From: Bryum argenteum
Taxonomy: Eukaryota; Streptophyta; Bryopsida; Bryales; Bryaceae
Direction of reading: 5' to 3'
Length of the DNA: 64,000 nt
NCBI GenBank assembly: GCA_037043015.1
Contig: CM073325.1
Coordinates: forward strand, 20,067,001-20,131,000
The position numbers and the translations under genes were made by a program. A model generated the notes under the pieces. That model did not search any database, was not told the origin of the DNA, and saw only the letters and a program-made list of their open reading frames with translations. Positions 1-64,000 of this stretch are shown here, piece after piece (within the stretch, counting starts at the first letter, position 1; every line of letters starts with the position of its first letter).

Positions 1-1782
1 CCTGGTCGGCGGATCAGGGGTTTGTGTGAGGGGTGGTTAGCTCTGTTAGGGTTTGAGGTGTGAGGGTGCAGATGCAGCGAGCGATTGAGTTGGGTGTATG
101 ATCGAATTGGTGAGGTGTTTGGGTTAGATTGTGTATGTTTAGTTGGGGGTGCAATGAGTGACTTTGACATATGTACTGATGTTGGCTGCGGATGGCAGCA
201 ACCTTACTAAGAGGTTCTTACTGTCTTGTTGTTATTCCGGAGCAGGTGACATTTGAGACAGTAGTCTAGTGGATTGCTCTCAAACGGCCCTTCCACCAAT
301 TTGGCACAAGGAGAGTGGTTTTGATTGGCAGAAGTTGAATTTGTACCGGACCCTTTAGTGTGCATGGGTAAGATTTAGCAGAGTCGGAATAGATGGAAAT
401 TGCTGGGAGTGTGCTTGGTCGTAAGTCGACCCGAGAAGACGAGCAGGTGAGTTCCTTCCGACCTTTGTCGCTGTACTTGTGGCATTTTGACGGAGTATTT
501 CTCGGTGAATCTGTTTCGTCCCAGTGGTGGTTGCTGAATATATTTACGTTCTGACATCGCTACCGGCTCTGAGTCTTGGTACTGTGGTGTACTAGGCTTG
601 CGAGGCAGGAGGGAAATCGAAGAGGCGAAAGGGAAAGGAACATATTGCGCCTGGTGAGTAGTGTATTCTTGTGAGGAATTCCTCGTGAAATTTAGGGGAA
701 AATGAGGGTGTTCTCGGGTTGCGAAGCTGGAATTTAAGTAGAGTATCGAATTCAGATAATCAGGTGACCCGTGGTACAATCTGGCAAGCGCCAATCTTCC
801 GGTCCTACATCTGTCTATGTTTGTCAAACAAGACTGCAGCGGGCCATTCTCTGAGCGTAACTTAGTATATGTTTCAGGTCTAGTTTTCAATGCCTGATCT
901 TCTGTTTATCTGTTCATGTGTGTTGTAGACGATATTGAAGATACTCCCGGCGGTGATGGGAAGCGCGTGAGGAGTTGTGACAATGGTGGTGCTTTTGGTG
1001 GTTCTGGTGACAGTGGGGGCCAAGTGCACTATTCAGATGAGGTATGCTCCGTACTCCTCAGAACACTGGTCATAGAGCTTCCATTTTGTAGCTGGAACCT
1101 CTCTCTTGCGCTTCCAGCCCTTCCAATCCTACAGCATTACTTGTGGCGGGCCATGTTTCAACACCAAGCATGAATCTGAAAATGCCTTTGGAAGAGATTT
1201 GTTGGTCCAGAGAATTTCTAGTTGTACGGTACGGTTCTAAATCTCTGGAGTACACACGAACAGGAAACCGAGTCCCTTTTATTTTCGTCCAAGCCGAGAG
1301 GGACAGCAAGTGGCAACGTACTGGATCCTTCGGGAAGCGGAGAGGATATGCAGCAACGCAGGTAGAGCACCTGTCCTATGACTTGGCAATGATAGTCTCT
1401 CAGAATGACTGGCATTAAGTCCTGATTGGATGCTGAAGTCCTTTGATACACATTCAAATGCTTGGTAGCTGTAAGGTGATAGCCATGCATTAAGAGAAGT
1501 AGTGTGAGAGTTTAAGTTTTGATAACTAGTAAGCGTTTTGAATTGATGCTCTTCGTTTGATACCATTGAAGAATACTCTTTGAAGAGTATCGAAGAAGAT
1601 CTCACACCCAAGGTAAACAATTTATCAAGAAAACAGTACTGGCTTCACCATATCCATCCGCGAAGGTTATTTCCTCGTGGAGGTTAAAAGCTGGACATTC
1701 CCATTTACCAATGGTAATGTTATGTTTCACTTTAACAGTTCAAGTAATTTTTCTGAGAATCATAAATTGTGTTGCACTGCAG
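1..1782. other. 5' flank of the TNL gene, no firm gene
   Basis: No convincing protein or RNA gene is visible. One short segment (about 930-1041) looks like a possible leading exon of the downstream TNL gene: it follows a TTGTAG acceptor-like site, reads as a Gly/Ser/Asp-rich stretch ending in YSDE, and ends at GAG followed by a GTATGC donor. Its phase (0) does not fit the phase expected at the TIR exon acceptor at 1781-1782, so the link is weak. Other open frames here are on the opposite strand and have random-looking composition. Confidence 0.3.
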
Positions 1783-2377
1783 GTTGGCTGTAATTGATCC
1801 AGTGAAGCATAAGATATTTTTGAGTCACTCTGGAGCACAAAAGAATTTCGTGGAACAGCTGTGTGTCGATCTTGAAGCGCGGGGTTATATGTTCCCGTTC
1901 TTTGATCAGAGACACCATAGTCTACCCAAAGGCGAGGACTTTGCAGCTCTCATCAAACGGGCAGCCGGACAGTGTCATGTGGCAGTCATAGTGTTGTCCG
2001 AGGAGTTCTTGTGTTCGAAGTGGCCAATGATAGAGTTGGCTGAGTTCCATGCTGCGAAACAAGTGGGAAGCCATCGGATGAGCATGCTCCCCCTTTTCTA
2101 CAAGTTGAAGGTGGGGGACCTTGCGGACGAGAGCATAGAGGGTCGTTGGATGCCCATCTGGAATGCACTTGCTAGTAGGGACAAAAGGATTGACGTGTCG
2201 AGGTGGGCTGCAGCGGTAAAAGCGTTGCGAGGGGCGAATGGTCTGCCATTTGACAAGCACAACAACTCAAAAGTGGGTTACAGGAAGGAAATTGTTAGAA
2301 GCATATGGAAGATGTGGCCTGCAGATTTGTTGTATGATAGTACACGAGAGATGGTGGGTTACAATCGCATCTGTGAG
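1783..2377 (+). CDS. TIR domain exon of the TNL gene
   Basis: The exon starts after the acceptor TGCACTGCAG and ends at GAG before a GTATGT donor. It opens with HKIFLSHSGAQKNFVEQL, the classic TIR start in which a strand is followed by a Ser/His/Gly-rich turn. Further on are FFDQRHHSLPKGEDF, the BB-loop region, and VIVLSEEFLCSKWPMIEL, the TIR signature around the region of the catalytic Glu in NADase TIRs (here the E of WPMIELAEF). Plant TIRs act as NAD-cleaving signalling domains when oligomerised. There is no in-frame ATG before the conserved start, so an upstream exon must supply the initiator. The length, about 198 residues, fits a full TIR domain plus linker. Confidence 0.9.
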
Positions 2378-2591
2378 GTATGTGAGGGCATGAGTGTTCT
2401 TGTTTGAGTGGCCAAATGTGTCAGTTTAAGGGGTACGTGTAGTGAGTTATACTTGGTGCAGATGTACATTTTTGGTGCAGAGTTGATATTTTGTGGTGTC
2501 TCAGGTCAATTGTGGAATTACTCCATGCAAATTAAGTTCCGCTGTTCACGTGATGTGTGCGGTTTGTTTGGCTGTACCTTCTGGGTTGTAG

Positions 2592-2864
2592 AGAGTATCG
2601 AATAAATTTGTGGAAGGCACGGAGGTAGGGGCATCAGTGTTGGGGTTGTACGGAACGAGTGGGGTTGGAAAAACGACTCTGGCCAAGGCCTTGTGCGATC
2701 ACTTTGCTGAAGAGTTTGAGGGCAGGGTCTGCCACATAGAGCTCGGGACAAAGGGGAGGATGAAGCGGCAAAAGTTGGTGCTAAGGACTCTGTGTGGTTT
2801 GGAAGAAAACGTGCTGAATAGGGTTGTCGATGGTCGTCAGGTAATGCAAAATGTGGACAAGCAA
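2592..2864 (+). CDS. NB-ARC exon with P-loop
   Basis: The acceptor TTGTAG at 2586-2591 is followed in phase 0 by RVSNKFVEGTEVG, then LGLYGTSGVGKTTLAKAL, a textbook NB-ARC Walker A motif (GxxGxGKTT). The preceding exon also ends in phase 0, so TIR and NB-ARC join without a break. Two donors are possible, CAG|GTAATG after 2840 and CAA|GTATGT after 2864; both keep phase 0 with the next exon at 3209. The second is the better match to a consensus donor. The exon would bind the phosphates of ADP/ATP in the switch module of the receptor. Confidence 0.87.
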
Positions 2865-3208
2865 GTATGTTGCTTTTGAGATCCGTATCGACCTATTGCA
2901 CAGATGGCAGGGAGAGTCTTGTCTAGTAATGCAAGGAATTGTTTTGCATTTTTCGGAAGCCAATGATGAGTAGGAGGGGGCACAATGTCTTGTTGTAGCT
3001 ATTATGTAGAGTCTTTTAAGTTTTCTCATGTTGTTCTCACATTTGATATATCCGCATTGGGTTGTATTCCGTGTGTTGGAGGCATTTGTAAAGATATGTA
3101 GCGATGATTTTGTAAAGATTGTTGTTGGGTAGAGTTCTTGGTAGGGTTGTTTTGATGTCAAGTGGTAAAGATGTTCTAGGGTGATGTTGTTTGTCTCCGA
3201 CATGGCAG

Positions 3209-3757
3209 GGATTGGAGCTGATGCGAGATTACATGAAGAGGGAGCCCGTTGTTCTCGTCATTGACAATCTCAGCGACGATTTGAGTTCCGGGATAGAAGC
3301 TCGTCAGTACTTGAAGGTTGGATTTCATCCAAGGAGCAAGGTCATGATTACTGCAAGGAGCAAAGAGGTGTTGCAAGATTTGTTACCAGGCGTGGAATTT
3401 TGCATGAGGATTCCAAAGTTGAATGAGGAGGAAGCAGGGATGATATTCTTGAGAAGTGCTAATGGTATGGGGCAGCGCTTCTCTCCAGCGACGGACGAAG
3501 AGCGGAGAGTTCTGAGACTTTGTGTACGGAAGTGCTTGCTAATTCCAGACGATATCACATACTCAGTCCTAGATGAAAATCCGGGCGATTCAGATTTTAC
3601 TGGTGTTCCAGAATATGGAGCCTATCATCCTATGGCATTGTCAGCGTTGGGGGATTACTTTCACAGGTTGAGCGGCGGCAATACTAGGATGTTGGATTGG
3701 GAGGATAGCCTTGAAGAGCACCGTGAGTTGATGAGGGAAGTGTTGCAAGCTCCGAGC
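3209..3757 (+). CDS. NB-ARC exon with kinase-2, RNBS-B and GLPL-like motifs
   Basis: The exon opens after the acceptor GACATGGCAG with GLELMRDYMKREP. It shows VVLVIDNLS (kinase-2 with the Asp pair region), SKVMITARSKEV (RNBS-B) and YHPMALSALGDYF at the position of the GLPLAL motif. The usual GLPL is replaced by YHPMAL, which is unusual and may mark a lineage-specific NB-ARC. The open frame runs straight into the left LTR of the gypsy element at about 3758, where translation would add a short foreign tail and stop at about 3808. The missing rest of the domain reappears after the element. Confidence 0.85.
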
Positions 3758-4206
3758 TTCGTCACAACTTCGTTACAACGGTTGGAAGACTTAGACTTAA
3801 TGTTATGACTTCGTCACAACTTTGCTACAACGGTTGGAAGACTTAGACTTAACAATGAGAGAAAACGGTTGGAACTGCAGTAACGAACTCATTTCAATCT
3901 ATCGTCGATATATACTCAGTGAGAGGAGCTGTCTCTCACTTTGCATTATTCATAATCAAGTATTGCATTTCCGATGTTCTCTTCTCTCTGTTGTATCGTC
4001 GATTCGTTCATGGCTCACTGATTGATGAACATGTATGGAACCGTAGTCATAAGATCGATCTGTCCATAACTGTGCATGGGAATTAACGACGTAGGTTTGT
4101 TCCGTTAGTACAAGGATGTCTTGGATCTGGCTCATCGAGTGATAGTCTGTCAGAAAGCTGGACGTAAGAGTGTCGATGGTCCGATCTGCGTAATCGAATC
4201 CTGACA
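3758..4206 (+). repeat. 5' LTR of gypsy element 1
   Basis: About 449 bp matching 9395-9852. It ends TCCTGACA, where the 3' copy ends TCCTCGACA. The start is truncated: it begins at CTTCGTCACAAC and lacks the TGTTATGA of the 3' copy. The first part contains a roughly 43-bp direct tandem repeat (a TTCGTCACAACTT... block ending GACTTAGACTTAA, twice), also present in the other LTR. The two LTRs show scattered substitutions, so the insertion is not very young. Confidence 0.88.
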
Positions 4207-4422
4207 AAATGCAAAGTCATGACCGTCCACGCTCTACGAGAAACTTCGAGCGGAAGCAGGTGTTTCAGAAGGTTGGAACAGAAGTCTGGAGCGGTAGAAA
4301 CTTCGGCTGCACAAATTGGCGAATGAACCTGTGATTAATTGTTGGACCTTCATGGAGCAGAAAGGATTGGCTCCCGAACCGGAGTTTCCCGCAGTTGTAG
4401 AAATGGAACCTAACTGGATGAC

Positions 4423-5430
4423 GTGCATTTAACAACAAGTTCAGTCAGTATTCGAGGCCGCTATTCCTCACTTGGTGCAGCAGATAAGCGAGCGAACCAA
4501 CGCGTTGACGCGTTGCAGGGGTTCAACGCGTTGCAGGGGTTTCCTTCCGCTGGCGAAGGCGCGCAGAGTCAATTTCATCGAAGTAATGAAGGAGGAAAAG
4601 AATCAAAGGTTGCGGTTCCAGAAAAGTTTTCGGGCAAAAAAGGAGGTGAGGTCTACAAATGGTTCGCACAGCTTCGCTTGGTATTTCGAGGTAAGTTTTG
4701 ATCTTATCAGAGTGATGAAGATAAGATAGCCTATGCTTTATCTTACATGGGTGGGGCTGCGCAAAATTGGGCAATGCCCATTTTGCAAGCTCTCGACGAG
4801 GGACGTCATCATGAGTTGTTAAGCAGTTACGATCGATTCCGAGAAGCCGTGATTGGAGTTTTTGGTGAAATCGATCGGCGAGGAACCGCGGAGGATCGAT
4901 TGGGTAAACTCCAACAAACGGGATCCGTAGCTTCGTATATTGCTACTTTCAATGAGCACGCAGCTCAAGTTGACTGGAATGAGTCGAGTTTAATTGCGCG
5001 TTTTCGAACGGGACTCAAAGACGAGGTTTTGGATTCGGTAGCTACGGCGGAGCATCAGCCATACAAATTACAAGAGTGGATGCTGATGGCTTCTAGAATC
5101 GATGAACGGTTGTGGACACGGCGCCAAGGGCGTCGTCAGATGGCTACTACCTCATCGTGGAAGACTTCTGTGAATCGGATGTCAACAGTGCCAACTACTC
5201 CTGGTCCAGTTCCGCTGGAGATTGACGCATTGGGCGTGAGTACCGCGTTAGCACGGACAACAGCTCAACGACTGGAATTCCAGCAGCAAGGGAGGTGTTG
5301 GGGCTGCGGACTTGCCGGCCACATTCGTAGTCGATGTCCAACAAATCCGTCAAAGCCTTTTGTTCTGGCAGGTACCATTACGGAGATTCCCAAATCAACT
5401 GGGTCGGAAAATGGGCGAGCCCGGGACTGA
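4423..5430 (+). pseudogene. gag: gypsy element 1 gag
   Basis: Capsid/nucleocapsid polyprotein of the element, disrupted. The core reads VAVPEKFSGKKGGEVYKWFA in frame 1, is stopped by TGA at 4699-4701, then continues in the same frame with an ALSYMGGAAQNW block, the usual retrotransposon Gag helical region. A CCHC zinc knuckle, CWGCGLAGHIRSRC, lies near 5299-5340 and would bind the RNA. The N-terminal part looks coding in another frame (4472 onward, with IPHLVQQISERTNALT), so there is at least one frame break as well as the stop. The C-terminal end overlaps the start of pol by about 97 bases in a -1 relation, the arrangement used for programmed -1 frameshifting. Confidence 0.8.
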
Positions 5431-8400
5431 AAGTTTCCATTCAGTACCCGGGAGAGGTGCAGACTGCCGCTGTCCTCGAAGCTATGCAGTTTGCCAAGGC
5501 CGCGACGCCTGTTTCGACCCCGATTGTTCCTGTTGCGACATCGGGACAACGCGTTGCAGCGACGTCGGTTGCTCTTCCGCCAGCTGCTGTTACAATCTCG
5601 AGCCAGCCAATTGGACCCTTGCTGCATCAATCTGTCCCGACGTCGTTCCATGTTCGTGCAACTTTGGACCAGGGAGTACATCTGACATTGGAGTCTCGTA
5701 TCAATTCGCAAATGGCTACTGTGTTGGTGGACTCGGGAGCCACTGGGGTTTTCATGCACCCGGCTTTTGCGAAAGCATGCAAAGCACAATTACGAAAAAA
5801 AGTAATTCCACGCGAGGTTCGTGTTATTGATGGCCGGATAATTGACTCTGGGCTCATCACAGAGGAAGCAGTGGTGCAAATGGTCATTGGGAATCACGTT
5901 GAGGAATTGGTCGCCGACGTAACTAATACCGGTCGCTACTCCTGCGTGTTGGGAATTCCGTGGCTAGTGACGCACGACCCAACGATTCGATGGGCTCAAG
6001 GACGCGTCACGTTTGATTCGGCCATTTGTCATGAACGGTGTTTGGTGGGATTGCAGAAGCCACTGATATCTGGCATCGATCCATCAACTTCGGTCGATCA
6101 GCTACCGGTCTCGGGTTCACAGACAATTGCCGTTACCCACGCGTCGGATTCTTCGGCAGCAGTTCGTTGGGTTACTCCTGGTCATGCCATGGTATCTGCA
6201 ACTTCTTTTCGCCGAGCACGTGGCAAAGGCCCCAGTTACATGGTGGAAATTTCGGAGTTACTGGCCGTTGATGGTGCGGCTCAGTCGGACTTGGAAGGTA
6301 TTCTGCAGGAGTATATGGATTTGCACGGCGCTTTCAGCGAATCTGCTTCGAACGAACTACCCGCACATGGGATCTCTGATATGCGGATTGACTTCAAAGA
6401 CGGTCAGGAACCCCGAAATAGCGGCTTACGACCCATGTCTCCTATTGAACTTGATGAACTCCGCCGATATTTGGAGGAAAATCTTGGAAAGGGCTGGATC
6501 CGGGAATCCAAATCCCCTGTCTCGGCGCCTATTGTATTCGCTAAGAAAAAGGATGGCTCGATTCGTGTGTGTGTTGATTACCGCAACTTAAATCATGTCA
6601 CAATAAAAAACCGATATCCGCTTCCGTTGATTCCGGAATTGACTGATCGCCTTGCAGGAGCTACAATCTTCACAAAGCTTGATGTGCGGCAGGCTTATCA
6701 TCAAGTCCGTATGGCGATTGGCCACGAATATAAAACAGCCTTCAAGACTCGATATGGCTTGTACGAATATCTCGTCATGCCTTTTGGCTTGACAAATGCC
6801 CCAGCGCAATTCCAAGCGCACATGCAAACAATTTTCAACGACTTATTGGATGTTTCGGTGGTGATATATCTCGATGATATATTAATTTTCTCAAAGACTT
6901 TGGCAGACCATACACCGGTTGTCAGGGAGGTTCTGCGACGCTTGGCACATCACGGTTTGTATGCGAAAGCTTGCAAGTGTGAGTTCCATCGTCCCTCGGT
7001 CGAATTCTTGGGGCTCATTGTTTCGGCTGCCGGTTTTAAGATGTGCCCAAACAAAATTCAAGCTCTACAAGATTGGCCGGTTCCTACAAATTTGCGACAG
7101 CTGCAAGCATTTTTGGGGTTTTCTAATTTCTACAGGCGGTTTATCCATGACTATTCTAAAATTACGGTCCCATTAACGGAATTAACAAAGAAAAATGTGC
7201 GGTTTGAGTGGACCGACATCACTCAACACTCGTTTGTGGAACTTCGGTCTCGGTTTCTCCGCGCTCCAGTTCTTTCACATCCAGATTTCAATCAACCTTT
7301 CATCATCGAAGCAGATGCATCAGATTGGGCTACTGGCGGCATTCTCTCACAAAGGGGGTCCGACGGACATTTACACCCTTGTGCTTTCCGAAGTTCGAAA
7401 ATGACATCAGCTGAAATTAATTATGACATATATGATAAGGAATTGTTGGCCATCGTGCTCGCGTTCGAGGATTGGCGGGTATATTTGGAGGGATCACCGC
7501 ATTCCATTCGCGTCATATCTGATCACAAAAATTTACAACAATTCTTAACGACTAAGCAACTCAATCGCCGTCAGGCCCGTTGGTCTGAGATTCTTTCCGC
7601 GTTTACTTTCACAATCGAGCATCGGCCGGGGACATTGAATGGGCGGGCGGATATGTTATCACGGCCACCTGGATCTTTCCCCGCCGATGTTGATTCTCAA
7701 TATCCGACCCCACTGTTCAAGTTGGTCGACGTCGACGTTGACTCCCAGTCTCGGCAGTCCCTGCCCACTGCAGCTGCGGTGGTTGCTTCACACTCTGAGC
7801 AATTGCTGTCTGACGTTGCCAGAGGAAAGGAAATTCAGTCTCACCAATCACAGCACAACCTTGACATGTTAGAAGCATGTGTTCCTATTTGGACTGATGT
7901 GCAGATCATTCGAAAGATCAAAGCGACTATGTCTACTGATTCTACGTTTCAGCCCGTTATCCGCTACTTGCAAACCGTGAACCGATCCACTGGATTGAAG
8001 AAACAGTTTATTGGTTATGAGTTACGGGACGAATTGTTGTATTACAAAGGATCCATTGTGGTTCCTAATAATGACTCTTTGCGTCTTCAAGTGCTACGCT
8101 CCCGTCATGACAATCCTATGGCTGGTCATTTCGGAAGGGCAAAAACCTTGGAACTTGTTATGCGTACTTTCTTTTGGCCAACTCTCCGTCGTTATGTGAA
8201 CCGATATGTGGAGGCTTGCGATTTATGTCAAAGATCAAAGCCAAGACGTCATAGTAAATACGGGTTATTACAACCGATACCCGCGGCCGACGGGCCATGG
8301 AAACGAGTCACGGCTGATTTTATTGTGAAATTACCGAATAGTCGCGGCTATGACTCAATCCTTGTGATTGTCGATAAAAATACTAAAATGGCGCATTTTA

Positions 8401-9000
8401 TTCCGACGAATGAATCCATAGATTCCAACGGCACCGCCACATTATACCTTAATCATGTATGGAAACTTCACGGCCTACCAAACGAGATCATTTCGGACAG
8501 GGGGCCGGTATTTATATCCAAATTTATGCGTAGATTATGCCAACTTCTTCGTATTCGGCCATCGCCAACCACCGCTTTCCACCCCCAGTCCGATGGCCAA
8601 ACGGAGCGCGTCAACCAAATTCTTGAGCAGATTCTACGAATATTTACTACGCGTCGGCAAGATGATTGGTCGGATTTATTACCCATCGCAGAGTTTGCGT
8701 ATAACAATGCGTGTCATTCTGCCACCGGTTTCTCTCCATTTTTCGCGACGTATGGTTATCATCCACAGTTGAGTTTTACGATGCCAACTACTTCAAAGGT
8801 GCCGGCTGCTGAAGACCGTATTAGAAAGTTAAAGCAAATTCACGAAGAGATTAAAATCATGATTGACATTGCGGCCAATCAAGCCAAGCTGCAATATGAT
8901 CAACACGTCCAGCATCAGCCTATGTTGTCGATTGGCGATCAAGTTTTACTCCGGCATGACAACATCTCAACTACCGCTCCTTCAAAAAATTGGCGGCAAA
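5334..9000 (+). CDS. pol: gypsy element 1 pol: protease, RT, RNase H, integrase
   Basis: Long open frame with all enzymatic domains in the Ty3/gypsy order. The aspartic protease shows VLVDSGATG near residue 132. Reverse transcriptase shows LVMPFGLTNAPAQFQ near 480 and the catalytic YLDDILIF near 512. RNase H begins FIIEADASDWATGG near 656, with DKELLAIVLAFEDWR later. Integrase has the HHCC finger (H..H...CDLCQRS, about 925-967) and the DDE core (TADFIVKL, ISDRGPVF, DGQTERVNQ, about 994-1090). The open frame is technically open to 9164, but after about 8990 the meaningful translation is in another frame, so a one-base break in the A-run near 8985-8992 separates it from the chromodomain. No stop interrupts the catalytic domains. 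Confidence 0.95.
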
Positions 9001-9394
9001 TTTTTTGGGACCATTTAAGATTATTGGGAAGATCTCTGACTTGGTATATCGCCTCAAACTGCCACCAACACTTCGTATCCATAACGTCTTCCATGTTTCC
9101 GTTCTTGAGCCATATTTTCGTGACATTATCCCTGGACGGATCCAAAGAGCACCGTCTCCAATAATCACAACTGATGGCACAGAGGAATATGAAGTTAAAC
9201 AGGTACTTGATTCTCGCCTGGTTGGTCGAAATTCCAAACTCCAGTACTTAGTATCTTGGAAAGGTTATACTGCCGAACAAGACTCCTGGGAACCGGCAGA
9301 GAATCTTAAGAATGCTCCCATTGCAGTCCGCAAGTTTCATCGTCTTCATCCTCAGGCGGCTGCTCCGGCTACAATAACCTGGAAGAGGGGGTAA
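8990..9394 (+). CDS. gypsy element 1 integrase C-terminus and chromodomain
   Basis: Continues pol in a different frame. It opens with FLGPFKIIGKISDLVYRLKL, the conserved GPF/Y-type integrase tail, followed by HNVFHVSVLEPY, and ends in a chromodomain: YEVKQVLDSRL, LQYLVSWKGY, QDSWEPAENL. The aromatic residues expected for histone-tail binding (Y, W and W of this cage region) are visible. Chromodomains of chromoviruses steer integration to heterochromatin. Its stop is directly followed by the purine tract and the 3' LTR. A single missing or extra A would rejoin it with pol. Confidence 0.88.
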   Translation: MAANFLGPFKIIGKISDLVYRLKLPPTLRIHNVFHVSVLEPYFRDIIPGRIQRAPSPIITTDGTEEYEVKQVLDSRLVGRNSKLQYLVSWKGYTAEQDSWEPAENLKNAPIAVRKFHRLHPQAAAPATITWKRG

Positions 9395-9852
9395 TGTTAT
9401 GACTTCGTCACAACTTCGTTACAACGGTTGGAAGACTTAGACTTAATGTTATGACTTCGTCACAACTTTGCTACAACGGTTGGAAGACTTAGACTTAACA
9501 ATGAGAGAAAACGGTTGGAAGCTGCAGAATGAACTCATTTCAATCTATCGTCGATATATACTCGGTGAGAGGAGTCGTCTCTCACTTTGCATTATTCATA
9601 ATCAAGTATTGCATTTCCGATGTTCTCTTCTCTCTCGTTGTATCGTCGATTCGTTCATGGCTCACCGATTGATGAACATGTATGGAACCGTAGTCATAAG
9701 ATCGATCCGCCCATAATCGTGCATGGGAATTAACGACGAGGTTTGTTCCGTTAGTACAAGGATGTCTTGGATCCGGCTCATCGAGTGATAGTCCGCCGAA
9801 AGTCGGACGTAAGAGTGTCGATGGTCCGATCCGCGTAATCGAATCCTCGACA
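9383..9852 (+). repeat. Purine tract and 3' LTR of gypsy element 1
   Basis: The purine tract GGAAGAGGGGG (about 9381-9391) primes plus-strand synthesis and is followed by the 3' LTR (9395-9852), which starts TGTTATGACTTCG and ends CTCGACA. It contains the intact version of the 43-bp tandem repeat whose left end is missing from the 5' LTR. It is followed by TATCA and then by the resumed TNL coding sequence. Confidence 0.88.
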
Positions 9853-9862
9853 TATCATAAGC

Positions 9863-10054
9863 ATTATTCATCCGCAATTCGGTACCTTGATTCGAGGGTG
9901 CAACTATTGTTTTTGGATCTTGCGATTTACTTGTCGTTTGATGAGAGGGGTTATGGAGGGTTTAACCCGGAAGGTTGGGAATTCAAACATTGGGTGGATC
10001 GGGTGGCTCTAATGCATGGAGAGACAGTAAAGCGTTGTTAAAAGACATGTGAGT
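9863..10054 (+). CDS. TNL gene, NB-ARC ARC2 piece after the gypsy insertion
   Basis: Immediately after the 3' LTR the reading AIRYLDSRVQLLFLDLAIYL appears, which matches the 'FLDIA' block that follows the GLPL region in plant TNLs (winged-helix start). It continues WEFKHWVDRVALMHGE. The frame then meets TAA at about 10034, while a frame one base off reads SKALLKD up to a strong GTGAGT donor at about 10055, so a single-base frame break is likely. This piece shows that the gypsy element landed inside the NB-ARC coding sequence. Confidence 0.75.
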
Positions 10055-10314
10055 ACAAATACCAAGTCTTATCATTTTGATTGTGGACTTATCGCCACGA
10101 TTTTTGCGGTCTTTAATTTTCGTTGGGTGCAATGTGTCTGTAATGATTTGAAGCATCCGATGGAATCATGTCGCTCATGTTATGCGATTGCGGGATTTGA
10201 AGAGGTCCGGCATGATCAATCGTGACGCCCGACCTCCCGGTTCAATTACAACGCGCATCCGCTATATAGGAAATTTCTTTGAGTGGTACATGACAGAGAG
10301 CACGGGGTGGTGGG

Positions 10315-10585
10315 TTGAAGAATGGATGGGGTGTGTTTCAACCTTGTGGCACTGACCTCGGATATGATTATCGGGCATCGAAGTGCATTTCCGACCTTGT
10401 GAGGTGCGAGTTTTTGAGATCTCGAGATGCTAGTATCCGGCTTCTCACCAAGAAGCGAATGCAAGAGTTGCAAAATCTGGTGTTGCTCCAGCTTTATGAT
10501 TGCAAGGAGTTACGAGTACTGAGTCTTGTGGGGCTTGACAGCCTCCGTCATTTGGAGCTTGTTAGGCTTCCGAATCTGGTGACAT
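10315..10585 (+). CDS. TNL gene, LRR piece 1
   Basis: Leucine-rich repeats are visible: LQNLVLLQLYDCKELRVLSL, then LDSLRHLELVRLPNLV, each about 23 residues apart, typical of plant TNL LRRs. The acceptor is not certain because the stretch 10055-10314 is only partly coding-like. The exon is cut by the copia element exactly after GACAT at 10581-10585. LRRs give recognition specificity and autoinhibition. Confidence 0.78.
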
Positions 10586-10860
10586 TGTTGGCACATATGA
10601 CCTGTCAGCACCCGGCCAGCACATATGAGCTCCAGCGTGGAAGCTGACCTGGCTGGCAGTAGGGACAGAAGTTTAGATCATCATTCGTCTAAGTCTGTTA
10701 AGTCTCTGATAGACGAATGCTAGCCGTAACCTAACGCAGAATTAGGTATTGGGATAGATCAACTCTTCGCACCTGTTGTATAAAGACCTTTGAATCTCTT
10801 ATCAACCATCATCTGTTTTTTTACCTCTCATTACGAGGTCTTTCTACCTGGTATCAGAGC
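10586..10860 (+). repeat. 5' LTR and primer binding site of the copia element
   Basis: The LTR 10586-10848 begins TGTTGGCACATATGACC and ends TTTCTACC. The primer binding site TGGTATCAGAGC (10849-10860) is complementary to the 3' end of initiator tRNA-Met, the standard plant copia primer. A TATA-like TTGTATAAAGACC lies at about 10778-10790 and probably marks the promoter that starts the genomic RNA. The 5-bp target duplication GACAT precedes it. Confidence 0.95.
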
Positions 10861-10880
10861 GAGATTAGCAGCATACTAGA

Positions 10881-11800
10881 TTGACCATTAGAACTCGAGC
10901 TCAAGCGTCAGTTCTAGTTGATTGTGAGTGGAAGAACAGATCAGTGAGTGAAAGTACCTTAACTCCTATGGCGTTGAGAGATAGCATGATGGCTGAGAGC
11001 TCCAAGTTAGATGATAAGAACTACAGCATCTGGGAGTTCAAGATGCGCAATCTCCTCAACAGGGACGATGCGTGGAAACTTGTAGATCCACCTACCGGGA
11101 CAGTAGCACCCACCGATCCTGTTGACAAAGCAGCATTAGAGTTAGCGAAGAAGAAAGCACTCACTCTCATAGCGCTCTCTGTCAAGGATAGCATTATACC
11201 TTACATCGCCAATATCTCCGAACCAGATGTTTGCTGGAAGACGTTGAGGGATCTGTTTGCAAATTCCACTAACTCCAGAAAACTCATGTTGCGCAGACAA
11301 TTGGTGACCCTCAAGATGAGCGAAAGCTCCACCATGTCTAGTTTTCTTCAACAAGTTTCTGAGTGGTAAACGAGTTTGCAGCAGATTGGCGAAACCATTC
11401 CGCACGATGAACTTGTTGAGCACATCTTAATGGCAATCGCCTCGACTCTTTCGATGTTTTGGTTAACACGATCATGTATGGGGAGACACTCCCAACTCCC
11501 GCAAAGACTTACATCGCAACCTTATCTGCAGGACGAACTTCGGCGAAGTCGAGATCATCGAGACGCATGACATCAAGCACTACTTACCAAGAATGCTGTC
11601 CGAACCCAACGAATCGGCGATCAGCCCTGGAGGGGACGATGGACGGCGTAAAGCGAGCAAGTCAAACACGACGTGTCACTATTGCGGATGTAAAGGGCAC
11701 TGTTGCGAATCGCCCCGAATTAGCTATGGAGGTGAAGAAACGGAGAGCGAGTCGCGCCGATCAATCAATCGTCAATTTAATCGACAACTTTGAGGATGAC
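10881..11800 (+). pseudogene. gag: copia gag, broken
   Basis: The first open part (10881-11369) contains LDDKNYSIWEFKMRNLL, the conserved opening of copia Gag, and a UBN2-type helical region ending RRQLVTLKMSESSTMSSFL. TAA at 11367-11369 interrupts it, after which the same frame reads QQIGETIPHDELVEHIL and then shifts. A zinc knuckle start, CHYCGCKGH, is readable near 11680-11710 in another frame, but the last Cys of CCHC is not in place. At least two frame breaks and one stop are present, so this copy would depend on Gag supplied by other copies. Confidence 0.8.
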
Positions 11801-11899
11801 GACCTCGACTCCTATGATAGCTTTCCGGATGTAGTAGCTGATTCGCACCTTACCGTGAATCTCACGGAAGTCAACTTAGTTCATAGCAAAAAGAAGATT

Positions 11900-12250
11900 G
11901 GTATCTAGATAGTGGAGCTTCTAGACATGTTCTTGGACAAAAGAATCTCCTTTCGGATCTCAAAGGAGGGAATCACTCTAAAGTCGGCACTCACTGAGGA
12001 GAAAAATTGGATGTAGCCGGACAAGGATCGGTGGATCTTCCCACCACCCTAGGAACAATAAAATTAACCGAAGTTCGCACGCACTGGAGTGACCAAAACC
12101 TAATCTCGGTAGGAGCGATCACCGATGGTAAACAAGATCTCAAAGTCTTGTTTGACTTAATCGGTATGGATACTTCAAAATTTTTCTTTTCCCGATTCCC
12201 GCAAAGTTTTGGCCTCCGGCAAGCGAGATCAAAGAAACGGCCTCTATAGA
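11900..12250 (+). pseudogene. copia protease remnant
   Basis: The reading WYLDSGASRHV at about 11902-11935 is the retropepsin active site (DSGA) in the form typical of copia, followed by a stop near 12000. The protease C-terminal half and linker continue in other frames (12007-12249, LISVGAITDGKQDLKVLFD). The one- or two-base breaks between these parts separate the protease from the intact downstream frame that begins near 12209. Confidence 0.75.
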
Positions 12251-15200
12251 TTTCGTCCTCCAGACGAGATCATCAACATCGTTACTTCTGCCACAAAACA
12301 ACACGAAGCCACTTTGTGGCATAAACGATTAGGCCACGTCAATCATCAGGCAATGAAATTCATGGCCCTTCACGCCAAAGTTACAGGACTACCGCAAATC
12401 AAGAGCCAACCGGACTTCTGCAACAGTTGTCGTCTTGGAAAGCAGCACCGACAGCGAATCATCCAGCGCAATCAACAGCTTTCAAATGGAGTCAACAATG
12501 GTGCTCCTCAGCATATTCGACCTCGTACTTCGGCACACAGTACCAGAACACAGCAACCTCTTGAACTGGTACATTCCGATCTTTGTGGCCCAATGTCAAT
12601 TGCTTCCATCTCTGGCTCCAGGTGCATGATGACAATCACAGATGATTACAGTAGGTTCACCTGGCTGTATTTTCTGAAGCACAAAGATGAGACACTACCG
12701 AGATTCAAACAATTCAAAGCCATGGTCGAACTTCAGAGTGGATTCAAAATTAAAGCGATTCGCTCAGATAGAGGAGGGGAATACCTTTCCAAGGAATTCC
12801 AAGATTGGTGCAACAACACTGGAATAGTGCGCCAATATACCCAAAGCTACACACCCCACCAAAATGGAGTAGCTGAGAGAAAAAATCGCACTCTACTCGA
12901 CAAGGCAAGGTGTATGGCATTTGACAGTCAAACTCCGGCCTTCCTATGGACAGAAGCATTGTCAACTGCGAACTACCTCACCAACAGGATTTCAACAAGA
13001 GCTAACAATGGTGATACTCCATTCACTCGCTTCACAGGTACTATACCCTCTATTGCTCATTTGAAAACCTTTGGATGCAAGTCCTTTGTATTGGACAACA
13101 CTCCCAACCGCAACAAATGGGCTCATAGGTCTAAGGAGTGTGTGTTCCTGGGGTATGATACCGACTCCCGAGGCTATAGGAATTACCATCGTTCCACCAG
13201 GAAGATCTTGATATCAAAGGACGTGGACTTCGACGAAACATGCTTTCCCTGCGGGTTGACTTCAACCACCGAGGCTTCCAACACCGAACAAGTAGAGCGG
13301 CAGTTGACTTGGGCCACCGATGTTCTACCTGAAGTCATACTTAGGCCACCAGTACTTCCTACTGATCCACTGAATCAGCCTTCACCTTTCGGATTCCAAC
13401 TGCCTCCCATGACTCATCAACCAGTTAACACAGAGCCTCCACATTTTTCTTCTCCTCAGTCACCGAGCCCTTCTATTAGTGCACAGGTCCCAAAAATCTT
13501 ACCTCAACAGTCACCCAATCTTGACCCTGATCCAGTCTCTCTCCCTGATTATTCTAATTCGTCAGAGTCCCTACACCCCTTTCCTATCCAACAAGAGTCT
13601 CACACTAGTTCACTCGTTCGAACTTCCACTCCTATCTCAGACTTCTCTGTTCACTTACCCATCAGCTCAGACCTATCTCACCTAGCACAGCTCCCGACTC
13701 GTACTTATCAAAGACGAACTCCTGATGTAGTATCTGAGCCTCCAAACCTTCACCACAGCAGCAGAACTCGCAAACCACCAGCCCACTTATCAGATTATCA
13801 TCTTCATGTAGTTAGCCAGCACTCATCTGTCGCTCTGCCGTTTGACGTTCAAGCAGCCCTCCAACACCCGGGCTGGAAGGCGGCCATGCATAGCGAACTT
13901 GACTCAATATCCCGAAATGACACCTGGGACATTGTGACATTACCTCCAGGGCGCAAGGCGATCTCAACTAAGTGGATTTACAAGGTTAAAACAAATGCAG
14001 ATGGCACTCCGGCTAAGCTAAAGGCTAGACTAGTAGCAAAAGGGTTTCAACAACAAGCAGGGATGGACTATACCGAAACGTTTGCCCCCGTGGTAAAATG
14101 GAACACCTTGCGCAGCATTGTCGCCCTCGCCGGTCATCACTCCTGGAAAATGTATCACTTAGATGTCAAAACAGCATTCTTAAATGGCTTGATCACAGAA
14201 GAACTATATGTCAAGCCGCCACCAGGATTTCCCTGCTCTGATCCTAGCCAAGCTTGCCGATTGAAGAAGGCCCTGTATGGCTTGAAACAAGCACCGAGAG
14301 CCTGGTACTCAAGTATTGACTCCTACCTTCTCAGCCAACATCTCACCAAATCTGGTGCGGATCCTAACCTCTATTACTATGAAGATGGAGGCAAGCTCAC
14401 CATTCTACTGCTATATGTCGACGATGTGTACATCACAGGCAGTCACGACTCACACATTGCTAGTATTCGAGCAAATATTCAAACTCAATTTGACATGAGC
14501 GACCTAGGACTGCTAACGTATTCATTGGGATTAGAATTTATATTCAGTACTTCGGGGATTCTAATCACGCAGCGGCAATACCTGAGGGAAATGCTCACAG
14601 ACTTTGGAATGGCGGACTGCCGCCCTGTCCACACTCCCCTCGCAGAGAAGCTCAAACTCATACCAGATATGTCCGCTCCAAGTACTGATCCCACCACCTA
14701 TCAGAGGATGGTGGGAAAACTTATCTTCTTGACGCACACGCGTCCCGACCTCTCCCACGCAGTGAGCTTGGTGAGCCGATTCATGAGCCATCCACAAGAG
14801 CCGCATCTGCAGGCCGTGAAACACATCTTTCGGTATCTCAAAGGCACTATGGATTGTGCCTTGTGTTACCAGCAAGGGGGAGGACTTACCATTCGCGGAT
14901 TCACAGACTCAGATTGGGCAGGCGACTCGTACGACCGCAAATCCACAACAGGATTCATATTCTTTCTTGGAGAAACTCCTGTGACCTGGAACTGCAAGAA
15001 ACAACAAACTGTAGCACTGTCTTCGACAGAGGCAGAATATATGGCTCTTACCGAGGGAACTAAAGAGGCAATCTGGTTGAGGCGCCTCTTGGGGGAACTC
15101 AAGATGCAGGATTTGTCAACTCCCACGATTCTGCATGGTGACAATCAAGGCAGTTTGAATCTGGCCTATAATCCTATCTACCACAGCAGGACCAAGCACG

Positions 15201-15421
15201 TAGATGTTCAATACCATTTTGTGAGGGAGAAGGTACTCACAGGAGAAATAGCACTAAAGTTTGTACCTTCAAGCAATCAAATTGCAGATATCTTCACAAA
15301 GTCCCTGGGCAGAGTGGCCTTTGAAGGCATTCGTAAGCAATTAGGGCTAGTTACACTGTCCAAGCAAGAAGGCTCACAGGAAACAAGTCATGAAGCAAGT
15401 ACCAGTACCCAAAGGCTTTGA
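12209..15421 (+). CDS. pol: copia pol: integrase, RT, RNase H
   Basis: Intact frame of about 1070 codons. The order is GAG-pre-integrase finger (LWHKRLGHVNHQ, then CNSCRLGKQH), integrase core with D, D and E (HSDLCGP, IRSDRGGEY, PHQNGVAERKN), a Pro/Ser-rich linker (about residues 390-540), reverse transcriptase (WIYKVKTNADG, LDVKTAFLNG, catalytic LLLYVDDVYI near residue 735) and RNase H (TDSDWAGD near 899, LSSTEAEYMAL near 938). Integrase before RT defines Ty1/copia. The start is not an initiator in the element; the protein is normally made as part of a Gag-Pol polyprotein. All catalytic motifs are present. Confidence 0.95.
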   Translation: MASGKRDQRNGLYRFRPPDEIINIVTSATKQHEATLWHKRLGHVNHQAMKFMALHAKVTGLPQIKSQPDFCNSCRLGKQHRQRIIQRNQQLSNGVNNGAPQHIRPRTSAHSTRTQQPLELVHSDLCGPMSIASISGSRCMMTITDDYSRFTWLYFLKHKDETLPRFKQFKAMVELQSGFKIKAIRSDRGGEYLSKEFQDWCNNTGIVRQYTQSYTPHQNGVAERKNRTLLDKARCMAFDSQTPAFLWTEALSTANYLTNRISTRANNGDTPFTRFTGTIPSIAHLKTFGCKSFVLDNTPNRNKWAHRSKECVFLGYDTDSRGYRNYHRSTRKILISKDVDFDETCFPCGLTSTTEASNTEQVERQLTWATDVLPEVILRPPVLPTDPLNQPSPFGFQLPPMTHQPVNTEPPHFSSPQSPSPSISAQVPKILPQQSPNLDPDPVSLPDYSNSSESLHPFPIQQESHTSSLVRTSTPISDFSVHLPISSDLSHLAQLPTRTYQRRTPDVVSEPPNLHHSSRTRKPPAHLSDYHLHVVSQHSSVALPFDVQAALQHPGWKAAMHSELDSISRNDTWDIVTLPPGRKAISTKWIYKVKTNADGTPAKLKARLVAKGFQQQAGMDYTETFAPVVKWNTLRSIVALAGHHSWKMYHLDVKTAFLNGLITEELYVKPPPGFPCSDPSQACRLKKALYGLKQAPRAWYSSIDSYLLSQHLTKSGADPNLYYYEDGGKLTILLLYVDDVYITGSHDSHIASIRANIQTQFDMSDLGLLTYSLGLEFIFSTSGILITQRQYLREMLTDFGMADCRPVHTPLAEKLKLIPDMSAPSTDPTTYQRMVGKLIFLTHTRPDLSHAVSLVSRFMSHPQEPHLQAVKHIFRYLKGTMDCALCYQQGGGLTIRGFTDSDWAGDSYDRKSTTGFIFFLGETPVTWNCKKQQTVALSSTEAEYMALTEGTKEAIWLRRLLGELKMQDLSTPTILHGDNQGSLNLAYNPIYHSRTKHVDVQYHFVREKVLTGEIALKFVPSSNQIADIFTKSLGRVAFEGIRKQLGLVTLSKQEGSQETSHEASTSTQRL

Positions 15422-15501
15422 ATTTCATGAGAGAATTGTTGCCCAAAACATTTTGGAAGGATCCCTTCCAGCGAACCCGATTAGGTCAGAGTGTGACTTA
15501 C

Positions 15502-15975
15502 TCAATCAAAATACGTCACCCAAGACCTATAACTGGCCATATCTATATCTAACCTTGGAGCCAAAAGCTCTACGTCAATTTCTGATGCTCCTGCAGGGCC
15601 GTAACTCAAGAGCATGAAATTCCACTCGTATGAATCATCAATTAGAAGTCGCCACTGTCTGCTTACTCCTCTCAGATGAAGCAGCGAAGCAGGCGACTTT
15701 GCTATCATCGGCCAAATTTGACTTTCTACAATATCATTTGGGAGGAAAGGAAAGTAATTTCCTATCTCTACTCTATCTTCAACTCGCTCTGAAGCGGCGA
15801 TAGTAGCATCTTCGCTCAACCTAATTTCAAGAAGAAACGGTGACCTTTCACCTTCTTCTTCCGTCGCAATGTCTTCACACAATCGACCCAACCACAAGAG
15901 GATTGCAGCCGCCGTACTCCACAATTGAAGGATCAACTGGCGGATATTGATCGCGTCTGCCCATCTTACTATCAT
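15502..15975 (-). pseudogene. Captured F-box-like gene fragment, antisense in the copia element
   Basis: On the strand opposite to the retrotransposon an open frame of about 157 codons contains LPNDIVESQIWPMI followed by SLLHLRGVSRQWRLLIDD, which matches the F-box pattern (LPxDxxxxIWxxL, then LxxLRxVSxxWR). F-box proteins recruit substrates to SCF ubiquitin ligases through Skp1. The following WNFMLLSYG block could be the start of the substrate-binding part. It lies between the pol stop and the purine tract, a place where LTR elements sometimes carry captured host sequence. It has no introns and is cut at both ends. I infer capture by retrotransposition; the family call rests on one motif region. 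Confidence 0.6.
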
Positions 15976-16066
15976 ATTTTGCTATTCCTACTGCCGACAG
16001 TAGCACCGCTGGAAACAAGACGCAATTGCTACCACCGCCAGAAACAAGACGCTTTACTTCAGCATC

Positions 16067-16349
16067 AAAAGCGAGGGGGGGTGTTGGCACATATGACCTG
16101 TCAGCACCCGGCCAGCACATATGAGCTCCAGCATGGAAGCTGACCTGGCTGGCAGTAGGGACAGAAGTTTAGATCATCATTCGTCTAAGTCTGTTAAGTC
16201 TCTGATAGACGAATGCTAGCCGTAACCTAACGCAGAATTAGGTATTGGGATAGATCAACTCTTCGCACCTGTTGTATAAAGACCTTTGAATCTCTTATCA
16301 ACCATCATCTGTTTTTTTACCTCTCATTACGAGGTCTTTCTACAGACAT
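16067..16349 (+). repeat. Purine tract, 3' LTR and TSD of the copia element
   Basis: The purine tract AAAAGCGAGGGGGGG (16067-16081) directly precedes the 3' LTR (16082-16344), which has the same length (263 bp) as the 5' LTR and ends TTTCTACA. The second copy of the target duplication GACAT follows at 16345-16349. Confidence 0.95.
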
Positions 16350-17110
16350 TGACGTTAAGCGAGAGCTCAGGGACACAGGGGGACGGAGGCATTTTGGATT
16401 CGTTATTGTTTGTCCGGCTGGTTTGCCTGGATTCTCTGACGCATGTGTCTGACTTGAGATCATGTACGTCGATGCGTACTTATGAATTTGACAGCTGTTC
16501 GAAAGTGCCTGATTTGGAAAGAATGGAATGTCCTAACGTGAGGCGTATAGAGCTTCGGGGATTGGCTCGTTTCCAACTTGAAAGGCCACCAAATTTCAGG
16601 TCAATGCATTGCTTGAACACGCTTGATATCCGCTTCCATGATAAAATTGATCTATTTGAAGCGGCGGACTTTGCGAGTCCGTACAAATTGATGCGAAGAA
16701 GGCGTGTTCAAAGTGGTTCACTCCAGGTTCGAGAGGATGTTGATGAGTCTAATGATGATTCTGATGAGGACAGTGATTATTCCGATGAGGACAATGATCA
16801 TTCCGATGAGGACAGTGATGATTTTGGTGCTCACGTTGTTAGGGACAACATGTATGATGAAGACAGGACGATTATTTACATGAGCCATGAGCAACATGTT
16901 GTAAAGGAGGGCTTGAATATCGTCCAGAACGCCTTGTCATATGTGTTTAGGCATGAATTAGATTGGAGTGGTATTACTGATTGGACTTCATCCGGTTTGT
17001 ACTGGAGTTTCTATGAAGGTGACAGAGAATGGCTCTCCTTTGCTCCATGCAACGGTAGAAAAGTTGTTATTGAGTGGCGATATAGAAGTCCAGAGGAATA
17101 CAATGATTGA
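16350..17110 (+). CDS. TNL gene, LRR piece 2 and acidic C-terminus
   Basis: After one copy of GACAT is removed with the copia element, the frame passes from LPNLVT into LTLSESSGTQGD without a break. LRR-like lines follow: LLFVRLVCLDSLTHVSDL, CPNVRRIELRGLARFQL, SMHCLNTLDIRF. A strongly acidic repeat is then encoded (DESNDDSDEDSDYSDEDND and onward, about 16741-16830), and the last part is rich in aromatic residues (WSGITDWTSSGLYWSFYEGD). It ends with TGA at 17108-17110. Post-LRR extensions are common in TNLs; the Asp/Ser repeat is less usual. Confidence 0.8.
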
Positions 17111-17330
17111 GTGAAGGCATTATACTAGCGCTTGCAAGGTGCGCAACGGCAGATTGAAGTCTCAGTTGTCACGAGGGTGGCGGTGAAGCATTACCAAACC
17201 ATCAGATTGAATGGGGCTCATTGTCGAGGATCCGGTTATGCACCCATGGCTGGGAAGGAGAAAATGGTTCCTGGCTTGCTAAACGAGGATACATTGAAGT
17301 TTTGAGAGTTTAATTGTTGAAGTAGTTTTA
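17111..17330 (+). other. Likely 3' UTR of the TNL gene
   Basis: Non-coding sequence after the TGA. No clear polyadenylation signal can be singled out. The sequence turns AT-rich and enters the duplicated block described next. Confidence 0.4.
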
Positions 17331-17998
17331 TCACATTTATCTTTATGGAATGCTCCTACTTTTACATGCACTTTTCATTGCTCAATCCCTTAACGCCCCC
17401 ATGTTCGATTTTGGATCGATTAGAGTTTGTTTCTCTTTAGATTTCCTTTTGTGTATGTCAATTGTATTCTTTTGGTTGGTTCTAGTGCTTTTGTTTCAAT
17501 TGGAACAATTTTTAGGTGCTTATTTTTAGGTGCTTACGTCTCAATTGGAACAATTTTTAGGTGCTTACGTCTCAATTGGAACAATTTTTAGGTACATTGG
17601 TGCATGCATTGGGGAGCTACAATGATCAGTGTGAATTAGGTCAATAATGAAATGTATCCATTGTGTAAATTATGGTGCACATTGTCTACCAATTGTTGAG
17701 CAAGATCTATCATTCTCGTGGATTCTGTGAAGGCCTCTGGTATTAAGGGGTTAATCCTAAAGCACCTTGTGTCTTATAGCCATTATTTGGGATTCGAATG
17801 GATTGTTTGCTTCAAGATGTCATTGATGGAATTAGGATGTTTGATTCTAGTCTTCAAACTTTACAAAGTTGTATGGATCATTGACTTAAATTGTAGGAAT
17901 AAGTTACGCGACATCTAGTGATTGATGAAAGATTTTATTGTGTACACTTTTACATTGTATGTTGGTAGTTAGAATTCGAGATTATGGAAGGTGAACAC
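17330..17998 (+). repeat. TNL 3'-flank block, copy 1 of a diverged direct duplication
   Basis: This block resembles 19062-19590 over nearly its whole length: shared stretches include ATGCTCCT.CTTTTACA, TGAATTAGGTCAA.AATGAAA, CTTGTGTCTTATAGCCATTA, CTTCAAACTTTACAAAGTTG and ACATCTAGTGATTGATG. Copy 1 has an extra roughly 90-bp segment near 17640-17740. It also contains a 31-bp tandem repeat (about 17496-17594; unit CAATTGGAACAATTTTTAGG plus 11 more bases). No gene is visible. Confidence 0.8.
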
Positions 17999-18803
17999 CT
18001 TTGTGAAATCTTCCAAGAAACTTCAAAAATCTTGTCTATTAAAAAATAATAAAAAATAATAATTATATGATTTATTTATTTATTTATTTATTTTATTGAT
18101 ATCTCTCTAACATTCTTTTGGAATTCATTGATAAGAAATCTTCATTCTTTTTAGTGATATACAACAATATTGATGAAATCAAGAGGTTTTACGTGACAAC
18201 AGTCGTATTTTGCAAGAATTGAAAATGTCAAAAAAGACATTTTGCATCCCATATTAGCATACAGTCAACAAAATCCCATATTAGTTATGATGTTTAAGGG
18301 TTGAAGCATGTATTAGAAGGTTAGAGATGTGATGATTTTGTACCAAGTGTTGCATCTTCTTATTCTTACATGAGATGTGTCTTTCAATAGCATTATTCAT
18401 ATTCAATTTGGATATATGATTGTGTGGCACCATGTAAGCAATTATTTTGAGTAGCACCATGCAATATTTTGCAAATCCTAAAATTATCATTTTGAAGTGA
18501 ATGTTTTGTGGATTCCTTCAAGATGGTAAATCATTAACATGTTGTGTTTTTTGTGATAGGTTTTTAGGAAATTTTGAAGTCCATCAGCAATCTAAGAAGT
18601 TATCACTTTTAAGTTGTGAAATTTCATATGAAGTCAAGTAGTACTGTAGTAGGTTAACTATTGGGAGTTTGTGGAAGTTTGTAAAAGTATCTTCCATACT
18701 TAATCATAACTACAAAGAATCTATATTTAAAATTAATCATACGATGGGAGTGGTATAGGTCTTGCTAGTCATTATATGTTATGTGGTTGACATTTGCCTC
18801 CAA
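17999..18803. other. AT-rich intergenic sequence
   Basis: Contains simple AT repeats such as TTTATTTATTTATTTATTTA near 18070. No gene, RNA or element end is recognised here. Confidence 0.5.
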
Positions 18804-19056
18804 CCTCAATTCCGTTAAGATGACACTATTCCATGTGTCATTTTGTCACACCAAATCTTACATATGTGCTCACATGGAATGGTGTATTCTATAATATCAC
18901 ATTAAAAAAAATATATATCACTCCTTTATGTATATTGTCACTCATTTTCCATAATATCACCTTCAAATTCTGTTATATCACATGGTTTTGAACTGCACTT
19001 CACAATGTTTAGGTGTGCCGTTTTATCGGCATAACGCCATTTCAACGGAATTGGGG
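18804..19056. mobile_element. MITE copy 1 (253 bp)
   Basis: Short element with imperfect terminal inverted repeats: left CCTCAATTCCGTTAAGATG, right end the reverse complement of CCCCAATTCCGTTGAAATGG. It matches the copy at 23212-23464 base for base over most of its length and has the same 253-bp length. It contains inner inverted motifs (TTCCATGTG and CACATGGAA) and several TATCAC blocks. It has no coding capacity. A clear target duplication is not visible, so the superfamily is open. Confidence 0.82.
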
Positions 19057-19061
19057 ATCTC

Positions 19062-19590
19062 CATTCTAGCATATCATCTTTATGAAATGCTCCTTCTTTT
19101 ACACGTTCCTTTCATTGCTAATCTTTTAATGTCGGAAGGGTCGATTTTGGATCAATTGTAGTTTGTTTCTCATCAGAGTACCTTTTGTATAAGTCAAATT
19201 CACTTATTTTGTTGGGAATGTGTTTGGCTCTAGTTCATATGCTTCAAATGTAACATTTTTAGACGTGTCAGTGCAAGCAATGGAGAGCTACAATGACTTG
19301 TTGTGAATTAGGTCAACAATGAAATGTATCCGTTGTGTAAATTATTCCTAAAGCAACTTGTGTCTTATAGCCATTATTTTGGGCTTTGGATTGATTTTTT
19401 GCTTAAAGATGCTATTGATGGAAGTAAGATGTCCAATTTTACTCTTCAAACTTTACAAAGTTGAATGCATTTTGGACCTAAATTGCGGAAATAAGTTACA
19501 CAACATCTAGTGATTGATGGAAGATTTTATAATGTACAAAGTCATTGTATGTTGGTAGTGAGAATTGGAAATTTTGAAAGTGAACAACTT
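19062..19590 (+). repeat. TNL 3'-flank block, copy 2
   Basis: Diverged direct copy of 17330-17998. It begins directly after MITE copy 1, so the MITE lies at or near the duplication boundary. It has single-base differences and small indels throughout, plus an internal deletion relative to copy 1. It contains no gene. Confidence 0.8.
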
Positions 19591-19789
19591 GAATTTACAA
19601 TTCATAGACATGCCTCTCTCCGAGACTCCATGCTATTGGGCAAACTCTAGACGATAGACCCGCCTCTGTCCGAGACCATGCTATCAAGCAAACTCTAAAC
19701 GATAGTACTCTCTATGAAAAAAGCTGGCACTTAAATATCTTCCATTGTCGAGACTACAAGTTGCAGTGTACTTTGTGAAGATTGCACGC

Positions 19790-20401
19790 TAGTTCTTGAA
19801 CTGCACCTTGCTCTTGTATACCTTGCCGGGCTTGAATCCCTCAAGGATTGCGTCAAGGATTGCGCCCTCTGCGACAAGTCCGTTTAGCTTGGCTCTAACG
19901 TTGATGGAGGAAGGACCCTTGAATGTCTGCCGCGAGCCCGCGACGTGTTGATCAGCATCGAGTTGGCGCCCCAGTTGTGCTTAGCCGGCTCAAAAGATTC
20001 TTTGTCGTTGTGCTTCATTTCCACACTCTCCATGTCACCCGGCTCTTCCACGTAGTTCACCGTGAAAGACAACCAAAATGGCGTCGACTCCGCATCCACT
20101 TGAAACGCCATGTTGTAGTTTTCATACTCGCACGGCACGCGCTTCTACATGATGTTGTACTCGCCTACATTCTACAGCTCGCCGTCCTTATCTAGCAGCA
20201 CGATGGCGGCTCCATCGAAGTTGAAGGTGGGGTTGAACTTGCTGTAATACACTCCGTCGGTCCGAAACTGATCTGTGATGACAATGTGAGTGATTAGGGG
20301 TTGCAGGTGGCGGCGTGGGTGCACTTAAAGTCAAAGCATTGGCCGCACCCTTGTCCTCATAGAAAGATCGCTTTGTTTCCCGCCAATACGGTGTGCACAA
20401 G
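19790..20401 (-). pseudogene. Beta-expansin-like pseudogene
   Basis: On the - strand, reading from high to low coordinates, one sees CGQCFDFKCTHAATCNP (the Cys-rich start of expansin domain 1), VITDQ, KRVPCEYENYNMAFQVDA (end of domain 1), PFWLSFTVNYVEEPGDMESV (start of the pollen-allergen-like domain 2), HNWGANSM, and finally GFKPGKVYKSKVQF, the conserved expansin C-terminal end. These parts lie in more than one frame, and stops interrupt it (TAG/TAG near GEL*NVG and NIM*KR). Expansins are secreted proteins that loosen the cell wall without hydrolysis. No signal peptide exon is visible. The best family match is beta-expansin. Confidence 0.8.
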
Positions 20402-20600
20402 AGGTTCAAGGTATCGGTTACCGAGAGGTTTGAGGTATCGGTTACGAAGAGGTTTAAGGTATCGGTTATCGAGAGGTTTGAGGTATCGGTTACGAAGAGG
20501 TTCAAGGTATCGGTTATCAAGAAGTTTGAGGTATCGGTTACCGAGAGGTTCAAGGTATCGCTTACCGAAAGGTTCGAGGTATCAGTTACCGATGGTGTTC
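20400..20600. repeat. 24-bp minisatellite
   Basis: About eight tandem copies of a 24-base unit of the form GAGGTATCGGTTACCGAGAG plus 4 bases, with alternate copies having TTCAAG or TTTGAG. Because 24 is a multiple of three, both strands stay open and give an artificial 8-residue periodic peptide. It lies directly upstream (in the sense of transcription) of the expansin relic. Confidence 0.9.
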
Positions 20601-23211
20601 TCGGACGATAGACGCGGAAAGGAAAAAACGCGAGCGGGAAGGAAAAGACGCGAGCGATAGGGGGGAATCCTCTTTCTTTTCATTATGCACTTTGAAGAAA
20701 GAAGGCTAAAACCGGGCCTGGCATTTGGAACACGGATTGAACTTAGTGAGTGGCGTATACAACAATGATACTTGTTTTAAGTTGACTAAGTCAAATCCCC
20801 GTGTTGTACTTCGTAGAACGTATTCCCGAGTATCATTCCAACGAATAGCGACCAGAATTTTAGACTAAGCTAAAAGGGAGAGGGTGTGCGAGGGCCTCGA
20901 CACCGGTGTGTGCACGTACATCCCTGCAACTCCCGCATCGCATTCTTGCAGCTCACCTCCGTAGGGTGGCGGCGCTAGGGTTTCCGCCGCCATTAGCGTC
21001 GATGATATGGAGTTGGCTCTTCCCTGCAATAACTGTGAGAATTGACGAACTGGAGTGATATGACCTTGGAGTGACCATGATTGGAGTGTGCAAGCAACGT
21101 GAGAGTGATCTTGGTTGAGTAAGAACAGTCATGACGAGAGCGTAATTAATGGCAGACTGACTAGTGAGCCACGAGTGGCACCATCCTGTAGAATTTCAAC
21201 TTGCTCAAGCGACCCAAGGTCGGAGCTCAAGGCCAAATCTTCACCAGGTCCGACGACGACAGCGATATCTCGGATCCGTACGTCGTGCTGCACCCCGCGC
21301 CTCCGTGGATTCATCATACTTCACGTCCTCGCAGCACTACCACGTCAACCGCGTCCTTACATCACTACTATGTCAACCGCTGCAGCAACAGCTTGCGCTC
21401 CGCTATAGTCCGTCATCATCCAAGCGTGCGATATTCGAGCGCGCACGGCGTGGTCAACTCTGATATCATGTGTATGGTGACACTATCTCGTGCTCTAACC
21501 CCCGTCTTGCAGAACAACAACGAATGGAGAGCGAGGAAGCGGACCAACACAGCCTTCCGCGAGGGGTGTGTGCACGCACACCTCTCCAATGCCCTCAAAA
21601 GAATCTTTAATGCCGTCACAGAGGGACTTAATTCCGTTAGTGAAGGGTCTCAATGCCGTCAAAGAAATCCACCCTTTTTAGTGTTGTCCCATTGCTTTCC
21701 TAACGCTGCCTCATTACTGTACCCGCTGGTGCAACGGGTATCGTCAGCATTCAATATCGAGATGATACCATGCTCGAGAGGAGCACATAGGTATCACAAC
21801 AGTCGACAGGTGTATATCCACGGTGTCATCTGCATTCAACATCGAGATGATACTACGTTGGAGATGGGCCTTCACAAACACTCTCCCATTTATAATTTCA
21901 ATACCAGGTGATACCCATGGTGATTTAGTGAAATATCCGGAGTATGATGATGAGCTATTTGTGCTCCACTGGCAGATATTGAAGCCACAACGTACAAGAG
22001 ATATGGACTTCTTCTCTAACAACGTGTTTGCTGCTGTGTCAACCCTTTGTGTTTCCTAGATGAATTGCTACCTGCCTTGCATGTTACCTCACATCACATT
22101 ATTTGCTTCCATTGACAAAAGAAATTATTGATGGATATCAATGCCATTTTGAAAGAAATCCGCTCTATTCAATCCGCTGTATTCATCTTTTTCAGTTTTG
22201 AATTTTTCTGCTATAAGATGTGATACAAACCTTCAGATTGATAGTTTAGATTTTGATTCTAAAACATATCAAGTCCACAAAACAATACAACGTGATTTGG
22301 CAATGTTTGAACCTCCACTCCTTGCACAATTTTTTTCAATAAGCTACACCCCATCTCTACCTCTATAATTAGGACTATGGTACTAGAAGCTAACATCATG
22401 CTTGACATGATGGTAATAAACTTAGACCTTGTGTAGAACAAAGTTTTGATACCAAATGAAGTCAAAGTCTGCTCGTTCATTTTACGCAAGGAAGAAAATA
22501 AATCGTGACTTCTACTTTAGACACTTTGATCATTAAATCCATAAGGTCAAGGCTGATGAAATTTTTAGTATCTTAATTAAAAAGAGTTTATAAATATCAT
22601 ATGGTTGAAATTTGAAATAAACGTTCGTGTTTCCTTCCTTACTCGCTAGTATATTATATGATACTGTTATAATGTTATGGTAGAAGAAGTTGTAGGATTG
22701 GATGTTGTTGAGCATTTTTAGAGAATTTGAAGAAACATTTTCAGCAAAGACCATTTGATGTTCTATCACACATCAAAAACATTGAAGGACTTCAAAGGGA
22801 AGTTTCACCTGATTGCTTAGTTTCATCTCATCAAACTACTATAGACTTTTTTTTCACCTAGCTAAGTTTGAAGAATCTTGTCCAGCTTCTACAATACAAA
22901 TTATTTCTTTCAAGTAGTTGATTGAATTATATGTTATCTTTTGTACTTTTATATTTTAATTTTATAAACGTTACATTTTTCATTTTAAGATTTTTTAGTA
23001 TTATTTCTATAAATTTTATTTAGCATCAGTATTAGACAGAGTCACAGAGTACGTGCTGAGTACTCACGTACTCTGTGATTGTCGTATTAGATTCTATAGA
23101 GGGACGACTGTATAATGGATGCTTTCCACTTGGCTGTTCCTGTACACTACATTATGGACTGAGGTTGTTTGTGTAAAGTTTACCATTGTCCATCCATTAC
23201 TTTACAATTAA
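20601..23211. other. Gene-poor stretch
   Basis: Nothing is firmly recognised. The 20880-21900 part is less AT-rich and has overlapping open frames with no family motif. A short direct similarity, GCATTCAATATCGAGATGAT (21751) and GCATTCAACATCGAGATGAT (21833), is present. From about 22060 the sequence is AT-rich and open frames are short. Confidence 0.4.
23042..23078. repeat. Perfect 14-bp hairpin
   Basis: Arms TCACAGAGTACGTG (23042-23055) and CACGTACTCTGTGA (23065-23078) are perfect reverse complements around a 9-base loop CTGAGTACT. It lies about 130 bp left of MITE copy 2. Function is unknown. Confidence 0.85.
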
Positions 23212-23464
23212 CCTCCATTCCGTTAAAATGGCACCATGCCATTTGCCATCTTGTCACACCAAATCTTACATGTGTGCTCACATGGAATGGTGTATTCTGT
23301 AATATCACAATTTTTTAAATAATATCACTCCTTTATATATATTGTCACTCATTTTCCATAATATCACCTCAAAATTCTTTTATATCACATGGTTTTTGAA
23401 CTGCAGTTCAGAAAGTTGAGATGTGCCATTTTAGCGGCATAACGCCATTTTATCGGAATTGGGG
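23212..23464. mobile_element. MITE copy 2 (253 bp)
   Basis: Second copy of the element at 18804-19056, in the same orientation. Left end CCTCCATTCCGTTAAAATGG, right end the reverse complement of CCCCAATTCCGATAAAATGG. The interior is colinear with copy 1, including CACACCAAATCTTACATNTG and the TCACTCATTTTCCATAATAT block. Confidence 0.82.
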
Positions 23465-26400
23465 ATAATTGTTCTTTTCACTAAACCCTCGGTTTAGCAA
23501 GACTGGGGTGAATGTTGTAAGTATTGTCGTTCAGATTATCAGTAGATCGATTTAGTGTATTGTGCTTCTAGATAGATAGATAAAAACTCCGGTCCTTATT
23601 ATAGGGCCGACGTGTATAAATTGTCTGTTCGTCTTGCCAATGAGCTGGTGCCCAACGGACAGAGGGCCATTGGTGCAAAACAGCACGAATCAAGGTCTCG
23701 TTCGGAGCAAACGAGGTCCCAAGCCCACATATTTTGTGCTTCTACTATATTTCAATTACCAAAAGGTGACTGTACATGCAAAAATCTCAATGTCAATATA
23801 ATGCTAAGGGCATTTTCTTGAGATCTCGGAAGTCTCCATTTCTTTATACTTTAGGCTAATAATGAATTTGAAATCAAAAAATGAATAAAGTAAAGCTTCT
23901 TCTACGAATGCCGTGGTTATTTAACCCCTAAATGCTAAAAGTCCCGTGGAGGCTTCTTGTGATTTTGGGTAGCTTATGCCAATGTCACTTTTGATCATGA
24001 TTTTTTGAAATTTTAAGAGTAGATGTGTATAAGTGGTACTTTTGTGGGGGAAAAAAAACTTTGAAAACGGACACACAAAACTAAAGTTATCGAGGTTTGA
24101 AGTTGAAAATGGGTAGGGCGGGGGGGGGGGTGGGCACGGTGCTGTAGATTTTGAATGATACCATTGTAGAGCTGAATAGTGTTCTTTTTTGTGGGCGGGT
24201 AGCAATGCAGGAAAGTTCTTTGCAACCTTCATGCTTTTTACCTAAAGTTGCATAGAAATTAAGGCTTTTATTTTTTTTCAAAAATATTTTTTTCCATTGG
24301 CAGAAGAAGGCATAGTAATCCTATCCATTGCTTGGAATTTAGATCCAAAAATTATTTGTTTATTAAAAAATAAAATAGCATTTCTAAGTGAATACTACTT
24401 CCTATATCCCTTGTAATTGCAAGTATTTTTTCCTTATTCTAAACACCTTTATCACTTGTAATTTTTGCATGCAATAACCTAACACAAGGTAGAAAATGAA
24501 TCAATAAAATTTAGTGGACATGTATGCCAATATCTTGAGTCAATATCTTTAGGAAAGAAAAATTCCACACTACACTTTTCAAATGCATGTATCTTACAAT
24601 TTTTGCAATCACTTTTTTGAATTTTTTGAGAGTCACCTTTTACTTGTTAACTTGAAGATCTTACGGTTGGAGATAGTAAAAATTTGTTTCAATCAGCTAT
24701 GAAACGTCATATATTAGACAATCAGTTTTGACGTGCTTATGATGCAAAATTGTCAAGGAAATTTAGAGGTTAAGACTTTTGAACATTGTGTATTGGAATA
24801 AAGATTTATGTATCTCTGTAGAAGAGCATTGTACTTTAGATGAATGTCCACTCCACTACCCAAAATTTGCGAAGATTATTCTTACCAAATGTAAAATTCG
24901 GAATTTCTTCTAAATTCCAACTAGAATGATGCGGTAACTTGGTTCATTAAGTTAGAAAACAATAGCAATGGACAGGAGGCAGGAAGATAAGTGCCTACAC
25001 ATGATTGTGTTCTACACATGTTTCATATTTTATGGTTTAATGACCTTTTTAGCAAAATCATTGTTGTCATTTATAAAATGAATTTGGTTTCTTATTAGTG
25101 AATGATTTTAATCCTCATTGCACACTTTGTCTTTTCACAATATTATTCAAATACGATTTAGATAATCAAATATTATTTACCACAATAATAGAAACAAATT
25201 ATTCAAATTCTAACATAACATATAGAAAATCAGTAGGAGAAGAAGAAGTGATATGGAAGAGTAGACATATGTGGTTTTAATGGTTAGTACAAAATGGAAC
25301 ACCAAACACCAAATCTAGTGTGGACTGGAGTAGTTCAAGTATTTACTCTAACTAAAAATATACAATCAATGTGCGACAACCAACACTTGCTTGAAAAATG
25401 ACTACTTAGTTTCATTTGGATTTACATGTACTTGATGAAAATTAATGTAGATGATCCATCTCAACTATAAGTACTAATCATATTAATTCAGTACAATGTT
25501 TAGATGAAACATTGTACCGAATTTTATAATATAAAAAATTATAACATTTCAAATTTGTGAAAGTAATAAAATCTTGAATTTTAAAAGTAACCAATTATTG
25601 GATTCGTAAAAATAATTGCAATTGTTGCAATAAAAAAGTAAAGTATTTTGTAGAATTATTCAATAAATGAAAATCATATGGAATAAAGTAAACCAAAAGC
25701 TCTATCATATTAATTAGTTGTACAACATACCAACAAATATGTAGTAATATACATCAATTTGTATCTCCTTTCACTAAAGTATATTTTTCAACATCTATCA
25801 CCCCATGAAATGACCTCAAATTTTGTACATGTAACAACATATATACCATATTTATAAAAAATTATATCACACTTTAGTGTTGGAGGTAGAAGATACGCTA
25901 AGTCAAAGTGTGCTGACCTCGCTGGGCATGAAGGGATTTTTTAATTTATTTTCACTTCAAACACTATAATCTCTACATCTATGCAATAGATTGCGTCCCA
26001 AAAACTATGGTAACTTTATTTGCATGTTTGTTTTAAGATTCACGGTTAAGAGTCCAAATTTAGACTTTAAATATGGATGTTTTTGGCACTTATTGGCAGT
26101 CGCAGTTTTGAGGTGTTTAATGTGGAAAATTGGATTGGGCTTTTAAGGGATTAAGGGCTGGTTTTTGAAGCATTATTTGATATGTTTTACATTGAAATAT
26201 CTCCTGGCCTATCTTCGCGGACATGTTCTCTAGTATAGATCCGTTTCGTCGTATATAAAGTATTTTGGGCTTCCCCTTACAGTTTACATTTTTAGAATGG
26301 AAGTCACATTGACTAAGTTGGATGTTAATTAAAATAGACGGTTATTTCTTAGTGTTGTACGACTCCAGCTTAGTGAGTAATTCAATAAGCATGTGCATGG

Positions 26401-27881
26401 TGGTTGACGTTTACTATACAAATGTAACTATGTGGCCGTATTTGGCTATCTACAAGAATCACGCTAGTATTTTTTATGTTGTTGCTTACGTGGCGGACGT
26501 TCGTAAGCAACGAATCAAGTAGGAGTACTAATGTTTGGTATCCGCCATATCTGTTCGTAGCGATGGTAGGCTTAGGAGGAAAATAGTAGATGAAGGACCC
26601 GTTGAATGCATATATGGTCTGGAACAACCCTAAACTAGCAAATCTGCACATCTCTTGAGATGATCCTGAGAGGATTTCGAAGTCTGCAATCGTTTACGAA
26701 CGAGCGTTCGTAACTATAGCATACCAAGTTAATCTCTTTTGCCACTAGAACCTAAGGGTTCTTCAAAGTCTTCAGTCTTTAACGAATCAACGTTTGTGAC
26801 CACGTGTTGTCAAGTTGAGAGAAAGCTATCATCGTGACGATGATCATGAAGAGCATTTTATAGCATTTATAAGTAAGGCAATGTGAGACTTTAAAAATCC
26901 TTATAAAAAAAGCTTCAATACGCGTGGGTGATCAAAAATGCACTTCATTCTGAGCGTTTAGTGGATTGCCTTCTATCAACTCGACATCCCATGGTTACGA
27001 AGGCTTGTTCGTTAATCCACGGTAGACTGTAAGCCTTCAAAGTCGACTTTCTCTTCAATTTACTTAGGTAGTTGGATTAACCCTTAAGCGGGCCGAATGT
27101 CGAAAATCGACATTTTGGATGACAGAAACTTTGGAGAGCCATAACTTCTTCATCCGGACTCCGTTTTGGACGAAATCACTTGGGTTGGGTCCCAAATCAA
27201 GTCTAGTTCATGTCATAAAAATCTCAGACCCATACAATGAAGTATGAATTAATGGCATGCATTTCAGTGACAGCAGCCTAGTTTTAGACATTTTTTCCTT
27301 TGTAAAATTTAGGGCAGTTTTCACCATTGCAGGGCCATAATTTGCACAAAGAAATTTTTCTCATGGTTTTTTTTTTGTTCAAGGATGCTACTGAGATGAA
27401 GGTGAAAAACATTCTAATTGGTGACTTTTTCATTGCAATAAGTCTAATGGTAGCATTTTCACTTTAAAGTGAAAATGATGAAATTATGTGATCATTTTTG
27501 AGTATTAATACATTATGATCTCGCAATCTATGGAGCCTCATGACTCAAAATTTGACCCACATGATGTTTAATATGTCTACGACAAGATTGTACGGTTGAG
27601 ATTTGGATAACACACTTTTACCTCCACCTATGACAATGCTTTTGAGGATGTGTTCATTTTACTACAAATGAGTCAAACCATTTAGGGGTTAAAATTAATA
27701 GCATGGATTCTCACAAAAAGTGTGCATGAGTATAAAAATTATTAAAATTAACTAATTTGGCAGGGCTAAAATTAGTTTTTTTCAAGTTATTTTAAGTTTC
27801 ACTATGGAAGGACCATTTTTGTATAAAGAATGCAAAAAGTTGGCTTTTGAAAACATACCGTCTCGTTTATGTTCTAAATCT
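23465..27881. other. Long AT-rich intergenic stretch
   Basis: No gene is supported. Open frames are short and without motifs. There is a run of ten or more G at about 24119-24130. TTAACCCCTAAATG at about 23921 and its reverse complement CATTTAGGGGTTAA at about 27682-27695 resemble the ends of the TTAA element at 30666-31600, so this stretch may be a decayed longer relative, but that is only a short match. Confidence 0.4.
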
Positions 27882-28390
27882 TTACGCCAAGTCTCTTTTT
27901 CCAAAAATGTGGCATTCCTTTTGGGTTTTGGCAAATCCAACAAACGATACTTGTAAATCTTCTTTTAGTTCTCCAACAATTGTTCCCCGTCTGTCATGAA
28001 CATTCTTCATAACGAGCTTCTTCAAATCTCGTGAGCCTGTGTTCCTATTCCATTCACTGAAAAACCTCGCACATGCTATATTATCACCATCAACGTCAAA
28101 AGTCATCAAAATTGCTTCGGTCATTGTAAGCTCTGTGGGATACATTGTTGAATTAGGGAATGACCCTAAAAGTATTTTAGTCACAATCCCTCTTAGTTTT
28201 CCTTTGACTGTTTGGTAATCCTATGCAGGCTTTTGCTTCAGTTTCTCCATAGCAACATCTAAAGCACTTGTTAGTGCTTCAACTTGTCTACGTAGTTTCT
28301 TATTCTCTTGCAATAATTTTTGATAGTGTTGCTTCTGATAGGCGTTCATATTAACCACAATCTCTTTGTCAGGTGCATCAAACATCCTTC
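27882..28390 (-). pseudogene. Coding-like fragment with coiled coil, unknown family
   Basis: On the - strand, starting near 28390, the reading goes MFDAPDKEIVVNMNAYQK and then LLQENKKLRRQVEALTSAL, which has leucine heptads and predicts a coiled coil. A TAG (near 28227) interrupts it, after which the same frame continues for about 100 codons to 27882 with GSRDLKKLVMKNVHDRRGTI and SEWNRNTG. I do not recognise the family. A further possible exon, ending in TPNRAETAPRVDLTPG, lies near 28520-28600. It is divergently oriented to the Plavaka-like transposase gene on the + strand and could be a helper gene of that element, but this is a guess. Confidence 0.45.
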
Positions 28391-30665
28391 CTTGAGTTGC
28401 AACATTGGAAGTACATTACATATTAGAGTATAGAATTTTAAGGTACAAACTTATCGAAGTATACTAAGTTTGATTATAGAATGCAAAAGTTGAACATAAT
28501 ACCTCAAAGACATTAATACCTGGTGTTAGGTCAACCCTAGGAGCAGTTTCAGCACGATTGGGTGTACATGCAATCTGGTCAAATATCGTCAATGTGGTCA
28601 TGCACGACAGGCTTCCTACTATGATTAGCTTGTTGAAAAATGTTTGAGATAACCTCGCTTCATTGGCTTGTGCCTTGTGAGAGTACTGTGTGTCTATTTT
28701 TCAAGGGCACTCGGGCATTAAATTCGAAAGCCGCTTTCAAGTTACCTCGGTTTACGTTTATTCTACCTTGGCTTTGTAATCAACCTGCATTTGGAAAAAA
28801 GTATGAAATTCCTTAGAATCAATATGTGTAAATTATACAAAAATTCACATTAGCACTAAAACAAGATTTCAAGCAATTTAAAAACTGGTTAGAAAGATAG
28901 CTACCTATCATGTTTGCTTCTTCTTTGTAATCCCTTGAGTAGATCACTGTCCAAATTCCGTAGTATGTAGTAGTATATACTCAGTCGCCCATTTCGGAAG
29001 AGGAGCTGATGAAGAACAACCTGTAAGACCACCAGCTATAATTAATGAACATGTTTGAACTTCCACTCCAATGATCTTACTCCACTTACCTCATAATTAC
29101 TGCTTTTGCTCAATCACTAAATTAAAGTCAAGACGTTCATACCCTCAGCTCATGGTGTCAAGTAGAGGAATTTACACAATAATACTTAATAGGACAAATT
29201 ATATGTAATTGGAGACTCATCGAGACAACAACATTGCAAGCCCAATTTAAAAACAATTAAGAAAACAATTTGAAACCACTATGGTTTCAAGTATAAAATC
29301 ATTAAAGTCAACACTGCCTTATATGTTTCCGGCAATACGTCATTAGCATAAAAAGTAAAAGAGAACAAATACAAAAAGAAATGATTATCAACAACTTGTA
29401 CATAGGATTGACTAAATAGCACACCAATGCAAAACAAAAGAAATAAAGAGATACAAACCACCTGCCTCGAAAAGTTTCTTGTTACATAGGTATATGGGAG
29501 CTAAAAATAAATAAAAGATGCGAAAGATAATTCGAGCGAGGGGCTTTACTTTTGATGCTTACATGACGCCCATCAAGTACTACCTCCATGCAATATAACT
29601 CTTCAATACTTCCGCATGCAATAAAATAATACTATGTATTAAATATTCGTGCATGTTTCCAGAGACTGCGATCTTTCACCAACAAGATTAATGAAGGCCA
29701 TATGTGTTATGCTGAGACATTCAATATAACTCTTCAATACTTCCACATGCAATAAAATAATACTATGTATCAGATAATCCTGCATGTTTCTAAAGACTGT
29801 TATCTTTCACCAACAAAATTTATGAAAGCCATATGTCTTATTATTTCACATGTCTCACAGTCTCATTGAAAACAAATAATATGAAAGCAACAATGACAAG
29901 AACTACAAAGAGGTATAAGGAACTTACGTTACAACACAATCTTTTACGAAGGTCTTCAAGTGCTCCATTTTCTTCCTATGAACACGCTTCATCTGTTTTT
30001 CTACTTAGGCTTTGCATTGTCGAGGAGTAATTCTAGATTGTTGCAAAATTCACATCCATACACGGATTGTCACCATTGCTAGATCGTACATGATACTAAA
30101 TATCTTACAATCAAAATACAATGAAGAAATTTGGAAACTTGATCCTCCAATTTCGATCACAATGAGCACTAGTTTTTGTTCAAGAAGGCTGGAATGATAA
30201 TGAATTTTGTAGGTAACAAACTAACAATCATTGGTCAAATTTGCACGCAATATGCAACGAGTTGTATTCAACATTGTAAGAAGGCAACCAATCGATGACA
30301 GAACTTAGAAACGATTCTACTCCGAGCTTCAAAAGGCGCAATCCGACGGCATTGAAAGCATAAAATGAAGACTTGGACAATGAACAAAGTAGATGACGGT
30401 CTAAGACAGAGAAATGAGAAAATAGTTACCTGCGAAACAACTAAGTAGTCTTCAGATTGTTTCTTCTTCTCCAGCTAGAGTGAAAGACAAAGACTAGAGA
30501 GGACAAAGACCAGAAGAGAGATACGGTCTAATTTGAACTTAGGCAAAGGCGAGAGTACTTAAGCAAAGACGAGACTCTCGAGGTGGAGTTTTTTTTGTAA
30601 CCTAGTTTCATGGTGCCAGAAGCTCTGACATTCATTATAAATGAGTGAAATGGAACAAATGCAGC
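28391..30665. other. AT-rich stretch with a 131-bp direct duplication
   Basis: Contains a tandem duplication: the block starting CAATATAACTCTTCAATACT at 29591 is repeated from 29722 with about 90 percent identity by eye (period 131), ending near 29850. Apart from the possible exon near 28520-28600 no gene is recognised. Confidence 0.6.
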
Positions 30666-31600
30666 TTAACCCCTAAAAATCCAGGGGTTTCCTCGACCTC
30701 CAGAACCAAAAACTGCCATTTTTCACCTTCGTTGGGAAATGGGGAAATGGAGAAACTTTTTTTTTCTGGTTTTAGACTTTGAACCGTAAGATCTTGTACT
30801 TAACTTGTATACAAAGGACTGGTCAAAATTTCAACCGTTGGATGTTTGTCATTTGTGAGATCGTAACAATCAAAGTTTGACCAACACTTTTTTTTTCCGC
30901 TGCGTGAGAGGCATTGTCTAAATGGTTCCAAGGGCAACTTGATGATTGTTATTCCAAATATTTTTCCCTCATTTTTTTGTATGTAGGTAATCAAGTTAGG
31001 TATGCTCATGCAAAATTTTAGAGACCAATTCCACTTTTTGACCTTAATGTAAAATATTTTATGAAAGAAGGTCTAAAAACAACCATATAGTAAAACAAGC
31101 ACCACGTATGATATATTTAGTTTGAGAAAAATCTCAACGGTGAGAAGGTGCATTTATGATAATGTGAATTTCGAAAAAATAAATCTTGGAAAAAATCCAA
31201 AATCTCGAATTTTGGCAATTTTTGAAAGAAAAAATTGTAAAATTACTAGAAATTGTGAAGATTGTTTTTGAAAGTTTTGGAGGCTGCCCTTGTAAAATTG
31301 GTAAACTTTTTGACTTCGGGCACTTTGGAATTTGAATAGTAATTTGGTAATGAACATATTTCTAAAAAAAATAAATTAAAAAAAGTATTTTAAACTGCCC
31401 GTTTTGGACTTGAAACCTAAAATTTTTAGGTGAAGGTTATAAAATTAAAATTTGACTTTGAAAATTTTACCACATACACATTATTGTATGGGGAGCATCC
31501 AATAAAAATCTTAGGCAAAAATATCAATTTATATGCTTAAAATGAGCTTGCCCGAAATCTCTAAAAACCGAATCGGTTTTCCTGGATTTTTAGGGGTTAA
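30666..31600. mobile_element. TTAA-flanked MITE with piggyBac-like ends
   Basis: A 927-bp element (30670-31596) with perfect 16-bp terminal inverted repeats: CCCCTAAAAATCCAGG at the left and its reverse complement at the right. Both ends are flanked by TTAA (30666-30669 and 31597-31600), the invariant target of piggyBac transposases, whose ends also begin with CCC or CCY. The interior is AT-rich and does not code. The segment 31154-31357 resembles 40510-40734 in the opposite orientation, so a related sequence may exist inside the large hAT element. The superfamily is inferred from ends and target only. Confidence 0.72.
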
Positions 31601-32552
31601 ATGTCGATACCAGTCATGTGAAGAGTCATATAAAAAATGGAGTGCATTCACGTGTATCCTCATTTAGAAAACCACAAGGGCTTGCGAATCAAGTGCCATT
31701 TCAATCAAAGAATGTGCCTTTTCATGAACAAGTTCAACAAGAAAGTATTGAAACCATCTCTGAATATTCCGATCATGTAGAAGTGGATCTCGAGGTTTTG
31801 GTTTATGAACAGTCGAAAGCTAGTCATAGCCAAAAGGATACCTTTGACTCAACATTTTCTCTTGTCAATTTTATTCGTACTTGTCGAAACAAAGAAGGAC
31901 TCTCCCAAAAAGACATTAATTCTTGGCTGGAAGCCTGGAACTTCTTCATGAAATAAGCAAAGTATGTGTGAAGAATTTTCAAGACGTTGATCGATATGAA
32001 GAGAAGTCATACAAGCCATAAGATGTATGTGTAATTTTTGATTTGAAGTCTATCAAATATGTGTTGCTAATAGCATGCATATGAAATATTAGTTTTGATA
32101 TTTCAATTGATCATAATTCCATTTACCCTTGTGCATGTTACAAGGTTGGTTGAGTCAAAATATTTCTACAAAGCTTGGAGAAATAGAACAAGTACTCCAT
32201 TACAAAAACCCATTGATGGCATTGAGTTCATGATTCTCATCAACCAAGAATGCTGAAGGCTTCAAGCTTTGCCCATCCACTGTAAAATTTGGTAATGGTG
32301 AGAGGATCTTCACAACTCCAGATACATGTCTTTGGTGGGAGGCAATGCAGGTAATTGATTTTTGATGTTCAGATATATGTAAGATTTTATGTTTGAATTG
32401 CCAAAATCAGTTTGGGAAATAGGTTTGGTTTGAATAACGAGTTCCGAAAAAAATCTATGTTTATGTATCAATCAGTGGTGATTTGTTGATTACAGATCCA
32501 TGTTGACTGTGAAGGATCTGTGATTGCTCCTCTCATTTTTTACAGTAATCGT

Positions 32553-32912
32553 AACACACTGTCCGGTTTCGGGCTCCTTCATTTGAAGGGAGCTCCCCTC
32601 CTGTAATGCCCTCTGCCCTCTCGAGAGAGGGCATACGACATAACGCCCTCTCCAATTCTCACCTTACAGAAAAAAACCCGGACAACACAAAAAAAATTAT
32701 AAAAATTGTATGATGAACATTATATTACATAAGCAACGCAAATACAAAGGAACTTGACAAATAGTGGCGAAACCCGGACGGTGTGTTCGAAGAGAGGAGC
32801 CCCAGCGGTCGGGTATTCCGTCGGGGGAAATACCCTCCGCGTCGGGCTACTGCCCTCCGCGTCGGGTATCTCCCCCGGCGGAATACCCTCCCGTCGGGGG
32901 CTCCTGCTATAT
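32553..32912. repeat. Inverted repeats and palindrome inside the Plavaka-like gene
   Basis: Two nested structures. AACACACTGTCCGG (from 32553) recurs inverted as CCGGACGGTGTGTT (32774-32787). The left copy overlaps transposase codons (NTLSGFG), so it is more likely an inverted duplication than a transposon end. Next to it, 32795-32905 forms a long imperfect palindrome: AGGAGCCCC and GGGTATTCCG are mirrored by CGGAATACCC and GGGGGCTCCT around a GC-rich centre. Confidence 0.7.
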
Positions 32913-32915
32913 AAA

Positions 32916-33101
32916 CCATTCTTTTAGACAATCAAAAAGTCAATGGCTATCCTCTAATGATGTCCATTGCTAATATATCTTGTGAATTAAGGGAAGGTGA
33001 TAATCAAACCAGTCTTTCAGACAATCGAAAAGTCAATGGCTATCCTCTAATGATGTCCATTGCTAATATATCTTGTGAATTAAGGGAAGGTGATAAAGGT
33101 C
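32916..33101 (+). repeat. 93-bp tandem duplication in transposase coding sequence
   Basis: The block beginning CCATTCTTTTAGACAATC (32916) is repeated from 33009 (CCAGTCTTTCAGACAATCG) with period 93. It carries the conserved VNGYPLMMSIANI coding block twice. It directly follows the palindrome, and both may stem from one break-repair event. Confidence 0.85.
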
Positions 33102-35013
33102 ATTGCCTATTGGCTGTACTGTACTTCCTGTACTTCCAGGTTTATGATCTTAAGGCTTTAACCTTGCAGTTTTAATTCCAAATTTTAAGCACAACATGAT
33201 TTAATGTATTGAGTGAAACTCTAGTATGTATCTTTGAGTAATTATCATCATTACTATCAAGCAGGTACATGGAGTCCTGAACGCAAAATAGAGATTTTGC
33301 AAGAGTGTTTGGAAATCGTCTTCAAACCTCTCAAGAAAGAAAGTTTTGAGTGAGTTATACTTGACCAGTTGGCCATTAGTATTTCAATTCATTGTATATG
33401 TATGGCTCAACAATTTGATAAAAATGACTTGATACATCAATATGTACTTTCTTACTAAGGTTTGTTCTCATGTTTTGTTATATGTTGAACAGGGGAATCA
33501 CTTTAATTGATCCTACTGGAATGGCACAATTTGTATATCCTCTATTGTTTGCATACTAGTGGGACCCGTGCCGTTGAACACGTTCAAATAGCTATAGATA
33601 GAGATCTTGACAGTGCTTGATTGAGCGGTTGGTTGAGCGGTTGAGCGGGTCTCGACGACAATTCTAGCGCGGAACCGTCGTGTGAGACAAAGCCTCCTGT
33701 ATTGTAATATAGATGTGTGCGACCATCCTGAAGCTTGCCAAGTGATTCCAAAATTTGAACCATTGTGAAGTTCGTATTCTAGAAATTTTTAGAGCTATAA
33801 ATTCATCAAATGTATAAAGTACACGTTGAAATTTACTTTCTATATTAATCTTTCTTTTTGTATGTACTAGGTTACAACAACATATGATATGAATCAGTGT
33901 CAATCACCATGTTGGGTGTGCATGTGTGGGAAGAATGATCTTCCTAATGTTGGTCTCGAATTCTCGCCAAGGACAAAACAAAAGATGGAGGAGGTTTATC
34001 AAGCAATGGCAAGACTACCAAAGAGCAGTGTTGTCTTATTAGACAAAATTCCTATTTATTTGTCAGACACAAATAAGGTGAGGTGTACATTTAAGAAGTT
34101 TTCAATGTATCAAATGTACATCTCATCTAAATTTTGTTTGACAAATGAATAGGAATTTTGCCTGATATTTAAGACAACAGTGCCAAAGAGAGAAGCTATA
34201 GAGCTGTCCAAATGCTGGTCTTTACACCATGTGCAGGTAAGTATGCACCTATGTGATTATTTGTAAGTCTTGAAAAGCCATTACTTTGTATGTACTCTGT
34301 TACTACTATGTTTTGTATTTAATTGAGATAATATAAATGTACCTACTAACATTATTGATACGTTTACAAATATTCCCCATTGTGCTCTTTGGGGGTTCAA
34401 CGGTGGTGGCACAAGAATGGGTAACCCTTATCAATCAATCCATGTTGATACACTTCATCATAGCGATATTGGGATTTTCAAGATGATGGTAGGAATCTAT
34501 CGTGAAATTGCTGAAGGAACTCCACGTTTGCGAATATAAGAAAACTTGATCAAAGATTATCAAAATTCAAACATAGTTGGAGATTTCCTGGATTTCGCAT
34601 TCCAGGAAATGATCAAGGTGGTTATTTTTGCTCCCCTGCAAACTTTGTAGGTTTTGAGCATAGATCTGTTATGCAGGTATGTACATATTCTCAGAAAAAC
34701 TTCAAATTCTATGGGTCTTGATTTTAGCTGTCAAAAGGTTCTCGCTGAATTTGCCTTACCAAAAAACTTCCAATCTACAAAAGATGATTGTTAAATATCA
34801 CCAAATGTCAATCTTGAGCAGGTTTGAAGCTAATGGTTGAAAGATACCATTGCCTCAAACATTGAATTATTGACGTTTTTGTATGTACATGCAGGTCATT
34901 GTGCCATGTATGGTGGGATTATTTGAAGAGGGGATAATACTAGCAATGGTACTTTTTCTCCAATGGTACAGCCTTGCTTATCGGAGCCCTTCACATACCA
35001 AGAGAAGTTCGAC

Positions 35014-35639
35014 TGTTAATGGCATATTAGTATTTGTTAGTGAATCCGACATATACCAGTCAACCTGACCTACTAGTCGACCCGACCTGTACTAGTCGAC
35101 TCGACCTACCAGACAACCCGACCTTTACCGGTCGACCCGACCTTTACCGGTCGGCCCGACCTACCAGTTGACCCGACCTTTACCGGTTGACCCGACCTAC
35201 CAGTCGACCCGACCTCTACCGGTCGACCCGACCTCTACCGGTCGACCCGACCTCTACCGGTCGACCCGACCTCTACCGGTCGACCCGACCTCTACCGGTC
35301 GACCCGACCTTTACCGGTCGACCCGACCTTCCTGTACCGGTCTCGACTAGACTCTGTAGTTAGATCCAGATTCAGATCTAGATTCAGATTCAGATCTAGA
35401 TATAGATCCAGATTCAGATCTAGATCCAGATCTAGATCCAGATCCAGATCCAGATCCAGATTCAGACCTAGATCCAGATCTAGATCTAGATCATGGATCT
35501 TCCCTTTGTACCTTCTTCTTATAAGTAAAGGCCTTCTTGTGTGATGAAGCACATTGAGGTTAGGCATGTTTTACAATGTAGTGGCTCTTGTGTCTTGTTT
35601 GCCCTACCGGTAGGTAGAGCATGTATTTCCTCATTAACA
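35014..35639 (+). repeat. 5' LTR with two internal minisatellites
   Basis: Contains a 19-bp array of the form TCGACCCGACCTCTACCGG (about 35060-35340) and a 6/12-bp array of AGATCCAGATTC-type units (about 35365-35490). These create long but meaningless open frames on both strands (TGRPDLYRS repeats; LDLDLNLDLD repeats). Confidence 0.93.
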
Positions 35640-37149
35640 TTTGGCGACCATGTAGTGTTTCGTACCATGATCTCTTGTGAGAGATGTGTTGTGCCCAAGG
35701 AGCTGTTTGTTTTCTCTTGTTCTAGTGTTTGATAGAACTGACATAAAGCTGTCTAGTCGCAGCAGTCATTCCCTGGTCGGTAGAATAAACCCCGCTTTTA
35801 TCTTGTTAGTAGCAGTTTCTGTGATCCAACGTTACTGTGACTGGTAGGAGAAGTAACTTAGACACGTTAGATGAGTTTCTAGAATAAACCCCGATGTTTT
35901 GAAGAGTTTTATAGAATGGTGCCTCTTATTGAGAGTTTTTGTTGCTCTTCAATCTAGTAAGTACCTTTGTCAATGAGATTTTGATTTAGAGCAATACTCT
36001 TGAAGAACTTAGTGAAAGATCTTTGTTTTGATGAACTTAGATGAGGTGAGCCATAGAAGCAAGATACCATCAAGCTAGGAGAAAAAGCACGATTTGAAGA
36101 ACTAAGAGAAGAGATGTTTAACTCTGATTTGTTTTCTTTTAGTCATGTTATGTCTGTATGGGTCCAACAGCAGTCAACCAGCGACTCTACTCGACCAGGA
36201 GTCTATCCGACAGTAGTCGACCAGGGAGTCTGCCTGACCTGGAGTCGACCCGACAGCAGTCGACTAGGGAGTCTACCCGACAGCAGTCGACTAGGGAGTC
36301 TACCCGACAGCAGTCGACCAGGAGTCGACCTGACAGCAGTCGACGAGGGAGTCTACCCGACAGCAGTCGACCAGGAGTCGACCCGACAGGAGTCGACTAG
36401 GGAGTCTACCCGACAGCAGTTGACCAGAGAGTCTACCTGACAGCAGTCAACCAGGGAGTCTTCCCGAAAGCAGTCGACCAGGGAGGTGGCCCGACCAGAA
36501 GTCGACCAAGGAGGCGACCCAACTAAAAGTCGACTAAGGAGCCGACCCGACCAGTCATTGACTAGGGAGGCCATCTGACTAGAAGTCGACCAGAGGCCGA
36601 GCTGACCAGAAGCCGACCCGACCACAAGTTGACTAGGAAGCCGACCCAAGGAGAAGTCGACCTTGTATTCGACCCGATCAGTAGTCGACCTGGACCTGAC
36701 CATATCCGTTGTATGTAAGTTTGCAGATTTCTTGAGAAGTTAAGGAGTTGGAGGAGAAACTACCGGATGGAGATTTTTGAAAGGCTAGCCGGCCAGATGA
36801 AGACTACTGTCGGTTGGAGATCAATCGTTTAGACGGCCTTACAGTAACTACCTACTGAACCCGGTACTTCTAGTGGTGAAGTGACTACCATCAAGAGGAG
36901 CATAGAACTCCCATTGGACTCATGAAGAACCGAGAAGGAGTAATCGAGCCAGATTTAGAGGAGTGAATACCGGATGACGAGGACGTTTTTAAATGGCAGC
37001 AAGACTTTTGAAGGAAGGTTTCCAAGACGAACATCTAACCTATAGTGTAGACACTACCAGCCACCTTTAACTATATGTAGAATCTGTAATATGTAGTCTT
37101 CGTTCGATACAGCGTTTACGAGGGCGTAACGCGTTCGGAGGGAGGGTAA
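35640..37149 (+). repeat. Internal region with 27-bp array
   Basis: Between the LTRs, about 36160-36700 holds a 27-bp tandem array whose units contain GTCGACTAGGGAGTCTACCC followed by GACAGCA, decaying to the right. The rest shows no recognisable coding. GTCGAC is shared by the LTR array and this array. Confidence 0.85.
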
Positions 37150-37815
37150 TGTTAATGGCATATTAGTATTTGTTAGTGAGTCCGACATATACCGGTCAAC
37201 CCGACCTACTAGTCGACCCGACCTGTACTAGTCGACCCGACCTACCAGACGACCCGACCTTTACCGGTCGACCCGACCTTTACCGGTCGACCCGACCTTT
37301 ACCGGTCGGCCCGACCTACCAGTTGACCCGACCTTTACCGGTTGACCCGACCTACCAGTCGACCCGACCTTTACCGGTCGACCCGACCTACCAGTTGACC
37401 CGACCTTTACCGGTTGACCCGACCTACCAGTCGACCCGACCTTTACCGGTCGACCCGACCTCTACCGGTCGACCCGACCTTTACCGGTCGACCCGACCTT
37501 CCTGTACCGGTCTCGACTAGACTCTGTAGTTAGATCCAGATTCAGATCTAGATCCAGATTCAGATCTAGATTCAGATTCAGATCTAGATCCAGATTCAGA
37601 TTCAGATCTAGATCCAGATCCAGATCCAGATCCAGATTCAGACCTAGATCCAGATCTAGATCTAGATCATGGATCTTCCCTTTGTACCTTCTTCTTATAA
37701 GTAAAGGCCTTCTTGTGTGATGAAGCACATTGAGGTTAGGCATGTTTTACAATGTAGTGGCTCTTGTGTCTTGTTTGCCCTACCGGTAGGTAGAGCATGT
37801 ATTTCCTCATTAACA
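37150..37815 (+). repeat. 3' LTR of the non-autonomous element
   Basis: Copy of 35014-35639, 40 bp longer because both minisatellites have different unit numbers. Outside the arrays the two LTRs are nearly identical. Confidence 0.93.
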
Positions 37816-37940
37816 TCGACTCACATGCACGATTTGATGATAAGGTATTATTAGCATTGCCTACATATATGAAAATATTGCGCTTAGTAGAATTCATTTC
37901 ACTTATACAGATTGATGGTCCTTTTTTATCAGGGTTGTCA

Positions 37941-38510
37941 AATCGGTCGACATTCGGGGTAAACCTAGTCCGCGGACGTAGTCCGGACTATGTCGACCGG
38001 GACCATAGTTCGGACCATGGTCCGGGGGGGTAAATGGGAGTTACCCGTCCCCTGGTAACTCTCGGGGCCGTTGGATCATCCACTGGCAAAGACATCTCAA
38101 CCGTCGAGATCTTGATCCCCCGGCTCCGCCGACCGACCCCGGCCGCTCCGTCGATCGGACGGACGGCCCGACCGCATCAAATCTTGGCTGTCGGATCAAG
38201 ATTCATCGTTGCGGGCCGTTGGATTGGGGCGCCGTCCGCATGCCTGACGGCCGTCGGATCCGAGCGCGGCCGACCGATCTGTCGGCCAGGCGGTCGGGCC
38301 GTCCGATCGGACGGATCGGTCGGCAAAGCCGGGCGGTCGGTCGGCCTGGCGGGCGGTCGGTCGGCCTGGCGGGCGGTCGGTCGGCCTGGAGGGCGGTCGG
38401 CTAGGCGGTCGGGCCGTCCGATCGGTCGGCCGCGTCGGCCATCCGGGCGGGCCGTCCGATCGGTCGGCCAGGCGACCGATCGGCCGTCCGATCCAGGGCG
38501 GGCCGTCGGC
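37941..38510 (+). repeat. Left subterminal GC-rich GGTCGGCC array
   Basis: Subterminal region with the palindrome GGACCATGGTCC (about 38015-38026), then a strongly GC-rich array of GGTCGGCC, GGCCGTCCGATCGG and CGGGCGGTCGGTCGGCCTGG units, the last tandemly repeated at 38330-38400. It ends at the TATA box of the kinase-like gene. Such arrays may bind the transposase, as subterminal repeats do in other hAT elements. Open frames inside it are side effects of composition. Confidence 0.85.
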
Positions 38511-38513
38511 CGC

Positions 38514-38530
38514 TATAAAAGGCCGACCGG
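38514..38530 (+). promoter_or_regulatory. TATA module of the kinase-like gene
   Basis: TATAAAAGGCCGACCGG, with TATA at 38514, at the end of the GC array, 227 bases before the ATG at 38747. The sequence after TATA is almost the same at 43143-43162 and 56535, next to other genes of the element. A pyrimidine-rich leader follows. Confidence 0.7.
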
Positions 38531-38746
38531 CCTCCTTTTTCCCTCACTTCTTTCCTCCATTTCTCACGAAGAGAGGATGCGGAGTGTTTCTGGCTGGGAA
38601 TGCCTTGTAATTCCTGTCCACTAGCTCCTTGTCTTTTGGAGGAAGGAAGTGACTTGTTATACGGGGGGAGTTTTTGTTCTTTTTTTTTGAAAAGTTTTTT
38701 TAAAAACTTCACACTTTCTTTACATATTTCCTTTTTTGGGATCAAG

Positions 38747-40228
38747 ATGCCGAAGGACAAGAAGAGGAAGGGTGGTGCGAACTTCTTTGAGAAGTTCGAG
38801 CCTCATGAGGTCCCGGGTGACGCTTGTAAGGTATTCTTGATAGAATTTACCGTCAAATTCTATGAGGCCAATGATCTTCGAGCATTGGAAAGCAAATATG
38901 TGAGATATCAGGAGGAGGGCATCCAGAAGTTCAAGCTTGAAATGAGAGATCTCATGATAGAAGTGCTTCAGCATCCGAAGTGGGTAGCAGAGACAGAGAA
39001 ACGAGGGTTCATGTGGTTTTTGGATAATAGGGTGAAGGATGCACTCTGGAATCCCAAGGTTGTAATAGCCAAATATGGAAGGATATTTCGGGAGGGTGAT
39101 GAGGATTTCGTTGACGTGGTGAATAGGGCTGATTGTTTTTCAGCCCAAATGAGGGCATTTTCAAAGAATTCACACCGTCGAGGCTCTGGAACATGGTGGC
39201 AATCGCTTGAGGGACGACAAACTCAAACCATGCGATTGACTCATTTGGTTACCATTCCGGATACAGCTCAAATCATACGAGTTGACAACACGAGGTTGAA
39301 GGGACGGTATGGTACTATTGTCAAAGTTCGCTTCGAAGGTGTTGCAGGCATTGAACCATTTTGGGAATTTGCTGCAAAAACTTCCATTCACTTCTTGACA
39401 CGACCGGAGTTGGCAAAATTGGAGCATATGAATGAGTCTATGGCGATAAGGATTGGACACCCGGGTGTGATCCGATTTGTGGCCATTCATCCAGTGAAGA
39501 ATCAAGGCTATGCGTTTTGGTGGAATGGCGGGACTATTCGAGAGATGCTGAACCGCGATATGGATTATGGTGACGATGTCTTTGTACATTTGAACTTTGG
39601 GAATTACCCTGACGACGAAGTTATTCGGGCGCATCAATCGATTCGATTCCGTAAAAAACGGATGAGCTTGCTTGGGCGTTGTTGCATATCATGAACGAGG
39701 TCCACAAGAGCCACCACCTCCATAATGATATATCTCCGGATAATATCCTTCTCCACTTCCTGCCGATGAATCACGAGTGTATATCGGAGTATGCGATTGG
39801 GGCTTCTCCACAACGGTTCAGGAACCAATGCAATCCCTTTATACATTTACAAAACGTGAGGACATGGTGGAGACCCTGCGAAAACGTTATTGGGTAGATC
39901 CACGAGTGGCGTTCTTGTACAAAGCGGGTGAGGATTTCTGATTATTCCAAAATACTCGATTGCTTCGGAGGAGTTTGCCACGGCCCGCATAGCACAAAGA
40001 ATTAATGGGATGACCATGTCTACGGCGTCGAAGAGCTTGCAACGTGGAAACCGAAATACTTCGGTATTCTCCAATGAAGACCTTGCACAAGCTTTCCATC
40101 TTTACATGGATAGAGTATGCAACGAGAGCCGTGACGGCGCTGGAGGGTTGTCCCATATCATCTCACGCTTTAGCGATATGTTTCATTGGCCCACGCCTCA
40201 TGAGCATTTTCGGACGAATTACGAATAG
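38747..40228 (+). CDS. Protein-kinase-like protein carried by the hAT element
   Basis: The start is ATG at 38747 (MPKDKKRKGG, basic), followed by a 180-residue region without a known family. A kinase-like fold follows: RLKGRYGTIVKVRF (glycine-loop position), FAAKTSIHF (A-x-K, VAIK position), HPGVIRFVAIHP, WWNGGTIREML (hinge region), HNDISPDNILL (catalytic loop, HRD to HND with catalytic Asp and metal-binding Asn kept, Lys to Ser) and CDWGFST (DFG to DWG). The last part is FATARIAQRING and ends DMFHWPTPHEHFRTNYE. Frame changes occur at an A6 run near 39653 and again near 39760 and 39950, so the copy is broken or the sequence has errors. Likely an active-type but divergent kinase. Role in the element is unknown. 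Confidence 0.7.
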
Positions 40229-41521
40229 GAGAACGTAGAATTTGTTTTATGCATATCGGTTTTATTATAGTTTATGAATTAGTATGCATGTTCTATTTTC
40301 AGTGCAACAATACTCTTTGTTTCAAATGCATTGCATGCCTTTCAAATTTTGGCCCACCAAGTACACTTATGTTTATTATAATATTTTGCCCCTTTGCACC
40401 ATTTGGATGAGGCCTTTAGGGTAAAGCCCAAAAAAACCTATTGATTCAATTTTTAAGTGTTGGTTGGGTAATTCAAATTTAGCGATTTATCTTCTATTTT
40501 TCTTCTCATATGTTTATAAGAGAATCACTACTGAAATTCCAAAAATATTTAAGTCATAATATTTACCAATTTTACAGTGGCAGCCTCCAGAAATTACCAA
40601 CACAAGCTCAAAATGTATTAGTAAATTATGAATTACATATTTCAGAATTTGTCAAAATTTTAGATTATGGAAAACTGTTAGAACTAAGTTACCTCAAAAA
40701 TCACAAACTCCTACACTCACATACCCCACTCTAAGTTCTTTATAATACGAAATATACGTAACGACGTGCATGTTTTACTATAGTATTGTTCGGACCTGCT
40801 TTTAGAAAATAACTTGTAAGAATGTCAATCAAGAGGAATGAGGCTCCCAAATTTTGCATGAATTTACTACACTTGATTACATATAGGGAAAAAATATGAC
40901 CAAAATTTTGTTGGTAACAATTGCCAACTCCCCCTTTGCACCGTGGAGACACTGCCTCCGGAGCAAATTCCAAATAAAGTTTTAAACAAAATTTGGATGT
41001 TAGGATCTCGCAAAGGATAAACATCCTAAGGTCACTTTTTAAAATAGTAACTTAAGATAGGCTTCGGTTCACGATCTTACGGTTGAATGTATTAAATAGA
41101 TAAAAATAATTCGTACATACTCCAAGAGTACATACAGGTAGGAAATCGTAGTTATGAACACGAGGTTTCAACTTTCAAGCTTCCAAAAACACTAAAATTC
41201 TTACTGGTTAATAAATGGAATCATAACATATTTACTCAAATAAATGTGTAATATAGGTTATGGTTCTACATTCCGTATATCATTCATATGATGTCCGTTT
41301 ACCAACAAAACATGGTTAAGAAGGTCTTAAAAAATGACCTCTACCATATGGAGAATAGAGTTCTCATCCAAATACTACATGTACGTACAAGACATTACAA
41401 AGATGCCTATATGTAAATGTATAACTACTTTGCATCCTAGTCCTTATCATCTTGTGTTCCACTTGGCCCCGCTTGGTCCGAGAACCGCCCTCGCGAATAA
41501 GCATCATACAAGCGCTCGTCG
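40229..41521. other. Intergenic stretch between convergent cargo genes
   Basis: AT-rich, no gene. 40510-40734 resembles the interior of the TTAA-flanked MITE (31154-31357, opposite strand), so it may be a decayed relative. Confidence 0.45.
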
Positions 41522-43126
41522 TCAGTAAATACGATCATTTTCAAGCTTGCGGATGTACTCCGCTTGACTTTGAATTGTTGCCTCTCGTAGTTGTCTTTCA
41601 AACTCGCATCTTCTTCTTCACGAGTTCGGAATGGTGGCGGGGAGTGTTGTTACTCCCATATGCATGTTGGCCATACCGGATATGGATCTTGAGTGATATG
41701 CTCTTCACGATCCTTGTTCGGTAATTCCAAACGGGCTCGTATTCATCTCTTGCTTGACTTGGAGTACGGTACTCGGGATTGGTAATAGCTCTACCGTACT
41801 CGCCGTGATGATCATGCGTATCTCTTGGATACGTTGGTCTAAAGCTATCCGGAACCTCGGGTCTTCTACCGTATTGGTTGTGAGCATCGTATGATCCAAA
41901 GAGGATACGTTGTGGGGTACCTTTCTCGAATGTTAGGTCCTCTCCCATACTGGCCTCGAGACTCGTATGTGTCCCTTGGATGTGTTGGGATATGGTACTC
42001 ACGGACTACCGGTACCTCTACCATATTGGCGGGAACATCGTTAAATTCCCGAGGATATGTTGGCGTATAGCTCTCCGGAGCACTCATTCCACCGTATCGG
42101 CCTCCTGACTCGTATGTATCCCAAGGATATGTTGGCATATATCTTCCTCCAGCATTCGGACTTGTATCGTGTTGGCCTCTGGATTGGTACGTATCCCTTG
42201 GATGCTCTGGCCTATATGTCTCACGAGTAGTGGTTCCTGGACCGTATATATTGCTACCGGGATAATACCCACCACTTCCTATACCAAAAGATATTGGTAC
42301 CATACCCGTGTTATTGCTGCGATTATAATTATCTGCGGTGTGACCCCCATATCCCCTCGGAGGTGTATGTTGTTGATGTTCAGATTGACATTCGTATCCC
42401 CTCGGAGGTGTGTCTTGTTGATGTTGTGTTTGACCCTCGTATCCCCTCGGAGGTGTATCTTGAGAAATTCGTGTTTGACCTCCATATTTCCTTGGAGGTG
42501 TACTTTCTTCATCTTGAACTTCCGACATCTCCGTATATGTCCGATTTGACCAAAGGGGCATACAATCACTGTGTCCAAGCCAACTAGTTGGTATGAAATC
42601 ATGGCTCCGATCCAATTTGGCAACATTCAAACCTGTTACGGTGCTCCAATTCACGTTCTTATGTAGAACGATTTCTGCCCAAACCATAGCCATGTTGGAA
42701 TATAACATGATTTCCGGCCTAGTATTCCGTACTCCAACGGCAATGGTCACTTCATGATAACGAAGTGTGAAATGTTGACTTGTGCAACTGCTGGCTAGTC
42801 CTTCGCGTCGTGGCCCTGATATAATCGCTTGATTTCTTGGCCATAACTTCATGAGGTGTTTCATCTTCACATATCGCTTGCACATGGTGCAATTCCAAAT
42901 TCTCGCCGGTTCATCTTCCCATCCATCTTGGCAACACAATTTGGATCGTCGATTTGCTTCCGATCCATCTCCGGGGCCTTGCCCTTGGGTGCACTAGTAC
43001 GTCGTTCCTCGGCATATTGTTCACCACAAGAAAAAAAAAAAAAAGCGCAAAAAAATGGCGTCGATTATCAAGAGGGGACTCGAGGAGCGCAATCGACATG
43101 GAAAACCACGGCGACAGGGCGCACAC
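41522..43126 (-). CDS. Cargo protein with KLWP/NWST domain and Tyr-rich repeats
   Basis: The main open part runs from 42939 down to 41866. It begins with WEDEPARIWNCTMC and CKRYVKMKHLMKLWP, followed about 80 residues later by LHKNVNWST; the same two motifs occur in the RING gene at 56710, so the two share a domain I cannot name. Four copies of a 15-residue unit DTPPRGYEGQTQHQQ follow, then a low-complexity region of Tyr, Pro, Arg and Gly (TYPRDTYESRGQYG-like units, at least five). A coiled-coil tail with YIRKLENDRIY ends near 41522. Frame breaks are visible near 41900 and 41590 and in the N-terminal part (around an A15 run on the + strand near 43030). Probable nuclear or condensate-type protein; this is inference from composition. 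Confidence 0.62.
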
Positions 43127-43142
43127 GAGTAAGGAGAAATGA

Positions 43143-43162
43143 GCCCCGGTCGGCTATTTATA
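43143..43162 (-). promoter_or_regulatory. TATA module of the KLWP/Tyr-rich gene
   Basis: On the - strand TATAAATAGCCGACCGGGG (43162 down to 43144), with the GC array upstream (higher coordinates). Same arrangement as at 38514 and 56535: TATA, then (A/G)GCCG(A/T)CCGG. Confidence 0.7.
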
Positions 43163-43545
43163 CCGATCGGGGCGGTCGCTGTCGCCCGTTCCCCCCGGCC
43201 GTCCGATCTCCGTCGGCAGCGGTCGATTTCGCCATCGGTCGGTCAGGATCGGTCGGCCAATCCGATGGCCGCATTGGCGACCGATCCATGCCGCCCGATC
43301 GGTCGACAGATCTGTCGCGGCCGTCGGATCCGGCCGGTCCATCGCGGCCGACCGATTCACTGCGGCCGACGGATCCGACGGCCGCCGTCGACGGGTCGCA
43401 AGAAGCGGTCGGCCGCCGTCCGTCGATGTCGCCGGCCGTCCGATCGATGCGCCGCCGGCCGTCCGATGCGGTCGCCGGCCGTCCGATGCGGTCGCCGGCC
43501 GTCCGATGCGGTCGGCCGTCCCACCGTCCGGTCGGCAGGTCTTTG
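43163..43545 (-). repeat. Internal GC-rich GGTCGGCC array
   Basis: Array of GGCCGTCCGATGCGGTCGCC and GGTCGGCC-like units upstream of the - strand gene. The unit GCCGGCCGTCCGATGCGGTC is tandemly repeated at about 43450-43515. It is followed by a T46 tract (43553-43598). Confidence 0.8.
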
Positions 43546-43551
43546 TTGTTT

Positions 43552-43552
<1 letters not shown>

Positions 43553-43598
<46 letters not shown>
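43553..43598. repeat. T46 homopolymer
   Basis: Uninterrupted run of 46 T at the outer end of the internal GC array. The length is not reliable in any sequencing technology. It could be the tail of an old retroposed copy, but no body is recognised. Confidence 0.9.
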
Positions 43599-43602
<4 letters not shown>

Positions 43603-45300
43603 AACTGTTGGGTTTCCGTAGGGAGAAGAAAATGAACGCTTATGGAGAACCAAGTCTTGTTTTTTGGATTTTTTCAAACATGAGGCATGCTTTCCCATGG
43701 CCCACGAAGAAAGGAATTTTTTTTTAATAGTTCTGGTCTTGGAGTCCAAATTTCCTCCACATGACCTAAACCAAGTCTTCTACAATGTTGTACGGTTGGG
43801 ATCTAGATTGCTAACCTTTATTTTCATCTCTTGCACTTTGCAAAACGTGTGTTTCTAGGCTCTAGAGTCTACACCCCCTTGGGCATTTGAGGTTAAGGGT
43901 TACAAACTTACAATGAACATGTATTAGCTGAAAAATATATTTTCTCATGAACTATAATAGAAGGCTATTGGCATTCATGAAAATATGTGTACGTATAAAA
44001 CATATAACATATAAATTTCATTATACATACATGCGTCCCAAATTTAGAACCAGGGATGATAGAATCTACTGTATCCTAATTTGTGTCTTCCATGTCAACA
44101 GTAGGTTTTATGTAAATAGACGTGGTTTTATTTATACCGTATATAATAATTACTCGTATTTTCTAATATCATTCTTATTCACATTATAATTAGAATACTT
44201 CAAAATGACTTAAAGGAACAAAATAAGTTTTTTTTTTTTGCCAATTGGATCTAAGATTATATACTCCCCAAACGTAGTGCCTATTTTTAACCAAATGACG
44301 CATTATCAAATGAAGGGTCCTATATTGAAATGAAGATGCACAATTTACATTCTCAACCATGTAATATTGTAATAGAGTTATAGAGCATGTGTGACCATTT
44401 AGTTTCATAACTTTGGTATTACCGTGTTAGGCCTTACATTGACCACATTTAGACATAAGAATAGGCTTAACTTAAAAAACATTCTGCCTAAACAACTCAT
44501 TCTATTATTGGCTATTTTTGTTTGACACCCTTGAACTAAGGTAGGAGTATATTTATAATGTAGTACATATCATTGTACTTAATTTGCACATATTCTTTTT
44601 CCATATTTATTAGTACCATTTTTTTTATTGTATTTATTTGAATAATTATTTATTTACCTCTTACAAAGGTAATAGAAAGAGGATTCTATTGTTTTCTATT
44701 TCGCGATCACAAATAAAGAGAAGTAAAAAGGGAGACAAATAAATTTTTGAAAATATCCAACTCTAAAAGTTTTTAACATATGGCATCAACTTATAAAGAT
44801 TGGTGTTGGAAATCTTTGGAAACTCAATTGTGTGTGGAATGAAAATAAGGGATTCGTGTATGCATGGTGTAGTATTGAATTATATTTTTAATCGATTAGA
44901 ATGCCACTTTTCTCCATCGCATTGTTATTATTATTGACATGGAATAAATCACGAGTTTGTTGCAAGGAATATATTGATAGTATTTTCAACATTCAACATA
45001 GCATCTAAGATTATAGACTCCCCAAACTTAATGTCCATTTTTCACCAAATGTCGCATTTCCAAAATAAGGGTCCTATATTAAAATGAGGATCCTCAACTT
45101 ACATTCTCAACCATGCAATATTGAAATAGAGTTATAGTTGTAGGTCATGTGCCCCAAAGTTGAGTCATATAACCTCATACATTACGAGATCATAATATGT
45201 TAGTACACAAGAGAATTTACAAAATTTCATCACTTCTAGATTGAAGTGAAAATTCATATAACAAAGCTACTGCAATCATGAAATCTCCAAGTAAACCATA

Positions 45301-45356
45301 AACCTAAACCCTAAACCCTAAACCCTAAACCCTAAACCCTAAACCACTAAACCCTA
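45301..45356. repeat. Interstitial telomere-like CCCTAAA repeats
   Basis: About six CCCTAAA units in a row, with one variant unit (ACCACTAAACCCTA) at the right. This is the plant telomere motif, in an internal position inside the hAT element. Confidence 0.92.
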
Positions 45357-45546
45357 TCCGTGAATAAAGAATATATAGCATTTCACAAATCAACATAGGA
45401 TTCCTTTTTTCATTGTGTAATAATCACTGAGAATCTAATAACAGAAATCTGAGAGGGATTAAAATTTAAAAAGGATCCTATGAAATTTTGAAAGATTCCA
45501 GGAACACAATGGAAACTAAGAATAAAAAAAAAAAGAAAAAAAAATC

Positions 45547-45790
45547 CCCAAGCGGGCGATGGCGATGTAGGATCGGTCAATCTGGGCCGCTCGTGCCCGG
45601 CCGACCGATCGGACCGACCGCATGACCGGCCTACCGACCGACCCGGCGACCGGGGACTGGCCGAGCGACCGGGGACCGGCCCGGAGACCGGCCGGGCGGC
45701 CTGCGGTCGGCTATCCGTCGGTCGGCCCGCGTACCTCCCTCCCCCTCCTCTTCTTGCCTCTCCCCAGAAGGCCAGAACTCCCCGTTTCCT
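45547..45790 (+). promoter_or_regulatory. Orphan GC-rich array and pyrimidine leader without a gene
   Basis: GGCCGACCGATCGG-type array (45547-45740) ending in GGTCGGCTATCCGTCGGTC, where the other copies have TATA, and followed by a pyrimidine-rich leader (CCTCCCTCCCCCTCCTC) as at the kinase-like gene. No gene follows. I read it as a fifth copy of the promoter module that has lost its TATA box and its gene. Confidence 0.5.
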
Positions 45791-48399
45791 CAACTTCTCT
45801 CACTTCCCTGCATTGCATATTTGCATTTCTATATTTAGCGTCTCGCGTACACGTGGCGTCTAAATCGGGGTAGGGAATGTTCTGACAAGGGAATGTCGGG
45901 AAGATCTCTTTGTCAGAAACAAGAATGTTTTATGACAAAGATACTCTAGGCTCCAAATAATTCTATAATAAGGGACTCCTTGCAAGAGGAGTCAAGGCCA
46001 ACATATCTCCCATGCCGATTCCCCCATTAGTGAAGGTGTTGGGAGTTGGTGCCCATTTCTAGAAGGAAAACGAAGGTTATGGGGCCAATTCTTATTATTA
46101 GCGAGAGTCCATGTTTTAGATTTGTTCTCATTGATTTTATTTCTTACAAATATTCTTTCTTAATTTGAATCAAGAAAACGCTTTTAGGCCATGAATTGAC
46201 ATTCATTTCTTGAATGTCCCAACTTTTGTCAAAAATTGATCCATTCTCACAAGGAGATGTTCTCATGTATTGGCCCCATTAATGGCTTGGCCCCTATTGT
46301 GCACTTTGAGGTGGCCCTAAATCCTCTCATATCACTTTCCGGACTTTTTACCTATTCTTTGATGAGAGTATACTTATGTCTAACATTGGAGAGATCTAAG
46401 TATATATTAAATGTAGGTGAGCATGTGTGAGTATTTTGTTTTCATAACTTTGGTATTACCGTATTAGTCAATATTTAAACTTCCTATTTAGCCCTTAAGT
46501 TGTCCACATTTTATGGTCTATATTATTTCATGTGCATTTAGAAATAATTCCATCGTTGTGTATTAATTTGAGTAATTATTCATTTACCTCTTGTAAAGGT
46601 AATTGAAATACAGTTCTATTGTTTTCTATTTTGTGATCATAAATTAAGAGAAGTAAAAAGCGTTACAAATAAATTAATAAAAATATCGCACCCTATAAGT
46701 TTTTAACATATGGCAATAACGGCATCAACTTATAAAGTTATAATCATATTTGATCTTGTACACGTATAGTACTTCTATTTTATGTTAAATGAAGTTGATT
46801 ATTCTTATATTAGAAACTTTGATGGATTGATTAGGGAATAGAATGTTTTGAATAGCCATCGCTTTTTCATTTAGAGTATATTGTGGATGAAATCACTTGA
46901 GCATAGGATATAAGGTTCATGGTCTAGGATTTATTAATTTCCCCTGGCTAATATTTTTATTTTTCCATATCCAATACATTATTTTACAAACCTTTGTAGG
47001 CTAATTCCTTTATTATATATTGGACATGTTATAGTCTCATCCGGGATGTTGGTTCTTAACTCGGGTCCCCTCTAAAATGAAAATAGTTAAATAAATAATA
47101 TATATACACTATACGGTAAAGATAGAGCGGTTTTTGCTAAAAACATATTTAGAGGTAAAGTCACTCTACATAAATAGCGATTTAATGCTAAAATTTTATT
47201 TACAGGTAAACAAGTTCTATATAAATAGTGGTTCTATTTAAATACATATTTAGAGGTAAAGCAAATCAATTCTACTTTGTGTGCGAGAACTATAAATCAA
47301 AAAGTACATACATAAATATATATACTATACATGTATTGATGTATATAGTAAATATTATATTTATTATAAATTCAACAATAATATAATACAATTATAATAT
47401 ATATTACATATAATATATACCTTCATATACATATTATACTATGAAACATAAAGTACATACATAAATATACATATTCTAATTTATTAATACATAGTATATA
47501 CGTAAATATACATATCCTACTTTAAATATAAATAGTTTACATACATGAAGAGTTAGATTTCTATAATTGATCTATTAATAAGATTTGTTTTTAGAAATAG
47601 AAAAGTAAAAGACTATAGAAAGACTTTTAGGTGGATATATAAACTCATGGGTAAGAAGGAAGAGACTATTTTTTGTTGTGAGTTCTTTGGTTATATTTAT
47701 ATACAATTGTTATATTCGATATGAAAATTGGAGTTCGTATCTATCTATCTTGTTGAAGAACAGTAATTACCAGTTTATAATTATCCTATTAGTATAAGAA
47801 ATTCGTTCCAAGGGAGACGGTTAAGTAGGAATTTTTAAGCAACTAGGTCTAATTTTAAAAAAAAACCTAAAACAAATCTAAATAAAACTACTTTAAATTT
47901 GTAGAGAAAGTTTACACAATTTGGGAATAAAATTTTATCCACATTTCTTATTTCTTGAGATCTATCTCACGTTTTTTTACATGCGCTTCTAACGTTGGTA
48001 ATTGTATTTTCTAATTCAAAATCACTCAAAACATAGAATTTGGTACAAAGGGCGGTTATTTAGTCTCCATTGAGGATGCCCTAATAAACATACCCTTGTA
48101 AGTCATGTGCATAAAAGTTTGATTCATAGAGCCTCATAGATTGCGAGATGATAATTTATTAGTGCACAAGAGAATTTACTAAATTTCATCATTTTCACAT
48201 TGAAGTGAAATTCATAACAAGTTGGTTTTGAGGGGTTTTGGCACTTTTTACGGCTACTTTATACTAGAGGCCATTTGAAGTTGGGCCCATTTGGAGTTGA
48301 GCCCACTTGGACTTAAAGTGGGCCTTAACTTTAGCTCTACTTTACAAAGTGGGTCATAGAGTGGATCTTGCAATATAAAGTCCTAATGCCCACTTCGAC

Positions 48400-49924
48400 T
48401 GTCACATCCCTTTCCAAAGGATGCCCGAACACCGTGGTGAGCCGAGAGGACTCCGGGAGTGACGCCCCGGGCTCGGCAAGAGACAAGGTGAAGTGACCAA
48501 GGGGAGTCCCGAGCAAACAGCACGCAATGGCGTCGTGCTCGGGACGAACTTGGTGGCGTGTCTTATATGGTTGGAAACCTTGTTTGAGCACGCATCCATG
48601 GGTCCAAAGAACGCGCGATTTGGAGTTGTGAGTCATGAGATATGACTCTCCAAAGTTGCAGCGCGTTCCGGGACACTCCGGGACTCGGGAGTGTTGCCTT
48701 TCGGGACTCAAAATGTCGTCCTTCATGGATGGCGGCATGTTGCATGTCTTTGAAAAGCTCTGGACAAGAGCTTTCCAAAATGCTAAGGCTCGTGAGGAGC
48801 AAAGCAATGCTTTGGGAGATATGGCTCTCCAAAGCATCGGGACTTCGGGACTCCGGGACTGCTGCCTCCCGGGACTCCCGAATGTTCAGAGGAGCATAGC
48901 TCCCACATGGAAGCTCCAATTGGGACAAGTGGGAGTCCATCGACATCTACTCAAAGAGTAGATGTCGAAAATGGGCTCGCACGTCCCATTTGGATAACTG
49001 AGCTACAAGTTAGCCCGAGAAGAAGATACGGCCCGTTTTTGAGACTAAGGCAAAAACGGGTGGTCTTCCAAAACAAAAGTGTGTCACGGAAGGCCCCTCA
49101 ACACAAGAGGGGGCCTACCGAAGACTCAGAGAGTACTATGAGGAGGGGTGGTCTCCTCCTCACTTGCACATGGTGCCTTGAGGAGCCGGGGGTGGCTCAA
49201 GGGGTGAGGCTTGGGATGGGGCCTCACTCCCGCACCTTGTGGAAAGTAGAGAGTGCTTTGGAGCCTTTCTAAACATGGGGTAGGGAAGTGTCCCTCTCCA
49301 AGTTAGTCCCCGTGATAAGTAGTGCCGGTTCTCGGGAGTGACCGGGAATGGCTCAAGAAGGTGAGGCATGGAAAGGAAGCCTCACTCCTACATCTTGGGC
49401 ATTGTGGGATGCTCTTGAGCATCCCGCAACATTAGGTTGGAAAGAGTCCCGGTCCAAACTAGTCCCCGGAAAACTAGTGCGGATTCGGGAGGATTTCCGG
49501 CAAAGTCCCGAATGGGGTGAGAAACAAGAGTGGAAGGCGACTAGTGGGAAGTTGGACAATGGATAAGGGCGGTTAGCTCCGGGGGTGATTAGTAGCACCC
49601 TTGGGAGCTTGGACATTTGTGGAAGGCCGCCCCGTGCCACCAAGTGGCATGCCCATGTGTTGGTGGGAGTTCCGGGTTGGCATACCTATGTGTTGGTGGG
49701 AGTTCCGGGTAATGAGTACCGGATAATGAGTTATAGACTCAAGGTGGGTTGGACACCTTGACTTGGAATGGTGCTAACATTGTGTGTGTGGGGCACATGC
49801 AAGTGTTAGCAAAGTCGTGGCCGGTTGCTACCAACTAAGTGAGCCGTGATTCCGCTACCAAGTAAGGCTCACTAAGAAAAAGAAGAGTTGGAGTAATTAG
49901 GGTCGCGACACTTGGTATCAGAGC
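48400..49924 (+). repeat. 5' LTR and primer site of gypsy 2
   Basis: 1511-bp LTR followed by the primer binding site TGGTATCAGAGC at 49913-49924. It contains a direct repeat near 49650-49710 (TGTTGGTGGGAGTTCCGGGT twice). Long frames on both strands in this region are not genes; they recur in the 3' LTR. Confidence 0.95.
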
Positions 49925-49947
49925 AGGCTACGCAACGGGATCCAATC

Positions 49948-51040
49948 AAGAGTAGGATGGCACCAGAGGCCGGAAGCTCGCGATGTGGCCCGAAGACACG
50001 TAGTCAAGCCTTTGAGGCCGGGGTTGCCCCTCATGAGGAGTCTTCTTTAGGTCCATCGAATGTGCGGATGGAAATAAAAGAGGAGCAAGGGGAACCAAGT
50101 GAAGTTGCTAGTGGTGAGGAGGTCACTCACCATGAGGAGGAAGAAAATCCTCTAAGTCCCGTTCCCGGGAAACACGGCCACAAGCGGAAGACACGAGCTG
50201 AATGGTTCAATGAGCTTGTCAAAACTCTTCAAGTCTTGGAAGAAGAGATTAAGGAGCTCAAGGGAAGGGCATCATGCCCTTCTTCCCGCAAGTTGTGCAA
50301 GACCAACTTGCCCTCTTCCTTCACGGGATTGGGCAAGGTAAACAAGGTCAAGGACTTCATTGTGGAACTTGAGCTCAACTTTGAGGCCCAAAGAGTTCTT
50401 GAAGAGGACAAGATCAACATTACCGTGACCTTCTTGAAAGAGCATGCTCTTTTGTGGTGGACTTGTTACCGGGATGAGAACGCGGGAGTGGTGAGCAACT
50501 TGACTTGGACCGGTTTCAAGGGGATCCTAAGTGATTGCTTCACCCCGGAGTCCCAAGAGATTCGGGATGGCATGGCCCTTGTGCAATTGAAGCAAACGGG
50601 CACCTTTCATGTCTATGTGAAGGATTTCAATGCACATTTGAATGTGCTCCCGAAGTTAGATGAATTGGCCAAAAAGGTCATTTTCTTCAATGGACTCTAA
50701 GGTTGGGTGGAGCGGGCATAATTCAAGATGCCGAGATTGCCGGAGACTTGTGCCGAATTGCTCAAGTTGGCAAAAAGGGATTGGTGATGATGAAGGTCAC
50801 CAAAAGGCCTCTAAAGACGAGGTCTCAACCGGAAAGCAAGGCAAATTACTATCCAAGAGCCAACATAAGAAAAATGGTTGGCAAAAGCTTTAGGGTGGTG
50901 AGAGTAGGCCTTCCAAGGATGGGAAGGACAAGTTTGCCAAGGACAAGCTCAATGTCGGGACAAGTCCATAATAAAAAGAGACAAGTTACATTACTTGTTT
51001 GAATTGTGGTGAAGAGGGCCACATGGCAATGCATTGCTCC
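49948..51040 (+). pseudogene. gag: gypsy 2 gag
   Basis: An ATG at 49957 (MAPEAGSSRCGPKTRSQAFE) opens a frame to 50698 with an acidic segment, then the Gag core VKDFIVELELNFEAQRVLEE and HALLWWTCYRDENAG. It stops at TAA (50698) in the middle of the core and continues degenerate. A CCHC zinc knuckle, CLNCGEEGHMAMHC, is readable near 50997-51040 in another frame. It cannot make a full Gag. Confidence 0.8.
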
Positions 51041-51129
51041 TAACCAAAGGGGCAACCGACTCCTTCATAAGTCCCGAAGCATCCAAGAGGATGGGCTTGC
51101 ATTTGAGTAAGCAAGCTCATCCAAATGAG

Positions 51130-53780
51130 GTTTGCAAAGAGGCCAGCCTCACCAAACGTTCCTTGTAGCAACGGAAGTAGAAGTGAAGTGCCAAAACTTC
51201 ACATTTGTGGAAAACTTCAAGGTTTGTGAAATGGATGGGATTGGTCTCATCTTATGTAAGACTTCCTTTGATATCTATGGGGTAAAGATAATGAGGTGGC
51301 CATTGAGAGTGGTTGCCAACCCCGAAGGCAAGGAGATTGAGTTAGAGTTCACCAAGGCTCCCAACATGTTAAGGAGTAGGATCAACTCGGTGAACTTGGA
51401 GGAGTTAGAGGAAAACCGGTTCTAGATGATGCTAAGGACCGATTTGGGACTTGAAGGGAATAAGCCCACTTCTAACTCCACACCTCCTAAGTGGATTTGG
51501 GAGGTCATCTAAGGCTTTGGTGATGCCTTTTGGGTTGTGCAACGCCCCATCAATGTTCACAATCCTCATGAATACGATATCCATCAAGAGATGGATGGGC
51601 TTGTCATTGTTACATTCATGACATATTGGTGATCTCCAAAACGGCGGAAGTGCATGCATAGCACCTTGCAATTGTGCTAAAAAAAAAAAAAAAAAACTTA
51701 GGGACAATAAGTTACATGCAAATGGGGAGAAGAGTGAGTTGGCTTGCTAGAGATGGAGATCTTGGGACACATTATGACGGGGCAAAGTGTCAAACCGGAG
51801 GACAAGAAGGTGGAAGCAATCAAGAAGGGGAGCCAACCCACTTCAGAAAGGGAAGTGAATTCATTGCTTGGGTTGGCCTATTATTATGGGAGGTTCATAA
51901 AGAACTTCTCCAAGATTGCTAAGCCCATGTCCGGTTTGCTTACGAAAAACTTGGCCTTGGATGGGACCAATTCATGTGTGCAAGCATTTCAAAAAAAACT
52001 CAAGGAGAAACTCTCCTCCCCGCCGGTATTGAAGTTCCCGGAGTTTGATAAGCCTTTTGAGGTGCACACCGATGCAAGAGACTTTGCCATCGGGGGAGTA
52101 CTCATGCAAGAAAGAAGGCCAATTGCATTTAAGAGCAAGAAATTTGATGGCACTCAAATCAATTGGCCAACGCATGAAAAGGAGATGGTTGCCATGGTGC
52201 ATTGTTGAAGACATGGCAACATTACCTTGGTCTCTATGAGATCAAGGTATTCACCAATAATGTTTCATTGAAGTACTTTGAAACATAAGCCTAAGTTACA
52301 CCCAAGCAATTGAGGTGGCATGTTACCTTAATGCTTATAAATGTGGAGTTGATTCACAAGCCGGGCCGAGTGAATGGGCGCCGGATGCACTAGGTTGGAA
52401 GGTGAACATAAGTCAAATACCACGCAAGTCTTGAGAGTGATGTATGCGGGAGAAGGTGATTTGGCAAAACGGATAAGGGAGGCGTATTTAAAAGACCCCG
52501 AGGCTCAAAAGTTCTTATGTGAACTTAAGTGTGGCATGAAGCCCAAAGGTATCCGGCTTCATCAATCTATGATCAAGTTAAAGCAAAATAGGGTGTGTAT
52601 TCCAAAGGGCATGTGGAGGTTGAGTGTGCTCAAGGAGGAGCATGACAACCGCTTGGCCGGGCATAGGGGGGAGAAGTCCACCATATGTTTGGTTTCAAAG
52701 AGGTTCTATTGGCCCGAAATGAAGGAACACATTGCCCATTATGTGAAGACTTGTATCACTTGAATGTCAAGCCAACCGGGCGCCATATCAAAAGCACGTG
52801 GGTTTGTTACGGCCTTTGCCTATCCGGGATGGTCCATGGGAGTGTGTCTCCATGGATTTTATTACAAGCCTTCCGGAGTCACGAGGAAGTGACGCCATCT
52901 TTGTGGTGGTGGATAGCTTTTGTAAGTTGGCAAGGATGGAGCCAACAAAAGGGATGGTGACCGCTTTTGACAAGGTGGTGCTCCTTTTCGGTGTTTGGTG
53001 CCGGCACCATGGGTTGTCAAGACCAAAGTGAACAAAGTGATTACTTGGGTTTGGCGGTTGGTAGCCATAATGCATTGAGGCATGGTGCTATGAGTCAATC
53101 GCCGCCCAAGGTGGCTTATGTGTGAAGCCACTTATGCCTAACAACCTAGCTTTTGAATGGATTGCAATCGGAGATGGAACAAAGCCAAGGTGCAAAAGAC
53201 TTGGTAGCCAAGAGATAGCAACTTATTGAAAAGGACCAAGAAAACCTAGACAAGGCCCGAAGAGATATGTGAAACAAGTTAACAAAGGGCGGCGCCATGA
53301 GGAGTATGAGGAGGGCTAAAAGGTGTAGAAGAATGTGAAAATCTCACCTTACCGGATGGCTTGACTCCCATATCCATGGCAAAGTATGTGAGTCCATTTG
53401 TCATTGCAAAACGGTTGTTTGAGGATGTATATAAGTTGGACTTACCACCGGAGACCATGATTCATCCCACCTTCCATGTCTCATTGCTCAAGCCATATCA
53501 CAAAAAGATAAGGTGAGGCCGAACGCAAGCAAGTGTAACGGCCTCCACTGAACTACTTGGTGATCACTTGGAGTTTGGAGTAAAAGGCATTATGAATCGC
53601 CGGATCACCAAGAAAAAGGGCAAAGAATACTTGGTGAAGTGGCGGGGTACCATGAGAAGGAAGCAACATGGGTTGAGGCCAAGTATATGGCCAATGCAAA
53701 GGAGATGGTGGAAAGGTATGAAAGCCAACGGAGATCCAAGACACCGAGAAAGCATTGATGAGGACATCAACCTTTGAAGT
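51130..53780 (+). pseudogene. pol: gypsy 2 pol and chromodomain, degenerate
   Basis: Pieces in order. A protease-linker part lies at 51132-51425. RT follows with LVMPFGLCNAPSMF (51522) and YIHDILVIS (about 51600), where the first catalytic Asp of YxDD is His. RNase H (51744-52208) shows FEVHTDARDFAIGGVL and WPTHEKEMVAMVHC. The integrase finger region follows (AGHRGEKSTICLVSKRFYWP, about 52655), then the integrase core start CVSMDFITSLPESRGSDAIF (52830-52890), and a chromodomain remnant VKGIMNRRITKKKGKEYLVK (53580-53640). Frame breaks and stops separate all parts, and the integrase core is truncated after SRPK (about 53030). It encodes no working enzyme. Confidence 0.85.
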
Positions 53781-54622
53781 GGGGGTGAATTACCACACTT
53801 GTGTACACTTGGCCTAAGTTTTGTCTAGCATTTGGTGCAAATGGTGCAAATGACACATGTTGTAATACTTGGTTGACAATTAAGTTGCTGGCAAGTTCCT
53901 TGATTGCATGTTGGAAATGAGATGAGTCCTAATCTCATTTTGGATTGCTAGGTTGGTTAGAAGAGGTTGAAGGATACGCGAAGCCAATACTTGGAATCTT
54001 TGCAAAACAGGGACCTTGGCTTGGGAGTTGTGAGTGGGTGAACCCCACGACTCTCAAGCTTAGGACTTGCTCGGGCGGGGGAGCAAGGTAGTGGCACGGG
54101 CTCATAAAAGTGCCCTTTGCGGGTTGACCATCGTCAACGCATGGCTTGATCACCCATGTCTCGGTAGAGTGAAGCAAAGGCTAGGTCGGGCGGGACTTAG
54201 CATTACCCCTAGGCGAGCAAAGTTCACCACTTGAGAGCCTAAGTGTTTGAAAAGAGGGCTTGGTGTTGCGACCAAGAAAGTGTTGGTTAGCCTTGAATTC
54301 AATCCTAAGTCATGTGAGTATGATGGGCTAGTTGAGCCTAACTTGGGGCCATTGGGGGCATTCCAAGTGAGTCTCAAAGTGGATAGGTCTAGTTTATGTG
54401 GGTCCTTCCAAGGAAAGTCCTTGGGTAGAAAGGACCTTAGACCTATCGGGTGCCACCTTTGAGACTTAGCCATTTTTCAAGTAAAAGGATGCTTGGAGCA
54501 TTGCGGGGCTAGCTACCCTGGAACGCAGTGCAAGTGCCAAGGAGGCGGCTACCTCAAGAACTTGGTACTGCCGACAAGAGAGATTGTCGATGAGGGCATC
54601 GACGCTGTTTGGTGGGGGTGAG
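53781..54622 (+). other. gypsy 2 3' untranslated region
   Basis: Non-coding stretch between the chromodomain remnant and the 3' LTR, ending with the purine tract. No gene is recognised. Confidence 0.6.
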
Positions 54623-56140
54623 TGTCACATCCCTTTCCAAAGGATGCCCGAACACCGTGGTGAGCCGAGAGGACTCCGGGAGTGACGCCCCGGGCTCGGC
54701 AAGAGACAAGGTGAAGTGACCAAGGGGAGTCCCGAGCAAACAGCACGCAATGGCGTCGTGCTCGGGACGAACTTGGTGGCGTGTCTTATATGGTTGGAAA
54801 CCTTGTTTGAGCACGCATCCATGGGTCCAAAGAACGCGCGATTTGGAGTTGTGAGTCATGAGATATGACTCTCCAAAGTTGCAGCGCGTTCCGGGACACT
54901 CCGGGACTCGGGAGTGTTGCCTTTCGGGACTCAAAATGTCGTCCTTCATGGATGGCGGCATGTTGCATGTCTTTGAAAAGCTCTGGACAAGAGCTTTCCA
55001 AAATGCTAAGGCTCGTGAGGAGCAAAGCAATGCTTTGGGAGATATGGCTCTCCAAAGCATCGGGACTTCGGGACTCCGGGACTGCTGCCTCCCGGGACTC
55101 CCGAATGTTCAGAGGAGCATAGCTCCCACATGGAAGCTCCAATTGGGACAAGTGGGGAGTCCATCGACATCTACTCAAAGAGTAGATGTCGAAAATGGGC
55201 TCGCACGTCCCATTTGGATAACTGAGCTACAAGTTAGCCCGAGAAGAAGATACGGCCCGTTTTTGAGACTAAGGCAAAAACGGGTGGTCTTCCAAAACAA
55301 AAGTGTGTCACGGAAGGCCCCTCAACACAAGAGGGGGGGGCCTACCGAAGACTCCAGAGAGTACTATGAGGAGGGGTGGTCTCCCTCCTCACTTGCACAT
55401 GGTGCCTTGAGGAGCCGGGGTGGCTCCAAGGGGTGAGGCTTGGGATGGGGCCTCACTCCCGCACCTTGTGGAAAGTAGAGAGTGCTTTGGAGCCTTTCTA
55501 AACATGGGGTAGGGAAGTGTCCCTCTCCAAGTTAGTCCCCGTGATAAGTAGTGCCGGTTCTCGGGAGTGACCGGGAATGGCTCAAGAAGGTGAGGCATGG
55601 AAAGGAAGCCTCACTCCTACATCTTGGGCATTGTGGGATGCTCTTGAGCATCCCGCAACATTAGGTTGGAAAGAGTCCCGGTCCAAACTAGTCCCCGGGA
55701 AAACTAGTGCCGGATTCCGGGAGGATTTCCGGCAAAGTCCCGAATGGGGTGAGAAACAAGAGTGGAAGGCGACTAGTGGGAAGTTGGACAATGGATAAGG
55801 GCGGTTAGCTCCGGGGTGATTAGTAGCACCCTTGGGAGCTTGGACATTTGTGGAAGGTCGCCCGTGCCACCAAGTGGCATGCCCATGTGTTGGTGGGAGT
55901 TCCGGGTTGGCATACCTATGTGTTGGTGGGAGTTCCGGGTAATGAGTACCGGATAATGAGTTATAGACTCAAGGTGGGTTGGACACCTTGACTTGGAATG
56001 GTGCTAACATTGTGTGTGTGGGGCACATGCAAGTGTTAGCAAAGTCGTGGCCGGTTGCTACCAACTAAGTGAGCCGTGATTCCGCTACCAAGTAAGGCTC
56101 ACTAAGAAAAAGAAGAGTTGGAGTAATTAGGGTCGCGACA
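54623..56140 (+). repeat. 3' LTR of gypsy 2
   Basis: Differs from the 5' LTR by about ten single-site changes. Nearly all are length changes of G or C runs (for example G5 against G8 near 55332), with one clear substitution (GGCCGCC against GGTCGCC near 55858). TCGAC follows at 56141. Confidence 0.95.
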
Positions 56141-56229
56141 TCGACGGCCCAAATTTAAAATTTTAGAGATAGATAGATCTTCATTGGTTGATGCCTAGGG
56201 TTTGTAAAGGGGCACAACAAATTTTGGGG

Positions 56230-56534
56230 TTAGGGTTTAGAGCGGCGGCCGGCGGCCGCTCCGCCAGGCCCGGCCTGCGAAGGTTCGGCCGTCAGGGTCG
56301 GTCGGCCAGGCCTGGGCAGTCCGGGCGATCAATCGGACGGTCCCGATGGCCCGACGGCCGGTCCGGGGCTCGGTCGGCAGTCCGGGGCGGTCGGCGAGTC
56401 CGGGGCGGTCGGCGAGTCCGGGGCGGTCGGGAGGTCGGGGACGGACGGCCGGCCAACAGCGGTCGGCCGCTCCGGGGCTTTCTGACGGCTAGGCCGGTCG
56501 GCGGTCTTGGATCGGCCGGTCGGCATGAGGGCAC
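56230..56534 (+). repeat. Internal GC-rich array upstream of the RING gene
   Basis: GCGGCCGGCGGCC, then CGGGGCGGTCGGCGAGTC tandemly repeated three times (about 56382-56430), then GGCCGGTCGGC units. It ends at the TATA box of the next gene. Confidence 0.82.
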
Positions 56535-56551
56535 TATAAAGGGCCGTCCGG
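56535..56551 (+). promoter_or_regulatory. TATA module of the RING gene
   Basis: TATAAAGGGCCGTCCGG at 56535, 175 bases before the ATG at 56710. Same module as at 38514 and 43162. Confidence 0.7.
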
Positions 56552-56709
56552 CTTCATTCTCCACCACTTCCTCTCCTCATGGTAACCCAATTGAATGTTC
56601 TCCGATTGCTAAAGCGCGCTGCGTATTCTAGTTGGAGAGGAGAGGGGTCGGTTTTTTTCACATTTGTTGCGGCCGCCCGTCACGTGGATCCTTCGGTGAT
56701 ACTTGCACG

Positions 56710-57228
56710 ATGACGTCGACTGAGAACGTGAACACGAGTATGGAGGTGGAGAATTCGATGATATCAGCAGAGGCGCCTAAGAAGAGGAATAAACAAAAAG
56801 GTGCAACTCATGGGCTGAATTGGGAGATTTTAGAGAATGAAGACATTAAAGCGGAACGCGGTTGGGAACTGGAGGTGACGGAGTATTGGACCGCTCAAAT
56901 TTGCAAGAAATATGTGAAGATGTTTCACATTGGCAAACTTTGGCCTAAAGAATGTCATGCAGTTCATACCAAGAACTTTTGTTGCAACCCGCAACATGCA
57001 AGGATGATCACTTTATCCACCGTGCGGAGGAAGTATGGCGGGCCTTGTTCGGGATCGTGCCAAAACAAAAGGGTACTTTTATTTACCAATTGTTGGCAAT
57101 GGTATATCTTTGAGTTGATACTACAACGGAAGATAAATTGGAGCACGTACCAAACTAATACTCAATTTCCTTCAATTGAGAGGAAGCGAAGCATATCCCG
57201 GATTGCTTTGATCCACAATCTGCCTTGA
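56710..57228 (+). CDS. KLWP/NWST domain, N-terminal part of the RING gene
   Basis: ATG at 56710. A basic segment (APKKRNKQKG) may be a nuclear signal. Then comes WELEVTEYW followed by CKKYVKMFHIGKLWP and, about 80 residues later, LQRKINWST. These motifs match the - strand cargo gene at 41522-43126 at the same spacing, so the two are paralogous. The frame ends at TGA 57226-57228, but coding character continues in other frames (EDTTEDENVVTKDTETF near 57285-57335, after an A17 run), so this is probably one gene with the RING frame. The A run makes frame assignment unsafe. Confidence 0.65.
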   Translation: MTSTENVNTSMEVENSMISAEAPKKRNKQKGATHGLNWEILENEDIKAERGWELEVTEYWTAQICKKYVKMFHIGKLWPKECHAVHTKNFCCNPQHARMITLSTVRRKYGGPCSGSCQNKRVLLFTNCWQWYIFELILQRKINWSTYQTNTQFPSIERKRSISRIALIHNLP

Positions 57229-57298
57229 CAAAGCATATTTTGGAGGTTTTGAGAAAAAAAAAAAAAAAAACAAAAGGTCGGAGAGGATACAACGGAAG

Positions 57299-59209
57299 AT
57301 GAGAATGTCGTTACAAAGGATACTGAGACATTCCTCTTGCCACGGATGGTCTATCAAACGAACAACTGCAGTTGATAGGCTTCGGGATGTAAACGCGATT
57401 GGGAGAGCGATCATTGGAAGAGGCGAATGCGGTGCAAGATCGTGTGGGGACTTAGAGAATGTAGTGGAAGAGGTACTCTCCCCTCTCATTCCAGATAACC
57501 CTATTATTCCCAATGGCCTAAATTTGACCGTCAATAATCCAAAATCGAATGAGGCAGGGCCAAGTAAACCAATGGAAACAACATCCATGCCAGATTCCAT
57601 TACTCCGCAGATGGAGAAGGATTGGTGGTCAAATTTCGAAGAGCTATATGAAGGAGTACCAAGCAACAAGAAACTGAGAGAGTTTCTCACTTATATTGAC
57701 GAAATGGCAAAGATCTTATACGAGGGTTCGGCTCCAGATGGTGAGACGAAGTTGAAGTGGGAGGACACCAAAAAAATCTCAGTATTGGAAGCTGGGACCG
57801 ATATGAAAATCGCGACTGAAGTTCTTGCTACTATGGCTCCACAGTTTTTAGAAATGTCTAAAACTTTTGCCTTATTGATGCCTCGAATGCTAGAAGCAGC
57901 TATAGACTACGAGAAGATATCAGAGAAATGGCTCCCGTATGTGAAAGCAAGGATAAAGGATGTGGAGGATCTTATGAGTCTTGAGGCGAAGTATTCCGTA
58001 GCAATTACCATGATTGAAAAGGTGGTTTATGATTTCAAACTGAATGGATATGAGCGCAGAAAATCCCCGTACTACTGCAATCTCATGGAGCAAGCGATGA
58101 ACATTTTGAATCCTCCCGAAGAAGGTGATGTGGAAGATCTCCCCCTAAATCCAAAAGATATTTCTCCAATTTCAAAAATTGGAGAAACGATCGATAGGGA
58201 AGGTGATCTTATTCCATCTAATAATGATGGGAATAATAAGAGTGATGGCCCGGAGATGAAAAGTACTCCATCATGCGAGCCAGGGCCTACTGAGGCAGTA
58301 GAGGACATTCATGAGAAGGAAGCACGGTTCACTACGCAGGAGAAAGGAAAACAAATCATCAATTTGGACGATGATACGGAATCGGAGGACAATGGAAGGA
58401 GGGGCGTGCGTGTAGAGGATGATACACATTCGAAGGGAAAAGATTGCCTACATAATCAATGTCCTAAAGAAACATTGGAAATGCAATTGGAAGCAATGAT
58501 GAAGCAGAGAGATGAGGCACGAGCTGAACTAGAATCCATACGAATGGCATTGAGAAATGTGGATTATACACCACGCGAAGAGAACATATTGCCTTGGTTG
58601 GCTTGGGTTCACCGACTTCAAGATAGGGAGGCCATGGTTTCAAAGGCACAACATAATCTGAAGAAGATTGCCGCCAAATCATGTGGTTCGAGTGAACATG
58701 TGAATACATCATTGGAGGAATTTAAAAAATACGAAAGATTACGAGAACACGAACCTACTAAGGTCACTATTTGGGGTGATGTGGAGGAGATGATGGAGCG
58801 AACAAATTTCAATCGGATGGGAAAAGATGATGATATTGATTGGAGTTTGGAAGTGGCAGAAGGATGGGTGCCATACAACTCATTCTCATCGCATTTTGTG
58901 GAATCAAATCGAAATGTCGTTTACATGCGACCCCCACCGACAATACTGAAGGAAAAATGTGGCATGTGCCGATATCATTTCGGTCCAGAAGGAGCGTACA
59001 CACTGGGCCAATGTGGCCATAACTTTCATGTTACTTGCATAGCAAGCGTTGCCCGGGGAAAATCATCATGTCCTATATGTCGTTCTCCAATTAGCACGAG
59101 ATTCTACGAAGTGATGGGGATGCGCGATGTCATGCCACCTGGCACACGAGTTCAACCGATGGAATCTCCCTTTGGATCAACTTCCAAAGAAACTTCACAA
59201 CTTTCGTGA
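57299..59209 (+). CDS. RING-H2 finger protein, main open part
   Basis: Open frame of 636 codons. The middle part is helical (WWSNFEELYEGVPSNKKLRE; AIDYEKISEKWLPYVKARIK), then acidic, then a coiled coil (MQLEAMMKQRDEARAELESI). Near residues 553-596 a RING-H2 finger is complete: C-x2-C, 14 residues, CGHNFHVTC, 10 residues, CPIC (CGMC...CPICRSPI). RING-H2 proteins are usually E3 ubiquitin ligases that position a charged E2. Whether the N-terminal 20-30 codons are used is doubtful because of the frame change near 57370. Its position in the element suggests modification or removal of a host or transposon protein, but the substrate is unknown. Confidence 0.78.
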   Translation: MRMSLQRILRHSSCHGWSIKRTTAVDRLRDVNAIGRAIIGRGECGARSCGDLENVVEEVLSPLIPDNPIIPNGLNLTVNNPKSNEAGPSKPMETTSMPDSITPQMEKDWWSNFEELYEGVPSNKKLREFLTYIDEMAKILYEGSAPDGETKLKWEDTKKISVLEAGTDMKIATEVLATMAPQFLEMSKTFALLMPRMLEAAIDYEKISEKWLPYVKARIKDVEDLMSLEAKYSVAITMIEKVVYDFKLNGYERRKSPYYCNLMEQAMNILNPPEEGDVEDLPLNPKDISPISKIGETIDREGDLIPSNNDGNNKSDGPEMKSTPSCEPGPTEAVEDIHEKEARFTTQEKGKQIINLDDDTESEDNGRRGVRVEDDTHSKGKDCLHNQCPKETLEMQLEAMMKQRDEARAELESIRMALRNVDYTPREENILPWLAWVHRLQDREAMVSKAQHNLKKIAAKSCGSSEHVNTSLEEFKKYERLREHEPTKVTIWGDVEEMMERTNFNRMGKDDDIDWSLEVAEGWVPYNSFSSHFVESNRNVVYMRPPPTILKEKCGMCRYHFGPEGAYTLGQCGHNFHVTCIASVARGKSSCPICRSPISTRFYEVMGMRDVMPPGTRVQPMESPFGSTSKETSQLS

Positions 59210-59904
59210 GTGGGGGAAAGCACTTGAATGGGATAGTTCAACATCAAAACACCAGCTCCTCATGCATGATGTAGGCGAGACAGAGCCATTGCTTTGGATG
59301 ACACGTGACTACGAGGTGGAGATTAGGCGCGAGATATTGAAGACAATGAGCAACGAGAGATGTTTTGCCGCAACTTTGGAGGACATTGAGTCATCGAACA
59401 CAATCGTTTCTTCCGATTCCCTCCAAAGAGAGTGGAGAAGGGAGAAGATGGTTTGTGGCATGAGGTAACAAGTGACATTGAGTTTGGAGAGGAGTACAAG
59501 AAGTACGATGATAGGCCGATTGGAAGGGCTTTAGTCCTAGCGAAGTTGGAAGAGGCCGCACACTTACGGATTTCAACGAAGGAGGAATCTTTCAAAGACG
59601 CAGACTGTACTTTTACGGGAGGCGGTAGAGAAATTTGAGTCGCGCATTAAGAACATCATTACTCATTGGACGACAATGATCAAAGACCCGGCGGAGTTAT
59701 TGGTGTCTATCACGTGAGAGGACTCCTTTGTGAAGGATGTGGTGGGACGAATCGAGGAGGCCATGAAAATCTTCCGTTCCAAAAATGCTAACCCACCCAA
59801 GAAACGGAAAAGGGATGATGGCAATGAGAGCGGCAGCGATTGGATGTCGGGCAACAACAGAGAAATTGCTGCGAGTGGATCAAGAATACGACGAGGGCGG
59901 TAGA
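59127..59904 (+). pseudogene. C-terminal part of the RING gene in shifted frames
   Basis: Beyond the RING frame, coding-like sequence continues: WGKALEWDSSTSKHQLL (59215 onward), REILKTMSNERCFAATLEDI, EEYKKYDDRPIGRALVLAKL (59480), then FESRIKNIITHWTTMIKDPA (59634 onward), EEAMKIFRSKNANPPKKRKR (59755-59815; PKKRKR is a classical monopartite nuclear signal) and a stop at about 59902. At least three frame changes and one TGA (59716) separate the parts. Together they suggest a protein of about 1000 residues, nuclear by its signal. Confidence 0.55.
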
Positions 59905-60304
59905 ATTGCTAGACCAAGCCAAAGACCCCGGACTCGTAGTATAGCAAATACGATTGATACAGAAGAGCATTCAGTTGCGATGTAATAGAAATCCAATAGA
60001 AGCGTAGACGGTTAAGAAGGGTTACAGTTCCCGGAATAGGGTCGCTTACCATTTTGGATTTGTAATGCATGGTTTTTGTAATGAAGTTTTTTATTTCTTA
60101 TGATGTAATAGTCTTTTGTTGACTATTCACCGACATTTTCAGACAAAATAAAGTACGAACATATCAACAGTTTGGTAATAAAGTTTCACGAGCTATACTA
60201 TCCGAAACATACACGAAGTATGCTAGACCTCTACTACGTGTCTGAGCATGTAATTAATGTCTATTCATCCACATCGGTGGGAATTGCATAATCGTTGTCT
60301 CCTT
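59905..60304. other. Convergent intergenic stretch
   Basis: Non-coding gap between the RING gene (+) and the transposase (-). It contains AATAAAGT (60148) and AATAAAG (60177), possible polyadenylation signals for the + strand gene. Confidence 0.5.
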
Positions 60305-61237
60305 TTACTTCAGCTCCGCTAGATCCCGTAGGGTCATCTTCGAAATCACTACTAACTCTTGTTTGATTCTTCGTTTGTGACTTCCCGAATGAATGATCTT
60401 GAATTTTCCCGCATTCTCAATGGCATCAAGGGGATTCTTCGGTTTATCATGAACAAACGGAAGCATTGGAGCTTTACGTTTCGTCATAACTCTTGGAGGC
60501 TCCTTCTTCCGTAGCCCTGAACCTCCTGGAAGGTTCTTGTATCCCAATTGAAGAAGCGGTACATCCGAGTCACTAGAGATTCCGCCGGAATTGGAACGTA
60601 CTGTTCGAGGTCGCACTTGATTTGAAAGTGACACCAAACGTTTGGAAGATTTCTCCATCACTGTAGGGACCTCTAAATCACATTTTTGAAATAGAGACCG
60701 AGAGGCAACAGCAGGCAACGCAGGTTCATCCGCAGTGGCGGACGTCATATTTATCGTTATTGGATCAAACGTAACAGTACGGCCATGAGTATCATCCCTC
60801 ACGATTTTCACATTCGGAACAACATTCTCGTCCGTATTTGGAGTTAGTCCGGTACGAGGGGTATTATCACATGTGACTTTGTCGGTATCCTTTTGAAACC
60901 GTGGTAAATGAGCTAGGGGCAACAATTCATCTGGATCATCCGCCTCAGCTTCATCGTCAACAAAGTCATACGTGGTGTTCGGGACGTTCAAAGCATCTTG
61001 CAAGCTCATAGCGGGGATGCTATTGAGGTCATCTTCTAGGTCCTCCAAAACGTGATCCGAAAAGCCTTCACCAATTGAGTTATGGGGGGTTTCTTCATCA
61101 TCGGAGTCACGTACGTCACGATCCTCTACATCCAAGTTCTCCGAGTACCACCTCTTCTCATCCGTTAACTTTGCGTTTGCAAGTAACTTTGAGTTGATGT
61201 ATACAAAGACCAAGTCATCAGCCCTTTCCGGTAGCAA
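60305..61237 (-). CDS. hAT transposase, C-terminal end and tail
   Basis: 310 codons. It begins in the conserved LLPERADDLVFVYINSKLL block that ends plant hAT dimerisation domains and continues with a tail not needed for transposition in typical family members: acidic (DVRDSDDEETP, DDEAEADDPDEL), then basic (SGLRKKEPPRVMTKRKAP, SGSHKRRIKQE). The tail is open over its whole length, so it was under selection until recently or is by chance free of breaks. Confidence 0.75.
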   Translation of the reverse strand: MLPERADDLVFVYINSKLLANAKLTDEKRWYSENLDVEDRDVRDSDDEETPHNSIGEGFSDHVLEDLEDDLNSIPAMSLQDALNVPNTTYDFVDDEAEADDPDELLPLAHLPRFQKDTDKVTCDNTPRTGLTPNTDENVVPNVKIVRDDTHGRTVTFDPITINMTSATADEPALPAVASRSLFQKCDLEVPTVMEKSSKRLVSLSNQVRPRTVRSNSGGISSDSDVPLLQLGYKNLPGGSGLRKKEPPRVMTKRKAPMLPFVHDKPKNPLDAIENAGKFKIIHSGSHKRRIKQELVVISKMTLRDLAELK

Positions 61238-62423
61238 CCGATTCCGCTTCCTATCGTGAACGAAAGAGTAATCGCTCCAATTTGCGTTCGCACGCCGACG
61301 ATGACACCGTTTGAGCTAGGATTCGCTTTGCAATCGGAGCAAGGAGTTTTCCAACAAACCCTTCAATTTCCCACCAAACAAAGGGAGAACATTTCGACTC
61401 AAGAGGATCCAACATCTCATGAAATGGTGCACTCCTCATTCGAAATGCCATATATTCATTCGCCACATCATGATAAGTGCCGGAGCACATAGAGTTTTTA
61501 GAACACGCCCGCACCCATGCGGACCTCTTTATCATCTCGCTAACTCTTTGTCATGTAGTAAATAAGGATTAAGGAGTGCACCAAAGACAGAAGCAGAATC
61601 TGTTGTCATCATCTTTTTCCTTGCGTAGAAGTTCTCCTTCGCAATGTCCGCTAAATCCGTAGGGAGTGAAAATGGTTTTGTAGATAGCGTCAGTACATGC
61701 TTCTCGAGCTGACGAACGATATGCAAAGCCTTGCCCGCACAAGGCTCCTTGCCGTCGAATTCGAAGAGCATACACTCTCTGGGGCCACCATATCTCGGAA
61801 GTTTGTACAACGCTTCCAAAAACCGTCATCCAAAACCACTTTTCTTACGTTGCGGGACTCCGTAATTTATCTCTAGCCGATAGAGACTTCTTCGAGGCAT
61901 ATAACAACATTTGGGGATCTACAACGATTTGCTCCAAAGAATCGCGAACCCTGCAATAAGCGATCTATCATTATAAAATTGCACGCAAATCTTGTTTTCC
62001 AGGCATCAATAGGCTAAACCTTGTCTCGTGTTTACGAAACACGGCTAAAGGCATTTGACGATTTTTAATGAACTTGACCAAGCCCTTGGCCTTTTCCAAA
62101 GTTTCTTTCACCCATGACGCCTTTCCCCAATCTTCCAACAACAAATCCATCGCATGCGTGGCGCATCCCCGAATGAATATATGGGGATAATCCTCAACGA
62201 CTAATCGAGAGGCATTAATCATTACGAAGCGTTGTCCGTGCGGACTTGGACAACGCTCGGGCCAACTTGTTTGATGAACTTCACCATGATAGAGGCCATA
62301 TACATTCTTTGTCTTTTCTTTGCCGATGAGTATCGACGGCGCCAAGAAAAAGCTCTCCGGCAGAGTCACTAGCATTGCATTCACAAGAGGGCGACTACTC
62401 TGATGATGACCATCCATCCATGG

Positions 62424-63158
62424 CTAAAGTTCCCCGAACTTCCGAAGGCTCTCCTTGAGTCTACTATCTAGTTTTCCTTCTAGATCACTTTTTACTTGTC
62501 CCAACAACTTTGTCCGAATGTCATGGTAAGAAGGAGGGACATATGGTTTTTGGAAAGAGGCAGTTTTCATTACGGCTTCCTTGAAGATCGGATTCCGTGC
62601 TACAGCAAACGGTACGTTTGCTTCATAGAAAAACTTTGCCCAAAGTATGTCTAGTTCCCGCCTATCCGCTTCAGCAAAACCATCTTCAATCACAGATTGT
62701 TTCATCGCCCTATTGATATGCCCACCAACCCTCACTTGTCCCGCAAAGTTAGGAACGGCGGAGATTGATCCAACTAAAGGTGTTGATGGAATCGAAGGGG
62801 TAGCTTGAGAAGATCCCACGCAAGAGTCTCCACCAATGGACCTTGGCGTGCCAACATTCGGAACTTCTGATGACGATGGTATTGAATGAAAACCGCTCAT
62901 TTCTCCATTATGTGGAGGGAACCGCCCGTCACATGTTCGAAATAAATCCATCACTCGGGTGTTCAATTTTGGACAAAGCGTAACTGTATTAAGGCGGACC
63001 CCACGCTTGCCTTCATAACCAAGGTGACTGAGCTGCCGTTCTAGCCTCTTGCTCATAACCTTATGACAGAGATTGCATTGGACAGTTGGGGTCGTAGTAG
63101 GTTGGCCTTGTACTTCATGAACATCGGTGAACCAAAGTGAGGATGATTTGTTGGCCAT
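62424..63158 (-). CDS. hAT transposase, N-terminal open part with BED finger
   Basis: 244 codons from the initiator ATG. The BED finger (C-x2-C with downstream His) would bind the ends or the subterminal arrays. A Ser/Thr/Pro-rich linker separates it from the DUF659 start. It ends with TAA just before the first catalytic Asp, which lies in another frame (TLAMDGW). Confidence 0.85.
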   Translation of the reverse strand: MANKSSSLWFTDVHEVQGQPTTTPTVQCNLCHKVMSKRLERQLSHLGYEGKRGVRLNTVTLCPKLNTRVMDLFRTCDGRFPPHNGEMSGFHSIPSSSEVPNVGTPRSIGGDSCVGSSQATPSIPSTPLVGSISAVPNFAGQVRVGGHINRAMKQSVIEDGFAEADRRELDILWAKFFYEANVPFAVARNPIFKEAVMKTASFQKPYVPPSYHDIRTKLLGQVKSDLEGKLDSRLKESLRKFGEL

Positions 63159-63358
63159 TTTGATAGGTAGGACATCTCAAAATGATCAAACGTGGTAGTA
63201 GATATGTAGAAAAAAATGTCAAGAGTTCGTAAACGAACTCTGCACTTCCGAACTCAATACGTACCAAGCAACGGACACATAACATAAAGTTATGCAGCTC
63301 AGAGACTTTGGGTCGCATTCACAATTCGGAAGTGAAATGAGGCCTTGTGTCTCTTCTC

Positions 63359-63365
63359 TTATATA
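63359..63365 (-). promoter_or_regulatory. TATA box of the transposase gene
   Basis: On the - strand TATATAAGAGAAGAGACACA, about 205 bases before the ATG at 63158, with the right subterminal GC array directly upstream. Unlike the other three modules the GCCGACCGG block does not follow TATA directly; AAGGCCTC is found some 20 bases on. Confidence 0.65.
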
Positions 63366-63414
63366 CCTTCAACCCTGAATTTGACCGTTGAAATTTGAAT
63401 TTCTGCCGTTGAAT

Positions 63415-63908
63415 TTCAAGTGGTCGGGCCTTCGTAGCCGGCCGACCTCGCCGGTCGCCACAGCGGTCGGCGGCCGACCTCGCCGGTCGTCACCCCGGTC
63501 GGCGGCCGACCTCGCCGGTCGTCACCCCGGTCGGCGGCCGACCTCGCCGGTCGTCACCCCGGTTGGCGGCCGACCTCGCCGGTCGTCACCCCGGTCGGCG
63601 GCCGACCTCGCCCGGTCTTAGGGCGGTCGGCGGCCGACCTCGCCCGACCGCGACACCGGTCGGCCTAAGGAACGTCGGTCCCGCACACCGGTCGGCCGGT
63701 CGGAGAGTCGGACGAAGTGCGGTCGGCCGTCAAACGGTCGTCGGCGGGGGAAGTGCGGTCGGTACCGGGCGGGGAAGTGCGGTCACCCACTGTCGGACGG
63801 TAATTTACCCCAAGTAAATTATAAAAAACCCGTTATGTCACCGACAGGTTCTAGGGGCTGAGGACGACCGGACCATGGTCGACCAGTCGCCCCCTGGTCC
63901 GGTCGTCC
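63415..63908 (-). repeat. Right subterminal GC-rich array
   Basis: Tandem 36-bp units of the form GGCGGCCGACCTCGCCGGTC plus GTCACCCCGGTC, about five times (63460-63620), then GGTCGGCC-like units, then GGGGTAAATTACC (reverse strand) and the palindromic ACCATGGT near the end. Mirrors the left subterminal region in motif content. Confidence 0.85.
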
Positions 63909-63927
63909 TGACAACCCTGTTTTTTAT

Positions 63928-64000
63928 GTAACATGAATGTAAATTGTGTGTTGATAGGACTGTGGATGCCATGAAATGGTCAATGAGCAAGTGGCAAAAA
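63928..64000 (+). pseudogene. Host sequence right of the hAT element
   Basis: Continues the sequence broken at 37929. TTGTGTGTTGATAG could be an acceptor, followed by an open reading (AMKWSMSKWQK) that runs to the window end. It is expected to be the next part of the Plavaka-like gene, but it is too short to confirm. Confidence 0.4.

Follow-up and report, generated by a model that had tools for sequence, protein, structure and literature searches.

A hAT transposase moves its element by cut-and-paste, acting on the terminal repeats, and the hAT elements known are small, with just one or two genes. Ac of maize is 4.6 kb long and has 11-bp terminal inverted repeats (TIRs) (PMC3260210). In fungi, one report describes hAT elements of approximately 9.5 kb that contain histone H3-like sequences and are flanked by 8-bp duplications (PMC6710886). 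Another describes a rust-fungal element, hAT7, with a TET/JBP dioxygenase and 7-bp duplications, as well as Lanisha, an EnSpm-like DNA transposon that belongs to a group with 2-5 bp duplications (PMC12730594). Giant multigene elements include Teratorn, which is 180 kb long. No precedent for a giant four-gene hAT element in plants was found in the open-access literature, in line with the original prediction, which knew of no such plant element.

The window analyzed here, a 64-kb stretch of DNA, contains a unit that is very probably one copy of a multicopy giant hAT family, about 18 kb long without later insertions, that encodes a transposase and three resident accessory genes. The unit has the following features:

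37922..37929, no strand, left target duplication TTTTTTAT, 8 bp
37930..37940, + strand, left TIR CAGGGTTGTCA, 11 bp
37930..38130, + strand, left end, a genome repeat (40 places scored among 112 candidates)
38747..40225, + strand, divergent protein kinase gene (by tblastn; 495 aa in relative P0129), interrupted in the window copy
41440..43010, - strand, Tyr-rich repeat gene (limits approximate), interrupted in the window copy
44473..46939, no strand, non-coding middle with blocks conserved in a second family (by sequence comparison)
48400..56140, + strand, nested Ty3/gypsy-like LTR element with a TCGAC duplication (limits placed from the sequence), not part of the hAT unit
56716..59973, + strand, RING-H2 gene (1,039 and 1,102 aa in relatives P0121 and P0124), interrupted in the window copy
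60264..63158, - strand, hAT transposase gene (966 aa in relative P0001), interrupted in the window copy
63720..63919, + strand, right end, a genome repeat (40 places scored among 115 candidates)
63909..63919, - strand, right TIR TGACAACCCTG, 11 bp
63920..63927, no strand, right target duplication TTTTTTAT, 8 bp, an exact match to the left copy

The ends and the target duplication were as originally predicted. The TIRs are perfect over 11 bp in the window copy, and the 64-kb window holds no second pair that is both perfectly inverted over 11 bp and flanked by an exact 8-bp duplication; 20 mononucleotide shuffles of the sequence produced none. A search for empty sites joining the flanks of the unit, a check proposed beforehand, found two, at each of which the joined flanks match uninterrupted with a single TTTTTTAT. 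The unit was therefore inserted as one piece, and it is a real unit rather than a chance arrangement. The nested Ty3/gypsy element is absent from all nine other copies compared, and without it the unit measures 18,244 bp, in agreement with the 18.2 kb estimated earlier.

The transposase has the features of the hAT superfamily. DUF659 and the hAT dimerization domain both scored above the Pfam cut-off in copy c10_745 and in relative P0001, and the Pfam search of the window transposase itself returned DUF659 only. Residues D248, D309, and E625, which we take to be the catalytic D, D, E triad, are invariant in 18 relatives. The 8-bp duplication, the short TIRs, the transposase domains, and the D/D/E residues together place the element in the hAT superfamily. 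The giant element inserted as one piece with an 8-bp duplication, and the transposase would have acted at its terminal repeats.

Further copies of this family (family 1) are present in the genome. Units were paired from the best 40 of 112 left-end candidates and the best 40 of 115 right-end candidates; among these matches, at least 12 long and at least three short units were found besides the window copy. Ten of the 12 long units (nine plus copy C9) and two of the three short units were read. All four genes are present in each of the ten further long copies, C9 included, and eight of the ten have exact 8-bp duplications, each different; the other two, c2_325 and c2_332, are without matching 8-bp flanks. 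Both short copies read have an exact 8-bp duplication. Across the ten units that were aligned, the window copy counted, the kinase, RING, and transposase genes are found in all, and the Tyr-rich gene in the same ten. Second copies with the same ends and gene set, whose absence had been named in advance as grounds for rejecting the unit, thus exist, and the joint mobility of the genes is borne out by the copies and the empty sites.

The window copy has frameshifts or stops in all four genes. Indel-type errors are present in the assembly, and part of these interruptions may be assembly errors. In every copy read, at least one of the four frames is broken. Some copies retain a full kinase or RING frame; C9, for example, has a full kinase frame and a nearly full RING frame, with a stop in the Tyr-rich gene and a shifted transposase frame. 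An accident of nesting or misassembly, which such indel-type errors might favor, has a negligible probability and is ruled out by the ten further long copies and the two empty sites.

The kinase-like protein matched Pfam below the cut-off in family members. Nonetheless, K212, D329, N334, and D352 are invariant in 23 relatives. These are presumably the catalytic lysine (K212), the aspartate and asparagine of the catalytic loop (D329 and N334), and the aspartate of the DxG motif (D352). The gene thus encodes a protein with the catalytic residues of a protein kinase. The closest solved relative of the kinase profile is a MAP kinase (E 8e-4), and a profile search of viral_contigs and genome_contigs confirmed no viral or prokaryotic relatives. 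The closest named relatives are proteins of the moss Ceratodon purpureus, which point to a plant as the host group as far as seen; the genome resembles a moss genome. The RING-H2 protein matched PF13639 above the cut-off, and its ligands C697, C700, C715, H717, H720, C723, C734, and C737 (C3H2C3) are invariant in eight relatives, as in a RING-H2 zinc finger; it is a putative E3 ubiquitin ligase. An N-terminal domain is common to the RING and Tyr-rich proteins. Searches of this domain against PDB sequences gave no credible match (best E 0.28 and 0.35).

Scans of the same genome with the kinase and RING genes revealed at least 86 kinase places (the best 86 of 1,124 candidates) and at least 44 RING places (the best 44 of 1,894), all in high-copy groups. 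Among the matches listed, 13 of the 44 RING matches have a kinase match within 40 kb upstream, on the same strand in all 13 cases, compared to a chance expectation of 0.67 on average and 5 at most in 2,000 draws. The remaining 31 have none within that distance among the kinase matches listed.

The genome also holds a second family (family 2). In its one copy read through, the kinase, Tyr-rich, RING-H2, and transposase genes follow one another and are oriented as in family 1. Family 2 has its own ends with 11-bp TIRs, and exact 8-bp duplications flank two of its three delimited copies. The two families differ by a dS of 1.17-1.41, with a dN/dS of 0.20-0.31 (kinase and two RING pieces). Of seven gene pieces, six have a dN/dS of 0.05-0.17 for shared changes and the seventh, the RING middle, has 0.49; private changes give 0.38-0.65. 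Three full-length kinase copies gave pairwise values of 0.35-0.58, indicating weaker constraint than for the shared changes. Judged by these substitution patterns, all four genes bear marks of purifying selection. The blocks of the middle region conserved between the families do not appear to be coding, as mismatches in the best block are spread 18/19/21 over the three codon positions, or to be a structured RNA (fold z-score 0.18). Rfam at the gathering threshold gave no match in the hAT unit.

Given the many copies and the recurrence of all four genes in a long-diverged sister family, the three additional genes seem to belong to the transposon and not to be accidental baggage. The original prediction of a giant hAT element with three non-transposase genes therefore stands by its copies, their different duplications, and the empty sites. 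Its description of these genes as cargo does not fare as well. Since a family separated by a dS above 1 has the set as well, and the genes show apparent purifying selection, the term is probably misplaced, and they seem to be resident accessory genes instead of recent cargo. It is highly improbable that a hAT element recently picked up three host genes that ride along without serving it. Fungi do have hAT elements that captured host genes (PMC6710886), and some genes are interrupted in every copy read. However, recent capture is at odds with the recurrence of all four genes, identically ordered, in so divergent a family, the low dN/dS of shared changes, and the domain shared by the RING and Tyr-rich proteins. 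In a gene-capturing (Pack-type) element, the internal genes would derive from identifiable host genes; no stand-alone progenitor was found among the best 86 kinase and 44 RING candidates. A benefit to the plant, as from the cargo of some large fungal elements, is also improbable, if less so. Several copies do have open kinase or RING frames, but the high copy number (at least 86 kinase places) argues against it, and a host benefit predicts varying cargo, whereas the content is the same in both families.

The accessory set probably acts on the host or on the control of transposition. The kinase and RING proteins may work in trans against host restraints on transposition, such as silencing, the cell cycle, or repair, and the RING and Tyr-rich proteins could be recruited by their common N-terminal domain to one and the same partner; we regard this as possible, with somewhat less than even chances. 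Alternatively, the accessory proteins could be transposition machinery, involved in transpososome assembly or in target or timing control, instead of anti-defense agents. Plant DNA transposons such as MuDR, En/Spm, and Ping use second proteins, and the shared domain suggests a common partner here as well, yet kinase and RING domains typically regulate other proteins, and a role as machinery seems rather unlikely. Returning to action in trans on the host, there is a nearly even chance that mosses harbor an old giant-hAT lineage that is a coordinated four-gene module for disarming or reprogramming host control, with a conserved non-coding control region, represented here by two many-copy, recently active families. 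If purifying selection has indeed kept the kinase, RING-H2, and Tyr-rich genes in a hAT lineage over a long divergence, multi-protein strategies are within the evolutionary reach of plant DNA transposons, and the accessory genes are concrete candidates for transposon action on host silencing, the cell cycle, or repair. Given the high copy numbers, many annotated moss kinase or RING genes may be transposon genes.

Finally, the unit can be compared with the described elements. Lanisha has reportedly been linked to Ceratodon, and the authors who described it are said to work on a moss. A Lanisha or CMC-like identity is ruled out, as Lanisha is EnSpm-like and the unit has hAT domains and 8-bp duplications. 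Teratorn and Starships are, like this unit, large multigene mobile units, but the recombinases differ. Starships have a tyrosine recombinase at one end; none is among the Pfam matches of the ten window proteins scanned, and the gene at the end of the unit is a hAT transposase. Among the fungal hAT elements, those with H3-like sequences resemble the unit in their 8-bp duplications and in containing sequence from a gene other than a transposase, but have one captured housekeeping sequence in mutated copies, whereas here two families have three such genes, which show signs of purifying selection. hAT7 likewise has a resident gene for an enzyme with a possible effect on host silencing, but differs in its 7-bp duplications, its different single gene, and its fungal host. 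Like Ac/Ds, the unit has 8-bp duplications, 11-bp inverted ends, and a transposase with DUF659 and hAT dimerization domains. Unlike Ac, it is approximately four times the size and contains three further conserved genes and a long conserved non-coding middle.

The inverted ends of the window unit are perfect over 11 bp (at 37930 and 63919), with TTTTTTAT flanking each side. The original prediction of perfect ends with an exact 8-bp duplication was borne out: no second such pair occurs in the whole window, and 20 shuffles of the window yielded none. The genome comprises 258.8 Mb in 25 contigs, the window being C5:20067001-20131000. It was searched for empty sites with the window flanks joined (150 bp ending in a single TTTTTTAT, plus 73 bp). 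Query positions 39-223, including the joint, match C5:20040076-20040260 at 99% and C9:12633567-12633751 at 98%, and only one TTTTTTAT is aligned at each. Since both sites are uninterrupted and have a single TTTTTTAT, the unit entered as one piece, and the Ty3/gypsy-like LTR element nested within it arrived later. The C5 site is near-identical and lies just ~64 kb upstream of the insertion; therefore, the target sits within a duplicated stretch. Short direct repeat arrays are found at 37163-37687, immediately outside the left end. Elsewhere in the window, frames at 1769-3808, 4747-9164 and 10881-15421 resemble a TIR-NBS resistance-type gene beside gypsy-like and copia-like polyproteins.

The window unit harbors four genes, each of which is interrupted in this copy:

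38747-40225, plus strand, kinase gene, by match to relatives
about 41440-43010, minus strand, Tyr-rich repeat gene, limits approximate
56716-59973, plus strand, RING-H2 gene, by match to relatives
60264-63158, minus strand, hAT transposase gene; DUF659 and hAT dimerisation score above cut-off in another copy, c10_745, and in the protein relative P0001

The kinase (495 aa in the relative P0129) is very divergent and its Pfam matches stay below cut-off; K212, D329, N334 and D352 are kept in all 23 aligned relatives. Among its named relatives are proteins of Ceratodon purpureus, 77% and 45% identical, in line with a moss genome. One Ceratodon relative, P0168 (KC19_VG055000), is the representative of 126 member sequences; the 110-Mb contig on which it lies may, going by its tag, be the V sex chromosome, and similar elements may be abundant on that contig. 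The two RING-H2 relatives with a complete N-terminus have 1,039 and 1,102 aa. The N-terminal ~125 residues of the Tyr-rich protein are homologous to the RING protein N-terminus (~28-38% identity, E 1e-17 to 1e-22). In the middle of the RING gene, roughly 57600-58100, the version in copies c10_745 and c7_115 is clearly unlike that of the window copy, which suggests recombination between subgroups.

Further copies are numerous. For the left end (201 bp) and the right end (200 bp), 40 places each were scored, the best of 112 and 115 first-look candidates, respectively. Apart from the window copy, pairing these gave at least 12 long units and at least three short ones. Sequence was read for ten of the 12 long and two of the three short units, leaving out a pair at C2:20.8 Mb, a 23.2-kb unit on C18 and a short unit at C1:31.4 Mb. 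As anticipated, other full copies have different 8-bp duplications. Among the ten long copies, which measure 17.6-19.8 kb, the duplication is exact in eight, each with a sequence of its own; the flanks mismatch at 7/8 positions in c2_325 and 3/8 in c2_332. Nine long copies were compared; all are colinear with the window unit, mostly at 90-98% identity, on either side of the nested element, and none contains that element. Deletions remove ~58644-59008 from c6_142 and ~60105-60837 from c2_275, and ~40991-41202 is absent from five of the nine. Ten aligned units, window included, are 94.8-97.8% identical pairwise, and each carries 45-95 private substitutions. The same 11-bp ends, with exact duplications, bound the two short elements (6.1 and 7.35 kb), of which blastn aligns only the ends (~79-91%) and a ~135-bp stretch to the window unit. 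These elements are likely non-autonomous relatives.

The genes also show linkage. A kinase match lies within 40 kb upstream of 13 of the 44 scored RING matches (best of 1,894 candidates), always on the same strand. Chance placement gave 0.67 on average and at most 5 over 2,000 draws, for which some contig sizes were approximate; the other 31 RING matches lack such a partner among the best 86 of 1,124 kinase candidates. In other sources, transposase P0006 and RING P0124 come from contigs of equal size (8,444), as do transposase P0019 and kinase P0173 (27,639). Given one source for each pair, we infer that each sits on a single contig.

Kinase residues 1-495 are matched stop-free at at least seven family-1 places among the best 86 of 1,124 candidates. 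The main RING match is stop-free, in an open frame of 1,042-1,204 aa, at 13 of 44 scored places; at three of these 13, a separate N-terminal match contains a stop. In the copy at C9:4245728-4264420, the kinase is full and the RING frame stays open almost to its end; the Tyr-rich gene has a stop and the transposase frame is shifted. Aligned over 1,524 columns, the two LTRs of the nested element (48397-49910 and 54620-56140), a very young insertion, differ by 2 mismatches but 11 gap openings. Each copy also has 36-94 private indel events, a number on par with that of private substitutions. Both results point to indel errors in the assembly, which would produce false frameshifts; real decay is also possible, and frameshift counts need caution. 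Codons of ten copies were compared site by site. For changes shared by at least two copies, which are few (7-38 per gene piece), dN/dS is 0.17 in the kinase, 0.13 in the transposase, 0.11 and 0.12 in the Tyr-rich gene, and 0.06, 0.49 and 0.05 in the N, middle and C parts of RING, the middle being highest of all pieces. Private changes give 0.38-0.65, and three full-length kinase copies give 0.35-0.58 pairwise. We read the low shared and higher private values as genes that stayed functional while the element spread and were relaxed after insertion.

Could the genes have been captured recently from the host? A sister family in the same genome argues against this, as it has the same gene set. The kinase search found at least 33 further places at 54-57% identity, 11 of 33 stop-free in the match, among the best 86 of 1,124 candidates. 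In the one copy read for gene content (20 kb), kinase (+), Tyr-rich (-), RING (+) and transposase (-) are ordered as in the window unit. The RING and transposase frames are shifted in places, and the Tyr-rich protein has no Pfam match. This copy is a 16,926-bp unit whose ends read TAGGGATGTCA and CAAGGATGTCA and whose duplication agrees at 7/8 positions. At C8:13316948-13334311 and at C10:16574705-16591946, two others fetched at their ends only, the CAGGGATGTCA ends are perfect and the duplications, GCGATGAA and TTTGAGAT, are exact; the fetched pieces of another copy, on C5, held the left end alone. A single base distinguishes the ends of one family from those of the other, and between families dS is 1.17-1.41 and dN/dS 0.20-0.31 (kinase and two RING pieces).

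The unit inserted whole, its gene set recurs and the genes bear signs of selection. hAT transposases move elements by cut-and-paste. The transposase would cut and paste the element, and the accessory proteins may assist in trans. Their likeliest role would be to modify or degrade host factors, and the RING and Tyr-rich proteins perhaps bind a common partner. It is nearly as likely that the accessory proteins are components of the transposition machinery itself.

The non-coding middle appears more conserved between families than most coding DNA. Between 44473 and 46939, blocks match family 2 at 72-84% identity and in rearranged order, although these are local BLAST blocks, a choice favouring conserved stretches; coding DNA aligns at 67-72%, except an 82-bp piece at 79%, and synonymous sites are ~36-41% identical (pS 0.59-0.64). 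A 710-bp piece of the middle recurs at 97-100% identity in 40 scored places, the best of 499 candidates; of these 40 places, 36 cluster with family-1 ends or kinases. The best block showed no coding signal, codon periodicity or RNA fold, and an Rfam search of the whole unit gave no match. Constraint on regulatory DNA and exchange between families are both possible.

By the features tested, the window unit is a hAT, and the copies, distinct duplications and empty sites uphold the prediction of a giant one carrying kinase, Tyr-rich and RING-H2 genes. No comparable plant hAT was found in the open-access literature; a description may exist in Repbase or the Ceratodon genome paper. The nearest precedents found are fungal hATs with histone H3-like (PMC6710886) or TET/JBP genes (PMC12730594). 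The window unit differs from described hATs in both size and gene set.
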